From the NCBI GenBank assembly GCA_017506865.1, contig JAFCMP010000191.1, forward strand, positions 28,981-92,980: DNA of 64,000 nt, given 5' to 3'. The position numbers were made by a program, and so were the translations under genes. Below are positions 1 through 64,000 of this stretch, one piece after another. Source of the stretch: Tribonema minus. Its lineage: Eukaryota; Sar; Xanthophyceae; Tribonematales; Tribonemataceae. The notes beneath the pieces are model-generated. The model saw only the letters and a list, made by a program, of their open reading frames with translations. It was not told where the DNA came from and searched no databases. Position 1 is the stretch's first letter; each line of letters begins with the position of its first letter.

Positions 1-31
1 CGTCAAACTGCTGCAGCATCTCTTCCGTCAG
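1..31 (-). CDS. BAH gene exon start, runs off the left edge
   Basis: Acceptor GCCGCAG followed by LTEEMLQQFD in phase 0. Roughly nine duplicates of this acceptor plus exon start lie upstream in the intron, which is why the copy at the window edge is taken as the real exon. Confidence 0.55.
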   Translation of the reverse strand, partial: MTEEMLQQFD

Positions 32-3000
32 CTGCGGCGGCGTAAGAGGCGAATGCGGAAAGTGATGAGCGCTGATGCACTACTTCAACAAGTACACTTC
101 AATAGAACATCAAAACTGCTGGAGCATCTCCTCCGTCAGCTGCAATGGTCGGGGACGTGAGAGGCGAATGCGGGCGTGTGAGGCGAGCGCTGAGGTTCTG
201 AGCACTGAGGCAGTACTTCAAACATGTAAACTTCATGTGAATGCGTTAAACGCTGGAGCATCTCCTCCGTCAGCTGCGGCGGCGTGAACATGAGCGGAAG
301 GTGCTGAGCGCTGAGGCACTACTTCAACAAGTAGTAATTATGTGAACTACCTCAACTGCTGGACCCTACTTCAACAAGTAAACCTCAATTGCGCAAGTCA
401 AACTGCTGGAGCATCTCCTCCGTCAGCTGCGGTGGCGGGGAACGTGAGAGGCGAATCGGACAGTGATGAGCGCTGATGCACTACTTCAGTAACAAGTACA
501 CTTCAATCGAAGAAGTCAAACTGCTGTAGCATCTCCTCTGTCTCCTACGCGCAGCTGCGGTGGCGGGGACGTGAGAGGCGAACGCAGAACGTGAGAGGCA
601 AATGCTGAGCGCTGAGGCAGAACTTCAACACGTAAACTTCATTTGAACAAGTTCAGCTGCTGGAGCAGCTCCTGTATCCAGCGAAGCCGCGGGCGGTGGT
701 GCCGGGAACATGAGAGTCGGATGCAAAGGGCTGAGCGCTGAGGCGGTACTTCAAATAGTAAAGTCCAACTGAACAAGTTCAACTGCTGGAGCACCTCCTC
801 CGTCAGCTGCAATGGCGGGGACGTGAGAGGCGAGTGCGGAAGGTGCTGAGCGCGGAGGCATCACTTCTTCAACAAGAAAGTTCAATTGAACTTCTGAGCG
901 CTGAGGCAGTACTTCAAGGAGGAAACTTCATGTGAAAAGGTGAGCTGCTGAGCATATCCTCCGTCAGCTGCAGTGGCGGGAACGTGAGAGGCGAACGCGG
1001 AAACGTGCTGAGTGTTACAACAGTACTTCAACAAGTAAACTTCATGTGAACAAGTTCAAGTGCTGAGGCGTCTCGGGTGTCAGCTGCGGCGCAGCGAAAC
1101 TGCGGACGGGGGCGGCGGGGGCGGGATTGACAGGCGAATGCGCAGTGCTGAGCGTCAATGAGAACTGGAAGCAGTAAACTTCATCTGAACAGGAACTTGC
1201 TGGAGCGGCAACAAAACCTTGAGCCTGCACGTCTGCGAGCAACGGCAGCCGACGACACACTGTGAGGTACGCTCTGCCTGCTAGCAATTTGAGGCAGAGG
1301 CCGAACGCTGTGGACCATGGCGGACTCTGTGGCGTGCACGCGTTCGCGCAAAGTTGAAGCGCCGCCACTTTCGGCGTCACATGTGAACTTCCCATTCAGG
1401 CCCTCGTGATCCGGCGTGATCCCAGTCGCGCTTTGCATACCACACCATCAAGAAATCAAAAGTCCCTATACTTCAGGGTTAGGGGTGACCGTAGCCCTGA
1501 CCTGAGGGTTTCGCCATGACCCCCATGCACACGGTCAGCTCTGTGCGTTGCTACCTGCACATGGCCTAACTGTGCGCAGAACCACTGACAGTAGAGCACC
1601 TGCAGCCGCGGTAAACTCAACCAAGTCTGCTACAGTGGCTGCAGTGACTTCTTGGATGAACTTTGGCAGACTGTAACTTTTGAAAAATGGCATACCAGCA
1701 GCTACAACAAGTTGCTATGATGTTTTTACATCCTTACCCACCTTATTTATCAGGACCACAACTAAAAAGAAAATCATCTGCTTTTGAGGCTCCATGTACC
1801 TAATGTAAAAGTTGAAGTTGAGTACCTCCGCATCAGCTACTTGAGCGCCATCATGACCCGGCAGAAGAGCAACCGCTACAACAGAGTCATTAGATCTACG
1901 ACATAGTTGAAGTAGGGTGACAAAGTTGAAGATGAGTACCTCCGCGGCGTCCGGCGACTCGCGCGCCATCATAAGCCGGCAGAAGAGGCTGAACGTGAGC
2001 CGTTGCAGCGCAGAGCTACCATAGAATTGAAGTGTAGTGATAACAAAGTTGAAGTTGAGTACCTCCGCGGCGTCCGGCGACTCGCGCGCCATCATGAGCC
2101 GGCAGAAGAGGCTGAACGCAACACGCTCGGGATTCGCTCTAAAGCACCCTTGCCACACCTGCCAACAATGGACAAGAGCAGTGGTCGCATTGGGTGCGTG
2201 AGCACAAAGCTGAAAGGTGATGCCAGAGCGTGCGCTGTCACGTGCAGCAGCAGCAGCAGCAGCAGCGTCACCGCTTGGAGCAGGATTCGCGCGTCAGCTC
2301 GCTTCCGGTGAGCGAGCGCGCCGTGCAGTTACGTGGCAGTTACGTCCGCATCGCACAGCAACGCTCGAGAGGGGACAGGGATATGTGCACACATCACCGC
2401 TGACACGACGACGAGACGCGAAAGTGAGTGCATGCTGCAAAGCACTACTATGGACTCTGGCGTACTTCCCTTCTGATGATGATGTGCGTATGTACATCCC
2501 GTGCATGACGCGGAAGTGTGACAGCGAATGCACACGGCAACGTACTGTGCGCTGTACGTACATTTCGGCATGCGCTTGTCTCGCCATGCAGCGCAGCCCT
2601 CACACGTGTGGACGTGGACATACACATGTATGTACTTCAAGTTAAAGTTGAAGTATGTAAATGTGCTCACCATGCTGCAGACGGACCGCACGCCGCCCGC
2701 CCCGTACACGCGCAGCATCTGCCGCGGCGGAAAGAGCGACATGCAGCCGCGCACGAGCAGCGACCCCCCTGGGCCCCACCCGCCCCCGTGTCCCGCCTCT
2801 TCCCCCTCTGCCCAGCGCGGCACCTCCTGCATTTTTGTTGGACGAGGAGTAAGGGGGGGGGGGGGGGGGTGTCAGTGTGAACACAATGTGCATGGGCAGG
2901 GGGGAGGAGTGCATACGAGCGCCGACAAGAGGAGGGCGCACAGCAGGTGTATCTCTCGACGCTTCTCCGCAGTAACCGAGCAGTAATGGTGGGGAGCATA

Positions 3001-6000
3001 AGGGCAGCTGGCAGCGCCGCACGCCCCTCAAGGCCCGGACCGCACGCGCCGCTGACCGCTGCCGCGGCGCCGAGGCGCAGCATCCCGACGTACGTTAGGC
3101 TTAAGACATTATGATACGCAGTTATTTAATGGGTCAACTTTACAAAAACAGCATCGTTGAAATGCGGACACAGGGAGGTACATGAAACTTCAGCGGCGAT
3201 TGCTCCAGCCCTTGCGGCGGCGTGCGCGCGCGACCCGCCGCTGCCGCAGTGCTCAGCACGGGGCAGGAGTCGCGCGCGCATTAAGTGGCGACGACGAAGA
3301 GGGGCGGACAGCAAGGCCTCGCCAAAGCCTTTGTGCGGGCCACCGGCACGGCTGCATTTCGCGCAGGCCCCTGCCAGATGACGTCCGTGGGCCGCTGTCA
3401 CAGCCGCGCTTCACACACAGGCTGTGCGGCGCTGCCGTGAGACCCGGGCGCGCGGTGCATGTGTCGCGCTGCTCTGCTGCGCGCTGCGCACACGGGCGTG
3501 CGCGGCACGCGCAGCTGGTATTTATTATACTATTAAGAAGGAAAAATATATATACAGGTACCTCCAACTTCATTTCTGTGACCCCAATGACCATCTGTAA
3601 TTACATGACGTCCTTACAAAGTCACAGAGTAAACCTGTCCTGTTCTCAAATATGGACCTATAGACAATAGTCCTTGTAAGATGCTAATTCTTCATGAATC
3701 GTGCTCCGTCATCTGACCAGCGCTGCGTGCGGCCGCTGCTGCCAGAAGGAGAAAACGGCAGCGCCATCGCGCGCGCACCTGCAGCATGCACGCCGGCGGG
3801 ACGATGCGCGCGGCCGCCACCGCCGCCGCTGCGTGCGACGCCGGCGGCAGCCCCGCCTGCGGCACCGCGCGCAGCACGTACGACTTCTTGTCGACGTCCC
3901 ACATGAGCTCCGCGTCCAGGACGACGGCGGCGGCGGCGCGCGCGCGCGCGCGGCGCCGGCGCGCGCCATGGCTGCTGCTGCTGCTGCCGCTGGCGCCGCA
4001 GCTCCTGAGCGCCGCCTGCGCCAAAGTGGATGGCGCGGCGTACATGCGAATGGTGAATGGTGATGCTCAGCTTGCTTGGACTACGAGTTGAGGTTATCAC
4101 ATGGAAGGCATGCGTGCAGGATGCGTGCTGCACCGGAACAGGTGTTGTCAAGTTTGACGGCGGCGCCACTTGCGCGTACTGCAGCCGCCACTGCTGCTGC
4201 TGCCGCCGCCATTGCTGCTGCCAGATGCCGCCCCCGCAACCGCAGTGCCTGCGGGGCAGCAGCGCGGTTGCCCCGCCGCCGCTGCAGCCGCCACTGCTGC
4301 TGCTGCCGCCTCCACTGCTGCTGCCAGATGCCGCTCCGCAACCGCAGTGCCTGCGGGGCAGCAGCGCGGTTTCCCCGCCGCCGATGCTGCTGCCAAACGC
4401 AGACCCCGCAGCTGCAGCGCCCGCGCGGCAGCATCGCAGCCGCTGCGGCAGCAGCAAGGCCGGGAATGACGAGAGACCTGACATCCACTCACCCTGCCGC
4501 TAGCCCTAGCGCGCACGCACCTGACTCGTGCCCGCCCCGCTGCTGATCCACCAGCTTGCTGCCGCTCAGCGCGCGCTGCAGCAGACGGTTGTGCTCATTC
4601 ATCACGGCGCCGCTCATCACGCGCTCCACGGGCGGCGCCGGCACCGGCGGCGGCGCGCCCGCCACGCCCGCTGCCGCCGCCGCCGCCGCCGCAGCAGCAG
4701 CAGCGGCGCGGTCATCTCGCCGATCCTGGTCCATCGGCGCCAGGCCGGACGCGTCACCAGTCGCAGCAGCGGCAGCGGCAGCGGCGGCGCCTTCATCGGC
4801 TGCGGGTGGCTGCTGAGCAGCGCCACTTGATGCAGCCGCCGCCGCAGCGGCATCCGCGCTGCTGCCGCCGCCGCCGCTGCCGCCGTTGGCGGTCGGGCGC
4901 CCTGCGGCGTGCGCCGCTGCCTGCTTGCCATCCGCGTCCGCGGCGCCTACAGCAGCAGCAGCGGCGGCGGCGGCAGCGCTGGCAGCGGCGCGCCTGGGCG
5001 ACCTGGCGGCGCCGACGGAACCAGCTGCGCCGGCGGCGGCGGCGCCCGCGTGGGCCCCGGCGCCGCCGCCACCGCCGATGTGGCGCTCGTGCAGAGCCAG
5101 CGGTAGCTGCGGGCCGCGCGGGCGTGCGCGGCGTTGGCGGCGCGCTGCCGCCGCTGCCGTTCAGCTGCGCCGCATCTACGGCTTCGGCTGCGGCGCCGTC
5201 GGCGGCGCTGCTGCCGCCGCCGCGCTCTCCTTCGGCGGGCACCACGGTAACGAGCCCCACGCCGCGCCCTGGCACCAGGCGGTACCAGTAGCTGCGCGTC
5301 GGGGGCGGCATCGGGGGGGGGGGGGGGGGGGGGGGGGGGGGTACGGGTAGGTATGGGTGAGCCCTGCTGAGCGCTGCTGCACATTAGATTGCGCGGGGGG
5401 GTGGGGCGCAGCGGTTGAGTTGGGAGCATGTGCGGCATAGACGCTTAAAGTGAGGGCGCGCTCTGGCATTGGCACACGCGCGCACTGAAGGCACCTCAGC
5501 GGTGTCGCGTCGAGTCCAGACCGCTGACTGGTGGACGTGGCGCACCACAACTTCAGCTAGCACTGAATCATTGAGGTGACTCACCGCTCATTTCGCAGCC
5601 CGCTCTGGCACCGGTGCAAACGCGCCCTAAAGGCGGCCCAGCGGCTTCGCGTCGGGGGTCGAGGCTCGTGACAGCTTCAACTAGATCTTAACTCTTGAAG
5701 TGACTCACCGCCCCTTTTGCAGCCGCTCTGGCGCTGGTACACACCCCGGAGGCGCCCCAGCAGCGTCGCGTCCGGGTCATCACCGTAACCTCAACTTTAA
5801 CTTGAACTAAACTCTTGAAGTGACTCACCGCCCGTTCCGCAGCCCAGGCACTGGTACATGTGCCCTGGAGGCGCCCCAGCGGCATCGCGTCAGGCCTATG
5901 ACATGGTAACTTCAACTTGAACTAAGTACTTGAAGTGACTCACCGCCCATTCCGCAGCCCGCTCTGGCGCTGGTAGACGCCCTGCAGGCGCCCCAGTGGC

Positions 6001-9000
6001 GTCGCGTCAGGGTCGAGGCCCATGACTTTGGATCAACTTCAACTTAAACTAAACACTTGAAGTGACTCACCGCCCATTCCGCAGCCCGCTCTGGCGCTGG
6101 TACACGCCCTGCAGGCGCCCCAGCGGCGTCGCGTCGGGGTCGAGGCCCATGACGTAGCGGAAGTGGCAGTCCGGGCGCCACTTCATGGCAAACTCCATGA
6201 GGCTCTCCTTGGGCGGCCGCAGGTCGTTACCGTCCTCGAATTCAATCTGCAAGGCCGCGCGCGCGCGGGGGGGGGGGGGGGGGGGGGGGGGAGGGGGGGG
6301 GAAGGGGGGGCATACAGGTTTACTAAGGTACCTTGCAAACTCTTCAACCAGGTCACACCTCCGGTCATCAATGCCGTTGTCAACCAGGTGACACCTACAG
6401 TCATCATTACCGTCCTCGAATTCAATCTGCGAGGCCACGCGGGGGTCCAGAGAAAGAAAGCATGCATCGTTGCAAGGCACCTAGCAGGGAAACGTCATGC
6501 TACCAAACACCAAATGCCATCACTGTCATCATGTGTCAGGGGGGGCCGGGGGGGGGGGTGGGGGGTGGGGCGGGAAGGGGGGGGGTGTTCAGTGTACTTC
6601 TTTGGAAATGTTCAACCAGGTCAGAATGGAATGTGAGATATTCATGTACGGGAGCGATAGTAGGGGTGACTGGACAGCGCAATCAGGGGCGGGGCGTTGA
6701 CGAGGTAGGGCGGTGGAGGGGGGGGGGTACAGAGTCCTCGACTTCAATCTGCACAGCCACGTGCAAGCGGGGGGGGGGGGGGAGCGAAGGGGGGGCATAC
6801 AGTTGACACCCTCGTCAACTTTTCGACCAGGTCGCACCTGCAATCATCAGTGCCATGTGTGCGTGCTCCACTGGCGCGTGATGGCTCGTCCCGTGCTGCA
6901 ATGCCTGAACACTGCTGCCTTCGTAGACCCACCCTCGCTTCGAAAATCACACGTGCACGCACCTCCATGAGGCGGTGCTTGGTGCCGTTGCGCGCACGCC
7001 GCCGACGCGTTTCGCACGTAGGGTACTGATGAAGCTTCACAAACCCAGGTTTGAACCTAACCTCACACCGTACTGTACCCGCAGTATGCGCCTGGTCTTA
7101 CCTCCATGAGGCAGTGCTCGATGCCGCTGTGCGTGCTCCACTGGTGCGTGTCGCTCGTGGGGTACAGCAGCATCTGAGCACTGCTTCTTTTCAGAACCCA
7201 GGGGCTGAAACCTACCCTCCCTTTGAATGCGCATGTACATGCCTCCATCAGCCAGTGCGCGATGCCGTTACGCGCGCTGCACCGGCGCGCGTCCCTCGCT
7301 GGGTGCCACAGCATCTGAGCACTGCTGCCTTTGACAGCCTTCACTCCAGTTCACATGTACCTGCGCACCTCCATCAGCCGGTGCGCAGAGCCGCTGCGCG
7401 TGCTCCACTGGCGCGTGTCGCCCGTCGGGTGCCTTGGTATCTACCCCCCAAACCGATACGGTACCTACCCGTACGCGCCCGCTCTCACCTCCATCAGCCG
7501 GTGCTCGATGCCGTTGTGCGTGCTCCACTAGTGCGTGTTGCTCGTGCGCTACAGCAGCATCTGAGCCTTGCTGTTTTCAAGCACCCAGAGGCTGAAACCT
7601 ACCCTCCTCTCAACACCGCAACCTACGCACCTCCATCAGCCGGTGCTCGATGCCGTTGTGCGTGCTCCACTGGTGCGTGTCGCTCGTGGGGTACAGCAGC
7701 GTCGGCGCGCCGCCGCCGCCGCCGCCGCCCGCCGCCTCCTCCTCCCACCAGTGCTTGCCGCGCACACGCACCTCGTCCTCTACGCCGAGGGCGATGCCCG
7801 CGCCGCCGCCGCCGCCGCCGCCGCGCTGCGCTTTCCGCCCCCGTGGAGCGCTGCTGCCGCCGCCCCCCTCATCCCCCGAGTCCACCCCAGCCTCGGATTC
7901 TGCGTCGCCGCCGCCGCCGCCGCCCGCCGCTGCTGCCGCGGCCGCGTCGGGCTGATTGGCGCGCGCGGAGGAAGCGCCGCCGCCGCCGCCGTTGCCGCTG
8001 TTTTTGGCGGCGGAGCCTGCGGTGCGGAGAGGCGCGCAAAGGGGGGGGTGAGGTTGTCAGCAGAGGTGCATTTGACTACGCTAGCCTACCAGCTAGTACT
8101 CCGCTGCAGCTACGCGCCCGCACTTGCTGGACGGTACCAGTCAAATAGTGATGCATACGCTGCTTCCTCCCCCGGGACTCTTCGCAAAAAATGCACATAC
8201 CAGGGCCTGTTCTCCATCTGACGCGCATCGGGGCTGCTCACGCGCGTGCTGCGCAAAGCAGCAGCGCTCAGCCGCGCGCGCGCGCGGCACGCAGCGATCC
8301 TCGCGCGCACAAGCCGCGAGACTCGTCTACGCCATGATCGCAGCGCGCGCGCGTGCGTCGCGTCGCGGTCCGGCGCTCGCTCTGCCGCCACACAGTGCGT
8401 CACAGCGCACGCGTGGTGTACAGCTGGGCAAGCATGGCGCGCCTGCGTGGCCGCGGTAGCAGCCGCGGCGGCCGCGCAGCCAGATTGCAAACAGCACCCC
8501 TCTGACAACTGTGACTGTCCGTTACACAGCAGTTTGCTGCGGCGAGGCTCAGCCGCCCCCGCCGTGTGCCCCCAGCAGCAGTGCTCAACGCATGATCGTG
8601 GTCGCGGCGCCGCGCTGGCAGCGCACACGTCGCCCCACGCAATGCACGCCAAGTCGTTCATTTCTGGATTCGACGAGACTGCGAGCGCTGCCGCATGCGC
8701 GCACGCGCACGCCGGCGCAGGCGCTCCCCGCGCAACGCGTCTCTCTGCTGTTGCGCGCGGCAAGGTTCGGGCGCGAACGTCGTTTGCGGCCGTGGTCGCA
8801 GCGCTCGGCGAGATACGCCATACGGCGACGCCGCACGCGCCGCGATGCGCATGGCGCCGCATGGAGTGCAGACTTTGTGCTACGACGCGGCGTGCAAGGT
8901 GCCGAGCGCTGCTGCGCGTGTGCGCCCCCGCGCCATCCCCCGTTCTAGGGTTAGGCAACTCTAGACCTGAGGTTAGTTAACCCTAGACATAGGGTTAGGA

Positions 9001-12000
9001 AATTCTAGACCTAGGGTTGGGTCAGGTAGCCCTAGACCTAGGGTCATGACCCTAAACCTAAATTTATATAACTCTAGACCTAACTGCAGCACCAGCGTAG
9101 CCCACTGACCCTACTATACGCAAGCAGTAGACCTGCGCGCGCTCTCACCGCAGTTCGGCGCCGCAAACGCGGCAAAGCTCAGGCGGCCGGCCGGTGTTAT
9201 CACGCCTGCAGTCACAGTGCTCGACGCGTCGTCATCCTCCCGCACGAAACTCGCAGCCCACTACCCCTACAGTAAGCAAGCAGTAGACCTGCGCGCGCTC
9301 TCACCGTTGTTCGGCGCTGCGAACGCGGCGAAACCCAGGCGGCCGCTCGGTGTTGTCGCGCCCGCGGTCACAGTGCTCGACACGTCGTCGTCCTCCCTCA
9401 CGGAGCTCGGCGCGGGCGACGACGCGCGCCGCGACGACGAGCCGCCGCCGCCGTTGTCCACGGAGCCGCGCTTGCGCTTCTTGATGTGGAACACCTGGGG
9501 GAGGGGGGGGATCGAGGGGGGGGGGCGTCATGGTCGTTCTCGTGATCAGAAAGTTCAGGATTTCGTTGACTATGCGGTGCTGGAGTGGCGCATTATTTCC
9601 ATGCGCCTCGACCGGCTATCTCCGCGCTTTGTCGTGTGGAACAACTGAGGGTGGGGACACTCGGGGGGGGGGGGGGGGGCTGCGGTCCTCATTGACAGAG
9701 CTGCCTCGTTGCGGCCTTTGTGCAGCAAAAATCAAGATACTGCGGCGATTTGTGGCTCGTCACAGTTGAGCTGTACACTGTGCGGTCGCAGCCTGCACCG
9801 CCGCACATGCCGTAGCGCAGCGTACGCAGCGGCAGGAGTCCTGAAGTTCACACTGCGGATCACCATCTACAGGCTGAGCACTGAGGCCGCGCAGCTGCCC
9901 CGCCCGTGCGCGCGCACGCACCTTGACGCGCTTGACGATGTTGTCCACGGAGTGCGCGTAGGTGTCCTTGTACACACCGTCGATGCGCATGTAGTGCTGC
10001 AGCAGCAGCACGAAGTGCTCCTTCCTGATGCCAGCGCGCTCGCGCCAGTCGATGCGCACCTGCGGCAGCGAGCAGCGGTGCGCAGCAACGAGCAGCGGTG
10101 AGCAGCAGCAAGCAACAGCGAGCAGCAGTGAGCAGCAGTGAGCAGCAGCGAGCAGCAGCGAGTGGCAGCGAGCAGCAGTGAGCAGCGGCGAGCAGCAGCG
10201 AGCAGCAGCGAGCAGCAGCGAGCAGCAGTGAGCAGCAGTGCGCAGCAGTGAGCAGCGGCGGCGATGGCCATTGTGAAGTTGGGCTGACGTTGACAGTGAG
10301 GGCGCGGTGTGAGCAGCAGTGAGCGGCGGCAGCAGCGGCGGCCAAGATGAGGTTGGACTGACTTGACAAGTGAGGTGGGGGGTGTTCAGGATGAAGTTGA
10401 ACTTTCCTACTTGGACTTGACCAACTTGAACTGAGGCTGATGTTCAAGACGAGCTGAGCCATGTCGCGCTCAGGCGCGCTGCCATGCGCAATGAAGTCGA
10501 GGAGCGTGTGCCATCGCGTATGCTGATTTACGCAGATGTCGTGACAGCAGCGGCCACGACGTTTGATGCGCGCCGGCAGCAGAGAGCAGCGGCACCGGTG
10601 CTGAGATGCGTCGTGCTGCAACCACGTGAGATGAGTCAACGAGATGTGGTGATTACCGTAGCAGCTGCAACGACTCTACGCGAGGTGCCTGAGCCCGACA
10701 GCTAGTTGTGGTTCCAAGGCCACGTTCATACAGTCCGCAAATCGAAGGCATGCTGAAATATCCTTCTGGCTGGTGAGGAATTAGGTGCAAAGGCCACAGC
10801 TGAAGTTGAAGTCTAAAAAAATGTTGAAGCTTGTTGGAAGTTCACCAACCAATGCTTGTAATTACTGCAAGCAATGGTGTGTCATCTACCTCCTGGCCGT
10901 TGATTTATACCAGCAGCAATCATGCTCTCCAAAGTCTGACCCAGTAAAGCTGACAAAATTCCACATTTCAAGTTTCAGCTTGAACCTGAAAGGCTTCAAC
11001 TTGAACTTGAAACGATGAATGTGTTCTGCGTCTGATAACGGGCGGCGGCAAAGCAAAAAATTATGTGCACACGTATCACCGTAGGTACATAACAATTGTC
11101 TGTCAGCATCTGATGCGACATGACATTGCAACAGGCCTGACGGACCGAGTAGACTAGTATATCATAAACTGCAAGTGCACGCCGACGACGTTGTTTGGAA
11201 GTGACCGTCGATGCGTATCGGGACAGTCAACACGAGGTATACCTGCTATCTCTGGTCGCAAGCGTGACAGGGCAGAGATTGTGTGCAGGAACAATCCAGT
11301 AGGGTTCATCAGTGTCGCAAGAAGTGTGCCAGACCAATTGCAAAAGGGGTTCATCGCAGCTTCTTGAATGATCATCGCCTAACACATCGGATTTCAAATC
11401 ACATACGTCACGAAGTCATAAGTAGCACGACGACTCTTCCCCTCGGCTCTTAGCGTCGACGCGCATGGGCTCACATGGGCTCAGCATAGCATTAAGCCGG
11501 AGGCTGGCCCACGGACATCAGGCCGGAGGCGAGCACCACACGCCGAGTACAGACCATGGCAGAAAACTGGGCATGTCAGCCGCACTGATTGACCTGCCCT
11601 TTGATGGCTGAACGAAAAACAGCTCGTGTGCCGTGCAGTGCAGAGGAAACTGGTTTCTGTGGTTGCGTTCTTGATGTCAGTTGATGACACACACGCAGTG
11701 GAGTGCACTCAGTCCGCCCCCATCAAATACAGCAGCACTGCAATGCCTGCCGCTCGTGCCAGTGATCCAGGTGACGTCTACTAACTTCAAGACCCGGTTG
11801 AAGTTTCAGGTTCGCAGTTGACCAACGGGAATCCACATTAGCGAAAAAAAAATTTCACAATGACTGCGCATACGAAAGTCGGCTTTAAAAAGCAAAGGTG
11901 GCTAGCCCAAACCATGTGGGGGGGGGTTGGTCGCCATCATATACAGTACGCAATAGCAATCATTCTGAAATAAGTTTCATTCGATGACACAGTTCGTTCC

Positions 12001-14752
12001 ATTACAGTGTATATGAACAAAACAATCAATCTGCGCAACTGCAAGACAGCCTGTCAGGGACATGACGTTGGGACGAAATGCTTCTCAACAGGGCGCCTCA
12101 GCGCTCAGGCACACTTGCTGCGGTGCGCGTCTCAACTTGAAGCAGCCGCGTGCGGGCTCAAAAACAGGCAACACGTGTACCCCAACCGGCGCGCTCTCAG
12201 CCCGTGTTTGACTTGCACTTTGAGTGCGCACGCAACAAACGCTCAGCTGCACGCACTCTTGTGCTTTTATGCTGCTGCCAGTGCTCAGCAGTCAGAGTGG
12301 GGGGCGCCTTACTTCAGCTTCACACTGTACTAATTTTGAAGTGGCGAGTTGAGCTTCCCTCGCCCCCTTCTCCGCAACTTGGCAAAGTTCCCGGACCCTG
12401 ATCCTTGTAGGTGCATGCGCGCGCACACAATGCGCGCGTTGACGCATCCTCTTCAGTGACGCCTTTGGGACTGTTCCGCCAGGCAATACGAGATGTCTCA
12501 ATCGTCCAGCGAGCGCTCATGGCCACATTCAAAAAAATATGTCTACTTAGTTCAGATTCTGAATCTCCGCGATCGTGATGCCGCTGGTCTCAGATGTCCC
12601 CTGCACCCGTCCCCCGATGGCGCACAGATCCCAACTCGCACAAAACACTTGGAGAATTTAAAATTTCACTGCGCGCACTCAACCACGCCCCCCTCGCAAA
12701 GCGCGCGCCGCCGCCGCCCCTCCCTGCTAGCACTGCGCCGCGGCAGTGCTCCGGTCGTGCGGCGATGCGAGGGCCGCGGCCCGCACGCTGAGCCTGTGTA
12801 GCGATGCCCCCCCCCCTTCCACAGCGAATGCAGCAGAACAGCGCGCCTGTGCAGTTCCGCGCGCGCACCTCCTTTGGAATATAACAGCTGGCCGTTCGAG
12901 ATGTGCGCCAAGAATCTATTCTGGAAACGTCTTCTGGACTTTTTTTTCATGTCAAGAAAATATTGTGCGGAAGTTCCATATCCATGTCCTTCTTGAAGTG
13001 CTTCGAAGTAGAGTTCATTGGGCCTTTCAGTGCGCGCGCGCGAAAGCTTGGCGCAGCCACTGGCCGTGTTCTATGTACTATTAGCCCTGGCATTAAACTG
13101 CAGAGGGACTCTTCCATCACGCGCGTCGCGCCCTGGCCCTACCCTAAACCCTAACCCTACATGCAACTTCAACTTGGACCTCGCACCGAAACCTCACCTT
13201 TTTTAGCCCTGCCAGCGCTCCGCAGTAAGACTCTTCTTCCAACTGTGCGCGCCATGGCCTAGCCTACCCCTAACCCCCAGCCCCCTGCACCTAACTTCAA
13301 CTTCAGTTTTCGCACCGATAACCTCACCTTCTTGTAGTCCTGCCAGTACTCCGCGGTGGGGCTTTTGTCGTCCGGCTGCGCACGCCACGGCCTGCCCCTA
13401 CCGCACCCTACCGCGCCCTATTACCCTAGCCCTGCACCTTACTTCCACTTCAATTCTCACACCGAAACCTCACCTTCTTGTAGTCCTGCCAGTACTCCGC
13501 GGTGGGGCTCTTCTCGTCCGGCTGCGCGCGCCACGGGCGCAGCACGACGTCTGGCCGCACGCCCCACGCCGCGTACCACTGGCGCATGCTCACGAGGAAC
13601 GTCGTGCGGCGCGCGTCGCCGTCCATCGACATCTGCAGCCCCGGGTACGCGTACGGCGTCCACACGATCTCCTGCGGCGCGGCGGCGGCGCGCGGCGGCA
13701 GCGCCATCGCGTGCCCCGCCGCCCTCGCCGCGGACGGCGCGTGCGCCGCGTCGCCGCCGCCGCCGCCGGCGCTGCCGGTGCTCGACGACTTGCGCGACAG
13801 CGTCGGCGGCAGCATGGTCAGTCTGGCGTCGTGCGAAGGCGGCGGCGGCGGCGCGTCACGGCGCATGCGCTTCGCGATGCTGCCGCCGCCGCCGCCGTCG
13901 TCCGCGCCGCTGACGGACACTGTCAGGCTGCGCGGGGAGGCCAGCATGGCATTGCTCGCCGGCGGCGGCAGCGCAAACCCCTTGGTCGTGCCGTGGAAGC
14001 GCCAGCCGGGGGGCGGACCGTCCGCCCCCCACGCGCCGTTGCCGCCGCCGCCGCGCGCGGGCGCCGCCGCCACTGTCGCCGCACGCGCCTGCTCCTGCAG
14101 CATCATGTGGTAGTGCTGGCGCTGCTGGTGATGCTGCTGCATGAACATCTGCTGCTGCACCGCCGCCATGGCCGCCGCGGCCGCCGCCTGCGCGTGGTGC
14201 GGCGGCGCGTGGTGCTGCCGCTGCTGCTGCTGCTGCTGCTGCTGCGGGTGCGCCAGCGCGGAACGCCCCGCTCCGCCCGCCGCCGCGTAAGACCCCCTCC
14301 CGCGCCCGTCGTGCCCCCCGCCGCCGTTGCCAAACGACGCCATGTCCCCGCGAGCGCTGATGCCTTGCATCCCAGGCATGAAGTACTCCGAGGCGTGCGG
14401 CGGCTTCACAAAGTTTTTCGGCATGAGCGACAGACCACGGTGACCGACGTCGCCCATGTCCGCAGCGGGAGCGTGCGGCGCGCCAGTGCTGCCGCCAGTG
14501 CTGCCGCCGCGGCCGCGGCTGTAGCCCGCCGCAGCGTGCGCGCCGTCCGCGGCGCCGCCGCCGCCGCCGCGCCGCTGATTGTGCGGTGGCAGCAGCGTTT
14601 CGGGCGCGCCCCGGGCATGCTGCTGCTGCTGCTGCGACTGCGACGCCTGCACCGCCATGTGTGCGGCTTGGAGGAGCGATTCGGCATGTGAGGATGACAC
14701 CGCGCCGCCGCCGCCGCCGCCGCCGCTGCTGCTGGCTGCCGCCGCCTTTGCC

Positions 14753-14786
<34 letters not shown>

Positions 14787-15396
14787 TGCCGCCGCTCGCC
14801 GGCGCGCGGCACAGCTCAAACTCCCCCGTGGACGGGTTGAACTTGCTGCGCAGCACATAGCTGCGCGGGCGCGGCGGCGGCAGCGCCTGCGCGGCGGCGG
14901 CGGAGCCGTCGACGCGCGCGACGGCGACGCGCCCGAGGATGGACTGCACGTCGTTGTCGTCGCGCTCGCCGCTGAGGAAGACCTCGTTCGGCAGCGCGCG
15001 CCCGAGCGGGTACGCCGCCAGCACGCTCGCAGGGAGGTCCTCGGGGCGGTAGTACCAGCGCGTGCGCACCTTCCACTGCCCCGTGCCGCGCTCCTCCCAG
15101 AGCGCCTCCACCTGCGCGACGAAGGGCGCGCGCCCCTCGCCGCTCAGCAGCTCCACCGTGTCGAGCTGCGAGATGACGTGCTGGTCGTCCTTCGGGCGCA
15201 GCCGCATGTAGTACACGCGGTCGCCGGAGGTGTGGACGGCGGGCCCGACCCACTCGTAGTGGCTGCCGGGGGGGCACGCAGCGCGGGGCGCGGTGAGTTC
15301 AGGGCCTGCCAGTTTGAGGCTCGGCGGCCTGGCGCACGCTGACAGTGTGTGTGACACTGTGAGGTCCCACTTGGTAAAGTCGATGTATTCGGCGAA
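1..15396 (-). CDS. BAH-domain chromatin-type protein, split gene, both ends incomplete
   Basis: Gene-level entry; exons are listed separately. Joined in transcription order (15396 down to 1), the exons encode an N-terminal BAH (bromo-adjacent homology) domain, then a long Gln/Gly/Ala-rich linker, a segment rich in Trp and Tyr, a basic Lys/Arg patch with a Gly/Ser-rich tail, an acidic Gly-rich stretch, and several globular segments that I do not recognise. BAH domains bind nucleosomes or histone tails and occur in chromatin regulators, so a nuclear role is inferred. Intron phases agree through the first six exons and again from the 3779-4015 exon to the 2671-2826 exon; the 4521-5291 segment is unresolved. 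No initiator ATG precedes the BAH domain, so one or more 5' exons are missing. The last visible exon continues beyond the left edge. Identity beyond the BAH domain is unknown. Confidence 0.72.
35..1250 (-). repeat. Array of 3' splice site plus exon-start copies
   Basis: About nine units of roughly 130 bp. Each carries a copy of the LTEEMLQQFD exon start with a CTGCAG/CCGCAG-type acceptor, followed by shared intron sequence containing the ACTTCAACAAGTAAACTTCA-like block. The order on the coding strand is intron block, acceptor, exon start. Confidence 0.85.
1251..1824. other. Non-coding intron sequence
   Basis: Intron of the BAH gene with one short telomere-like stretch near 1480. No exon or element was recognised. 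Confidence 0.5.
1825..2000 (-). repeat. Two copies of an exon 3' end with donor
   Basis: Degenerate copies of the SLFCRLMMARESPDAAE exon end, each with a GTACTCAAC donor and the following GAAGTT-rich intron start. They lie 3' of the real exon on the coding strand. Confidence 0.8.
2055..2140 (-). CDS. BAH gene short exon (5' boundary uncertain)
   Basis: The 3' end reads FSLFCRLMMARESPDAAE followed by a GTACTC donor. The two duplicates lower in the window support this as a real exon edge. The acceptor is unclear; a CCCGAG or TTCAG site near 2125 is possible. Confidence 0.5.
2671..2826 (-). CDS. BAH gene exon, 52 codons
   Basis: Acceptor ATGCAG preceded by a C run, donor GTGAGC, phase 0 at both ends. 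It reads EVPRWAEGEEAGHGGGW, then SLLVRGCMSLFPPRQMLRVY and GAGGVRSVCSM. Not recognised. Confidence 0.65.
2850..3680. other. Intron, nothing recognised
   Basis: A G run at 2850-2869 (a C run on the coding strand) serves as the pyrimidine tract of the 2826 exon. The remainder shows no supported exon. Confidence 0.5.
3779..4015 (-). CDS. BAH gene exon, 79 codons
   Basis: Acceptor GGCGCAG, donor GTGCGC, phase 0 in the chosen frame. A Ser/Arg/Ala-rich start leads into AVVLDAELMWDVDKKSYVLR and AVPQAGLPPASH, ending ARIVPPACMLQ. A second frame is also open here but is a simple Arg/Gln-rich shadow. Confidence 0.6.
4175..4455 (-). repeat. Tandem copies of an acceptor and exon start
   Basis: Three units of about 100 bp of CTG/CCG-rich sequence. 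Each contains CCCCGCAG followed by a stretch similar to the start of the 3779-4015 exon. The similarity is blurred by trinucleotide repeats. Confidence 0.55.
4521..5291 (-). CDS. BAH gene low-complexity exon(s), internal splice unresolved
   Basis: After a C run of about 30 and a GCGCAG acceptor, the phase-2 continuation reads YWYRLVPGRGVGLVTVVPAE. That frame becomes Arg-rich and stops. From about 5120 down to 4521 a different frame is open and reads LALHERHIGGGGGAGAHAGA, long Ala runs, then VERVMSGAVMNEHNRLLQRA and LVDQQRGGHES before a GTGCGT donor. An intron near 5120-5180 (a GTAGAT donor to a CCGCAG acceptor would restore the frame) is my best guess. The outgoing phase 1 does not match the next exon's phase 0, so at least one boundary is wrong. 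Confidence 0.5.
5455..6010 (-). repeat. Five copies of the 6071-6246 exon end with donor
   Basis: The unit is about 120 bp. Each unit repeats the exon end encoding LGRLQGVYQRQSGLRNG, the donor context GGTGAGTCACTTCAAG, and the first part of the intron. Confidence 0.9.
6071..6246 (-). CDS. BAH gene exon, 58 codons
   Basis: Acceptor TTGCAG preceded by a long C run on the coding strand, donor GTGAGT; phase 0 in, phase 2 out. It reads IEFEDGNDLRPPKESLMEFA, MKWRPDCHFRYVMGLDPDA and TPLGRLQGVYQRQSGLRNG, a well-formed globular sequence with no assigned family. Confidence 0.78.
6350..6765 (-). repeat. Copies of the acceptor and start of the 6071-6246 exon, with G runs
   Basis: Copies near 6402-6440 and 6733-6760 repeat the coding-strand AG acceptor followed by the sequence for IEFEDG. 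They are interleaved with long G runs at 6269-6301, 6541-6587 and 6770-6795. Confidence 0.75.
6838..7560 (-). repeat. Six copies of the 7631-8016 exon end with donor
   Basis: The unit is about 125-140 bp. Each repeats the end encoding YPTSDTHQWSTHNGIEHRLM plus the GTGCGT-type donor. Several copies keep the reading frame. Confidence 0.9.
7631..8016 (-). CDS. BAH gene exon, Gly-rich with WW-containing core
   Basis: Acceptor CCGCAG (phase 1 in), donor GTGCGT (phase 0 out). Poly-Gly and acidic residues surround GIALGVEDEVRVRGKHWWEE, and the exon ends TLLYPTSDTHQWSTHNGIEH then RLME. The 3' end is the source of six copies further downstream in the intron. Fold not recognised. Confidence 0.72.
8080..8195 (+). 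repeat. Dispersed repeat family A, copy 1
   Basis: Starts GCTAGCCTACCAGCTAGTAC and ends near GGGACTCTTCGCA. Related copies lie at 25012, 52112 and 61889. No coding potential. Confidence 0.8.
8945..9080. repeat. Degenerate telomere-like array with CTAGACC variants
   Basis: Mixed TTAGGG-like and CTAGACCTAGGGTT-like units inside the BAH gene intron. They are not perfect telomeric repeats. Confidence 0.75.
9145..9245 (-). repeat. Copy of the 9305-9494 exon end with donor
   Basis: One unit repeating the end of the exon (VSSTVTAGATTPSGRLGFAA region) with a GTGAG donor, about 150 bp from the original. Confidence 0.85.
9305..9494 (-). CDS. BAH gene exon with basic patch
   Basis: Acceptor after a C run, donor GTGAGA; phase 0 in, phase 1 out. 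It opens with VFHIKKRKRGS, a lysine/arginine cluster that could be a nuclear localisation signal, and continues in a Gly/Ser/Thr-rich, disordered-looking tail ending GFAAFAAPNN. Confidence 0.75.
9922..10059 (-). CDS. BAH gene exon, 46 codons
   Basis: Acceptor CCGCAG, donor GTGCGT, phase 0 at both ends. It reads VRIDWRERAGIRKEHFV then LLLQHYMRIDGVYKDTYAHS and VDNIVKRVK, with no low complexity. It looks like a helical, charged segment. Family not recognised. Confidence 0.75.
10068..10262 (-). repeat. 10-bp minisatellite before an acceptor
   Basis: About 19 units of GAGCAGCAGY/GAGCAGCAGC on the plus strand, which is CTGCTGCTC-rich on the coding strand. It ends immediately upstream of the acceptor at 10060. 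Confidence 0.85.
13195..13395 (-). repeat. Two copies of the BAH exon end with donor
   Basis: Units at about 13190-13260 and 13318-13400 repeat the AEYWQDYKK end and the GTGAGG donor. The nearer copy is almost intact; the farther one is decayed. Confidence 0.9.
13474..15396 (-). CDS. BAH gene, exon with BAH domain and Q/G-rich linker
   Basis: Open for 641 codons. It begins after an acceptor (ACTCAG) at residues FAEYIDFTKWDLT and ends YWQDYKK at a GTGAGG donor, phase 0. The BAH domain is about residues 45-180: HYEWVGPAV, VYYMRLRPKDDQHV, RWYYRPEDLP, NEVFLSGERDDND and YVLRSKFNP are the typical BAH strand motifs. The middle is poly-Gly, poly-Gln, His and Ala. The C-terminal part returns to ordered sequence (EIVWTPYAYPGLQ, WYAAWGVRPDVVLRPW). 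An alternative acceptor at 15262 would start the exon directly at the BAH domain. Confidence 0.85.
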
Positions 15397-18300
15397 CTGA
15401 GTTCATTGCAATCTGCGAGAGCGGCTGCGGCAGAGCCTGGTGCGCAGCGACTGACATGCTTTTGTTGGGAATCTATCAAATAAAGCAGAGTCAGTCTGAG
15501 CAATTCTTTTTGCTTTAGGCGCATAGTTAGATGTCTGATGGCGTGAAGCACGATGAAATTTTACGCCCACAGCAAGCCGAGATTTAATCTGACCTGATAT
15601 GATAGTGCTAAAAAAAAAAAACTTTGACGTTCGTATACTTCAAAGTTGTGCTTTTGTTGATCCAGTGCTTGAGGACTGGAAACACAAAAGCCCTGAATTG
15701 CCAACCCTCGCCGGCAACAGCACGATCAACAAAACGCAAGTAGGTCTGCTGTATATAAATTCTGAGAGCACTGGATCTGCCGCTTTTGGAAACGAGGGCT
15801 ACTCCAAAATGTTACGGTTGGTGCAGATTTTTGAAATTAGCGTCATGGCAAACGCATCTGGCGTGCGGCGCCGTGCATCGACTGGAGCTGTAAGCGGTAA
15901 TGCAGCAAGCTGGATTGCAGATCTGATCTGCAGCAGGCAGGTTGCACCTCTGCATTGCCATCATGTAGACGGCGGTCACACGCACGTCAACGCGCAATTC
16001 TACTGGCCTATGACAAGCTGCCACCTTACAGCGAGCAAGCAAGCAAGCTTTGTCGGTGCGAGACGGCGCTCGTGCTGAGAGGGTGCACTTGACTGATTTA
16101 CTCAGGTAGCTGTGTTCCGCAGCCAGTTGTGGCGGGCCTGCACGGGAGCTTTGAAGCACTCTCTCTGACCTGTTGTAGTCAAAGGGCATTGCAGTTGTCG
16201 CCATGAGACCGCAGCCGCGCTCCTAGCCGCTGCCGCTCCCAGCCTCAAGGCACACCCTGATCGCTATCGCTATCCACCTCAAACGCAGGCACACAAGGCC
16301 GTTTTGCTCCGCTCCTGACCTCAACGGACAATTCGATGTTGCTGCCCCGTGGTGGTCTATGCGCAAGCTATGATGGGCGCCCCTACCGGAGGACTATACC
16401 CCCAGTGTGTGTGCTACCCAACCTCGCACAGCGTCAGCCCCTTTGCAGACTGCAGGCTGCGCAGCTGCACAGCGCGTGGATCTCTGAACCCCCCCCCCCA
16501 TGCATATGCTGCCTCCTCGTCTCGTCTCGAGAGCCCGGACAGGCAGCGATTTTTAATGACAGTCGCATCATCATTCGTCGTCATCGGTGTGCATAGATTG
16601 TAGATTGCTTTTGTATATATACTCTGAGGGGAGGTAGGCGCGCGGCGAGAACAGCAAGGCGCGGGAGACGCAGAGCAGGCGGCGGCGTTGATCGTCCAGC
16701 ATCGCGTGACAGGAAGGCGCCTGCTAGCATCTGCAGGCATGATGATCTTAGACACGCCGTCGGACTCAGGCCGCCGTTCAAGGCGCTGGAACGCTGGTCC
16801 AGCGCGCGTGCGTGGAGATCTGGCTTGTGTCTCATTTTGTTTAGTAGAGGTAAGTCTGCTAGCGTCCACAGCAGGAAAACCATTGTTTTGCCATTGCTTG
16901 GCAGGAAGTGAAAGCGCCACAACAAGGACCTGCAGAGCAAAGTAGAAAACTACTCGTACACTAGTAATAAAAAAAGTACATCAGCCTAATGCCGCAGTCA
17001 CTGTGCTACAAGGAGAGGACCGACCATGCCAACGTCGGTTGTGTCACTGGGCCTACAGCAGGGCTTTCAACTTCGGGGCGTGTGTGTCTACAGCAGAATT
17101 AATGCGGTGCCAGAATCTGATGGAATCAGGTCCTGGCCCAATTCAAAGGTAGTTGCTGTGATGCAGTTAGTAATACGTTATAAATAGTAAATGAGTGATA
17201 ATATGTATCAATAATTATTGATGGCCATCCAGATACTGCTTGTGATGTTCACGGTGAATTGAATCAGATGCAGCTGTAACTGTACTGTACTGTTATGTAC
17301 TGTACTGTACTGTTACTGTGTTGTGAGGCGACCCTAGAGGGTCAGGGGGCCCCGGGGCTATTAGCCATATTTTGCCACGCTGGCTCCATATAATATGCTA
17401 ATCATTCTGACACCTGTAAATCCATGCTATAAGCCTTAGCGCCTTGCTCTGCTTGTACTTGCCAACCATGGTGGCCTACTTATTAAGTGGGTAATTAATA
17501 AAATGGGAGTTAGGGGGCACACCCTTTCTCACAGCATCACGGGTCATTGCTGGGTCGAGGTAGGAGCGGGTCAGGTACTACTAGTCAACAGCGGCTGGTA
17601 GCTACACACACGGCATACACACACACAGGAGACTGGCGCACCCCAGTTCCCACATTCAATTTGGCAACCAAGACAGGACTTACTGCACTGTTCTGAGTAC
17701 TACTAGTGGGTTAAATCGTGATTCAGCTTGCAACTGTTACACTGGCAGGTACTGCAATACTGTTACAGTTCTGTAATACTAGCACTGCTACTGTAACAGT
17801 TACTGTAGTATTACCAGCCTGAGGTCACCCGGTCCGGCGGTCCGTGTGACTTGACAAGACTCAGTGATCACTGACTCAGATCGAGTCAGACATTATGATA
17901 GCATTGACCTGCCAGTGGGTCAATTTTCTTGCCATGTGACCGTGACAGCCGGACCAGGTTACTCACTGACAGGCTGGCAGTTGACAGTGTGCTGCACCCT
18001 GAGTAAGGCCTCTTGCTAATGGTCTAAATGTCATTGCGCATTGCGAGGAAGGCCACCTGCCAGTGAGCGTTGAACTTAGAAGTTCACCGTCGAATTGAAT
18101 GACTCAGAGCCTCTGAGCTCCTGGACCAGTGTCTGTCAGAGTCTCGGACCGATCAATATTTAAATTCACTCCGACAGTCTGATTTTCCGAGGCTGACTCA
18201 GAGGCTTGGAGTCAGACATTCGAATCCGATTCGATTGCATGATATGACATAGTATGCAAGAAAAGGCTTGTCAATGAGGCAAAGTGCTACTAGACGTACC

Positions 18301-21300
18301 AGTAGAACTTGGGCTACTTATGATAGTAGCCTCTGAGTCAGCTATTGGTAAGCCGTACCGTCACGGTAACGCTTGCAAGCGCTTGAATCCAAAGATCCGA
18401 TCCCAAAGTCTATTAGTAAGTCGGACTTGTCCGTCCGAGTCGAAATCCATAATGGCCAAATTGAATGCAATATTCATATGCCATGGATTCAGAATCGAAT
18501 TGAATTTTATTATGGAAGTTCAGGTTGAACGCCATTGGGGTAGTACTCTCAGACTGGCAGTTTCAACAACGTTTTACTCTGAGTCTCACTCTGACTGAAT
18601 TTGCGCGATGCAATCTTGACCGACCTCACTATTATAGTGTATTGTATATAATATATACTTCGTAACTTCGGCTTATTAAGCGCAATGCTCGACGGTCCCG
18701 TCTGGGCTTTCAAAGAACTTCTTGGAGTTTGGGGTCCGAGTCGCAACTTAAATCGCCGATGGGCTGAGCAAGGCCAACTCGCCCGCACCCGCCGGGCCAG
18801 TGGCCTCCAGGACTCCGGATTCAACGCTGCAGCGGCTGCCACTGAGTGCTTGAAAAGTCACTGTGTGCGCCCAGGTGTAACTGTCACCGTGACAGTTACA
18901 GCAACTTTAACAGTAACTGTTGTGCCAGTGGTCGGTACGACTCGGTAGACTAAGTACATTTGTCAATGCATTCAATGTTCAACTTGGTACTACGTGTCGT
19001 ACAGCCCTCAGTGAGTTCCTGTGTCATACAGTACAGTAACTGGACTACACTCAGTCTGTGTCGTAGTACTGTTGAAAATAACAGTTACCGAGATGCATTG
19101 TACCACCGCCGAAAACACCCGGCGGGCGCAAACGAGTAATTGTCAGAAGTCAACGAGTCCAATGCTCGAGCAAGTAGTACTCTCAGAGACACTGTTTGGC
19201 AAGAGTGTTCAAAGTGTGCAAGGAAAGGGATCAGACTTCAAGTTGTTGTAGCATTTTCAAAGTTCAAGCATGATGACATCGTATTTGAATCCTTCAAGTT
19301 GCTGATACTATTAAGACCAAGTCTTCTGGAACTCAGTATTACTATGCATCGTGATGGCAACTTGAAGCTACTAGCAGTGCGTGGCCGTCATGTTTGGTCC
19401 TCAACATGCATCAGAATCTGATGTAAAAATTTACAAATTTGCGCGACGGGCAAGTCGAACAGACTGACTGAGTCTGGTACGACTCGGAGTCTGCCAGTGC
19501 CCTCGTCGACCGAACCAGATCCAAAAATCATATGATACTACTTCGGAGTTGCTGTTACAGTAACTGTAACAGTAGTAGAATTAGTCGTAGGATAACTTGA
19601 AGGCTGCGCTCTCTTTGACTACTTCGCTGCAGATGGCCCACTGGCAGGAGTTGTCACAGCGGGTCACGTCTTACTTGGCTGCGCCGCGCCCCCGGGCCAG
19701 TCTCTCGTGGTGGAGCTCTCCAAGTTGAAGTGGGCTCAGAGGCAACGGGGGAGGAGGGCCCGTCTGAGTCTTCAAGTTGTCCGTAGGTAGCTTTGTGAGT
19801 GTTTGTGTACTGTAACGCTCGAGACGTCCGGAGTCCCAGCGAGGAGAGCATGCACGAGCTCACTTGGCAAGAGCATAGTATGATATTACGTGTTGTGTAC
19901 ATACAGTATATTACTATATAGTATACGATGTTTGGTCATAGGGATTCCGCCCCTCAAGCGGATTCCGAAGTACATGAAGCGGTGGCGGCATTCAAAATTT
20001 GAATGGTTGTTGTTGAGACACTTTCAGACTGTCACACGACGTGTAGATTCGTACAGCAAGCTTCAACTGATAAGTTAGATGCCATTCATCTGGGCTTTTC
20101 GCGCCCTGAGCGAGAATTAATAAGAAGTACACAAGACTTAGTACTATAATAGTCGTACCGTGACGGTGGTAGTATAGTACATTAAAGAATGATTATCTGA
20201 TTTGCTGCAGCAGTTGCGGCAACTGCCACAGTCACTGTGGTACTATTACTGTAACATAGTAAGCTTAGCTAGGCTAAGCGCATTTATTATGTGACAACTA
20301 TTGTTTTTTGAAAGGTTTGAATTGCAAAAAACAGGACCTGCCAATGTATTACCAACATCGTCTGACTCAGTTTCTGTTACTGAGCTCAACTTGTTTTGTT
20401 CGGCACCACTTAACCTTAGTTTGGGCTTAGATCGGTACCACTTAACCTTAGTAGCAGTTACTGTTGTAGATAGATGCACATACATCTTAAAGTTTCGTGA
20501 TTTTGAAGTTCTCTCAGTGTGACAGGTTAACAATCATCATGTAACAGTTTTGAATTTCATTTAAGAACTATACTAAGTCTTGGATGCTGCAATGAATTGA
20601 ATGTACAAATTGTTAATCACAAGCAATTGTGCATTCAATTTGTTACATCTGATTCAGTTGGAGGCCTAAGCCTAGGCGTTTTGAAAATTAAAGCTAAATG
20701 GACACAGTGACTCTGCCACATGAAGACGACCGCCGCATCATTCTGTACGGCTGCAGCCATGTGGCCATATGGTAAGTGAAACGCAGTCTGCTTGAAGTTT
20801 GCATCGAGTACTGCGAGTCTCTGTCCATGGCATGTTACTGCTGCAGCTGCTAGATGCCTGAGCCTCAATTTGGCAAGTTGAACTTGAATGCTTCAAAGCG
20901 CACTGCATCAGCCTGTCAGTGAGGGCATCATCCTCCGTCACGGTGGCCCGGAAGCCCCAGGGCAGCAGGGCCTGCCAGTGGTTCAAATTCAGCATGACAC
21001 AGTGACTGCATGACATTGTGCGACGCGACCGCAGCGGCTGCATGCCTGCCATGCTGACTCAAAAGATTGCGCGGGGGAGTTACTTTTACAGTAGCAGCTG
21101 GCACTGTGACAGCGCGCGATTTCTCTGCATTCACGTCACGGCGCCAAGCAACTTGCATTCAGGCAAGCCAACTGCGGTAGCAATCATCTGGCGTGATTGC
21201 CAACCTAAAGTTCAACGGTCAAGTTGAAGCCTCTGAGAGCTCTGAGCCTCCAGGCGCATCCATACAAATTGATCGAAGTGATCATGATGATGCCTGGGTG

Positions 21301-24300
21301 CGTCCTTTGTAAAGGAAATAAAGACAAGTGAGAGTTATTTCGCGCGCGCGCTCTTTGTTTCAAAATTCGCTGTATCACGTAACGCTGTGCTATGTTGTGT
21401 CCAGCATGATGTGATGGTGGCGACATGATTGTGATGGTGGCATTCACTTTGCGCGGCATCAGCATGTAATTAATAATATTTCGCCGCAGAGTTCAACTTG
21501 GAAGTTCGCCCAGCCTGACTGTCGTCGATTCAGCTGCATTTTGTAGTACATGGTGGAAGATCAACCTAAACTTGACCAACTTGGAGTTCAACTAAGTTGA
21601 TTGTTTCTTTTCAAAGCTTTGAAGGTCACATAATGACCCACATTGTCATAGTTCAACTGATGCTGCATATGCCGCGCCTCCCTCAGATGGTCCTCAGGCT
21701 GGACCATTTGGCGATTCCTCCGGTTGTATTTTCACCTAGGTACTTCAAATTGCCAGACGTCTGAGCGATGCATGCCCATGATGGTCCACCGATGCGATCT
21801 GGTTGAGGATGCATTTGCACCTATTTTTTATTCGTCAGACGAAGAACTTCAAGTTCAATGCAGTAGACAATGCAAAAAAAGCCCTGTACACTGTCAGCTA
21901 CCGCACATGGCATTGCATTGCACAGTGTACCCTCAGTGATTGTCAATGAGAACTCAGAGTCTGTGCATGCACGCTGACTCCGAATGCACGTGCGTCTGAC
22001 ACCGAACCGGCCACCTGGACAGTCCAGTCTGAGATGCATCTGATGCCATCTTCAGTGTATGATAGCGTGTCATCAATGATTGAGTGCACGATAGAACTGT
22101 TACACTCAGTCTGTCAGTGACTGCACGCAACTGTACCATCATGGCCCAGTTGCGCAGCATCTGAATCAGGGTCAGATAATCATTGTGAATTGAGCCTTGA
22201 AGTTCGTAAACATTCACTGTGTGTAGTACTTGAGCTGATGATAAACCTCTATTGGGATTGGAGGGTGCCAACAATTCAAAACTTCAAGCCCACATGCGTT
22301 CCTCTTGCACCTCACTGGCACATGCTTCACACACTCGCCGATTACTGACAGCAAAACTGTAGCTCTTTGCACGCTAATGGATGATTGTCAGCACTGTGGC
22401 GTAATAGATGCATTAAGTGTAGACACAGTAACTTCCCGAATACAGGAAGTACCACACATATCACATAGCTGGCGCCGCACTGCACATCTCTGGAGAAAGT
22501 ATGTTACAACGCCCGCCAGAGGCCAGATCTTAAAGGCAAGCCCTTGGGGAAAAAAGTGCAGCACGGTTCTTGTTCAATTTAAATGGCAGAATTGTCAAGT
22601 GCAGACTGGCGGATGAGAAAATGGTGCGCTCCCGAGACAGCCGATCTGAGTGGATGAACTGCGTGGTCAACAAAGTGACTGGCAAGACCACAATCTCACC
22701 AGCTTCCGAGGATCAAGTTTTACTGATGCCTTGATCTGAACATCAAAGGCACGACACAGTTTTAAAGCCACCAAAAGTTATCAGTCAAGGCTTGCATTGA
22801 ATTTGCTGTAACATTAAGGGCCGCCTGTGTGAGAGCACCAACGGCGGCAGCCAGCTGCCCACTAGTAGGCTGTGGTGCAAAGCTGCCAGCACAATGCGTG
22901 GGCAGCTTACACTACAACAGCCGATGCTTCTCCGGGCTGGGGGGCGGCGTGCGCGCGCAAAGCGTCGAGCGACCGCGCAAAACTGCAGCCGCTGCGATGG
23001 CGGCTGCGCAAACAACCGCGGTGTACCTGTGTACCACCCAGGGCCTGGCAATAGTCGCCATGCCTGGCGCAATACCTTGTGCTGCATGCAGGCAGCTTGG
23101 ACCACTCTATGAAGCGCCGTGCACACGCCCTCTACCAATGGACATTGCCTGTATGGTGGTCCCCCCCCCCTTCCCCCCCCCCCCCCCCCCCCCCCGCGCG
23201 CCGCAGCTGCGCCGTCACGGCGGCAGCTGCGAGCAGCAGTGCTCCAAGGGTATGCCTCTAATAAGTGCAGTCACTCACTGACAGCCTATCGCGCACGCGC
23301 GGCGTCCTGCTCTGGCGCCGCCTCTATGAGCTGGGTGGGAGTGCCGTAGTAGGTCGCTGTCCGACGCCTCCCGCCAGGTCGTATACAGCCTGCTCGATCG
23401 CGCACGACACAGCGAGACAGCAGCGCCGCAAGAGACAGCTCTAGAGAGGTGTGTATGAAGTCCGGGCTGGCTGTACTGTAAGGTGTGGCCGTTTGTGGAC
23501 GTCTCTTTTCCCACGCTCTCAGTGTGCCAGGATTTCAAACCGCACTTGTTTCTCGGTAAGTACGCAGGCACTCATTGACTAATTGAAGCGTGACGCAGGC
23601 TTGAAAATATGCCAGAGTTATGGGATAGCAGCCGCAGCACTCTATCTGCATGATCGCAACCGCGGCACCGTCAGGCTGACAACAACCAGTTCAGTGCACA
23701 TTCAGCAGCGCATCACAACATGAATGATATGGTGATCCCGCGAGGCGAGCAATTTGAACTTGAATTGACCAGCATCATGGAGCCCAGCTGTCACTGCTGC
23801 GCTGTGACAGTGCAGCGGGGGACGCACTGATTGCGGATGCTAATGTGACAGTGCAGGGAGGGACGCACTGATTGCGGGTGATATTTCAAAAGGCAACAGA
23901 GTGTGCTGCATTGAGATCACATGCTCACGCACATTGTCGCGCATTCTGGCACTGATGTTGCAAGGTCAAGTCATCGAGCAGTTGGATGTTGCGATTTGCA
24001 ATTAGTCGCACAAACAGGTGTATTAGTCTCATTCTGCTTCAATGCTGTGGTAACGCCGCGTTTGCGCTGCCGATCGCGCTCCACACGAGACAGCAAAAAA
24101 ATTATGCCAGCAATGTGTGTGCAACACGCTGCACTTCACAGTGTACTTGCACGGAGAGCCGGCTGTTTTGCGCCAGAGAACGAGCCAAAACACGTGCACC
24201 ACTTCCGCTAAAATTGGCAGTTTTTGTCAGCTGCCCGGACACCAGCTGCACTGCACCCCGCAGCGCTCCAATTCCCCGCATGCTGTCACAGTGATGCGCA

Positions 24301-24800
24301 CGGCTACCACTACTTTGCACCGTGGCAGCGGGAAGCGGCCAGGAGTTCGCAGTGCGCAAGACGGCAGTGGCGTTGCGGAAGAGGCGCACATGCATGCCGC
24401 ATGCGACAACGTACACGTCACCGACCACTCCACAACACAGCTTCCGCGCTGTGCGCGAGACGGCGATGGCGGCGCGACAGTGGGGCGTGCGCACGCGGCG
24501 GTGCATCACATGTGCCAATGTTAACAAAACCGGTTGTCATCACCTCACAGAATGATTGCCATTGCGCGCGCGCCCGCGCGCAATGCACGCGACAATCTTA
24601 CATACTGTACGCACTGACAATGATTTCGCAGCGCGGCTCGCGCACATGACACACGCAGAGTCCATCTGTGCTGCTCTGGGCCCCTTTTTGTTTGCCGGCA
24701 TGTGAGCTGCCGCCAGCTGTGCACTGCCGCCCGTCATGTGCAGCGGTGGCCGCGGCGCGCATGCACGGTCGCCGATGACGCGCAAGACGGCTACGACGTG
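15397..24800. other. Gene-poor, lower-GC stretch between BAH gene and AGM1
   Basis: No exon supported by splice sites and phase was found on either strand. It contains scattered TTACAGTAACTGTAACAG-type palindromes (17280-20260), GACTCAG/AGTCAGAC motifs around 17850-18220, a C run at 23161-23195, and ACTTCAA/TTGAAGT motifs. It presumably contains the missing 5' exons and promoter of the BAH gene, and possibly a terminal AGM1 exon. The open frames here are short and uncharacteristic. Confidence 0.55.
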
Positions 24801-24824
24801 TGGCAGAATTCGGCTGGCAGCACG

Positions 24825-25015
24825 CGCGCGCACGCACCTGCAGCGCCGCCAGCGCCAGCGCGTCCGCCTCCCCCATGGAATTAGGGCTGAAATTAGACGG
24901 CGCGCGCACGTCGCTGATGACGCGCGCAAGACGACGACGACGTCTGGCAGAATTCGGCTGGCAGCGCGCGCACGAACCTGCAGCGCCACCAGCGCCAGCG
25001 CGTCCGCGTCCGCTA
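24825..25015 (-). repeat. Two copies of AGM1 exon 13 end
   Basis: Units about 135 bp apart repeat [10 protein letters not shown] plus the CTGCAG junction and the intron start. One keeps GTGCGT; the other has GTTCGT. Confidence 0.85.
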
Positions 25016-25120
25016 GCCTACCAGCTAGTACTCTGCTACAGCTGTGTGCCTAGTCTTGCTGGTCGGTGCCAAGCAAGGAGTGATGCACATGCTGCTGCGA
25101 TCCCAGACTCTTCGCAAGCA
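25012..25120 (+). repeat. Dispersed repeat family A, copy 2
   Basis: Begins GCTAGCCTACCAGCTAGTAC and ends near CAGACTCTTCGCA. It is nearly collinear with the copy at 8080. Confidence 0.82.
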
Positions 25121-28100
25121 CTAAATAACTTCACACTCTTCCCCGTATGCGACCCGCGCGCGTGCACGCACCTGCAGTGCCGCCAGCGCCAGCGCGTCCG
25201 CCTCCCCCTGCGTCGCCGCCTCCGCGTACACGCGCACCGCGTCCTCCGTGCCGCTGGGCCGCACGAAGCAGCGCCCGCGCGGGTCCAGCGCGTGCGCCTC
25301 CGCGTTCAACCGCGCCTGTGCGCAGTCGCAAGCGCAGAAGCAGAATGTGAATGCGGAAACTGTTGTGTTTTTTTAATCTGTTCTTCGGCAGTGCAGCGAG
25401 AGATGAGTGCCGCAGGGCAGCGTGCAGTCCAATAACGAAGCAGCGCCCGCGCGGGTTCAGCGCGTGCGCCTCCGTGCTCGACCGCGCCTGTCAGCGAGAC
25501 GCATGCGGGCAGTCGTAAATGCAGAAGACGAATGTGAAGCCTGCCAGCGAGGCGCGTAGCTGCAGTCGTGGATGCGGAGACTCAATTGTGTGTTTTTCGG
25601 CAGCGCAGAGAGAGATACATGAGGGACGGGCAGCGCGCAGTCGAATAACAAAGCAGCGTTCCGCGCGGGTCTAGCGCGTGCACCTCCGCGTTCAATCGCG
25701 CCTGCCGGCGAAACGGGGTCCAATAAATATTGCTTTAAGTCACAGCACTCGCAGTTGTGTAATACAGCACGAGACAACGCGTGAAAGCGTGGTCCAGCAG
25801 CTACTGCAGGGTTGGCGGCGCAAGCGCGCGCGTTTCGTCCGCGGTGTCGGCGCATCAGTTGCAACCAAGTACCTCTAAACCCAACAGTTACCATAGTACA
25901 ACCATAACAAACAACATGTGAGCGCATAATTACGCAACTATGCGCGTGTGAGCGCAGAATTACGCAGCTAAGCGCGTTTCGTCCGTCCGCAGTGCAGCGC
26001 ACCACGCTCCTGTCAGCGCGTCGGTTGCAACAATGTACCCCTAAACCCCAACAGTCACAGTTACCGCAGTACACCACCACTACAAGATAATACGTGGGTG
26101 CACATGCCCCACTGCAACTATTACTTCCATAGTACAACACAACACAAAGACAGCACGTGAGCGCGTGATTTCGCAACTTCGCGCGTTTCGTCCGTCCGCG
26201 GTGCAGCGCACCACGCTCCCGTCAGCGCGTCAGCCGCAATTATAGACCTCTCAACCCAACAGCCACGGATACCATAGTACTTCAAGTACAACACAATATC
26301 AAGACAACACTTGAGCGCATGGTCACAGTGAATTGTATACATACCTGCAGGTTTGGCGGCGCAAGCGCGCGCGTTTCGTCCGCAGTGCAGCGCACCACGC
26401 TCCTGTTGGCGAGTCAGTTGCAACAATGTACCCCTAAAACCCAACAGTCACAGTCACCGTAGGACACCACTACAAGATAACACGTGAGCGCATGAACATG
26501 GCAAGTATTAGTATGTAGTACCTGCAGGTTTGGTGGCGAAAGCGCGCGCGTTGCGTCCGCTGTGCAGCGCACCACGCTCCTGTTGGCACGTCAGCCGCAA
26601 TTATGGACCCCTAAAACCCAGCAGTCACGGTTACCATAGCACTTCAAGTACGACTTAAAAGACAACATCTGAGCGCATGGTCACGGCGAATTTTACACAT
26701 ACCTGCAGATTTGGCGGCGCAAGCGCGCGCATTTCGTCCGCGGTGCAGCGCACCACGCTCCTGTCGGCGACGCGCAGCTTCGCCTGCAGCACGCGCAGCA
26801 CACAACACAAAGCAGCGCGGGTCACAACAACGCTCGCCACAGCCGCTGAAGCTCTGATTCTCAGTGTAAGAGACTTGATCAATATTCAAATCTTTGATTT
26901 GAAACCTATCGTCGTGACACTCACAGCATCGCCTGAGTGAATTGCGTTGCCCATGACGTTGAAATTGCGAATGCGCTTCCGGTCATCACGAGCCCCAACC
27001 CCAACCCTAACCCTAACCTACCAATAACCCTAACAAAGACACTAACGCACATCCCGACACCAGCCTCGACAGCAGGCTTAACGCTTGCTTCTGACCTACG
27101 TGCAGCAACGCTCCACGACTTGTTATGCGCCTCTGAACCTACGAGTCTGTGCATGTGATAATCTGGAACCTTGCTCCTCGCACGCTCTTCACTGGAGCCA
27201 CGGCAGCACCAAGCGCGCAGAGCTGAGTCAGAGCACAAGCGCAGGACTTCACTACGGCGCTGCGCTCTCGTGATTGTACTGCTATGATCTGTCGCGGCGC
27301 GCACCTGACGGCTCGGCAGATCCGCGCTTGTCAACAGACACAAACCACCTCACTGAGCGTCCTTATTAGCGTTAGCACCGTCCTGAGCGCTGCCGCGGCG
27401 CGCACCTGCGGCAGATCCGCGCTTGTCGACAGACATCGAAATGAACCTTTGCGTCTCTGCCAAGGAGGTGCGGACCTCATTAACCTCACAAATAAAAAAT
27501 ACTTCTATGGAGATTAGCGCCAGGACCGTCCTGAGCGCTGCTGCGGCGCGCACCTGTCGGCTGGGCAGATACGCGCTCGCCAAAAGACACTGAAATCCAC
27601 CCTTGCATCTCTGCCAACCTCCTTACTAAACCTCCTTATTTCCTTACTAAACCTCCTTGTTAGCGCCAGGACCGTCCTCAGCGCTGTCGCGGCGCGCACC
27701 TGGCGGCTCGGCAGATCCGCGTACATGGCGTCCCACTCCGGCAGCCCCCACTTCCGCAGCCGCAGTATCACCTCCGCCAGCAGGATGTCGCTGAAAGCGT
27801 CGCCGACAGCCTGCGGCGGCACGGCCGGAGGGCGAAGCGCGCGCAGCGCAACACGCCGGTAGAATCAGGGTTGGGGTTGGGGTACTACAATGAGTAGATG
27901 GTTTTCTTGCGTGTTTTGACACAGTACGTATTACTCTCTGGCGCGGCGCACTGGTGAGCACCCTAGGATTAGGGCTGCAGTTAGGGTACTACACTGAGTA
28001 GAGTGGTTTTCTTGCGTATTTTCTGAAGTACAGTACTGCCAAGTACTATTGCTCTCTGGCGGCACCAGAGCAGCGGGCCAGAGGGCGCAGAGCGCGCTCG

Positions 28101-31100
28101 CAGCGCGATGCACCGGTCAGCACCCGTACGCGCAATGAGAGCCCCAACCCTAACCCTATATGCGGCAGGTTTGTTTGGTGGTGCTGCACTGGGTGACAGA
28201 GACGCCGACAGCCTGCGGCAGCGGACCGGGGGGCGAAGCGCGGCCCACCGGTCAGTGCCCTAGGATTAGGTTTAGGGTTAGAAATAGGGTACTACGACGA
28301 GCAGATGGTTTTCTTGCTTCTTATAGTATACTTCGAAGTAGCACCATGACTCTTTGGCGGCGCCAGAGCAGAGCAGCGGGTCAGAGGGTGCAGAGCGTGC
28401 ACAGCACGGCGCGCAAGTCAAGTCAGCAAGTCAAGTCAGCAAGTCAGCGCCGTACGCGTGATGAGAGGCCCGACCCTGCCTACCACAATGCGGGCGCGAC
28501 ATGCGCGCGCTGTGTGTTGTCTGGGCCAAGCCTTCTGAAGCCGCCTTCGGATGTGCGATGCGTGGCGCACTCGACAAGCACTGTCGTGAATGACAGCATA
28601 CTCGTTTGCGTTCTCGGCCATGGTCAGAAGTTTTCAAGTTATAGTAATGGGTAATACTTGGGGAGGCGGTCGGCACTGCGCTGTTGTGCAATGTAGCATG
28701 CCTTGCAACACACGCACAACACATGACATTATGATACACTTCAACATGATATACTTGAAGTATATACTTCCATATACCTACAAGCATATACTTTGAAGCG
28801 CACACATTGCATGCATTGAAGTGCACGCATCGCATGCATATTGCCGGCATTGCGCGACTCGCTTGTCAGCCAGCTTTTCAGCACATCGGCAAAGCCAAAG
28901 CCACCGCGTCACCACACTGCCACTGCCCACCTGGTTGACCAGTTGCCGCACGTGCAGCAGCCGCTTCACCGCCAGCGCCTTGCGCCGCCGCGCCTGCTGC
29001 GCCGCTGCTGCCTGCCGCTCCACCTCCGACCCCCGCCGCGCGCGCTGCCGCCCGCCCTGCAGAGCGCGCGCGACCGAGGTATCGTGTTCAAACTTCAAAC
29101 ATGTTCAAACTTCAAACTTGAAGTTAAATGCAAGTCGGACTTCAGCTGTTAAGTTGCGTGATACAACACGGTAAACTTCAACTTTGCGCGGCTGCTGCCT
29201 AGCGCTCCACCTCCGACCCCCACCGCGCGCGCTGCCGCCCGCCCTGCAGAGCGCACGAGACCGACCGTCAGCGGTGTCGTGTGCACACGTCAAACTTGAA
29301 GTTAAGTCCGAGTTCAGCTGTTGTGTGGCGTTATACAACACGGTGGTACTTCACTTGTGCGCCGGCGCGCCTGCTGAGTCGCTGCTGCCTGCCGCTCCAC
29401 CTCCGACCCCCGCCGCACGCGCTGCCGCCCGCCCTGGCGCGCGAGGCCTACCGTCAGCCATGTCATGAACTTCAAACTTGAAGTTAAATCAGGTGCCGCC
29501 ACTGTCACAAAGTCCGAGTGCTTAGATCAAACTTCAACTTTGAAGTTATGTCACCGCTAGTAACTTGGGCGCACAGCTCCCCACGCATTGTGTAATGCCC
29601 CAAAGTCCAACACAGTGGTAGTTCAAACGCTAATGCTTGACGTCAAGGCAGCAGTGACCACGCACGAGCAGTCCAGGAGAAGGGGGGTAAACCTGTTCAC
29701 TCGCCGACGCGGTGTTTGGACCAGAGCAGCTCTAAGAAGTGCATTGATGCATGCAGAAGGAGAGTCACCTGTTTACTTGCTGCTACCGCCGCCGCCTCCG
29801 CCACCGCCTCGACGCCTTGCAATTCGTGCTGCGGTCGCGACGCGGCGGCACGCGAAAAAGGGTGAGATGACCATAGGCTTTGGGGCACGAACAAGTGGGG
29901 TAGGCAGGTATCAGCGCCTTTGCGCCCAGACGGAAGCGTCACACACTGGCTTTGAAGGCCTCTGCAGCTGGCCTGCGGCTAAACTGCGCACTGCGCGTGC
30001 ACACCAATGGGTTTGTGGGAGGGCGTAACTTCTGACAGTGAACCGGACCGGATCTAGATTGCAATGCTCGGCGGTGCAGCGATGGTCATAGCGGCAATCT
30101 GTGTGTACCTTTTGATAACTTCGCAGCGGCCATGATCAACAGCAGCAGCAGGGGGCAAATCGCAAGGGAGAGGGATCACATTAGTCGAGGTTCCATTGAC
30201 GCGTCAAGACCCCATGCAGCCAGGCGCCGCCACCCTAAGTGTCGAGCGCGCGGCTCGGTGCCCGCGTGGGCATCGCCGATGCAGGCGCCGTGCTCACATC
30301 TCAGTACGTGTCGGCATCAGCGAAGTAACGATGTAACAAGGGTTAGGGTTAGAGAGGGTAGGTATACTGCCCCGCACTCGTGACTGCAGCGTGGAGAGTC
30401 CTTGAAGAGCACCGTGCTTTGCTGGATAATTAGTCATCTGATGGTAAGGGCTAGCGTTGGGGGTACGCATCGCTGACGCAGGCGGCGTGCTCGCGCGTCA
30501 CGGTTACCCGCCGACACAACAGGCGCCGCGCGCGCGTCTCAACGCTGCCCGGCCGATACGCGTCGCGCACGGAGACCATGCACACTGCACCTGCGCTGAA
30601 CAACGCCCGGACGCACGCGCGCCCCCCCCCCCCCCCTCACCTGCCGCAACAGCAGCGTGACGGCTGCGGAATCGTGCGTCTCAGTAACCGTGCCGATACG
30701 CATGGACAGAGACCACGACCCTAACCCTAACCCTAACCCTAACAACGCATGGGCCGCGCGTGCGCCTCGCTACCTGTGATACTCGGGCGCCGAGAAACCT
30801 GCGTCGAGCAAAGCCCCGGACGCACGCCCCCCCCCCCCCCCCCCCCGCTTGCCGCGACAGCAGCGTGACGGCTGCGGACTCCTTTGAGGAGAACCGTGCC
30901 GTGCCTGTCGGCTCAGTCCTTGGCGGTTACAACATGAACATCCGAAGTGAGGCTGGAGGCATGGAGCATCGTGGCGTTGGTCGAGTATCGAGGGTTGGGA
31001 TTAGCGTTGAGGTGGGGGGTAGGCACATCGCCCCTCACCTGCCGTGACAGCAGCGCGGAGACTGCGGAGTCTTTGAAGAGCGCCGTGCTGTGCCCACTGG

Positions 31101-34100
31101 CCTTCAACGTACTTGAGGGTGAGTGTGCTTTGATGATTAGTGTTGGGGTCAATGTTGAGGGTAGATGTATGATATCGCCCCCCATCTGTCGTGACAGCAG
31201 CATGGAGACCGTGGAGACCTTGCAAGGCACCGCGCTGTGCCTGTTGCTTAAGTACCTGGACCGCAGGATGAGTGCTTTTAGAAGTTACAAGTCGCCCTCA
31301 CGTGAGGGTTTAGGGGTGAAGGTAGGTAGGTATTGCCCCTCACCTGTCGTGACAGCAGCGTGGACACCGCGGAGTCCCTGAAGAGCACCGTGCCGTGCCA
31401 ACTGGCCTACAAGTACTTGAAGGTACATGTGCTTTGAGAGGGTTAGTCTTGTGGTCAATGATGAGGGTAGCTATATGACATCGCCCCTCACCTGTCATGA
31501 CAGCAGCGTGGAAACTGCAGAGTCCTTGAAGAGCACCGTGCCGTGCCCGTTGGCCTACAAGTACTTGAAGGTGGGTGTGCTTTAAGAGGGTTGAAGTGAG
31601 TCTCGATGAGGGTATGTAGGTATGTATTGCCCCTCACCTGTCGTGACAGCAGCGTGGAGACCGCAGAGTCCTTGAAGAGCACCGTGCCGTGCCCGTTGGC
31701 CTCAAAGTAGACGCCGACGTCGTAGCGCAGCGCCTCGTGATGCAGGAACTTGACGCCCGTCGCAGCAAACGCCACCTGCGCGTGACGCAGCAGCAGTTAC
31801 ACTGTTGAAGTACGCGCGTGGTTGAAGTTTGGTTGCGGCAACAAAGGCCTCTGGCTCACAGCACCAGCGGGCGCATCTGGCTCTATAATAGAAGTATAAA
31901 ACGCATCACATAATCACAGATATTTCTGTAAATAGTCGTAGCGCAGCGCCGCGTGATGCAGGAACTTGACGCCCGTCGCAGCAAACGCCACCTGCGCGGA
32001 ACCGCAGCAGATTTGCTGGTTGAAGTATAGATGCACTTGAAGTTTGGTGGGGCCAACAAAGGCCTCTAGGTCACACCAGCACTGGGCGCATTAGGCTCTG
32101 ATAAAACGCATCACATAATCACAGACATTTCTGGAAGTGTTGTAGCAGCGTGCTCACAAAAAAGAGTGCCCCGCCCCGGACCCTGACCCTAACGGCTGCT
32201 TCACCTCAAACCAACAGGACTTGCCCCATGGGCTTGAACATCAACACGACGGTACACGCAACATGCGTCAGCGCTCAACGAGCAACGGGCGCGCAGCTGC
32301 CAACCTTAATACCGTCAGCCTTGACGAACGCAGTGGACGCCCCATTCCCGTTTACTGATACTGCTCACCACAATCTAGCTATTGTTGTGATGTTCACTGT
32401 AGCAGTTCATACGTGTCATACAAGTTTCGGAGGTCAAAACGGGCGCGGCCGCTGACCTTGATGCCATTAGCCTTGACGAACGCATCGGACGCACCATTGG
32501 CGGTAACTGATACATCTATGGCTCACCATAATCTAGCGCTGCTCAAGAATAGCAGGTCACATGTGCCGTGCAAGTTTCGGCGGTCAGAAAAACAGGCGTG
32601 GCGCTGCTCACCTTCATGCAATTGGCCTTGAGGAACGCAGTGGAGGGCCCGTTCGCGTTAAGTGAAACTTTTACATATGGCTCACCATACTGTAGCTACT
32701 GCTGTTGCGTGCAAGAATAGCAGGTAACATGCGCCGTACAAGTTTCGGCGGTCAAAAAAACAGGCGCGGCACTGCTGATTTTGATGCCATTGGCCTTGAG
32801 GAACGCGGTGGATGCCCCATTCGCGTTAACTGTATTACTCACCACAATCTAGCTATTGCTGTTTTATGATAAAAATAGCACATCACATGTGCCATAGAGA
32901 ATTTGGTAGTAAGGCGGTCGCTGACCTTGATGCCATTGGCCTTGAGGAACGCGGTTGACGCTCCATTCGCGTATGCCGTCTGCACCACGGCCATGCTCAG
33001 GCGGTGGTGCAGCCCCGCCGCCGCGAGCTCCTCCTGCAGGAACGTCGCGACGAGCGCTGCCATCTTGTCGCCGTCGAGCAGGTGCCACACGCCTGTTGCA
33101 CGCGGCAGCAGCGTAGTTAGCATCAGCATCTATCTTGTCTGTACGCTGCGGCGCACCGCAGGCGCATGGCCGCTTGGTTTGCGTTGTGCATACTTCAAAG
33201 TGCATGAGTACTCCAGAGCGTTGTGCTGTTTGTCGCCGTCGAGCAGGTGCCACACGCCTGTCGCGCACGCAGCAGCAGCGGCAGCAGCAGCGCAAAACTC
33301 AGTCCGAGGGCTGCGAGAATACAGTGACGGTTCAATAAGGCATCAGTGCTCAGTGCCTCTGCGAGCTTCTCCTGCAGGAACGTCGCCACGAGCGCTGCCA
33401 TCGTGTCGCCGTCGAGCTGGTGCCACACGCCTGTCGTGCGCGAGCAGCAGCAGCAGCAGCAGCGCAGTGTTCGTTGCAAGCTTCCATCTAGAGATTGTCC
33501 ACTGTAGCGCTGCACGATGGCGGCAGCGCCAGCCTGTGCGCCTGCGCGTGATGGCGCGTGACGCACGCGCGCGTGACAGAGCGATGGGTTCAACAAGGCA
33601 TCAGTGCTCAGTGTTGTCGCCGACGAGGAGGTGCTGCGTGACTGTCGCGCAGCAGCAGCGTCCGTGGGCCGCGATGTTGCATTGCGAGATAGCCGGCCAT
33701 GCACGCGCCTGCCTCACGCACGTACGCAGGGTTACGATTGGAGTTAGGGCTTAATGATAGGGTTAGGGTCACCGCGGTACGCAGGCCGCCGCCGCATCAG
33801 CGTCAGTGCCAGCCATAACTGCATCACAACGTGCACGGCACGGCTGCTCGTCGCGTTATGCATGTCTTCAATATTGTACGGCGGAGTACCGCTCGGATGT
33901 GTCTTTGATATGTGTGGCGGATAATGTGTGTGCTACGCCATCTTGTCGCCACCGAGCGGGTGCGACGCGCCTCACGCGTGTGCGCGCAGCACAGTGAGCA
34001 CCTCATGCAGCGAGCAGTTCAGTTCATGAAGTGTGCGGTTCAGTTCATGGACTCTTAACGGACATCAGCGCCAGGCTGTTGTATTCTTGTACTTAAAAAG

Positions 34101-37100
34101 TATTTATAAAGGGTGTATGTGCTGCAAAGCCTGCTTTTGAAAGTACCTCAAAGGAGGCACACTTCGAAGTGCGTACACTTGACAGTACTGTAGATGCAAC
34201 TACAGACTTGTTCCTTCTGCATAATTTCTACCTATATGCACATGACAACACTCACTGCTACTGTCAAAGTAGTGATACGCCAGCCTGTTGGCACCAACCG
34301 CCCAGTATACTCGACAGTAGCCGCAGGTACAGTCCCTGCTGCAGAATACTACGTACTGTGGAGCAATATCATACTTCGCAGTAGCACTCACCGCTGCTGT
34401 CAAAGTAGTGGTACACCAGCCTGTCGGCGTCGCCGTCGAGGCTGCAACATCGCTTGCCTGCGGCAGCGACCGTAGGGCACCAACCGCAAGTCAGCTCACT
34501 CACAAGTCACGATACGAGTCTCAGCGTCCTTTGAGCTGTTGACTGTGAAAAACACATGCTATATATCATACTCCACCAAAGTTGCCGACGTCCATGCGCA
34601 CCTAGTCATCGGAGTGAGCAACAGCGCTGCTCGGCGCACCGCAAGTGAGTCCCACTCGAATTCCGACGTAGCAATGCCGCCCTCCCGGACGCTGACGTGC
34701 ACGGGGTGCGCAGCAGTTCTAGGTCATGCGGCCGCACGTGGTGCGTCAACTTCGCTGCCGCCTCGTACGCCGAGCAAGCTCATACGGCAAGCTCGTACGG
34801 CCGCATGACCTGGAACTGCTGTTGGAGCACGTATGGGTATGTACGCTCGCAGGTATGTGGTGCATCAACTTCAACTGACGGCGCCGCCGAGCGCTTCCAT
34901 CGCTCGACGCAACAGAGGCAGGCGAGCCGACGCAGCAAGCAGCAGAACACGGGGCTTCAAGGTCGTACAGCAGTTCAAGACATTCGGCAAGCAGCAGTGC
35001 TCACCGTTGTCGCGCCCCGCGACAAAGCCGGCCGGCGGCCGCTGCGTCTTCTGCGCGTGCTCCGCGCCGCAGTTGAGGTTGAGCTCGCCGTCTGTGCCGG
35101 CATTGCGGACCTGCGCGCAGCAGCAGCAGCGTCAGCAGCGCTCAGCAGCTGCGCTTTGACTCGCTTCAGAAGCGGCCCATGAGTGAGTAAGTGAGTGAGG
35201 TTGAGCTCGCCGTCCGTGCCGTCATTGCGGACCTGCGCGCAGCATCAGCAGCGTCAGCAGCGCTCAGCAGCTGCGACTCGACTCGCTTCAGAAGCGGCCC
35301 ATGAGTGAGTGAGTGAGTGAGGTTGAGCTCGCCTTCCGTGCCGTCATTGCGGACCTGCGCGCAGCAGCAGCAGCGTCAGCAGCGCTCAGCAGCTGCGACT
35401 CGACTCGCTTCTGAAGCGGCCCATGAGTGAGTGAGTGAGTGAGGTTGAGCTCGCCGTCCGTGCCGTCGTTGCGGACCTGCGCGCAGCGGCAGCAGCGCTC
35501 AGCAGCTGTGACTCGACTCGCTTCAGAAGCTGCACATGAGTAAGTGAGTGAGGCTAAAAGGGCGAGGACAGCGCTCAGCGCCGCAGTGCCGCCATCCAGC
35601 ACAGATGGGCACTGTTCCGCAAGGCAACCTCAACTCAGGCAGTCGTGTCCGGCACTCGTGTTCGCAGCTGTGACTCGACTCGCCTCAGAAGCGGCTCATG
35701 AGTGAGTGAGTGAGTGAGTGAGGCTGAAAGGGTGAGGGCAGTGCTCAGCGCCGCAGCAAGCCTGAACAATGGGACGGTGTACTGCAAGAACACGCTGCCC
35801 TCTCCACGAGCAGCCTCGCCTTGCAGTCGAGCCGAACCTACGATGAGGGTAGGCAAAATTCCAATGAAATGGGATGCACACGGCAAAAGGCCAGTTGCTC
35901 ACCCGCTTCAAGATAAACGCGGCGCTGAACCGGACCGGATGTACTCCAACATAATCAGGCACCTTGAGGTACACTGTATGTATACTGCAAAATGATGCCG
36001 CATCCTGCGCGCGCGCGCTGAGCCTCACCTCGCAGTCGAGCTGTCCGTCGCACGCCGCTTCACAACAAACGCGGCGCTAAACCAGACATGATGTGCTTCA
36101 AAACAATCCAACATCTTGAGGTACGACGCACAAATACTGCGAAATGATGCCGCCGACTGCGCATGCGCGCGGCCTCACCTCGCAGTCGAGCTGGCCCTCG
36201 CACGCCGCCACGGCGTCGCGCAGCATCGCCACCTGCGGAGCGTCGCCGCGCAGCACGGACCATCGTTATGTTGCGCGCATCATCATCTGTGGTCGTTGAA
36301 TCAAAGCGCGCGGCATCGCGCGCTCACGTGCGCTGCAAGGCTCAGCGCTTCAGTGCAGCTTCGCGGTGCATCGTGCACTATGGGTGAGCGCCTTCTGCAG
36401 TGTAGGGATGTTGCACAGGCGTCGCGCGCAGCGAGACCACGGCCGCTCCTCCCGACCGTGAAGAGTCTGGCGGATGCTACGTCAACTGTGTGGACGCCAA
36501 GTGTCGATGAGGCCATGTTTGCTGATCAGCAACAATGTCATCGTGGATCCTGCTTCAAATCCGCCGTCTCCCGTCACCGTCGCGATACAAATGTGGGACG
36601 CGACATGATGGTGGGTGACGCTGTGCGTGCATGAACGAAAAATGGGATAAATGTTGTTGAGGTTCGCGCTGGCAGGACAACCGCGTAGTTCAACTATCAT
36701 ACGACACAAGAGAGCACACAACTTCAACTTCAACTCGGCGCCCTGATGCCTCTGACAAAACCGTGTCCGCAAGCACGGAAGCTGCCACAACACGTGGCGC
36801 GTGTCATCGCTGCGACGGACTGACGCATCGATATTGATGAAGTTGAAGTTGCTGCCCGCGTGGTCAAAAGCGCCCCTTGCGGTGAGCTCGGGGGTGGCAT
36901 GGTACAAAAAGAAAGGCGCCTGTGGTCGAAATCGAATTGCCGCCGCAACTGCTAGCGTCAATGATCTTATGCAATAGAGCGCTGACGCCGCAGCAGCTCG
37001 CGGCGCAGGCGCCGCCGCCCGTCGCCACGGCGCATAGCCTTCGGAGCGCTGACGCTGCTCGATGCGCAACGGCTGTAGCCGCCACGCTGATGCTCCACTG

Positions 37101-40100
37101 ATGCTGCTGTTTCAGCCAGGAGCGCGCACACCGTCCGGGGTGCTCGCTACAGAGGTGCTGCATACTACTTCAAGTGGTATCTACGCGCGAAACGTCTCAC
37201 CGCGGCGGATGCACGCGGCGCCGCCGCCGCCGTTGCGGGGCGCGGCACAAGGCGCGCTGCATACTACACGCGTACATTTCGCAGCGGCTGATGCGCGACG
37301 CAGCCGCTACCGCAGCAGCGATCCTCAACTTGCCTTCTTGGCGCCCACGCTACCGCAGCGGGCACCAGGTGCGCTGTATACTACACTCGTTACATCACAC
37401 TCCATCCACTCGTACATCGCCCCGCGGCGGATGTACGCGCTGCGGCCGTTGCCGCAACGGCAGCCGTGCGACTCGCCTCCTTGGCGCCCACGCTACTGCA
37501 GCGGGTATGAGGTACATCGTATACTACACTCGTACATTAAACTTGCACTAATTACATCTTGCCGATGCGGACATGCGCGGCGCCGCCGCCGCCGCTACCG
37601 CAGCAGCGCTCCTCGGCTCGCCTTCTTGGCCCCCACGCCGTTGGCGGGGTCCACATACACGGAGTGCGCACACCAACGGGGTGCTCGCTACGAGGTGCTA
37701 CATTCGCTTCATCTTGCCGCGGTGGAAATACGCGCCGCCGCGCCGCCGTCACTACCGCAGCAGCGCTAAACTCGCCTTCTTGGCGCCCACGCCGTTGGCG
37801 GCGTCCACGTACAGCGTCGTCGGTCCCGCCTCGCTGCCGCCGATGCCGAACCACCCGCGCGAGTTGCGCCGCGCGAGCGTCGCGTCGTCCACCGCGTCCG
37901 CGAGCTGGTCAAAGCGCGTCAGCAGATGAGGTTGAGAACTCTGGTTCTGTTTTAAACGAATCGCAGTTGGCGAGCTGGGTCAAAGAAGCGCGTCGCACAC
38001 GGGGCGCGTCTAGGTAGGTCAGCAAACGAAGTTGAAGATGTTGATTCCTTACTTGTGGAAATGAAATGCAGTCGTCGCGTCGTCCACCGCGTCCGCGAGC
38101 TGGGTCAAGGAAGTGCGTCACCGCCGCGGCCGCGAGTGCAAGTTGTGGCCCAGGTTGACGGCATCTGTGAGCTGCACATGCACTTTGACACAGTGAAAAT
38201 GTGAGTAACTGAGTCAGTTTATTCCGCATTTGTGGTTTGTACCATATGGCGGAGACCTTCCTTGATGTCCGTGCCGCACACGGGGTGCAGGCAGGTTGTG
38301 ACGCGGCCGTTCAGCCAGATGAGCGGCGCAGCGCCCTGAACATTTGAGGTACATGGGCAAGCGGGTGAGACCGACTGACAACGCGCAGAGCGCCCCTGGG
38401 GTACCGACTTATGGCAGTCACGGCGGTTGCGAACACCACGCACGCACCTCCGCGAACGCCGACGCGACCATCTTGAAGTAGCCGCCCTCGCCGCTATGGC
38501 GAGACATTTGCTGTGTTGTTTGTGCCCTGCCTGCTAACCCTAACCCTAACCATAACCCTAACCATAACCCTAACCCTAACCCTGTACAAACCACGCACCT
38601 CCGCGAACGCCGGCGCGACCATCTTGAAGTACCGGCTCACGGCAGTTACGGCAGTTACTCACCTCTGCGAACGCCGACGCGACCATCTTGAAGTAGCCGC
38701 CCTCGCCGCGCCACTCCGCGCGCCCCCAGTATGGCCCCCCACCGCGCTCCGCGTTCGCCATGCGCACGCAGTGGTGCAGCTGCGGCGTCGTCAGCTCGCC
38801 GAGGTCGCGCGCGGCGCCGCCGAGCAGCGCCACGCCCTCCTCCGCGAGCGCCTGCGCGTGTGGAGCGTGAGTCACCGGATTTTTGAGGCTGCAAACGAAT
38901 CGCGTGGAGGCGCCAGCGCAACACACGGCATATTTGGGCCCAGTCGGGTTGCGTACAGCGCGGTGATGTGTGTCACGCGCGGTGCCGCCGAGCAGCGCCA
39001 CGCCCTCCTCCGCGAGCGCCTGCGCACGCGGCGCGACGTGAGGGCTGCTGTCGACCACATACTCCAAAGCATAGAGTTATGAGCCGGTCCCCCAAACCGT
39101 CTGAATTGCAGCCGGGGTAGCTCACCGACCGTCTAAGCCGTCTAAGACGGAACTTGGTGAGTGCTACCGTCTTTGACCGTCTTTGCCGTCTTAGCCGGTT
39201 GAGCCGGTCAGCCAGCTTATCAATCAGAAGCGAATTAACCCCTTTCGCCTACCCCGATCAGCGAAGCACGCTACCAATCCCCCATGCTGCATGCATCCTG
39301 CTCACAAGAGCATCAAAAAACCAAAGTTAGTTCAACTTTTAAACTTCAACTTCCAGTTGAAAAAAGAGTTGTGGAGCTTTGAATGAGCTTGTGCTTGCTT
39401 GCTACCAGCGGCGGCGGCATCAGCATTCGTGCCTTCACATCATACGTGAGCCACATGACTGCTGCTGCATGATATAAGCCGTGCCAGCCATTTCTGAAAA
39501 AGCCGGAAAAGACGGTCCCTCGAGATTCCGTCTTTTCGGCTGCGCCGACTAGCCGGAGCCGAGCCGGTTCAGACGGTTCCGGCTCATAACTCTACCAAAG
39601 CACCGTTGCGGTCAGCTCGCCGGGCACATCCGCCAGCGCCTGCACGCGCGGCGCGCGTCACCTCTGGGCCGCACATCAGTGGCAAACAGCGCCGCGACGA
39701 TGAGTGCGCACGTCCCGCGGGTGCGACGACACACGGTGCGGCGCGTAGCACCTGCGCGGCGGTGTTACAGCGCGCCCAGCCCCGCTCGCGCGTCTGCAGC
39801 CGATGCGCACGTACTACATGCCCCATGCCGCGAGCGCCCGCGGCGTGCGCACGCGGCCGACGCAGCAGGCCTCGCCGCCTCAGGCCGGACGCGACCCGAG
39901 CATCCACTGCCGCCGCACAAGCGCGGGGCGCTGTCGCCGCGTGAGCGCCCACACCTGTGCCGCAGTGCTCCGACCCTTGAGGCACACATACATACATACG
40001 TCCGTAGGCTGAATGGACAGGGGGCGCCGCCAGCTGCTGTGAGCGAAGTCGATGCCGTCGCCGAGCGAGGGCGGGGAGCCGTGCGCCGCAGTGCTCCGAC

Positions 40101-41548
40101 CCAGAGCCATACATGCACGTATACTACGCAGTACCTACATACCCACCTGCAGGTGCGGCCCGCTGGCGCGCGTGTCGCGCGCGATCAGCACCTCCGGCCC
40201 GCGCGCCCCCTGCGCCGCGTCCCCCTCCCCCCCCCCATTGAGCCGCCCGAAGAACGGCGGCATCTTGCACGTCGTCTGCTCCGACAGCGGCAGCGGTATG
40301 CCCTCGCGCGCGGCGATGGCGGCGATGACCTGGCGGCGCGGGCGATGTGGCAGCGCTCAGTGGCAATTTCTTAATTATTGTCTTCAAGATGACGTTTCAC
40401 CTTCAGTGGGTTAGTGTCATCTTGAGGGTGACTCAGTTTTACCTTCACTGCAGTCATACGCGCTACGTACTTCATTATGTGTGCTCCGACAGTCGGTGCG
40501 GCAGCACGTACAAGCAGCAGTGCCCTAGCGATGCGACAGTTATCGGTGGGGACTCACAAACGCCAGTCGGTGCGGCGGCGCGTTCGCCAGCTCCTCCGCG
40601 GCGGTAGTATGACTCAATGACTCATCACGCAGCAGAGTCCTGGAGGCGCGCAGCAGCACGCTCAGCGGCGGCGATGTACAAACGCCGGACTGTGTCGCCG
40701 GTCGGTGCGGCCGCACGTACAAGCAGCAGTGCCCTAGAGGTGCGGCAGTTGAGTGGCGGGGACTCACAAACGCCAGACAGTGCGGCGGCGCACTGGCCGT
40801 CTCCTCCGCGGCGGCACTATGACTCAATGACTCAATGACTCATCACGCAGCTGTGTCCGAGCGGTGCGCTCACAACTCATCACGCAGCTGTGCCCTAGAG
40901 GCGCGGCATTTGAGCGGCGGGGACTCACAAACGCCAGACGGTGCGGCGGCGCGTTCGCCAGCTCCGCAATGACTCGACTCATCACGTCCTCAATGACTCG
41001 ACTCATCACGCAGCAGTACCCCTAGAGGCGCGGCAGTGAAGCGGCGGGGACTCACAAACGCCAGGCGGTGCGGCGGCGCGTTCGCCAGCTCCTCCGCGGC
41101 AGTACTATGACTCAATGACTCAATGACTCAACTCATCACGCAGCAGTACCCTAGAGGCGCGGCGGTTGAGCGGTGGGGATGGACTCACAAACGCCAGGCG
41201 GTGCGGCGGCGCGTTCGCCAGCTCCTCCGCGGCGCCCTCCCACGCGCGCTCCAGCATCCCGCCGCCCGGGTCCACGAGCTTGACGCCGTTGTCGCCCGCG
41301 GCGTTGTGCGACGCCGTCACCGCAATGCCCACCGCCATCCCCGTCTTCATGCTGCGCAGCGCCGCCAGCATGCCCATGCGCAGCAGCGTGGACTCCAGCA
41401 GCTCCGCCGCGTCCCTGAAGCCCGCGGTGCCGTAGGCCAGGCGCTTGTCCGGGTTGGGGAACTTGAGCGCCGCGGGGGTGACGCCGGGGTAGAGGCGGTC
41501 TATGGTGCTCGCGGAGGGCGCTGCCTGGCCCACTGCGCGCGTGTGCAT
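25121..41548 (-). CDS. AGM1: Phosphoacetylglucosamine mutase (13 exons)
   Basis: Gene-level entry. This is an alpha-D-phosphohexomutase that converts GlcNAc-6-phosphate to GlcNAc-1-phosphate in the cytosolic UDP-GlcNAc pathway. The exons join in consistent phase to about 618 residues or slightly more. All four family loops are present: catalytic serine loop TASHN (Ser80), metal loop DGDADR (348-353), sugar-binding loop FEANGHG in exon 9, and phosphate-binding loop RPSGTED (589-595). Family signatures [26 protein letters not shown] and [10 protein letters not shown] are in the expected order, which distinguishes AGM1 from other phosphoglucomutases. The protein is somewhat longer than the usual 540 or so residues because of inserts in exons 2 and 10. 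The ATG at 41548 is chosen because it sits just before the first conserved block; an in-frame ATG at 41608 adds 20 residues. Introns total most of the 16 kb and consist largely of exon-edge copies. Confidence 0.96.
25172..25315 (-). CDS. AGM1: AGM1 exon 13 with phosphate-binding loop
   Basis: 48 codons: [55 protein letters not shown] is the C-terminal phosphate-binding loop. Either a GTGCGT donor leads to an unseen last exon, or the frame reads on 16 more codons to a stop at 25121-25123. I cannot decide between these. Confidence 0.93.
25430..25720 (-). repeat. Two copies of AGM1 exon 13 acceptor and start
   Basis: Units at about 25440-25500 and 25650-25720 repeat the CAG acceptor and the sequence for [10 protein letters not shown]. 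Confidence 0.88.
25795..26600 (-). repeat. Five copies of AGM1 exon 12 end
   Basis: The unit is about 180 bp. Each repeats the [13 protein letters not shown] to PPNLQ region. The two copies nearest the exon (26521, 26342) keep a CTGCAG/GT donor; the three distant ones have lost it. Confidence 0.92.
26703..26783 (-). CDS. AGM1: AGM1 exon 12
   Basis: 27 codons: [20 protein letters not shown] then LAPPNLQ. Acceptor CTGCAG, donor GTATGT, phase 0. Corresponds to the DR-V-T-A-E segment before domain 4. Confidence 0.92.
27285..27580 (-). repeat. Three copies of AGM1 exon 11 end with donor
   Basis: Units near 27290, 27395 and 27545 repeat YADLPSRQ and the GTGCGC donor. Confidence 0.88.
27700..27810 (-). 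CDS. AGM1: AGM1 exon 11
   Basis: 37 codons: [37 protein letters not shown]. Acceptor CCGCAG, donor GTGCGC, phase 0. Matches the VGDALSDMLL and W-Y-DLP-R blocks of AGM1. Confidence 0.95.
27795..28440 (-). repeat. Copies of AGM1 exon 11 start and preceding intron
   Basis: Units of about 150-200 bp share a CGCCGACAGCCTGCGGC-like core, short TTAGGG-like tracts and a block reading GAGTAGATGGTTTTCTTGCG. Confidence 0.78.
28441..28930. other. AGM1 intron remainder
   Basis: Unique-looking sequence with no exon between the exon 11 array and exon 10. It includes CAAGTCAGCAAGTCAAGTCA-type short direct repeats at 28415-28447. Confidence 0.5.
28931..29056 (-). CDS. AGM1: AGM1 exon 10
   Basis: 42 codons, phase 0. 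A basic/Gln-rich start ([15 protein letters not shown]) precedes [17 protein letters not shown], which joins exon 11 to give the [12 protein letters not shown] motif. Acceptor CTGCAG, donor GTGGGC. Confidence 0.88.
29185..29460 (-). repeat. Two copies of AGM1 exon 10 acceptor and start
   Basis: The unit is about 195 bp. Both keep the sequence for [17 protein letters not shown]; the nearer one keeps CTGCAG. Confidence 0.92.
29461..30369. other. AGM1 intron 9, central part
   Basis: No exon recognised. It contains ACTTCAA motifs and CCG runs near 29785-29815. Confidence 0.5.
30370..31575 (-). repeat. About seven copies of AGM1 exon 9 end with donor
   Basis: The unit is about 150 bp. Copies near 31490, 31340, 31190, 31040, 30850, 30645 and 30380 repeat [16 protein letters not shown] with a GTGAGG-type donor. 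Distant copies are more decayed and carry C runs and CCCTAA tracts (30718-30743). Confidence 0.93.
31638..31775 (-). CDS. AGM1: AGM1 exon 9 with sugar-binding loop
   Basis: 46 codons, phase 0. [20 protein letters not shown] and [20 protein letters not shown]; the FEANGHG loop selects GlcNAc substrates. Donor GTGAGG. Confidence 0.96.
31925..32010 (-). repeat. Copy of AGM1 exon 9 acceptor and start
   Basis: Repeats the sequence for [18 protein letters not shown] with the CAG acceptor, about 210 bp upstream of the real exon on the coding strand. Confidence 0.92.
32295..32835 (-). repeat. Four copies of AGM1 exon 8 end with donor
   Basis: The unit is about 160 bp. Each repeats [16 protein letters not shown] and the GTCAGC-like donor, at about 32780, 32610, 32450 and 32305. 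Confidence 0.92.
32926..33092 (-). CDS. AGM1: AGM1 exon 8
   Basis: Phase 1 in, phase 0 out. [20 protein letters not shown] and [25 protein letters not shown] and [10 protein letters not shown] are family signatures. Donor GTCAGC. Confidence 0.95.
33220..33990 (-). repeat. Four copies of AGM1 exon 8 acceptor and start
   Basis: Copies near 33230, 33360-33445, 33620 and 33945 repeat the acceptor and [20 protein letters not shown] to varying lengths; the one at 33360 is longest. Confidence 0.9.
34245..34300 (-). repeat. Copy of AGM1 exon 7 end with donor
   Basis: Repeats the sequence for [10 protein letters not shown] followed by a GTGAGT-type donor, about 140 bp past the real junction. Confidence 0.82.
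34392..34457 (-). CDS. AGM1: AGM1 exon 7 with metal-binding loop
   Basis: Phase 1 in and out. [20 protein letters not shown] includes DGDADR, whose three aspartates coordinate Mg2+. Acceptor CCGCAG, donor GTGAGT. Confidence 0.95.
34458..35004. other. AGM1 intron 6
   Basis: No exon recognised. Around 34720-34815 there is an imperfect inverted repeat built on GTCATGCGGCCGCACG and its complement. Confidence 0.5.
35005..35110 (-). CDS. AGM1: AGM1 exon 6
   Basis: [20 protein letters not shown] then [15 protein letters not shown]; phase 0 in, phase 1 out (donor GTGAGC). The LN-CGA-H-QK-Q-P segment is diagnostic of AGM1. Confidence 0.94.
35165..35720 (-). repeat. Tandem copies of AGM1 exon 6 acceptor and start
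   Basis: Three strong 125-bp units plus decayed ones. Each has [12 protein letters not shown], the acceptor GCGCAG and an intron block with GAGTGAGTGAGTGAG. They are highly similar to each other, so probably recent. Confidence 0.95.
35805..36062 (-). repeat. Copies of AGM1 exon 5 end with donor
   Basis: Copies at about 36028-36062 and 35806-35835 repeat the sequence for ACEGQLDCE; the nearer one keeps GTGAGG. Confidence 0.82.
36179..36232 (-). CDS. AGM1: AGM1 exon 5, short
   Basis: 18 codons: [18 protein letters not shown]. Acceptor CCGCAG, donor GTGAGG, phase 0 both sides. It bridges directly to VRN in the next exon as expected for AGM1. Confidence 0.88.
36233..37180. other. AGM1 intron 4, proximal part
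   Basis: No exon or element recognised. Confidence 0.5.
37190..37660 (-). repeat. Copies of AGM1 exon 4 end with GC donor
   Basis: Units of about 140 bp at 37612, 37478 and 37335 repeat NGVGAKK with GCGAGC, GCGAGT and GCAAGT respectively at the junction. Confidence 0.88.
37776..37904 (-). CDS. AGM1: AGM1 exon 4, GC donor
   Basis: 43 codons, acceptor CCCAG-type, phase 0. Ends [15 protein letters not shown] followed by GCGAGT, a GC-AG intron donor. Intronic copies of the same junction also carry GCGAGT or GCAAGT, supporting this boundary. Confidence 0.9.
37955..38130 (-). repeat. Two copies of AGM1 exon 4 acceptor and start
   Basis: Units near 37970 and 38085 repeat TTGACCCAG and the sequence for LADAVDDAT; the farther copy is the better preserved. 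Confidence 0.9.
38445..38635 (-). repeat. Two copies of AGM1 exon 3 end with donor, flanking telomere-like tract
   Basis: Copies at 38588-38632 and 38448-38494 repeat [32 protein letters not shown] tract lies between them at 38528-38583. Confidence 0.88.
38663..38851 (-). CDS. AGM1: AGM1 exon 3
   Basis: 63 codons, acceptor GCGCAG, donor GTGAGT, phase 0. [33 protein letters not shown] and [13 protein letters not shown] match the TTPQLH region of the family. Confidence 0.94.
38980..39660 (-). repeat. Two copies of AGM1 exon 3 acceptor and start, split by a transposon
   Basis: Copies at 38980-39040 and 39603-39660 repeat CGCAG and the sequence for [12 protein letters not shown] or a diverged version. 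The hAT-like element separates them. Confidence 0.8.
39072..39594. mobile_element. Non-autonomous hAT-like element (MITE), 523 bp
   Basis: The ends are perfect 16-bp inverted repeats, TAGAGTTATGAGCCGG, followed on both sides by a shared AACCGTCTGAA block after a short offset. Flanking 8-bp direct repeats CCAAAGCA (39064-39071 and 39595-39602) are a perfect target-site duplication. Eight base pairs and a TAGAG-type terminus fit the hAT superfamily. Subterminal GACGGT/CCGTCTT motifs recur in both orientations, as expected for transposase binding sites. There is no transposase frame. It sits in AGM1 intron 2. Confidence 0.92.
39661..40146. other. AGM1 intron 2, distal part
   Basis: Contains short direct repeats around GCCGCAGTGCTCCGACCC and ACATACATACGT (39958-40145), probably decayed exon 2 edge copies. 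No exon. Confidence 0.5.
40147..40329 (-). CDS. AGM1: AGM1 exon 2
   Basis: 61 codons, acceptor CGCCAG, donor GTGGGT, phase 0. Reads [14 protein letters not shown], a Gly-rich insert, then [18 protein letters not shown], the conserved RDTR-S-PHL segment of domain 1. Confidence 0.94.
40545..41105 (-). repeat. Four copies of AGM1 exon 1 end with donor
   Basis: The unit is about 125-210 bp, at 41048, 40920, 40762 and 40549. Each repeats [14 protein letters not shown] with a GTGAGT donor intact, plus an intron block rich in TGAGTCAT. All four donors are retained. Confidence 0.94.
41189..41548 (-). CDS. AGM1: AGM1 exon 1 with catalytic serine loop
   Basis: 120 codons, donor GTGAGT, phase 0. Contains [30 protein letters not shown] and the ending [10 protein letters not shown]. 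Ser80 in TASHN is the phosphorylated catalytic residue of the family. Confidence 0.95.
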
Positions 41549-42651
41549 GAGGGGGCGATTCGAGTCTGGTCCGTTAGAGGCAGTGGGGATCAGGAGTTGC
41601 AGCTGCATTTGGTGGCACGAAGGGCACCGAAAGTTGGCGGGCCCGGTGAGCTTGGTGACAAAACGCGCAGAGTAACAAAGGCTAGCTACACAGAGGAGGT
41701 GAAAGGTGAGTTGCAAATTGAAGTGACTTGCATCCTGAAAGATGCCAGACTGACATCAGCATCCATGCCAGAAGACGATTCACAGTACAAAGTACTGCTC
41801 GGCGGCCGCTGACACTAGTCCCTCAGTTGACTATGCATGACGGGCGTCAACATACACAGGGAACCTGGCGAGATTCAATCATCAGGCGCTTCTCTCTGGG
41901 GCGGTGCGGCGAATTGGATCCTGCAGCGTGAGAGTTGCAACTGTACCACAACATGCATCTGCAAAGTGCCTGATCCATGGCTGCGAGGTGACGGTGTGGA
42001 TTGAAGAACATGCTTCGCCGGGCTTCAATTACATCCAGGCTCCGTCTCCAGATGAAACGTGCACCTCGAAAGCTCCTTTGCACATATGGCAGCACGTGAA
42101 ACGATGACTCTGCTGCAGGCAACTTGAGCACTCACTGTTTGCTGGACTCGCGCGTCACCCTGCTCCCTGCTCCGCTCCTCTGTGGACAAGATCAGCGATT
42201 ATCTCCCCTTACATACCCTATATGAGCTGGCGAAACGGTTTTGAAGAGCAACACGCTGAGAGACGCTGCGTTACTGCTGTATTGTACTGTGAGCGCATAG
42301 GAGCAAGCTTGCTGATTTGTGGCACTTGTAGTCTCAAGACCTCCCTGCTGAAGGTGCTCGGGCTCGTTCAGCTAGACTCCTGAGCAAAACTTCGAAATAA
42401 CAAAGCATGATGAGCTAGGCGATCATGAAGTTAGCGCATGGTCCACTGCCTGTCTTGGGCTTACAAGCGGGTTCCTGCTGCTGCTGCACCTAGCTCAAGG
42501 CTCTCGAAAGGCCCGAGGCGCAGAGGTGCAAGTCCTCCAACCCGGGTGCAGCAGCAGCACCAGCAACGTACCAAAGACCTGAGAGTTGACGTGGCTGCCA
42601 ATTCCAAAGAAAGGCGCTGTCCACCCAATAGCACTTCAACACCACCATTCC
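41549..42651. promoter_or_regulatory. Divergent intergenic region between AGM1 and cyclase
   Basis: Start codons at 41548 (minus) and 42652 (plus) face away from each other. The roughly 1.1 kb between them has no supported exon and probably holds both promoters. An AT-rich CCCTATATGAG at about 42216 is a possible core element, but nothing conclusive is visible. Confidence 0.5.
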
Positions 42652-43038
42652 ATGTTGACTGTGGACTCCTATAGCATGCGCCAAGCCAGGCTGCCGGCAC
42701 TGCAGAGCGTCTGCAGCGCCGACGAGCAGCAGGGGGAAGGGGACGCTCGGTCTGCGCCTCAACAGTGGCTGCCGCCTTCAAGTCCGCAGCTCCAGGCCGC
42801 TGCTCACGTGTCGCCACGGGCACTGCCGAGCGGCAGCACTGCTTGCGATGCTTACTGCTCAACAAGCACCGATCCGGGAGAGGAGCGCGACAAGATGCAT
42901 AGCACTCTGGAGCAGAAGGCGGCGCACGAGAGCCTTCCCAGTGGCGGCAAGCTGCAGCGGGTGACGGTGGCGATTCCCAGTTTGGATGCGCCGCCGCCGC
43001 AGAGGCACAATCTGCTGCCTGTGGACAGCGCCATGAAG
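42652..43038 (+). CDS. Cyclase exon 1
   Basis: 129 codons from ATG (MLTVDSYSMRQARLPALQSV), donor GTGGGT, phase 0. Hydrophilic, Ser/Gln-rich, disordered-looking; ends LLPVDSAMK. The exon could extend upstream in frame to about 42586. Confidence 0.72.
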
Positions 43039-46000
43039 GTGGGTACATACATATGTGCATTCATTTCAGGAACAACAGTTGTTGTTGGTTGACGTCAGTT
43101 GTTGTTGATCGGCGGCCCTTGCGCAGCAGAGGTGTGCGTCAGCGCTCGCTGCAGATCGCGCGGCCCTCCCTCTGTCCGCATTGATAGGTCCTGTGCGTAG
43201 ACGTTGCAGGCAAAACTGCACGAATGGCTTCCTGTGTCACGCCGCGCGTGCGGCAGCACCAGGTGCCATGCATGAGTTCCTGAGCTCCCAGGATGGCTCG
43301 CTGCAGCAACAGCAGCGGCGGCAGCAGCAGCAGCGTGATGGCGCGGAGGACCCCTGCAACTGCTTCTCTCAATGGATTCGGGGGGTTGGTGAGGGTGGGC
43401 AGCTGGAGGCGGTGGGAGGGGCACAGGGGTGGGGGGGGGGGGGCGGGGGGGGGGCGGGGGGGGGGCCTACACCTCATTGGAGTACCTTCCTTCGCCACAG
43501 GCGTACACACTAGAATTGTCAGGCAGCTGATCACGCATCGTTGATCGGCTCTCACAGAAAACACAGCAGCGGCAACCACAGTTATTGGTGGAAAACACTT
43601 GCGGCTAACCACTCTTTGTCACCTAGAGCAGCTACTTGAAGCGATTACTTGCACGAAGGGCGGCGCTGCGCGGGGGAGCGACGCGCTCGCAACTCCGCAG
43701 CTCTCCGCATCATACCAGCATACCCTAGCTCACGTGCCGCAGTCGCCTTGACTCACTGTCCTTCTTTCAACTCGTTGCAGTGATTTTCAATCACCGTACC
43801 TGTTGCCGCAAATCGGAAATGGCGGGCGGCCAATCACCGCAGACTCTCAGAGCATGCCTCACCGCGACTGTCACGGCGCCTGCGAGTCAGACTCTCGCCT
43901 GTGACTCACTGATGATTCTGACTCGCCGCGGCAACTCTTGATAGCCGCCGCAGGTGTCGCGGCGCGTACCAGTCAGACTCTCACCCCCGTGACTCACTCG
44001 CAATTCCCACTCTCAATCGCCGCAGCTGGTGCCGCGCGTCGGCAGCGGCGGGGAGCTGGCGGAGGACGGCAAGCCGCTGCAGCCGGTGCTGCAGGCGCTG
44101 TTCGGGCAGACGGCGCCGGCGGGGCTGCGGCCGGGCGACGGCATCTTCCAGCGCACGCGGCGCGGGAACACCACGATGCCCGCGCGGCGCAGCGGCAAGG
44201 TCAGTGGTGCTGTCAACTGTATTCCTCTCTTGCATAGGCTGCGCGCCATGTATGGGTATGTATAACGACGGCATCTTCCAGCGCACGCGGCGCGGCAGCA
44301 CCACGATGCCTGCGCGGCGCAGCGGCAAGGTTAGTGGCGGCAGTGGCGTTATTTGCTGTAGTTCTTGCTGACGTAGACTAGTCGCTGTGCTGCCCCAGTC
44401 GCTCCGTCTGTCTCATGAGGAGATGAACGGTGAGCATGTGCTTCACTTGAGGTACAGTGGGCACGTCGCCTGGCAACACCGGCGGGACTGCGGCCGGGCA
44501 ACGGCATCTTCCAGCGCACGCGGCGTGGGAACACCACGGCGCCCGCGCGGCGCAGCGGCAAGGTCAGCGGCTCCGTTGACTGTATATATCTGAGGCTGCG
44601 CGCCATGTATACATGTAGTGTGCGCATTTATTATCAGCGACGGCGGGGCTGCGGCCGGGCGATGGCATCTTCCAGCGCACGCGGCGCGGCAACACGACGA
44701 TGCCCGCGCGGCGCAGCGGCAAGGTCAGTCGCAGTGGTGCCGTCTGCTGTCATTCTCGCTGGCGGAGGCTGTGCGGTGCGCCAGGTGCGAGCATATGCAG
44801 AGTAGGTACATATGGTGGGCAGCGGCGATGCTGCTGCGGCCGGGCGACGGCACCTCCCAGCGCACGCGGCGCGGGAACACCACGATGCCAGCGCGGCGCA
44901 GCGGCAAGGTCGGCGGTAACTGCATTGCTGTCTGATGCAGTCTGCGCGCCATGTGTAGGTATGTATAGTGTGCGTATCACCCGTCAGCGCCGGCGCGGCC
45001 GGGCGACGGCATCCTCCAACGTGCGCGGTGCGGGAACGCCACGATGCCTGTGCGGCGCAGCGGCAAGGTCATTGGCGCCATTAACTGTATCTCTCTCTGG
45101 CGCAGGCAGCGCGGCATGTATAGGTACGTATAGTGACAACTGCATCTTCCAGCGCACGCGGCGCGGGAACACCACGATGCCCGCGCGGCGCAGCGGCAAG
45201 GTCAGCGGCGCCACTAATCGTATTCCTCTCTTGCATAGGCTGTGCACCATGTATGGGTACGTGCAGCGTGCATCTGTACAGTATGTATCGGAAACGCCAA
45301 GATGCCCGCGCGGCGCGGCAGCCATATCAGTGGCGGCGGCACCGTTTGCTTTACTTCTCGCTGGCGCAGGCTGTGCGCTGCGCCCGTTGCCCTGTCTGCC
45401 CAATGAGCATACATACAGTACGTATGATGTCCGTGCTGGCCTTCATGGGCATGAGGGGGGGGCTGCGGCGCCGCAGCGCCGTCTTGCAGCGCGCGCGCGG
45501 CACGGCAACGCTGCACGGCAATGCCACGGCGATCGCGCGACGCAACGCTAAGGCCGTCGGCGGCGGCGGCATCTGCCGCGCTTACCTGCTGGCGCGGGAT
45601 GCGCGCTGCCCTGCCGTCCGCCCGGCGCGCTGTGCGCAAGCGCGCGGCGCGGCAGCGGCGGCGACGGCGGCTGCGGCGCGATGTAGCGGAGACTCAGGGA
45701 CCCCCTCGCGCCGCTGCTGTTGGTTGCGCTGGCGGGCTTTGCGGCGGCGCTGCGCAGCGGCTGCTCTGTACATCTGCAGTGCACGTGGCGTGCGCGGGGC
45801 GTGGCGCGCCATCTGTCGGCAGCGGCGGGCCTGTGCCGCGGCGCGGTGTCCGCAGCGCCCGCCGACATGCGCGCGGCGCGCTGCTGCGCAGCTGTGCCGC
45901 ACGCGGTGCACCGGCGCTGCCTAGCCGTACACTTTGCTGCCCACGTACAGGCACAGGAAGTCATTCATCGCCGTTCCCCCTGCCCCCCCTCCCCCCGTTT

Positions 46001-47537
46001 CCCCCCCCCCCTGCGCCCCACTGCTCAATCGTACACGATGCCGCCAACGCATGTACAAGCACATGGAGTCATTCATCCCCCCCTTCCCCCCCCCCCCCCC
46101 CCCGCGCGCCCCATTGCTCAGACGGCGGCGGCGTACACAGTGCCGCTGGCGTACAGGCACCTGGAGTCGCTGTGCGCGCTGCTGCCGGCGCGCGTCGTGG
46201 AGCGGCTGGTGGCGGGCGGCGAGGGGCACGACGTGCCGCAGTTCCGCAAGACGCGCTTCAAGTGCGCCGTGCTGTTCATAGGTGAGCGCAGACATTATTC
46301 TTGAAGTTGAAGTTGTGGGATGTCACTCTTGAATTTAAAGCTATGGCGGGCGGCGAGGGGCACGACGTGCCGCAGTTCCGCAAGACGCGCTTCAAGTGCG
46401 CCGTGCTGGTCATAGGCGAGCGCGAGACGTCACTGTTGCACTTGAAGTTATGGCGAGCGGTGAGGGGCACGACGTGCCGCAGTTCCGCAAGATGCGCTTC
46501 AAGTGCGCCATGCTGTTCTTAGGTGAGCGCGGGGTGTCACTCTAGAATTGAAGTTATGACGGGCGGCGCGGGCCACGACGTGGCGCAGTTCCGCAAGACG
46601 CGCTTCAAGTGCGCCGTGCTGGTCATAGGTGAGCGCGGGACGTCGTTCTTGCACACTTGAAGTTGTAGGCGGTGGGGAGGGGTCGGCGTGCCGCAGTTCC
46701 GCAAGACGCGCTTCAAGTGCGCCGTGCCCTTTCACGGGTGAGTGCGCGAGTGGACGGCAGAGAGCCGGTCCGTGATGTCAACAGTTGTAGTTGTAGCTGC
46801 GGCGACGCGGCGGACCGGCAGCCAGCAACGGGCTGTGCGGGGGAGGGTACATCACCGTACACACTTGAAGTTGGATTGTGTGGGCTTGCGGGGGCGTGGT
46901 AGACGGCGCCTGGTGACGCGCCGTGCTGTCGTGCCCCGGCGTTGCCGCGCTGCCGACTGGCGGCGCGCGATGCGCCGTGCGGTGCGGCGCGGCGGCCGCG
47001 CGGCGCCCTCAGACGGCGCCGCGGGAGCGCAACAACCTAACCCTAACCCTAACCCTAACCTTAAGAGAACAGGTGCACCAAATGCAGACCGCTAACGCTC
47101 TTCAGCGTCTTGCGGGCGCATACTGGCCTTAAGGGTTGGGGTGAGGGTTAGAATTAGGGTCAGGGTTAGGGCTAGCGTCAGGATTGGGGTCAGCATACAT
47201 GCTCCTTCAAACAGGGACCAGCGTAGAATGGGTACTTTTTGCAAGCCCCCGGGGGAAGTTGGCAGTGCGTCAAATCACACCTCGTGCTGACAGGCAGTCA
47301 ACCAGTGTTAGGCACAGCTGCAGTAGAGGCGATAGCTTGTAGGCACAGTTGAAAGCCCACCCACCCTGCCCTTCTTGCACTGAGGGGGTAGGGTACAGGT
47401 GAATAAAGGGGGGGGGGGGCATTTGGACGTGCTGGGGTACCCAGGTGGTTTCGCCCCTAGCTCCTTGACGTTTTTCCAAAGGTCATTTTGAGGACGGCAG
47501 TGAACGATTTGCTGCTGAGCGCTGCCGCCGCCGCCAC

Positions 47538-47568
<31 letters not shown>

Positions 47569-49265
47569 GCTGCCGCCGCCGCCGCCGCCGCGTCTGCACA
47601 CACCGCTGAGAGGCGAGCCCGCTTTACTTAAGTAGATGACTGCGGCAATCTTCAACAATCTGAGCGCTGCCGCCGTTGCCGTTGCCGCTGCAGCGCAGAC
47701 GTCAGCGGCTTCACGGCGTGCATGGAGCGGCAAAAGTCACGTTGAAGACAATAATGGAAACGAATCAAAAGATCGTAGAGCTCTAGGTGACAAGAGATAG
47801 TTGGCCGCAATGATGACATACCGAACGTAAACAGCATTTAAAAGACGACAATGAACGAATCGCTGCTGAGCACTGTCGCCGTCGCCGCCGCCGCTGCGCA
47901 GACGTGAGCGGCTTCACGGCGTGCATGGAGCGGTTTGCGTCCAATGGGCAGAAGTCAACTTCAAGTTGAAGACAATAATAATCTACTGAAGGTAAAACAA
48001 CACTTTTGAATACGACAATGAACACCTCCCTGCTGAACACTGCCGCCGCCGCCGCCGCTGCGCAGATGTGAGCGGCTTCACGGCGTGCATGGAGCGGTTC
48101 GCGTCCCACGGGCCCGCGGGCATCGAGAAGTTCTGGACGATCATCAACGGCTACTTCAACGAGCTGCTGTCGTACATCCGCGGCACGGGCGGCGACGTCG
48201 AGTGCTTCGCGGGCGACGCGCTCATGGTCGTGTACGACGCGAAGGGCATCGCGCGGCGGCAGGTGAGCCGTCAACTTCAACTGTAATCCTGCAAATTTGA
48301 AGTACACCATATGTTGAGACTCAGCCTGTCCCTGATGGGCGGCGACGTCAAGAGCTTCGCGGGCGACGCGCTCATGGTTGTGTACGGCGCGGAGGGCATC
48401 GCGCGGCGCCAGGTGATATGGCAACTTTAAGTGATATCATGCATAGTTGAAGTAGACCATATGTTGAAATTTTACCTATCCCTGACGGGCGGCGACGTCA
48501 AGTGCTTCGTCGTCGGCACGGTGCGCCCGTGGTTGTGTACGACGGCGAGGGCATCGCGCGGCGGCAGGTGAGCCATTAACTCCAACTCTGACTTCAATCC
48601 TGCGTTGCAGCTGAATCAGCTGTAACAGGCGGCACCATGTTGGCAGTGAGCGCGTGATCACAATCGCTGATTACGCGCTCATGGTCGTGTACGACGCCGA
48701 GGGCATTGCGCGGCGGCAGGTGAGCACGTTACCCCTAGTCTTGAATCGAATGCAGTCCGAACCCTGCCGTCGCTTCCGCCGCCGCCGCCGCAGGAGATGC
48801 TCAGCGCGGCGCCGCGCCGCCAACCGACAGGTGGCACGCCGTGTTTTGCGCTGCCAGCCCCTGCATACCTACATATCCTAGCCCTCATCTCGTGCCCTAG
48901 ATCCCTCATCGGACGACGCCAAGAAAAGCAGTCCAAACCCTGCCGCCGCAGCCGCTTGAGTTGCGCGGCGCGGCGCCGCCAACTGACATGTGGCGCATAG
49001 TGCTGTGTGCTACCAGCCTCTACATACCCTACATACGTTAACCCTCATTGCGTGCCGAACGAATCCGCCAGTGCCTCCACGCGCGACGCCAATTAACGCA
49101 GTTCAAAACCCGCCGCCACCATTGCAGGAGATGCTCGGCGCGGCGCCGGTGACGGACAGGAGCGCATGGTGTATTGCGTTGTCAGCCCTTCCATACCTAC
49201 GTACGTTAACCCTTGTCGCATGCCGAACAAACCCGCCACTTCCTCTGCAAACGACACCAATAACC

Positions 49266-49296
<31 letters not shown>

Positions 49297-52200
49297 CGCA
49301 GGAAATGCTCAGCGCGGCACCAGTGACGGACAGGAGCGGCGAGACGGTGGGGAGCCTCGTGCTGGCGGCGCTCGCGGCGTGCCAGTGCGGCGGCATCCTG
49401 CTCGACAAGCTGAGCCCGTACGCGTTTGAGGGCAGCGACGGCGTGCCGCTGACGCTGCACGGCTGCATCGGCGCGGGGGACATTGCCGCCGTGGAGGTGA
49501 GCGCGAAGAGGGATGTGGGGGGGGTCATGTGGTTGTGCAGTAGGGTTAGGCTTAGGGTTAGGGTTATAATTAGGGTTAGGCAGCGCCATCAAGTGTAGAG
49601 AGCGAGGCGGCGATGGCGTGCCACTCACGCTGCACGGCTGCATCGGCGCGGGGGACATTGCCGCCGTGGAGGTGAGGGGGGGGGGGGGGGGTATGTACGA
49701 TTGTGTGGTAGGTTTAGGGTTAGGGCTAGGGTTTGGTCTAGGGGTATAAATAGGATTAGGGTTAGGGTTAGATTAGCATTGGGGTTAGGGTTAGTTGTGG
49801 CAGCGCCCATCAAGTGTAGAAAGCGAGGCGGCGACGGGGTGCCGCTCACGCTGCACGGCTGCATCGGCGCGGGGGACATCGCCGCTGTGGAGGTGCGCTG
49901 CCGTGCGCGTGTGCAAATTTGAAGTGTATGAAAGCGCAGCGACGGCTTGCCGCTCACGCTGCACGGTTGCATTGGCGCGGGGGACATTGCCGCTGCGGAG
50001 GTGAGCGCGGATGGGGGGGGGGGGGGGGGTGTATGGTGGTACGGTAGGGGTTAGGGTTAGGGTGAGGGTCAAAACCAGTGTTTTAAAGTGTCGGATTAGG
50101 GTTGGTTTTAGGGTTAGGTAATGATTGGGGTTAGATTTGGGTCAGAATTAGGTATGGCAGCGGGGCAGCGACGGGATGGCACTCACATCGTGCGGCTGCT
50201 TCGGCGCGGGGGACATTGCCGTTGTGGAGGTGCGTTGCCGTGCATGTGTGGCGGATGTGTCATACTTCAAATCTGAAGTGTATTTAAGGGCAGCACCGGC
50301 GTGCCGCTCACGCTGCAGGGCTGCGTCAACGTGGTGGACATTGCCGTAGTGGAGGTGTGTTGGCCGCGCGCGTGAGCGGATGCGGGGTACTTCAAACTTG
50401 AAGTATAGAACATATGGTTGTGGGGTATGCTACTGTACGTAGGCATGCACCGGCTGCAGATTATGATTTGACAGTAAGCTGAACGGAGGAGGTCAACGGG
50501 GTGCTCACGCTGCACGGCTGCGTTGGCATGTTGGACATTGCCGACGTGGAGGTGAGCGCGGAAGGGAGGGGGGTAGTATGGCTGTGGGGTATGGTATTGC
50601 AGCAGACGTGAAGCGCGTATTGGAATGGGGCGCAGCGGCAGGGTGCTGCTCACGCTGCATGTGGCTTCGTCGGCGCGCCACATTGTTCTGGAGGTAACAT
50701 ACGGTTGTGGGGTACAATATGGCGCGCACCGAGTGTGCATCAGAGGCGCGGGGGAGGGAGGGGGGGCAGAGGTCGCGGGGGGGGGGGGGGCGGATGGGGT
50801 TTGGGTTTAGTTAGGGTTAGGGCTAGGATTATTGTTAGGGTTAGAGTTAGGGGCAGGGTTGCTTGATCTTCTCTCAGCTTGAGGCGCCTGCAGCCGGCCT
50901 CGCACGGCCTGCTCCCCCCTCTCTGCGCGCTCCCCGAGTTGTCAACCCAGGACTCGACAACAACGCAGCGCACATGGCTAACTTCATGTGTGACGCCCCT
51001 GCCCCCGCCTGGCGCCGGCATCGCGTCTGACAAGAAGACGGAGTGGGAGACGTTTGTGTTGAAAACACAGCGCACATGACGAACTTCACGTCTAACTTCA
51101 TGTGTGACGCCCCCGCCCCGGCGCCAGGTCGGCGGCATCGTGTTCAACAACAAGACAGAGTGGGAGACATTCGTGTGCGGTCCCGTCATCGAGCAGCTCG
51201 CCGTGGCGCAGGAGCTCAGCGGCAAGAGCGAGTTCTGCCTCAGCGCTCAGGTGAGGTGTACTTCAATTATGAACTTTAGCAGTGTACTTCAATTATGAAC
51301 TTTCAGCAGCGCGCCGTAGCACAGTAGCTCAGCGGCAAGAGCGAGTTCTGCCTCAGCGGTCAGGTGTACTTCAATTATGATTTTAAGCAGTGTACTTCAA
51401 TTGTGAACTTAAAGCAGCGCGCCGTGGCCCAGCTCAGCGGCAAGAGCGAGTTCTGCCTCAGCACTCAGGTGAGGCGACTTCAATTGTGAACTTTGTAGGC
51501 GCAGTGCTTCAAGTATAATCAGCATCAATACTGCGTGGAGTGCGTGCGTACTTTGAGGTGTTGCTTGGCGGCAAGAGCGAGTTCTGTCACAGCGCTCAGG
51601 TAAGGTGTACTTCAATTATAATTCTTCAATTCGCAGTACACCAGAGAATCAGTAGGTTTACATTAATAGTCACCTCACAAAAGCTCCTGTCTGACGCACA
51701 GCAACGGCACATGGTCGCTGCGCAAGTCGTGAACGTTGCTGTACAGTATCTCAAACATCGGTATCAGTACTTCATTCGGTACGTGTGTACTTTAATGTAT
51801 AGCAGTAGCGAGTTCTGCCTCTGACGACGTGCGCAGACCAGTGGCGTCACGACTGTCTCCACTATGCCAATTGGTGGCAGGCGGAGCAGCACAAACGCTC
51901 AGGGTTAGGGTAAGGTTAGCGTTAAGTTTAGGGTTACAATTGCATGGACCACAGACAGCGGCATGCTGTCGTCGCGCTTTTATGGCAGCTGGCAGATTTA
52001 CCACCTGGGGGAAACTCAGAATCCCCTCGAAAAACCCCGCCCCCCCTCTCCGGCCGCCTGACCCTACCCGCTCAGAGTCGACAAGTGATAAAGCGGGTGA
52101 TAGGTTTTTGTGCTAGCCTACCAGCCTCTGGTACTCGATGGCAGCTGTGTGCCTAGTCTTGCTGGTCAGAGAAGTCAGGCAAGATGTGATACATGCACTC

Positions 52201-55200
52201 CTTCCTTGTCCAAACACTCTGCAGATATTCAACACGATCTCAGGCCTGTGCCAGGGAGAGCTCTCGCTGCTTGGCTGAGCTTGGCTGGACGCGAGTGGCC
52301 ATGACTAACTGACAAGATTCGACCGTAGGCACGCTCTGAGCGCATGCACACGCATGCATACATCCCCCCCTCCCCCCCCCACCCTGCCTTGCCCAGACTC
52401 TTTGCAAACCTCAGCACTCCTTCAGGCCGATTTCCTGATGTCAGCGCGGCTCTCGCTGCTTGGCTGAGTTTGAGTGGCCGCGTGTGACTGACAACAACCA
52501 AAACCACAAGCACGTACTGACCGCAAATGAAGGTGCATTCATTGCTTACATTTCGTCTGTTACCACTGTCTGCGCTCCACTTCAAGAGATCTGCCCATGA
52601 GTCGCTGCTTCCAACATACACCCCCCCCCCCCACCCCCCCCCCACCCCTACCAGGTGGTAGAGATGGTATGTCGGTGGATTCCGCTGCAGCACCCGACAC
52701 ACGGGCTCGAGGAGGGGGAGGACGCGATGGGGTGCATGGTGCTGACAGGGCTCAGCAACCCCAGGTGCGTACACGAATGCAGCTGCATTAATTTGTATTT
52801 CTAGTGAAAGTGGCGCAAACGAAACTTGTAGCTACTGCAAGAAGAATGTGCACATACTTCAAGCAGAAAATGAGGACAAGGGGGGGGGGAGGGGGGGGCA
52901 TAGTGCTGACAGGGCTCAGCAACCCCAGGTGCGTACGCGGACACAGCTGCAGATATTGTATAGTGCAGGCAACGCGCAAACGAGAGTTGCATCTACTGCA
53001 AGAAGACGAAATTGCATGTAGTTCAAGGATGAGTTGAGGATGCCGGGGGGGCATGGTGCTGATAAGGCTCAGTTCTTCCAGGTGCGCACATACGCACAGC
53101 TGTGCCGTTTTCAGCTGCACAACATATTCCAGGTGAATCTTCCCATACTTCCTTCTAGTAGGCAAGGAAACTGAAAACATGAGATGTAGAGAGTAGTTGC
53201 ACGCACATCAAAAACATGTTACATTCGCATCTAGGACTGGTTGAACTCTGCCCGCACCCTAGTACAAATCCGACACTAGACAGCCAGCAACCGAGCGCTG
53301 TTTGCCACCTGAAACCAAACCTCAGGAATGGAAGCGACTCGTGATGAAACGAGTCGTGAGTATATGATTGTCTCATTGACGGTCGCGCCGGCGGCACGCT
53401 AAACGCGAAGGTGAATGTGCATCGCAGAATTAGGATTGACGTTAGGGTTAGACGTACTTTATATGTATGGTTTGGGGCTAGATATATACATATGGAGGAC
53501 TGAGGAGCTGCTTTTCTCAGCGGCTATCCCTGTTTGTACCCATATGCAACAGAATACAAAGAGGGATGAAGGTTAACCCTAACCCTATCCCGTTTGTACC
53601 CATCTGCGACAGGGGAATGAATGGGGAGCTCTTGGACCCCCTGCCCGACTTCTACTCCAGCCAGCCCCGCGCAGTCAGCCTGTTCTGCAGGCTGAACCTT
53701 CGCGAGGACCAGTTTGCGGCGCTGGACAAGGCGGTAAAGGCAAGTGGCATGCTTCAACACTTTGTTCTATTGAAGTTCTAGCGTCAGGGTGTTGAAGGAC
53801 ACTGGAAACACTTGTGTTTTTATACAACTGGTATGGATCATGTAGTTCGAGTTTACCGCAGTTTGCGGCGCTGGAAAGGCGGTTAAGGCGAGTTGTGTAT
53901 ACTACAACAATGTACATACTGTGAACTTCTTGCTTAAGGGTACAGAAGTACACTTAAAGTACTCGTGTTCTGCAGGCTGAACCTGCGCTAGGACCAGTCG
54001 GCGGCGCTCGACAAGGCGGTCAAGCTTGGTGGTGCATACTTCATCACTATGCTTCGTGAACACTGTGAACTTAATAGCTGCAGGACATTGAAGTCCACTT
54101 GAAACACTTGCATGTACTTTGAAGCATATATATTTGTGTTAGAGGTGAGAGGGACAGGGCAAGGGCAGTGATAGCTACTCCTGAGTGAACTGAGATTTTG
54201 AAGCGGAGCTCACGCCTCTGCTTCTTGCGCCCTGTGTAGTACTTTGAAGTACCATGCAAAGCTGATGTCCGTTTCGTCAACTCAACATCGTGTCGCCCTG
54301 CCGCCGCATCTTCCTGAAGACGTGGTGGCCAAGTTCCAGCATTTAGAATTAGGGTGCTGGTGAGGGCGACGCTGTGTAGGACAAGTCGACTGCACGGAAC
54401 TCCTACTCACATGTGCTTCTCGTCGTCACCCGCAGCCATATCTCCCCGAAGACATGGTGGCCAAGTTCCAGCGCGTGCAGCAGCAGCAAGGGGAGTCGGG
54501 CGCCGCGGCCACCGACAACTCGTGGCTGGGAGAGCTGCGGCAGGTGCGCGTACGGCACAGCGGCGCGCGCTAGGATGTGTAGCAGTCACGTACTGTAGGA
54601 CCTAGACATACTGTCACAGTATACAGTTTGCCCTAGCACAACAAATGCCGAATCCGCGAGGCATAGAGGCAATGTTAAGCAACAGAGAGGTCAGGGCTGC
54701 GGCGACCGACAATCCGTGGCTTGGAGCGCTGCGGCAGGTGCGTCAGTGCGCGCTGCGTCACGCGCGCATCAATCAAGTAGGGCCTAGACACACTGGCACA
54801 CGCATGTGTTTGCCTCGGCACTTCAAGCTGCGACGGGCACAGCGGCCAATCTCGAGCACGCGCAGTAGGAGCAGGGAGGTCAGGGGCTGCGGCCACCGAA
54901 AACCTGTGGCAACTTGGGCACGCATGCGCGCAGCGCGCGTATCATGGCACCTCACCCAAGCTACATATAGATGTACAGTGGCACTACGCATCGTTTTTTG
55001 TCACATATCATAGCGTGATGTACCGCACCGCACCCGCACGCAGTCTCCGCCGTACCTAGGGTTTGGGTTAGGGTCAAGGGTAGGGTTTAGGGTTAGGGTC
55101 AAGGGCAGGGTGAGGGTTGGGTTTAGGTACGGGTTGGTGCGTCGCAGTTGCTCCCTATTGCAGCCCCTCTCTAGTCTGTGCATGTAGTCAAATCGTGCAG

Positions 55201-58200
55201 TGGAGATGAGCGACGCGGCCTTGGCGGTGGATCCTGCGTAGACTCGCACTGCTGTCATGTTCAATGGCGTTCAAAGGCAGTAGCGCTCATGGACAACTAT
55301 ATTCAAAGGGTCCCAACAGAGGCCGGAAGGTCAGTGTGTTCGTATGTCGGGTTTCACCCTGTGCAGCGCGCTAGTCTGCACCACGTCCTCAGAGCTTGGG
55401 CACCGACGCTGCAGCAACCCGGCATAGCGGTGATGCAACACAGCCCCGCATTCGCGCTCCGTGTGTGTACGTCATGTTACGCTGCGCCAATTCCCGTGCC
55501 AATCATGTAGGTGATGGTACTGAGCAGTGCTGCACGTATACCTGCCGTACCCGGTGGTCACCGCTGCATGCCAAGACCAGAGGCCGTGTCCATTCTCAAG
55601 CCAGTTGACCCGTGGCCGTGCCTCTGTCGCAAGCTCTCATCTAGGCAGCGGCAGAATGTTGGCATCTGGGCGAACGAAGCCTCTCTCGGACACTCTCCGA
55701 CCAACGGGCGCGGTGCTGCTCTGCAACTTCAACTTGAGGTAGCTGATGCGCACTCAATACCGGCGCTGCTGCGAAGGCGAGTGTCTTCAGTTGCTGCTGT
55801 GCAACTTCATCTTGAAGTATCTGATCTCGAGCACTGCTGCACTTGTTTTCTGGCGCCGCTGCGCAGGCGAGCGTGGGCTTTGTGAAGTTCGACATCATGG
55901 ACATGAACCGCAAGACCTGCATGGACCTGCGAGCGAAGGCGCACCGCATCTCGACCGTCATCATGAGCGCGTTCAGGGAGGTGCAGGTCGCGGGGGGGCA
56001 CGTCAACAAGGTGAGTCGCCGCTTGAAGTAGGGTTGATCATGTGAGTTTGTGCCAAGGCGCACCGCACCTTGACCATAACTGGCAAGGGTTCCGGCTAGT
56101 CGCTGGTCTTACGTTGTGATTTTATTCAAGTTGAGCAGACATTCAAGTTGAGCAGACACCTTACAGTGCCGGCTAAGTGACTGGTGTTGCAATGTTTACA
56201 AGAGCCTGGCCTCGTGTGGTCTAGCGCAATGATAACGGCTACAACACGCTCGCTCGCCCCCTCTTTCTGTGCCCCTTGCTGATTCCTTGTTTTTGACACT
56301 AATCTTGTCCCAAAGTTGCTGAAAATTCTGACATCACGAGCGCTTTCAGATATGGGTCACCAGCTACAACAACAACAACCTGCACGCCATCCGCGGCTCA
56401 CAAGCCATTTTTGCAATGTACTGTGGTGTACTGTTCGCATTGGCTGAACCGTTCTTTCACTGCACGTCGTCGAAAAAGGACCATCGTCTTGCTCCACCTT
56501 GTTGAACTGTACCGTGGTGCACCGTATGTACTGGACTGGACCGTTCCTTCACTGCAGGCAATAGAAAAGGGGTGTGTGCCCTCCTGTACTGTACACTGCA
56601 CTCCAATGAACTGTACTGTACAATGCTATACTGCGCTGCACCGCCAGGTGGTCATGGACGAGAAGGGCCTCGTCCTCCTGTACTCCACTGCACTGCAACG
56701 AACTGTACTGTACAATGCTATATTGCGCTGCACCGCCAGGTGGTCATGGACGAGAAGGGCCTCATCCTCCTGTACCTACTGCACAACCCTGTACTGTACT
56801 GTACACTGCACAATACCAAACTGTACTGTATTACAACTGTACTGCGCTGTACCGCCAGGTGATCATGGACGAGAAGGGCCTTGTCCTGCTGTACGCCTTT
56901 GGCATGCCCGGCTACAGCTACGAGAACAACAACCTGCACGCGATTCGCGTCGCGCTGGAGATCAAGGAGACGGCCAAGCGCGACTTCAGGCACCGCGTCG
57001 GCGTCGGCATCGCGAGCGGCCAGATCTGCTGCGGCCTCATCGGCAAGGCAGACTTTAGGTGCGAATCGCTGTTGGCATTTGTCAGGGGATCAGGGGCTCG
57101 GATGGGGGTTTACTGCCTCATTGGTAAGGCAGACTCTCCGGTGCGTATCGCTGCCAGCGTTTCCTGGAAGGTAGGATATTTGAGGGGGCCAGGATGGAGC
57201 TGCGTGCTTGGGGCGACGATCATGCTCCGGAGGAGTTGTGGCTGTTCAATCGATAGATGTAGCCTCGTCAGGAAGGCAGACTTCAAGTGCGGATTGCTGC
57301 CGGCGTTCCTCGGGAGCTCAGGGGACGGCTTAGGGCTCAGCTTGGGGATTGCGGCCTCGTTGACAGGGCAGACATTGGGTGCACCTGCATGCCCTGATGG
57401 ACTCTTGCTGAGCACGCGAAAGTGCGCGCTGGCAGCAGACATATCCGACCTAGCGGCGCGGTTTTCGCCATGCTCACAACACCTACGTGCGCATGCGTGA
57501 CCCATACCCATACATGCGTGCCTTGCTGTACTCCGCAAGCAGGTGCGAGTACGCGCTCGCAGGCGACATGGTGGCACGGAATTGCCATGTTCATACATAG
57601 GTATACATACGTGCCCATGCAGGACATGACTTGCCTTATACATACGTGCTGCCCTCTTGACCTCTGCTGAGCAGGTGCGAGTACGCGCTGGCGGGCGACA
57701 TGGTCAACCTGGCGGCGCGGCTTGCGGCGCGCGCCGACACGGAGCGCGAGGGCTGCGTTTTATGCGATCAGTACACCATTGAGGTGCGTCACCCACGATT
57801 GAAGTAGACGCACACTCCTTGACGATATGCGAGGGCTGCGTCCTCTGCGACCAGTACACCATGGAGGTGCGTCACCCGTACTTGAAGTCGATGCACACTC
57901 CTTGAAGCTAGCTCACAGCGTGCGAGGGCTGCTCTGAAAATGTCATGCCTGTGAAACCCTCCTTTCTGACACCTTACGCATAAAAATGAGAGCGTGACTA
58001 AAGCTGCAGCACAGTGTGACGAGTACACCATCGAGGTGCGTCACTTGCGCTTGAAGTAAATGTGCACATCTGAAGTAGGTGAGTGGCTCCGTAGACTAGT
58101 TCGCAATGTGCGAGGGCTGTGTCCTGTGCGACCAGTACACTATCGAGGTGCGTCACCCGCGCTTGAAGTAGATGCACACTTGTTGAAGAAGGTGAGTGGC

Positions 58201-61200
58201 TCTGCACGCTACGTCACGGTGCGCGAAGCAGTGCTTGAAAGGCCTTCTCCAGTGCTCATGATTGGCAATGACATGTGCTCCGTCCCCGACAATCGTCCAA
58301 GCATTCTTAATACCTAATTGCGACAACTGCTTCCCCCCCCTCCCCCCTCCCCCCCAGCCCCTCTTGGCGCGGAAAAAAGAGCTCATGCGTGGCATGGGCG
58401 CGGTGAGCTTCGGCAGGATGCGGCCCAAGGGCAAGAGCTACGACGTCGAGGTCTACCACGTAAGTTCAATTTGAAGTGGGGGGTGCCAGGTGCATCCTAT
58501 CGTTTGCGTGATGTGGAGCACGGCGGTGTTCAAGGCAACAGCTGTTGCTCACACGCTCTCCAGTTGCAGCCTCGAAGCGTTTGATCAGCTTAGTGTCAGA
58601 ATTAGAGTTAGGTTTAGTGTTAGGGTTAGGATTAGCCAATGATGTGCCACGTGCGCCCCTGACCTGAACGTATTTTTAAGCCTACAATGCGTAATGCAAG
58701 TAGGGCACGTAGTCTGTGGTGCGTATTGCCGTTGATGGCATAGGGTTAGAGTTGTTAGGGTTGAGGTTGAAGTTAGCCGCTCCTGTGCCGATAGATGCTC
58801 CACAGGTTGCTCAGAATGGCGGCTTAGATCACAGTGTGCCAGTGCCCGCAGCCCTTTGCGCGACTGTAAAATTGACTTGACTCGAGACTGCGCCGGTACT
58901 GAACGTTGCTACGGTAACCGCACACTTTCTGTTTCAACGCTCTACACTATCGAATCGACTGGCAGTCAGACTACACAGCAACTAGCAACACAGTCTGGGG
59001 CGTCAACTACGATCAGACTACGCAGCCATCAGCATCAACTAACCCTCATACTAACGTTGGCCCCTGACGCAAGGTAGCTTTGAGAGAGCTCGCATGCTCC
59101 TTGATGGCTCTTTTCGCAGAAGTATACCCGCAACTGAAGTCTCTGGGAGGGGGGGGGGGGGGGGAGGGGGCGTCTTGCGAGTACTGTAGATTGTGAAAGC
59201 TAATGGAACGCCCTGCTGCTCGCTATGGCCTCTGCAGCGAGCACTAGCATCTGCCTTGCCAAAACACATTTCTGGGGGGAAGGTCGAAGCACCTGTGTGT
59301 GTGTGGGGGGGGGTAAGGCGGCATCATACTTGAAGCAGCACATTTTTGCGGTTACCAAGGATTGCAAGGACTCATGAAATTTCCCGCTGCTCGCTGTGGC
59401 CTCTGCAGGTCTCGCGCACGCGCCAGCGGACCATGCTGCTGCTGGACATCACGGGCGAAGTGAGTGGCTGCTTTGACGACCTGCACTTCTGAAGTGTGTG
59501 AAGAATGAATCACAAGATCGTTTGAGCTCTAGGTGACAAGGGATGGCTAGCCACGAGTGCCTTCCACCGACAACCGTGGTCGTCGCTGCTGCAGTCATTG
59601 GCCACGAGTCAAACAGTGCCGCCGTATCCACCAGTCAAAAAGACTTCTGCGTGCAAGCTTAATATTTCATGAATAATGGCCCCAAGGGAGGCCGGGTTTA
59701 CTATGCAATGATGAAGTTCGCTCCTATGCAGCAGCCTAGGCTGCACTGCGCCCTGAGAGCTTGGACACTGGCGCTCGTTATGGGTCAGGGTTAGGGTTAG
59801 GGCTAACCCTTACCCTAACCCTAACCCTAACCCTAACCCTAACCCTTGCTTTGGACACACGCCGACAAAACCGTTGTTTCCCAGGCGTTGTGACTGACAT
59901 TCCAGGTGCTGCAATGCGCGTCGCGCTGCCTACCTGCGAGCCTGCCGACACGCGTGCATTCAAGGCATCAAGCGGGCAGTAGTGCTGTGTCACAACTGAA
60001 GGGAGGCAGACCTGATAACATCGCTGCCCTCACGCTGTGGTGCGTCAGACCTTGAAGTGTGCGCGTCACGTGAGGCAGTTCGCGCCGCTGCGGCAAGTCT
60101 GGCTGGCGCATGCGAGGTCTGGTGTTAGGGCTGGGGCTGGAATTAGGGTTAGGGCCGCCGCATTTGCCGCCCCTCCCATCCCCCCCCCCCCCCCCGCAGA
60201 ACTCCCCCCCCCCCCGCCCCGAGCCGAGGCAACTTCAACAACGCACCCGCAGCGCCGCGCCGTCGCTCACCCCCCCCCCCCCTCCCCCCCCCCCTCCCCG
60301 CGCGCACGCAGGAGTTCCCCAAGGCGGTGCAGCCGGGCGCCAACGCGCAACCACAGTCGTCATCGTCGTCCACGGCGGCGGCGGCGGCGGCGGCGGCGCC
60401 AGTCGTGCCCGACCGCTGCAGCTTCGTGAGCGTCGTGGGGCGCGAGATGGAGCTGCGCGCGATGGTCGCCGCGATCCAGGCGGCGCAGGCGGGCGCGACG
60501 ACGTGCTGCGTGCTCGAGGGCGAGGCGGGCATGGGCAAGAGCACGCTGCTGCCGCTGCTCAGGCAAGGGCGCCGGTGCCGCACGCATATAGTCGCCCACG
60601 AATTTGCCTTTGCACAAGTACCTACTTCAACAAGGATAGCTGCGATTGCACATCCGCCATGCTGTGAGCCTGCGCCGAGCCTTTGCCCTCCTGTTCGAGG
60701 AGCGTGCACCTCGCGTGTGTCAATGCTCAGCTTTCGCTTATAACCCTAACCCTGATTATGGACGCACTGCAGGGACCGCATGGCCTCAGCGGCCCAAGAA
60801 CGCCGCGAATTTACAGCCGCTGCACGTTCTCTCCGGCTGCTTTGCATACGTCGATGCTCAGCTTTCACTGCTAACCCTGGCCCTCATTGTGAACGCGCTG
60901 CAGGGACCGCATGGCTCAGCGACCCAAGAACCCCGCCGAGCACAGCTCGTGGATGCCGCTGCACGTGATCGAGGCGCGCGCCGACCACCTGGAGCAGAGC
61001 ACCCCGTACTACGTGCTCACCGACGTTGTTAAGGTATGTATGAAAAACGAATCAAAAGATCATTGAGCTCTAGGTGACAAGGGATGGCTAGCCGCGAGTG
61101 CCTCCCACCAATAACCGTGATTGCACTTGCTGCAGTCATTGGCCACGAGTCAAACAGTGCCACCATGTATATGCTTTAGTATTTTACTTGGGAGAATGGC

Positions 61201-64000
61201 ACCTTTGCGGTGGGGTGCCCTGTCGTGTAATTGTGTGCTGTCGCCCCATCGTGCCGCCGATCACCCCGTCTTGCCCTAACACCAACGTTGACAACACCTG
61301 CCTCGCGCTGTTGCTGCCACTGCTGCCGCTGCGCCGCAGGATGTCCTTGCGCTCATCGTGCCGCCAAACACCTCATCTTGCCCTAACGCCAATGTTGACA
61401 ACACCTGCCGCTGCGGCTGCGGCTGCCGCTGCCGCTGCCGCCGCTGCCGCAGGGCTCGCCCTAAAGCCAATGTCGATAACACCTGCCGCTCACGCTGCCG
61501 CTGCCGCTGCCGCTGCTGCCGCTGCCGTTGTCGCTGCCGCTGCGGCGCAGGGCTTCCTGTCGCTCATCGTGCCGCCGAGCGCGACGGGCCGCACGGACGG
61601 CGAGGTGCTGCGCAGCGCGCTGCCGCCGGAGGCCTCGCGCCTCGTCCCTGCGCTGCGCTACTTTGACGTGCGGCTGAAGGTGCGCGCAACGCTGTCTGTT
61701 TGCGACGCTACGCAGCCGCGAGGTTTGGGGTAGGGTTCAATATGCTGCGCTACTTTGGCGTGCGTCTGAACGCGCGTAGCGCTGTCCGTCGACGATGCTG
61801 CGCAGGTGCTGGGGCTAGGGTTGGGCCTAGAAACCGAGCGGAGCCACGCGACGCCAGTTTTCTTGACCGCAGGAGTCTGGGGAAGCCGCACACACCTGAC
61901 TGTACTCTGCTGCAGCTGTGTGCCCATCTTTGCTGGGGTGTTCCACGCAATGAGCGCTGCGCACACGCCGTCGCCCGTTCCGCACTCCTCTCGCAAAAAC
62001 CTCACACCCTCTTCTTCAGGGCCCGCTGCCTCCCCCTTTCGCCCGCGGCGGCCTGACCCTAATCCAAACCCTGTCCCTAAACCTAACCCTAACCCTAAAC
62101 CTTAAGCGTAACCATCACCCTAACCTCAACGCGCGCAGGAGCTCGAGGGCGCCGCCGCCCCCGTCGTGCTTAACCTCTAACCCTACCCTAACCCTAATCC
62201 CAACCCTAATTCCAACGCGCGCAGGAGTTCGAGGGCGCCGCCGCCCCCGTCGTGCGAAACCTCTAAGCCTAGCCTAACCCGAACCCTGACCCCAACCTCA
62301 ACCCCAACGCGCGCAAATTTGAGGGCGCCGCCGCCCCCGTCGTGCGCCACAGCCGCGACGGCGTCGGCACTGTCGCGCACAGCCACATGGGGTCCGTCAT
62401 GATGCTGCGGCAGCGCTCCGACCTGTCGCTCCACCTTGCACTAGCCATAACACTAACCCCAAGCCTTACCCTAACGCTAACCCTATCCCTAACGCAGGAG
62501 TTCGAGGGCGCCCCCCCCGTCGTGCGTAATTCCCGCGACGGCCTCGGCACCGTCGCGCACAGCCACATGGGGTCCGTGATGATGCTGCGGCAGCGCTCCG
62601 ACCTGTCTGTCAGCGGCGGCTCGACGCGCCGCCGCTCGTCCGGCGGCCACGCCACGCAGAAGGTCGACTACCGCTTCCGCCGCTTCAACGCCGTGCAGGC
62701 GGCGCCGGCGCGGCGGCACGCGCCGCGCGGCGGCGCCGGCGGCACGTACGCCGGCGTTACCAATGTGAGCAGTTTGCGTTTTGGGGTTCCGTTTTCTCGC
62801 TTTGGGTTAGGGTTAAGGTTAGGGTTAGGGTTAGGGGTAGGGTTAGGTCGACTACCGCTTCCGCCGCTTCAACGCTGTGCAGGCGGCGCCGGCGTGGCGG
62901 CATGCGCCGCGCGGCGGCGGTGCAGGCGCCACGTACACTGGCGCCACCACTGTAAGCAGATCGCGCTTTGGAGTTCCCTATTCTCGCTTAGAGTTAGGGC
63001 TAGGGGTAGGGTCAGGTCAACTACCGCTTCCGCCGCTTCAACGCGGTGCAGGCGGCGCCGCCGCGGCGGCACGCGCCGCGCGGCGGCGGCGGCGCCGGCA
63101 GCACGTCCGCCGGCGCCACCAATGTGAGCGTGCGTTGGCTCGTTTGCCGAGCGCTGCTGCTAGTGCGTGCAGCCCACGGCTTGCCCTGCCGCCGTCGTGT
63201 TCGCTGCATAATCGTTGAGAATGCGCTTGCGGCGGCGCGTATGCCGGCACCACCAATGTGAGCAGATGGCGCATCGGGGATTCCGTATCTTGCGCGTCGC
63301 GGGCGCGCACTCACCTGCACTACTGTTGTTTTAGCAGCTTCGGGAGCGCGCTGACTCGTGTGCTGAGCGCTGCTGCCAGTGCGTGCAGTCCGCGGCTCGC
63401 GTCGCCGCCGTCGTGTTCACCGCGCAACTGTTGAGGTTGTTTCGCGGTGAGGCCCAGGGCGGTTGTGCCGCTCTAACCCTGACCCTAACCCTAACCCTAA
63501 CCCTAATCCTAACCCAAAGACAGCAGCCGTTGCGCTTGCGCTGGTGCGACAGCAGCCATTTCACTCATACGCGCGACCGCAACTGCCGTGACAGCAGCCG
63601 TCTCACTCACGCGCGCAACTGCTGTCTCCGCCCGAAACCCACTGTTTGCAGATTGGCGGCAGTTACATCTCCCTCGAGGTCGCCGTCACCCTGGTCAAGC
63701 GGATGCAGGGCTCGATCAAGACGGTGCCGCCGCGTGAGTTTAACCCTGACCCTAACTCTAACCCTAAGTTTAACGTACCTCTAACCCTGGCCCCTAACCC
63801 TGATACACTACGCGACTGCTTCAAAGTGTTTGCGACGTGGAAGCTGGGGCTTATGTCACGCGCTTGTCAGTACGAAGGCGTGCCAATGCTGCAAAGCATC
63901 TGGCCTTGTGGCAAACGGACGCTTCCATCAGTGCGTTCTCTTTCTTGCTGCCCTATACGCGGCAGTCGTGCCCACATCGTCGCTGCTGTCGATGCGTTCC
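42652..64000 (+). CDS. Soluble (ADCY10-type) adenylyl cyclase, 19 exons, 3' end beyond window
   Basis: Gene-level entry. A class III nucleotidyl cyclase predicted to make cAMP from ATP. Joined in phase, the exons give about 1015 residues. C1 (about 230-415) has both metal-binding aspartates, Asp241 in DVSGFTACMERF and Asp291 in CFAGDALMVV. C2 (about 525-690) reads KFDIMDMNRK, HVNKVIMDEKG, LLYAFGMPGY, RVGVGIASGQICCGLIG and YALAGDMVNLAARL; NLAAR supplies the transition-state Asn and Arg. The C1-C2 pair in one chain without membrane segments, followed by an AAA/NTPase module (VGREMEL, Walker A GEAGMGKST with Lys805), is the soluble adenylyl cyclase architecture. In characterised members this enzyme is bicarbonate- and calcium-regulated; that is family knowledge, not seen here. 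The usual helical repeat tail would lie right of the window. The first ATG at 42652 is in frame with the exon, but an upstream exon is possible. Confidence 0.94.
43039..44025 (+). other. Cyclase intron 1
   Basis: Holds a G-rich run (43427-43467) and, near 43800-43980, weak copies of the CGCCGCAG acceptor and the start of exon 2. Confidence 0.6.
44026..44199 (+). CDS. Cyclase exon 2
   Basis: 58 codons, acceptor CGCAG, donor GTCAGT, phase 0. LVPRVGSGGELAEDGKPLQP, VLQALFGQTAPAGLRPGD, GIFQRTRRGNTTMPARRSGK. Precedes the C1 domain; not a known motif. Confidence 0.82.
44265..45210 (+). repeat. Six to seven copies of cyclase exon 2 end with donor
   Basis: Copies near 44268, 44490, 44645, 44832, 44995 and 45130 repeat GDGIFQRTRRGNTTMPARRS and GK followed by GTTAGT, GTCAGC, GTCAGT, GTCGGC, GTCATT and GTCAGC. 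A seventh near 45295 is decayed and lacks the donor. Confidence 0.95.
45211..46121 (+). other. Cyclase intron 2, distal part
   Basis: GC-rich, with further weak exon-2-like remnants near 45470-45550 and two C-rich blocks (45979-46015 and 46079-46105), the second directly before the exon 3 acceptor. Confidence 0.55.
46122..46281 (+). CDS. Cyclase exon 3, start of C1
   Basis: Phase 0 in, phase 1 out, donor GTGAGC. AYTVPLAYRHLESLCALLPA, RVVERLVAGGEGHDVPQFRK, TRFKCAVLFI. The last strand leads into the first catalytic aspartate in exon 4. Confidence 0.93.
46340..46740 (+). repeat. Four copies of cyclase exon 3 end with donor
   Basis: The unit is about 105 bp. Each repeats HDVPQFRKTRFKCAVL and an ATAGGTGAGCG-like junction with a GAAGTTGAAGT-type intron start. 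Confidence 0.95.
46741..47684 (+). other. Cyclase intron 3, middle
   Basis: No exon. Contains CCCTAACCCTAACCCTAACC at 47037-47060 followed at 47137-47180 by TTAGGG-like units in the opposite sense, a G run at 47409-47420 and a GCC run at 47520-47590. Confidence 0.6.
47685..47945 (+). repeat. Two copies of cyclase exon 4 acceptor and start
   Basis: Copies at 47690 and 47897 read GCAG followed by DVSGFTACMER with ACG TC/TG variants of the first codons. The spacing is about 170-200 bp and they run up to the real exon. Confidence 0.94.
47761..47820 (+). repeat. Dispersed repeat family B, short copy
   Basis: CGAATCAAAAGATCGTAGAG then CTCTAGGTGACAAGAGAT; it matches the first half of the copies at 59503 and 61046. 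Confidence 0.8.
48066..48262 (+). CDS. Cyclase exon 4, C1 catalytic core
   Basis: Phase 1 in, phase 0 out, donor GTGAGC. DVSGFTACMERFASHGPAG, IEKFWTIINGYFNELLSYIR, GTGGDVECFAGDALMVVYD. Carries both metal-binding aspartates of C1. Confidence 0.97.
48330..48725 (+). repeat. Three copies of cyclase exon 4 end with donor
   Basis: Copies near 48335, 48487 and 48670 repeat GGDVKSFAGDALMVVY-like sequence and AGGGCATCGCGCGGCGGCAG followed by GTGATA or GTGAGC. Confidence 0.95.
48780..49180 (+). repeat. Three copies of cyclase exon 5 acceptor and start
   Basis: Copies near 48790, 48943 and 49124 repeat GCAG plus EMLSAAP-like sequence; spacing about 170 bp. Confidence 0.92.
49302..49496 (+). CDS. Cyclase exon 5, C1
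   Basis: 65 codons, phase 0. EMLSAAPVTDRSGETVGSLV, LAALAACQCGGILLDKLSPY, LTLHGCIGAGDIAAVE. The LHGCIGAG strand corresponds to the IG-G segment of class III cyclases. Confidence 0.94.
49590..50700 (+). repeat. Seven copies of cyclase exon 5 end with donor
   Basis: Copies near 49597, 49826, 49937, 50163, 50285, 50495 and 50632 repeat GVPLTLHGCIGAGDIAAVE followed by GTGAGG, GTGCGC, GTGAGC, GTGCGT, GTGTGT, GTGAGC and GTAACA. TTAGGG-like tracts and G runs (49676-49690, 50014-50029) lie between units. Confidence 0.95.
50701..51127 (+). other. Cyclase intron 5, distal part
   Basis: G run at 50776-50790, TTAGGG-like tract at 50810-50855, then a copy of the exon 6 start near 51015-51060 (GIASDKKTEWETFV). 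Confidence 0.75.
51128..51250 (+). CDS. Cyclase exon 6, end of C1
   Basis: 41 codons, acceptor GCCAG, donor GTGAGG, phase 0. VGGIVFNNKTEWETFVCGPV, IEQLAVAQELSGKSEFCLSA, Q. Matches the WE-G-P--Q---A segment of sAC C1. Confidence 0.94.
51325..51835 (+). repeat. Four copies of cyclase exon 6 end
   Basis: Copies near 51327, 51425, 51560 and 51805 repeat LSGKSEFCLSAQ with a CAGGTGAGG-like junction (first three) and a GTACTTCAATTATGAAC intron start. Confidence 0.93.
51836..52654 (+). other. Cyclase intron 6, distal part
   Basis: Contains a family A dispersed repeat and a C-rich pyrimidine tract ending at 52654. No exon recognised. Confidence 0.6.
52112..52226 (+). repeat. Dispersed repeat family A, copy 3
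   Basis: GCTAGCCTACCAG, then GGCAGCTGTGTGCCTAGTCT and TGCTGGTCAGAGAAG; related to copies at 8080 and 25012. Confidence 0.82.
52655..52764 (+). CDS. Cyclase exon 7
   Basis: Phase 0 in, phase 2 out, donor GTGCGT. VVEMVCRWIPLQHPTHGLEE then DAMGCMVLTGLSNP. Linker between C1 and C2. Supported by copies of its end in the following intron. Confidence 0.8.
52875..53085 (+). repeat. Two copies of cyclase exon 7 end with donor
   Basis: Copies near 52896 and 53050 repeat MVLTGLSNPR and a CCAGGTGCG junction. Confidence 0.9.
53086..53612 (+). other. Cyclase intron 7, distal part
   Basis: No exon. A decayed copy of the exon 8 start region lies near 53525-53550 (TTTGTACCCATATGCAACAG). Confidence 0.55.
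53613..53739 (+). CDS. Cyclase exon 8
   Basis: Phase 2 in, phase 0 out. GMNGELLDPLPDFYSSQPRA, VSLFCRLNLREDQFAALDKA, VK. The donor is either GCAAGT after AAG (chosen, GC-AG) or GTAAAG six bases earlier; both keep phase. Confidence 0.85.
53855..54030 (+). repeat. Two copies of cyclase exon 8 end
   Basis: Copies near 53862 and 53975 repeat LREDQFAALDKAVK in degraded form, followed by GCGAGT in the first. Confidence 0.88.
54436..54543 (+). CDS. Cyclase exon 9
   Basis: 36 codons, phase 0, acceptor CCGCAG, donor GTGCGC. PYLPEDMVAKFQRVQQQQGE, SGAAATDNSWLGELRQ. This is the lead-in helix and ELR motif just before C2. A copy of its start lies at 54298-54340. Confidence 0.9.
54665..54915 (+). repeat. 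Two copies of cyclase exon 9 end
   Basis: Copies near 54680 and 54875 repeat AATDNPWLGALRQ; the first keeps GTGCGT. Confidence 0.88.
54916..55866 (+). other. Cyclase intron 9, distal part
   Basis: No exon. TTAGGG-like tract at 55060-55130. Repeated CGGCGCTGCTGCGAAGGCGA-like blocks near 55690-55866 look like copies of the exon 10 acceptor. Confidence 0.6.
55867..56010 (+). CDS. Cyclase exon 10, start of C2
   Basis: 48 codons, acceptor GCGCAG, donor GTGAGT, phase 0. ASVGFVKFDIMDMNRKTCMD, LRAKAHRISTVIMSAFREVQ, VAGGHVNK. The Lys after HVN is the probable purine-pocket lysine (inference from the family). Confidence 0.94.
56355..56780 (+). repeat. Copies of cyclase exon 11 interior and start
   Basis: At 56359-56397 is a copy of the middle of the exon (SYNNNNLHAIRG). 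At 56646 and 56738 are two copies of the CCAG acceptor and VVMDEKGLVLLY. CTGTACTGTAC-rich filler lies between them. Confidence 0.93.
56859..57058 (+). CDS. Cyclase exon 11, C2 core
   Basis: Phase 0 in, phase 2 out. VIMDEKGLVLLYAFGMPGYS, YENNNLHAIRVALEIKETAK, HRVGVGIASGQICCGLIGKA. FG-PG and GVGIASG are sAC C2 signatures. Confidence 0.97.
57059..57674 (+). other. Cyclase intron 11
   Basis: Contains copies of the exon 11 end (GLIGKADF near 57112 and 57265) and one copy of the exon 12 acceptor and start at 57537-57575. Confidence 0.85.
57675..57783 (+). CDS. Cyclase exon 12, C2 catalytic Asn/Arg
   Basis: Phase 2 in, phase 0 out, donor GTGCGT. CEYALAGDMVNLAARLAARA then DTEREGCVLCDQYTIE. NLAAR provides the catalytic Asn and Arg of class III cyclases. 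Confidence 0.97.
57825..58150 (+). repeat. Three to four copies of cyclase exon 12 end with donor
   Basis: Copies near 57828, 57920, 58012 and 58108 repeat EGCVLCDQYTIE and GAGGTGCGTCACCCG with a GCTTGAAGTAGATGCACACT intron start; the 57920 unit is mostly intron block. Confidence 0.95.
58358..58459 (+). CDS. Cyclase exon 13
   Basis: 34 codons after a C-rich tract, donor GTAAGT, phase 0. PLLARKKELMRGMGAVSFGR, MRPKGKSYDVEVYH. Connects C2 to the AAA module. Confidence 0.9.
58460..59408 (+). other. Cyclase intron 13
   Basis: TTAGGG-like units at 58600-58640, a G run at 59148-59168, and near 59210-59235 a copy of the acceptor context GCTCGCTATGGCCTCTGCAG that also precedes exon 14. Confidence 0.7.
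59409..59459 (+). CDS. Cyclase exon 14, 17-codon exon
   Basis: VSRTRQRTMLLLDITGE, acceptor CTGCAG, donor GTGAGT, phase 0. A 51-nt exon is unusually short but fits phase on both sides. Confidence 0.72.
59503..59633 (+). repeat. Dispersed repeat family B, full copy 1
   Basis: From GAATGAATCACAAGATCG to CAAACAGTGCCGCCGTATCC; aligned along about 125 bp with the copy at 61046. Confidence 0.9.
59784..59847. repeat. Head-to-head telomere-like tract
   Basis: GGGTTAGGGTTAGGG joins directly to CTAACCCTTACCCTAACCC and further CCCTAA units, so the G-rich strand switches orientation inside one tract. Confidence 0.9.
60312..60562 (+). CDS. Cyclase exon 15, AAA module with Walker A
   Basis: Phase 0 in, phase 2 out, GC donor (AG followed by GCAAGG). 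Ser/Ala-rich linker, then CSFVSVVGREMELRAMVAAI and CCVLEGEAGMGKSTLLPLLR. GEAGMGKST is the P-loop; VGRE-EL precedes it as in AAA_16/STAND ATPases. Confidence 0.94.
60765..60830 (+). repeat. Copy of cyclase exon 16 acceptor and start
   Basis: CTGCAGGGACCGCATGGCCT and following sequence match the start of exon 16, about 130 bp upstream of it, together with the preceding GCTCAGCTTTC...TAACCCTGA block. Confidence 0.92.
60904..61033 (+). CDS. Cyclase exon 16
   Basis: Phase 2 in, phase 0 out, donor GTATGT. DRMAQRPKNPAEHSSWMPLH, VIEARADHLEQSTPYYVLTD, VVK. The TPYYV motif is typical of the ATPase module of sAC-type cyclases. Confidence 0.9.
61046..61172 (+). repeat. Dispersed repeat family B, full copy 2
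   Basis: ACGAATCAAAAGATCATTGA to CAAACAGTGCCACCATGTAT, in cyclase intron 16, 13 bp after the donor. Confidence 0.9.
61205..61465 (+). repeat. Copies of cyclase exon 17 acceptor and start
   Basis: Copies near 61245, 61335 and 61448 repeat LIVPPxT-like sequence or the GCAGGGCT junction, embedded in GCTGCC repeats. Confidence 0.8.
61551..61679 (+). CDS. Cyclase exon 17
   Basis: 43 codons, acceptor GCGCAG, donor GTGCGC, phase 0. GFLSLIVPPSATGRTDGEVL, RSALPPEASRLVPALRYFDV, RLK. Within the ATPase module; no motif assigned. A copy of the end lies at 61742-61775. Confidence 0.82.
61889..62010 (+). repeat. Dispersed repeat family A, diverged copy 4
   Basis: CTGCTGCAGCTGTGTGCCCA and TTGCTGGGGTG, then CTCTCGCAAAAACCTCACAC; related to the other three copies but lacks the GCTAGCCTACC start. 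Confidence 0.65.
62038..62300 (+). repeat. CCCTAA-rich interstitial tracts
   Basis: Degenerate CCCTAA units at 62055-62130, 62175-62215 and 62270-62310, alternating with copies of the exon 18 start. Confidence 0.85.
62135..62435 (+). repeat. Three copies of cyclase exon 18 acceptor and start
   Basis: Copies at 62138, 62219 and 62311 repeat GCAGGAGTTCGAGGGCGCC; the third extends about 125 bp (to SVMMLRQRSDLS) but has lost the CAG acceptor. Confidence 0.95.
62498..62764 (+). CDS. Cyclase exon 18
   Basis: 89 codons, acceptor CGCAG, donor GTGAGC, phase 0. EFEGAPPVVRNSRDGLGTVA, HSHMGSVMMLRQRSDLSVSG, then an Arg/Ser/Gly-rich stretch, KVDYRFRRFNAVQAAP and a Gly/Ala tail. Not a known part of ADCY10; probably a lineage insert. 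Confidence 0.82.
62845..63265 (+). repeat. Three copies of cyclase exon 18 end with donor
   Basis: Copies at 62848-62953, 63018-63124 and 63220-63260 repeat YRFRRFNAVQAAP to ATN and a GTAAGC or GTGAGC donor, with a GTTAGGG-rich intron start. Confidence 0.95.
63266..63651 (+). other. Cyclase intron 18, distal part
   Basis: CCCTAA tract at 63474-63515; GACAGCAGCC-type repeats near 63520-63605. No exon. Confidence 0.6.
63652..63733 (+). CDS. Cyclase exon 19 (last in window)
   Basis: Phase 0 in, phase 1 out, acceptor TTGCAG, donor GTGAGT. IGGSYISLEVAVTLVKRMQG, SIKTVPP. The coding sequence continues right of the window. Confidence 0.8.
63734..64000 (+). other. Start of cyclase intron 19
   Basis: Begins with CCCTAA-like units (63740-63805), then sequence with no exon up to the edge. 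Confidence 0.6.

What the first reader, a model, noticed from the sequence alone, without database searches (positions are those of the whole stretch)
1..64000. Introns of three unrelated genes are built from copies of their own exon edges
Almost every intron seen here carries tandem, degenerate copies of the neighbouring exon edge. Polarity is strict: after an exon come copies of its 3' end plus 5' splice site; before an exon come copies of the 3' splice site plus its 5' end. It holds for the BAH gene and AGM1 (minus) and the cyclase (plus). This implies a shared mechanism, such as repeated unequal duplication or repair synthesis centred on exon-intron junctions, that lengthens introns and leaves ladders of decoy splice sites. 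I know of no described system with this two-sided rule; that novelty claim is inference.
Basis: partly seen in the sequence, partly recalled or inferred. Interest (0 to 1): 0.95.

Follow-up and report, generated by a model that had tools for sequence, protein, structure and literature searches.

The report
Exon-edge copies filling algal introns
In the yellow-green alga Tribonema minus many introns have grown by repeated short tandem duplications that straddle the exon-intron border, leaving decaying copies of exon ends and splice sites; the same oddity was described in 2026 on small chicken chromosomes, so this looks like an independent and more strictly border-bound case.

Summary
The window comes from Tribonema minus. 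In AGM1, in seven chaperonin genes elsewhere and in 66 codon-model segments of 20 arbitrary 10-kb windows, same-strand local copies of exon 3' ends lie downstream and copies of exon 5' ends upstream. In the rest of the window 2 of 50 local hits break the rule, both at one ill-defined segment. In AGM1 each copy carries 17-78 bp of exon and the splice site, then intron. Exon-derived parts have diverged half as much as intron-derived parts (9.1% against 17.8%), as expected for neutral decay beside a constrained exon.

Polarity alone is trivial for direct tandem duplication. Not trivial: arrays lying wholly inside introns are rare (4, against 33 at edges), where random placement expects 19-25 of 34.

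The alga adds a distant lineage, many contigs, and a strong bias to exon edges. 'Almost every intron' is too strong: 24 of 41. Best account: small tandem duplications from break repair, amplified by unequal exchange, then neutral decay. Why borders are favoured is unsolved.

The parts
25168..41644 (-). AGM1 (phosphoacetylglucosamine mutase) gene; 13 exons used: E1 to about 41190, E2 40209-40147, E3 38851-38663, E4 about 37925-37776, E5 about 36208-36179, E6 35110-35005, E7 34457-34392, E8 33092-32926, E9 31775-31638, E10 about 28998-28931, E11 27810-27700, E12 26783-26703, E13 25315-25168
   Evidence: spliced alignment to P0002, P0003, P0006; P0001 is named putative phosphoacetylglucosamine mutase of Tribonema minus; no RNA evidence
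40492..41234 (-). array of E1 3'-edge copies (4)
38803..39025 (-). E3 5'-edge copy (1), upstream
38441..38710 (-). E3 3'-edge copies (2)
37267..37814 (-). E4 3'-edge copies (3)
35903..36208 (-). E5 3'-edge copy (1)
35073..35756 (-). E6 5'-edge copies (3 found by probe), unit about 122 bp, youngest array by identity
34249..34429 (-). E7 3'-edge copy (1)
33016..33466 (-). E8 5'-edge copies, upstream; weaker ones further upstream
32284..32973 (-). E8 3'-edge copies (4)
31718..32146 (-). E9 5'-edge copy (1)
30340..31710 (-). E9 3'-edge copies (7), the far ones decayed
28980..29490 (-). E10 5'-edge copy
27791..28400 (-). E11 5'-edge copy
27289..27722 (-). E11 3'-edge copies (3)
25804..26771 (-). 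E12 3'-part copies (3 by 3' probe, 4 by 5' probe)
25262..25715 (-). E13 5'-edge copies (2)
24753..25209 (-). E13 3'-edge copies (2)
13127..13536 (-). BAH gene: copies of the 3' end of the long exon (exon ORF 13453-15402, BAH domain)
9096..9409 (-). same strand as BAH gene: 3'-edge copy of segment 9291-9527
6957..7717 (-). same strand: 3'-edge copies of segment 7628-8002 (5)
5456..6153 (-). same strand: 3'-edge copies of segment 6082-6240 (5)
44116..45407 (+). 3'-edge copies of segment 44020-44202 (7)
47660..48113 (+). 5'-edge copies of exon starting near 48066 (2)
48185..48725 (+). 3'-edge copies of exon ending near 48267 (3)
48778..49338 (+). 5'-edge copies of exon starting near 49302
49425..50595 (+). 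3'-edge copies of exon ending near 49498 (6)
50978..51176 (+). 5'-edge copy of exon starting near 51096
51192..51623 (+). 3'-edge copies of exon ending near 51250 (3)
56580..56897 (+). 5'-edge copies of exon starting near 56862 (2)
62661..63132 (+). copies around segment 63013-63132; true exon uncertain, the only place with two upstream tail hits

Best explanation
The arrays are 'exon stuttering': recurrent small direct tandem duplications whose unit, about 150 bp at the edges measured, runs from some tens of bp inside an exon across the splice site into the intron. Shown: direct orientation, locality, junction inside the unit, mostly one exon breakpoint per edge, near-absence of intron-only arrays, 1:2 divergence of exon-derived and intron-derived parts. 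Inferred: (1) a founding duplication at an edge, probably by fill-in and end-joining of a staggered break; (2) further copies by unequal exchange within the array, since copies share the founding breakpoint; (3) copies are invisible to selection because the outer original splice site is still used, so they decay neutrally, while duplications wholly inside exons are removed by selection; (4) breaks or their survival are biased to exon edges, for a reason not yet known, perhaps linked to GC-rich exons.
For: Polarity and locality. Arbitrary windows: 28 of 60 arrays cross a strong coding edge against 9.8 (sd 2.7, maximum 19) in 1000 shifts; array coverage 23-26% within 300 bp of a coding edge, 5.6% beyond 1.5 kb, 3.9% in the three windows with no strong coding segment. 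41 introns of AGM1 and six chaperonin genes: 18 with an array at the 3' end of the upstream exon, 15 with one at the 5' end of the downstream exon (one array counted at both), 4 arrays inside the intron only. With exons masked, so that detection is fair: 12 + 10 + 1 edge-linked, 3 intron-only, of which two lie at offsets of E9 3'-edge copies. Random placement expects 18.6 to 24.9 intron-only of 34; 0 of 20000 simulations gave 3 or fewer. 41 AGM1 copies: exon part 1633/1796 identical, intron part 3715/4521, divergence ratio 1.96; intron part more diverged in 26 of 29 pairs. Same exon breakpoint within an edge, e.g. E8 3' 47,47,46,47; E11 3' 22,22,22; E6 5' 41,41,41. Edges with arrays have GC 0.685 against 0.645 (34 and 48 edges, p 0.011), introns 1068 against 530 bp median. 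Interstitial TTAGGGTT 0.63 per kb in arrays, 0.13 outside (15 and 23 hits; repeat copies inflate this). Known route: fill-in of 3' overhangs by CST-Pol alpha-primase then NHEJ gives small tandem duplications in mouse and human cells (PMC8355091, passages).
Against: No direct evidence for breaks, fill-in or unequal exchange here; microhomology at founding breakpoints was not measured. Some edges have differing breakpoints (E4 3' 38,17,17; E8 5' 37,78,35,30; E9 3' 72,72,61,72,55). GC does not explain all: gene L031 has exon GC 0.673 and no array at 10 edges, and window GC does not correlate significantly with array coverage (rho 0.35, p 0.13). TRF periods of 40 bp or more have median 110 (41 arrays), not 150. 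32 of 60 arrays in arbitrary windows could not be tied to a strong coding edge. Exons rest on homology and a codon model, not RNA.
Confidence: 0.72

Rival explanations
1. Tandem duplications fall at random everywhere; purifying selection removes those inside exons, and what is left at edges only looks like a rule. Border anchoring would then come from shorter ancestral introns or from undetected gene structure.
For: Polarity needs nothing more than direct tandem duplication. Some arrays occur far from strong coding edges (5.6% coverage beyond 1.5 kb, 32 of 60 arrays unassigned). In three AGM1 introns with arrays at both ends only 88-146 bp are array-free.
Against: Even with pre-expansion intron lengths (residual + 100 bp per edge array) the placement model expects 18.6 intron-only arrays of 34, against 3-4 found. 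Masking exons does not bring intron-only arrays out.
Confidence: 0.2
2. Selection at the RNA level: edge duplications are tolerated or favoured because the inner copy keeps a short splice-site pair (step-wise splicing, or backup sites), while intron-only lengthening is mildly harmful.
For: Copies keep donor dinucleotides in 21 of 23 and acceptor AG in 12 of 12 aligned cases.
Against: That retention is close to what the exon-part divergence alone gives; array-free introns reach about 1.1 kb, so length is not tightly limited; the exon parts of the copies decay at the neutral ratio.
Confidence: 0.1
3. Mobile intron-making elements (introners) or transposon insertions carrying repeats.
For: Short motifs ACTTCAA/TTGAAGT and TTAGGG are enriched in the window and in arrays.
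Against: The repeated units are copies of the neighbouring exon edge; of AGM1 edge probes only E10's gave hits elsewhere in the window, two weak ones 14 kb away. The motif is not at a fixed place at the copy joints.
Confidence: 0.03
4. Assembly or sequencing artefact.
For: No reads were available.
Against: Copies differ by about 9-18% with ordered arrays at many loci; collapsed or duplicated reads would be near identical.
Confidence: 0.02

Closest known systems
Exon stuttering / sequence stuttering on chicken dot chromosomes (Hron et al. 2026, PMC12954441; abstract, outline and passages seen)
   Same: Imperfect tandem copies of the lateral part of an exon with its splice donor or acceptor in the adjacent intron; local; exon part in chicken 20-187 bp, median 36 (here 17-78, median 43, AGM1); median 4 copies; link to GC-rich genes.
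   Different: Chicken: 190 of 236 such introns on one chromosome class, and only 3.4% of dot introns show exon copies, with purely intronic arrays expected to be much more numerous. Here: a stramenopile alga, 24 of 41 sampled introns with arrays, almost all at edges. Population length variation, central in chicken, could not be tested.
Small tandem duplications by CST-Pol alpha-primase fill-in at breaks with 3' overhangs (PMC8355091; passages)
   Same: Would give direct, local, small duplications.
   Different: Shown in mammalian cells with nickase-made breaks; no such evidence here.
Intron gain by tandem duplication (for example the potato RdRp case, PMC4974935; listing and abstract start only)
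   Same: Tandem duplication involving exon and splice site.
   Different: There a duplication makes a new intron; here existing introns are lengthened and the copies lie on the side of their own exon.
Introners (PMC9860276; listing and abstract start only)
   Same: Mass effect on introns.
   Different: No unit shared between genes was seen.

Membership tests
Exon stuttering (chicken) | imperfect tandem direct repeats, tens to hundreds of bp, within introns | tested here: met
Exon stuttering (chicken) | copies hold the lateral exon part with the adjacent donor or acceptor | tested here: met
Exon stuttering (chicken) | copies local, next to their own exon | tested here: met
Exon stuttering (chicken) | association with GC-rich coding sequence | tested here: inconclusive
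   edge GC 0.685 vs 0.645, p 0.011; window GC vs coverage p 0.13; L031 an exception
Exon stuttering (chicken) | purely intronic arrays also common | tested here: not met
   3 of 26 arrays with exons masked; this is a reported feature in chicken, not the definition of the exon type
Exon stuttering (chicken) | strong intron-length variation among individuals | not testable with these tools
   one assembly, no reads
Exon stuttering (chicken) | confined to one chromosome class | tested here: inconclusive
Introner | similar sequence inserted in many unrelated genes | tested here: not met
   AGM1 edge probes against the window only: hits elsewhere only for E10, two weak; genome-wide search not run
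Intron gain by tandem duplication | intron ends made of the other exon's sequence after duplication of an AGGT site (recalled) | tested here: not met
   copies lie beside their own exon with their own splice site

The most novel reading that the evidence does not exclude
Founding duplications are truly aimed at exon-intron borders: in this genome DNA breaks or their mutagenic repair occur preferentially at splice junctions of transcribed genes, so that introns grow outwards from their exons, and this is an ancient or recurrent eukaryotic process seen so far only in birds (and, by the authors' unpublished remark, gerbils).
Probability: 0.35. Interest if true: 0.87.

Novelty: new variant of a known kind. 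Interest (0 to 1): 0.68.

Why it matters
It would show that exon stuttering is not a bird peculiarity but a mode of intron growth that arose in distant eukaryotes, and it gives a compact genome in which the question of why duplications sit at exon borders can be tested. It also warns annotators: the copies keep splice sites and coding-like sequence, so automatic gene models can go wrong.

Tried and rejected
Motif as cause: ACTTCAA/TTGAAGT (112 against 4.6 expected for 7-mers) and interstitial TTAGGG are enriched, and more frequent in arrays, but the copy joints printed show no fixed motif; it is dropped as the trigger. Introner model, artefact and pure random placement: see rivals. Repeated rows of Pfam searches as a genome-wide test (HSP70, kinesin, kinase): too insensitive to 40-bp copies; I saw overlapping rows that fit tail copies for two kinesin genes (C246, C511) and did not score the rest. 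E. coli K-12 regions were fetched as homology probes and never used. Iterative masked alignment failed because self-alignment dominated; replaced by banded alignment. The codon model behind the coding segments was trained on 1528 codons of this window only. The spacing list and intron list were typed. Literature: 9 of 10 searches; none listed a report of exon-edge copies in Tribonema or another alga, in an open-licence library that does not hold all papers; only one paper held the stuttering terms.

Full report
What the window is. The window is positions 28981-92980 of contig C191 of a 158-Mb, 554-contig assembly. The best protein match to the assembled AGM1 is named putative phosphoacetylglucosamine mutase of Tribonema minus, from a contig of 92980 bases, so the source is that yellow-green alga (inference, strong).

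Is the pattern there? Yes. Local repeats are direct, not inverted. In AGM1, 27 of 27 junction-covering hits of 3' edges are downstream and 11 of 12 of 5' edges upstream, the odd one weak and 14 kb away; 5 of 25 edge probes have none. In seven chaperonin loci, 29 tail copies are downstream and 23 head copies upstream, none the other way, while mid-exon probes have copies in 4 of 24. In 20 arbitrary windows, 33 tail copies are downstream and 26 head copies upstream on the same strand, none the other way; mid probes gave one each way. There were also 18 local opposite-strand hits and 11 hits to the reversed sequence, which I take as low-complexity background (inference). In the rest of the window 48 of 50 local hits fit.

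What is trivial and what is not. Any direct tandem duplication that spans a junction leaves copies on that side of the exon, so polarity is no rule of its own, and absence of interior copies follows from selection on exons. But intron-only duplications should be as harmless as edge ones. Among 41 introns of AGM1 and six chaperonin genes, 24 have arrays: 18 at the upstream exon's end, 15 at the downstream exon's start (one array counted at both), and 4 intron-only. With exons masked, so that the conserved exon cannot help detection, 23 of 26 arrays are still edge-linked. Random placement expects 18.6 to 24.9 of 34, depending on the intron length assumed, and none of 20000 simulations reached 3 or fewer. 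In arbitrary windows 28 of 60 arrays cross a strong coding edge against 9.8 by shifting; the other 32 could not be assigned.

How the copies behave. The exon part of AGM1 copies is 17-78 bp, median 43, and is mostly the same for all copies of an edge, with exceptions at E4, E8 5', E9 and E12. Spacing at edges has a median of 149 bp (32 values); TRF, which sees other arrays too, gives a median period of 110 (41 arrays). Exon-derived parts differ from the exon by 9.1%, intron-derived parts from the first unit by 17.8%, a ratio of 1.96; copies differ among themselves by 14.3% in the exon part. This is what neutral copies beside a constrained exon should show, with some shared ancestry among copies. 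Splice dinucleotides are neither purged nor clearly guarded.

Mechanism. The simplest account is a founding small tandem duplication per edge, amplification by unequal exchange, neutral decay. A known route for the first step is fill-in of staggered breaks followed by end-joining (PMC8355091, passages); its link to telomere proteins would fit the excess of interstitial TTAGGG in arrays (0.63 against 0.13 per kb), but that is only suggestive, and copies inflate the count. Edges with arrays are somewhat richer in GC (0.685 against 0.645), in line with the GC link proposed for chicken, yet one GC-rich gene has none and window GC does not correlate significantly. Why borders are favoured is open.

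Comparison. Exon stuttering, described in chicken dot chromosomes in 2026 (PMC12954441; abstract, outline and passages), has the same anatomy, with an exon part of 20-187 bp, median 36. The alga differs in lineage, in the share of introns affected in the sample, and in the scarcity of intron-only arrays. I found no report of it in algae in nine searches of an open-licence library.

Limits.

Noticed in passing
whole window, e.g. 29093-29118, 48275-48297, 50390-50398: ACTTCAA/TTGAAGT is about 24 times more frequent than expected (112 against 4.6) and often forms short palindromes; also common in arbitrary windows, in arrays and outside.
   Followed up: partly
38534-38583, 47036-47064, 55057-55127, 59803-59846, 62052-62125, 63473-63515: Interstitial telomere-like TTAGGG tracts in noncoding DNA, enriched in arrays in the arbitrary windows.
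   Followed up: partly
13537-24752: No local direct repeats found over 11 kb of lower GC content beside heavily repetitive genes; nature of this stretch unknown.
   Followed up: no
G000 contig C235 (L031, L032): Two chaperonin genes on one contig had no edge arrays at the 10 and 4 edges tested by self-BLAST, which may hint at regional differences; L031 showed two weak probe hits.
   Followed up: no
   Followed up: no
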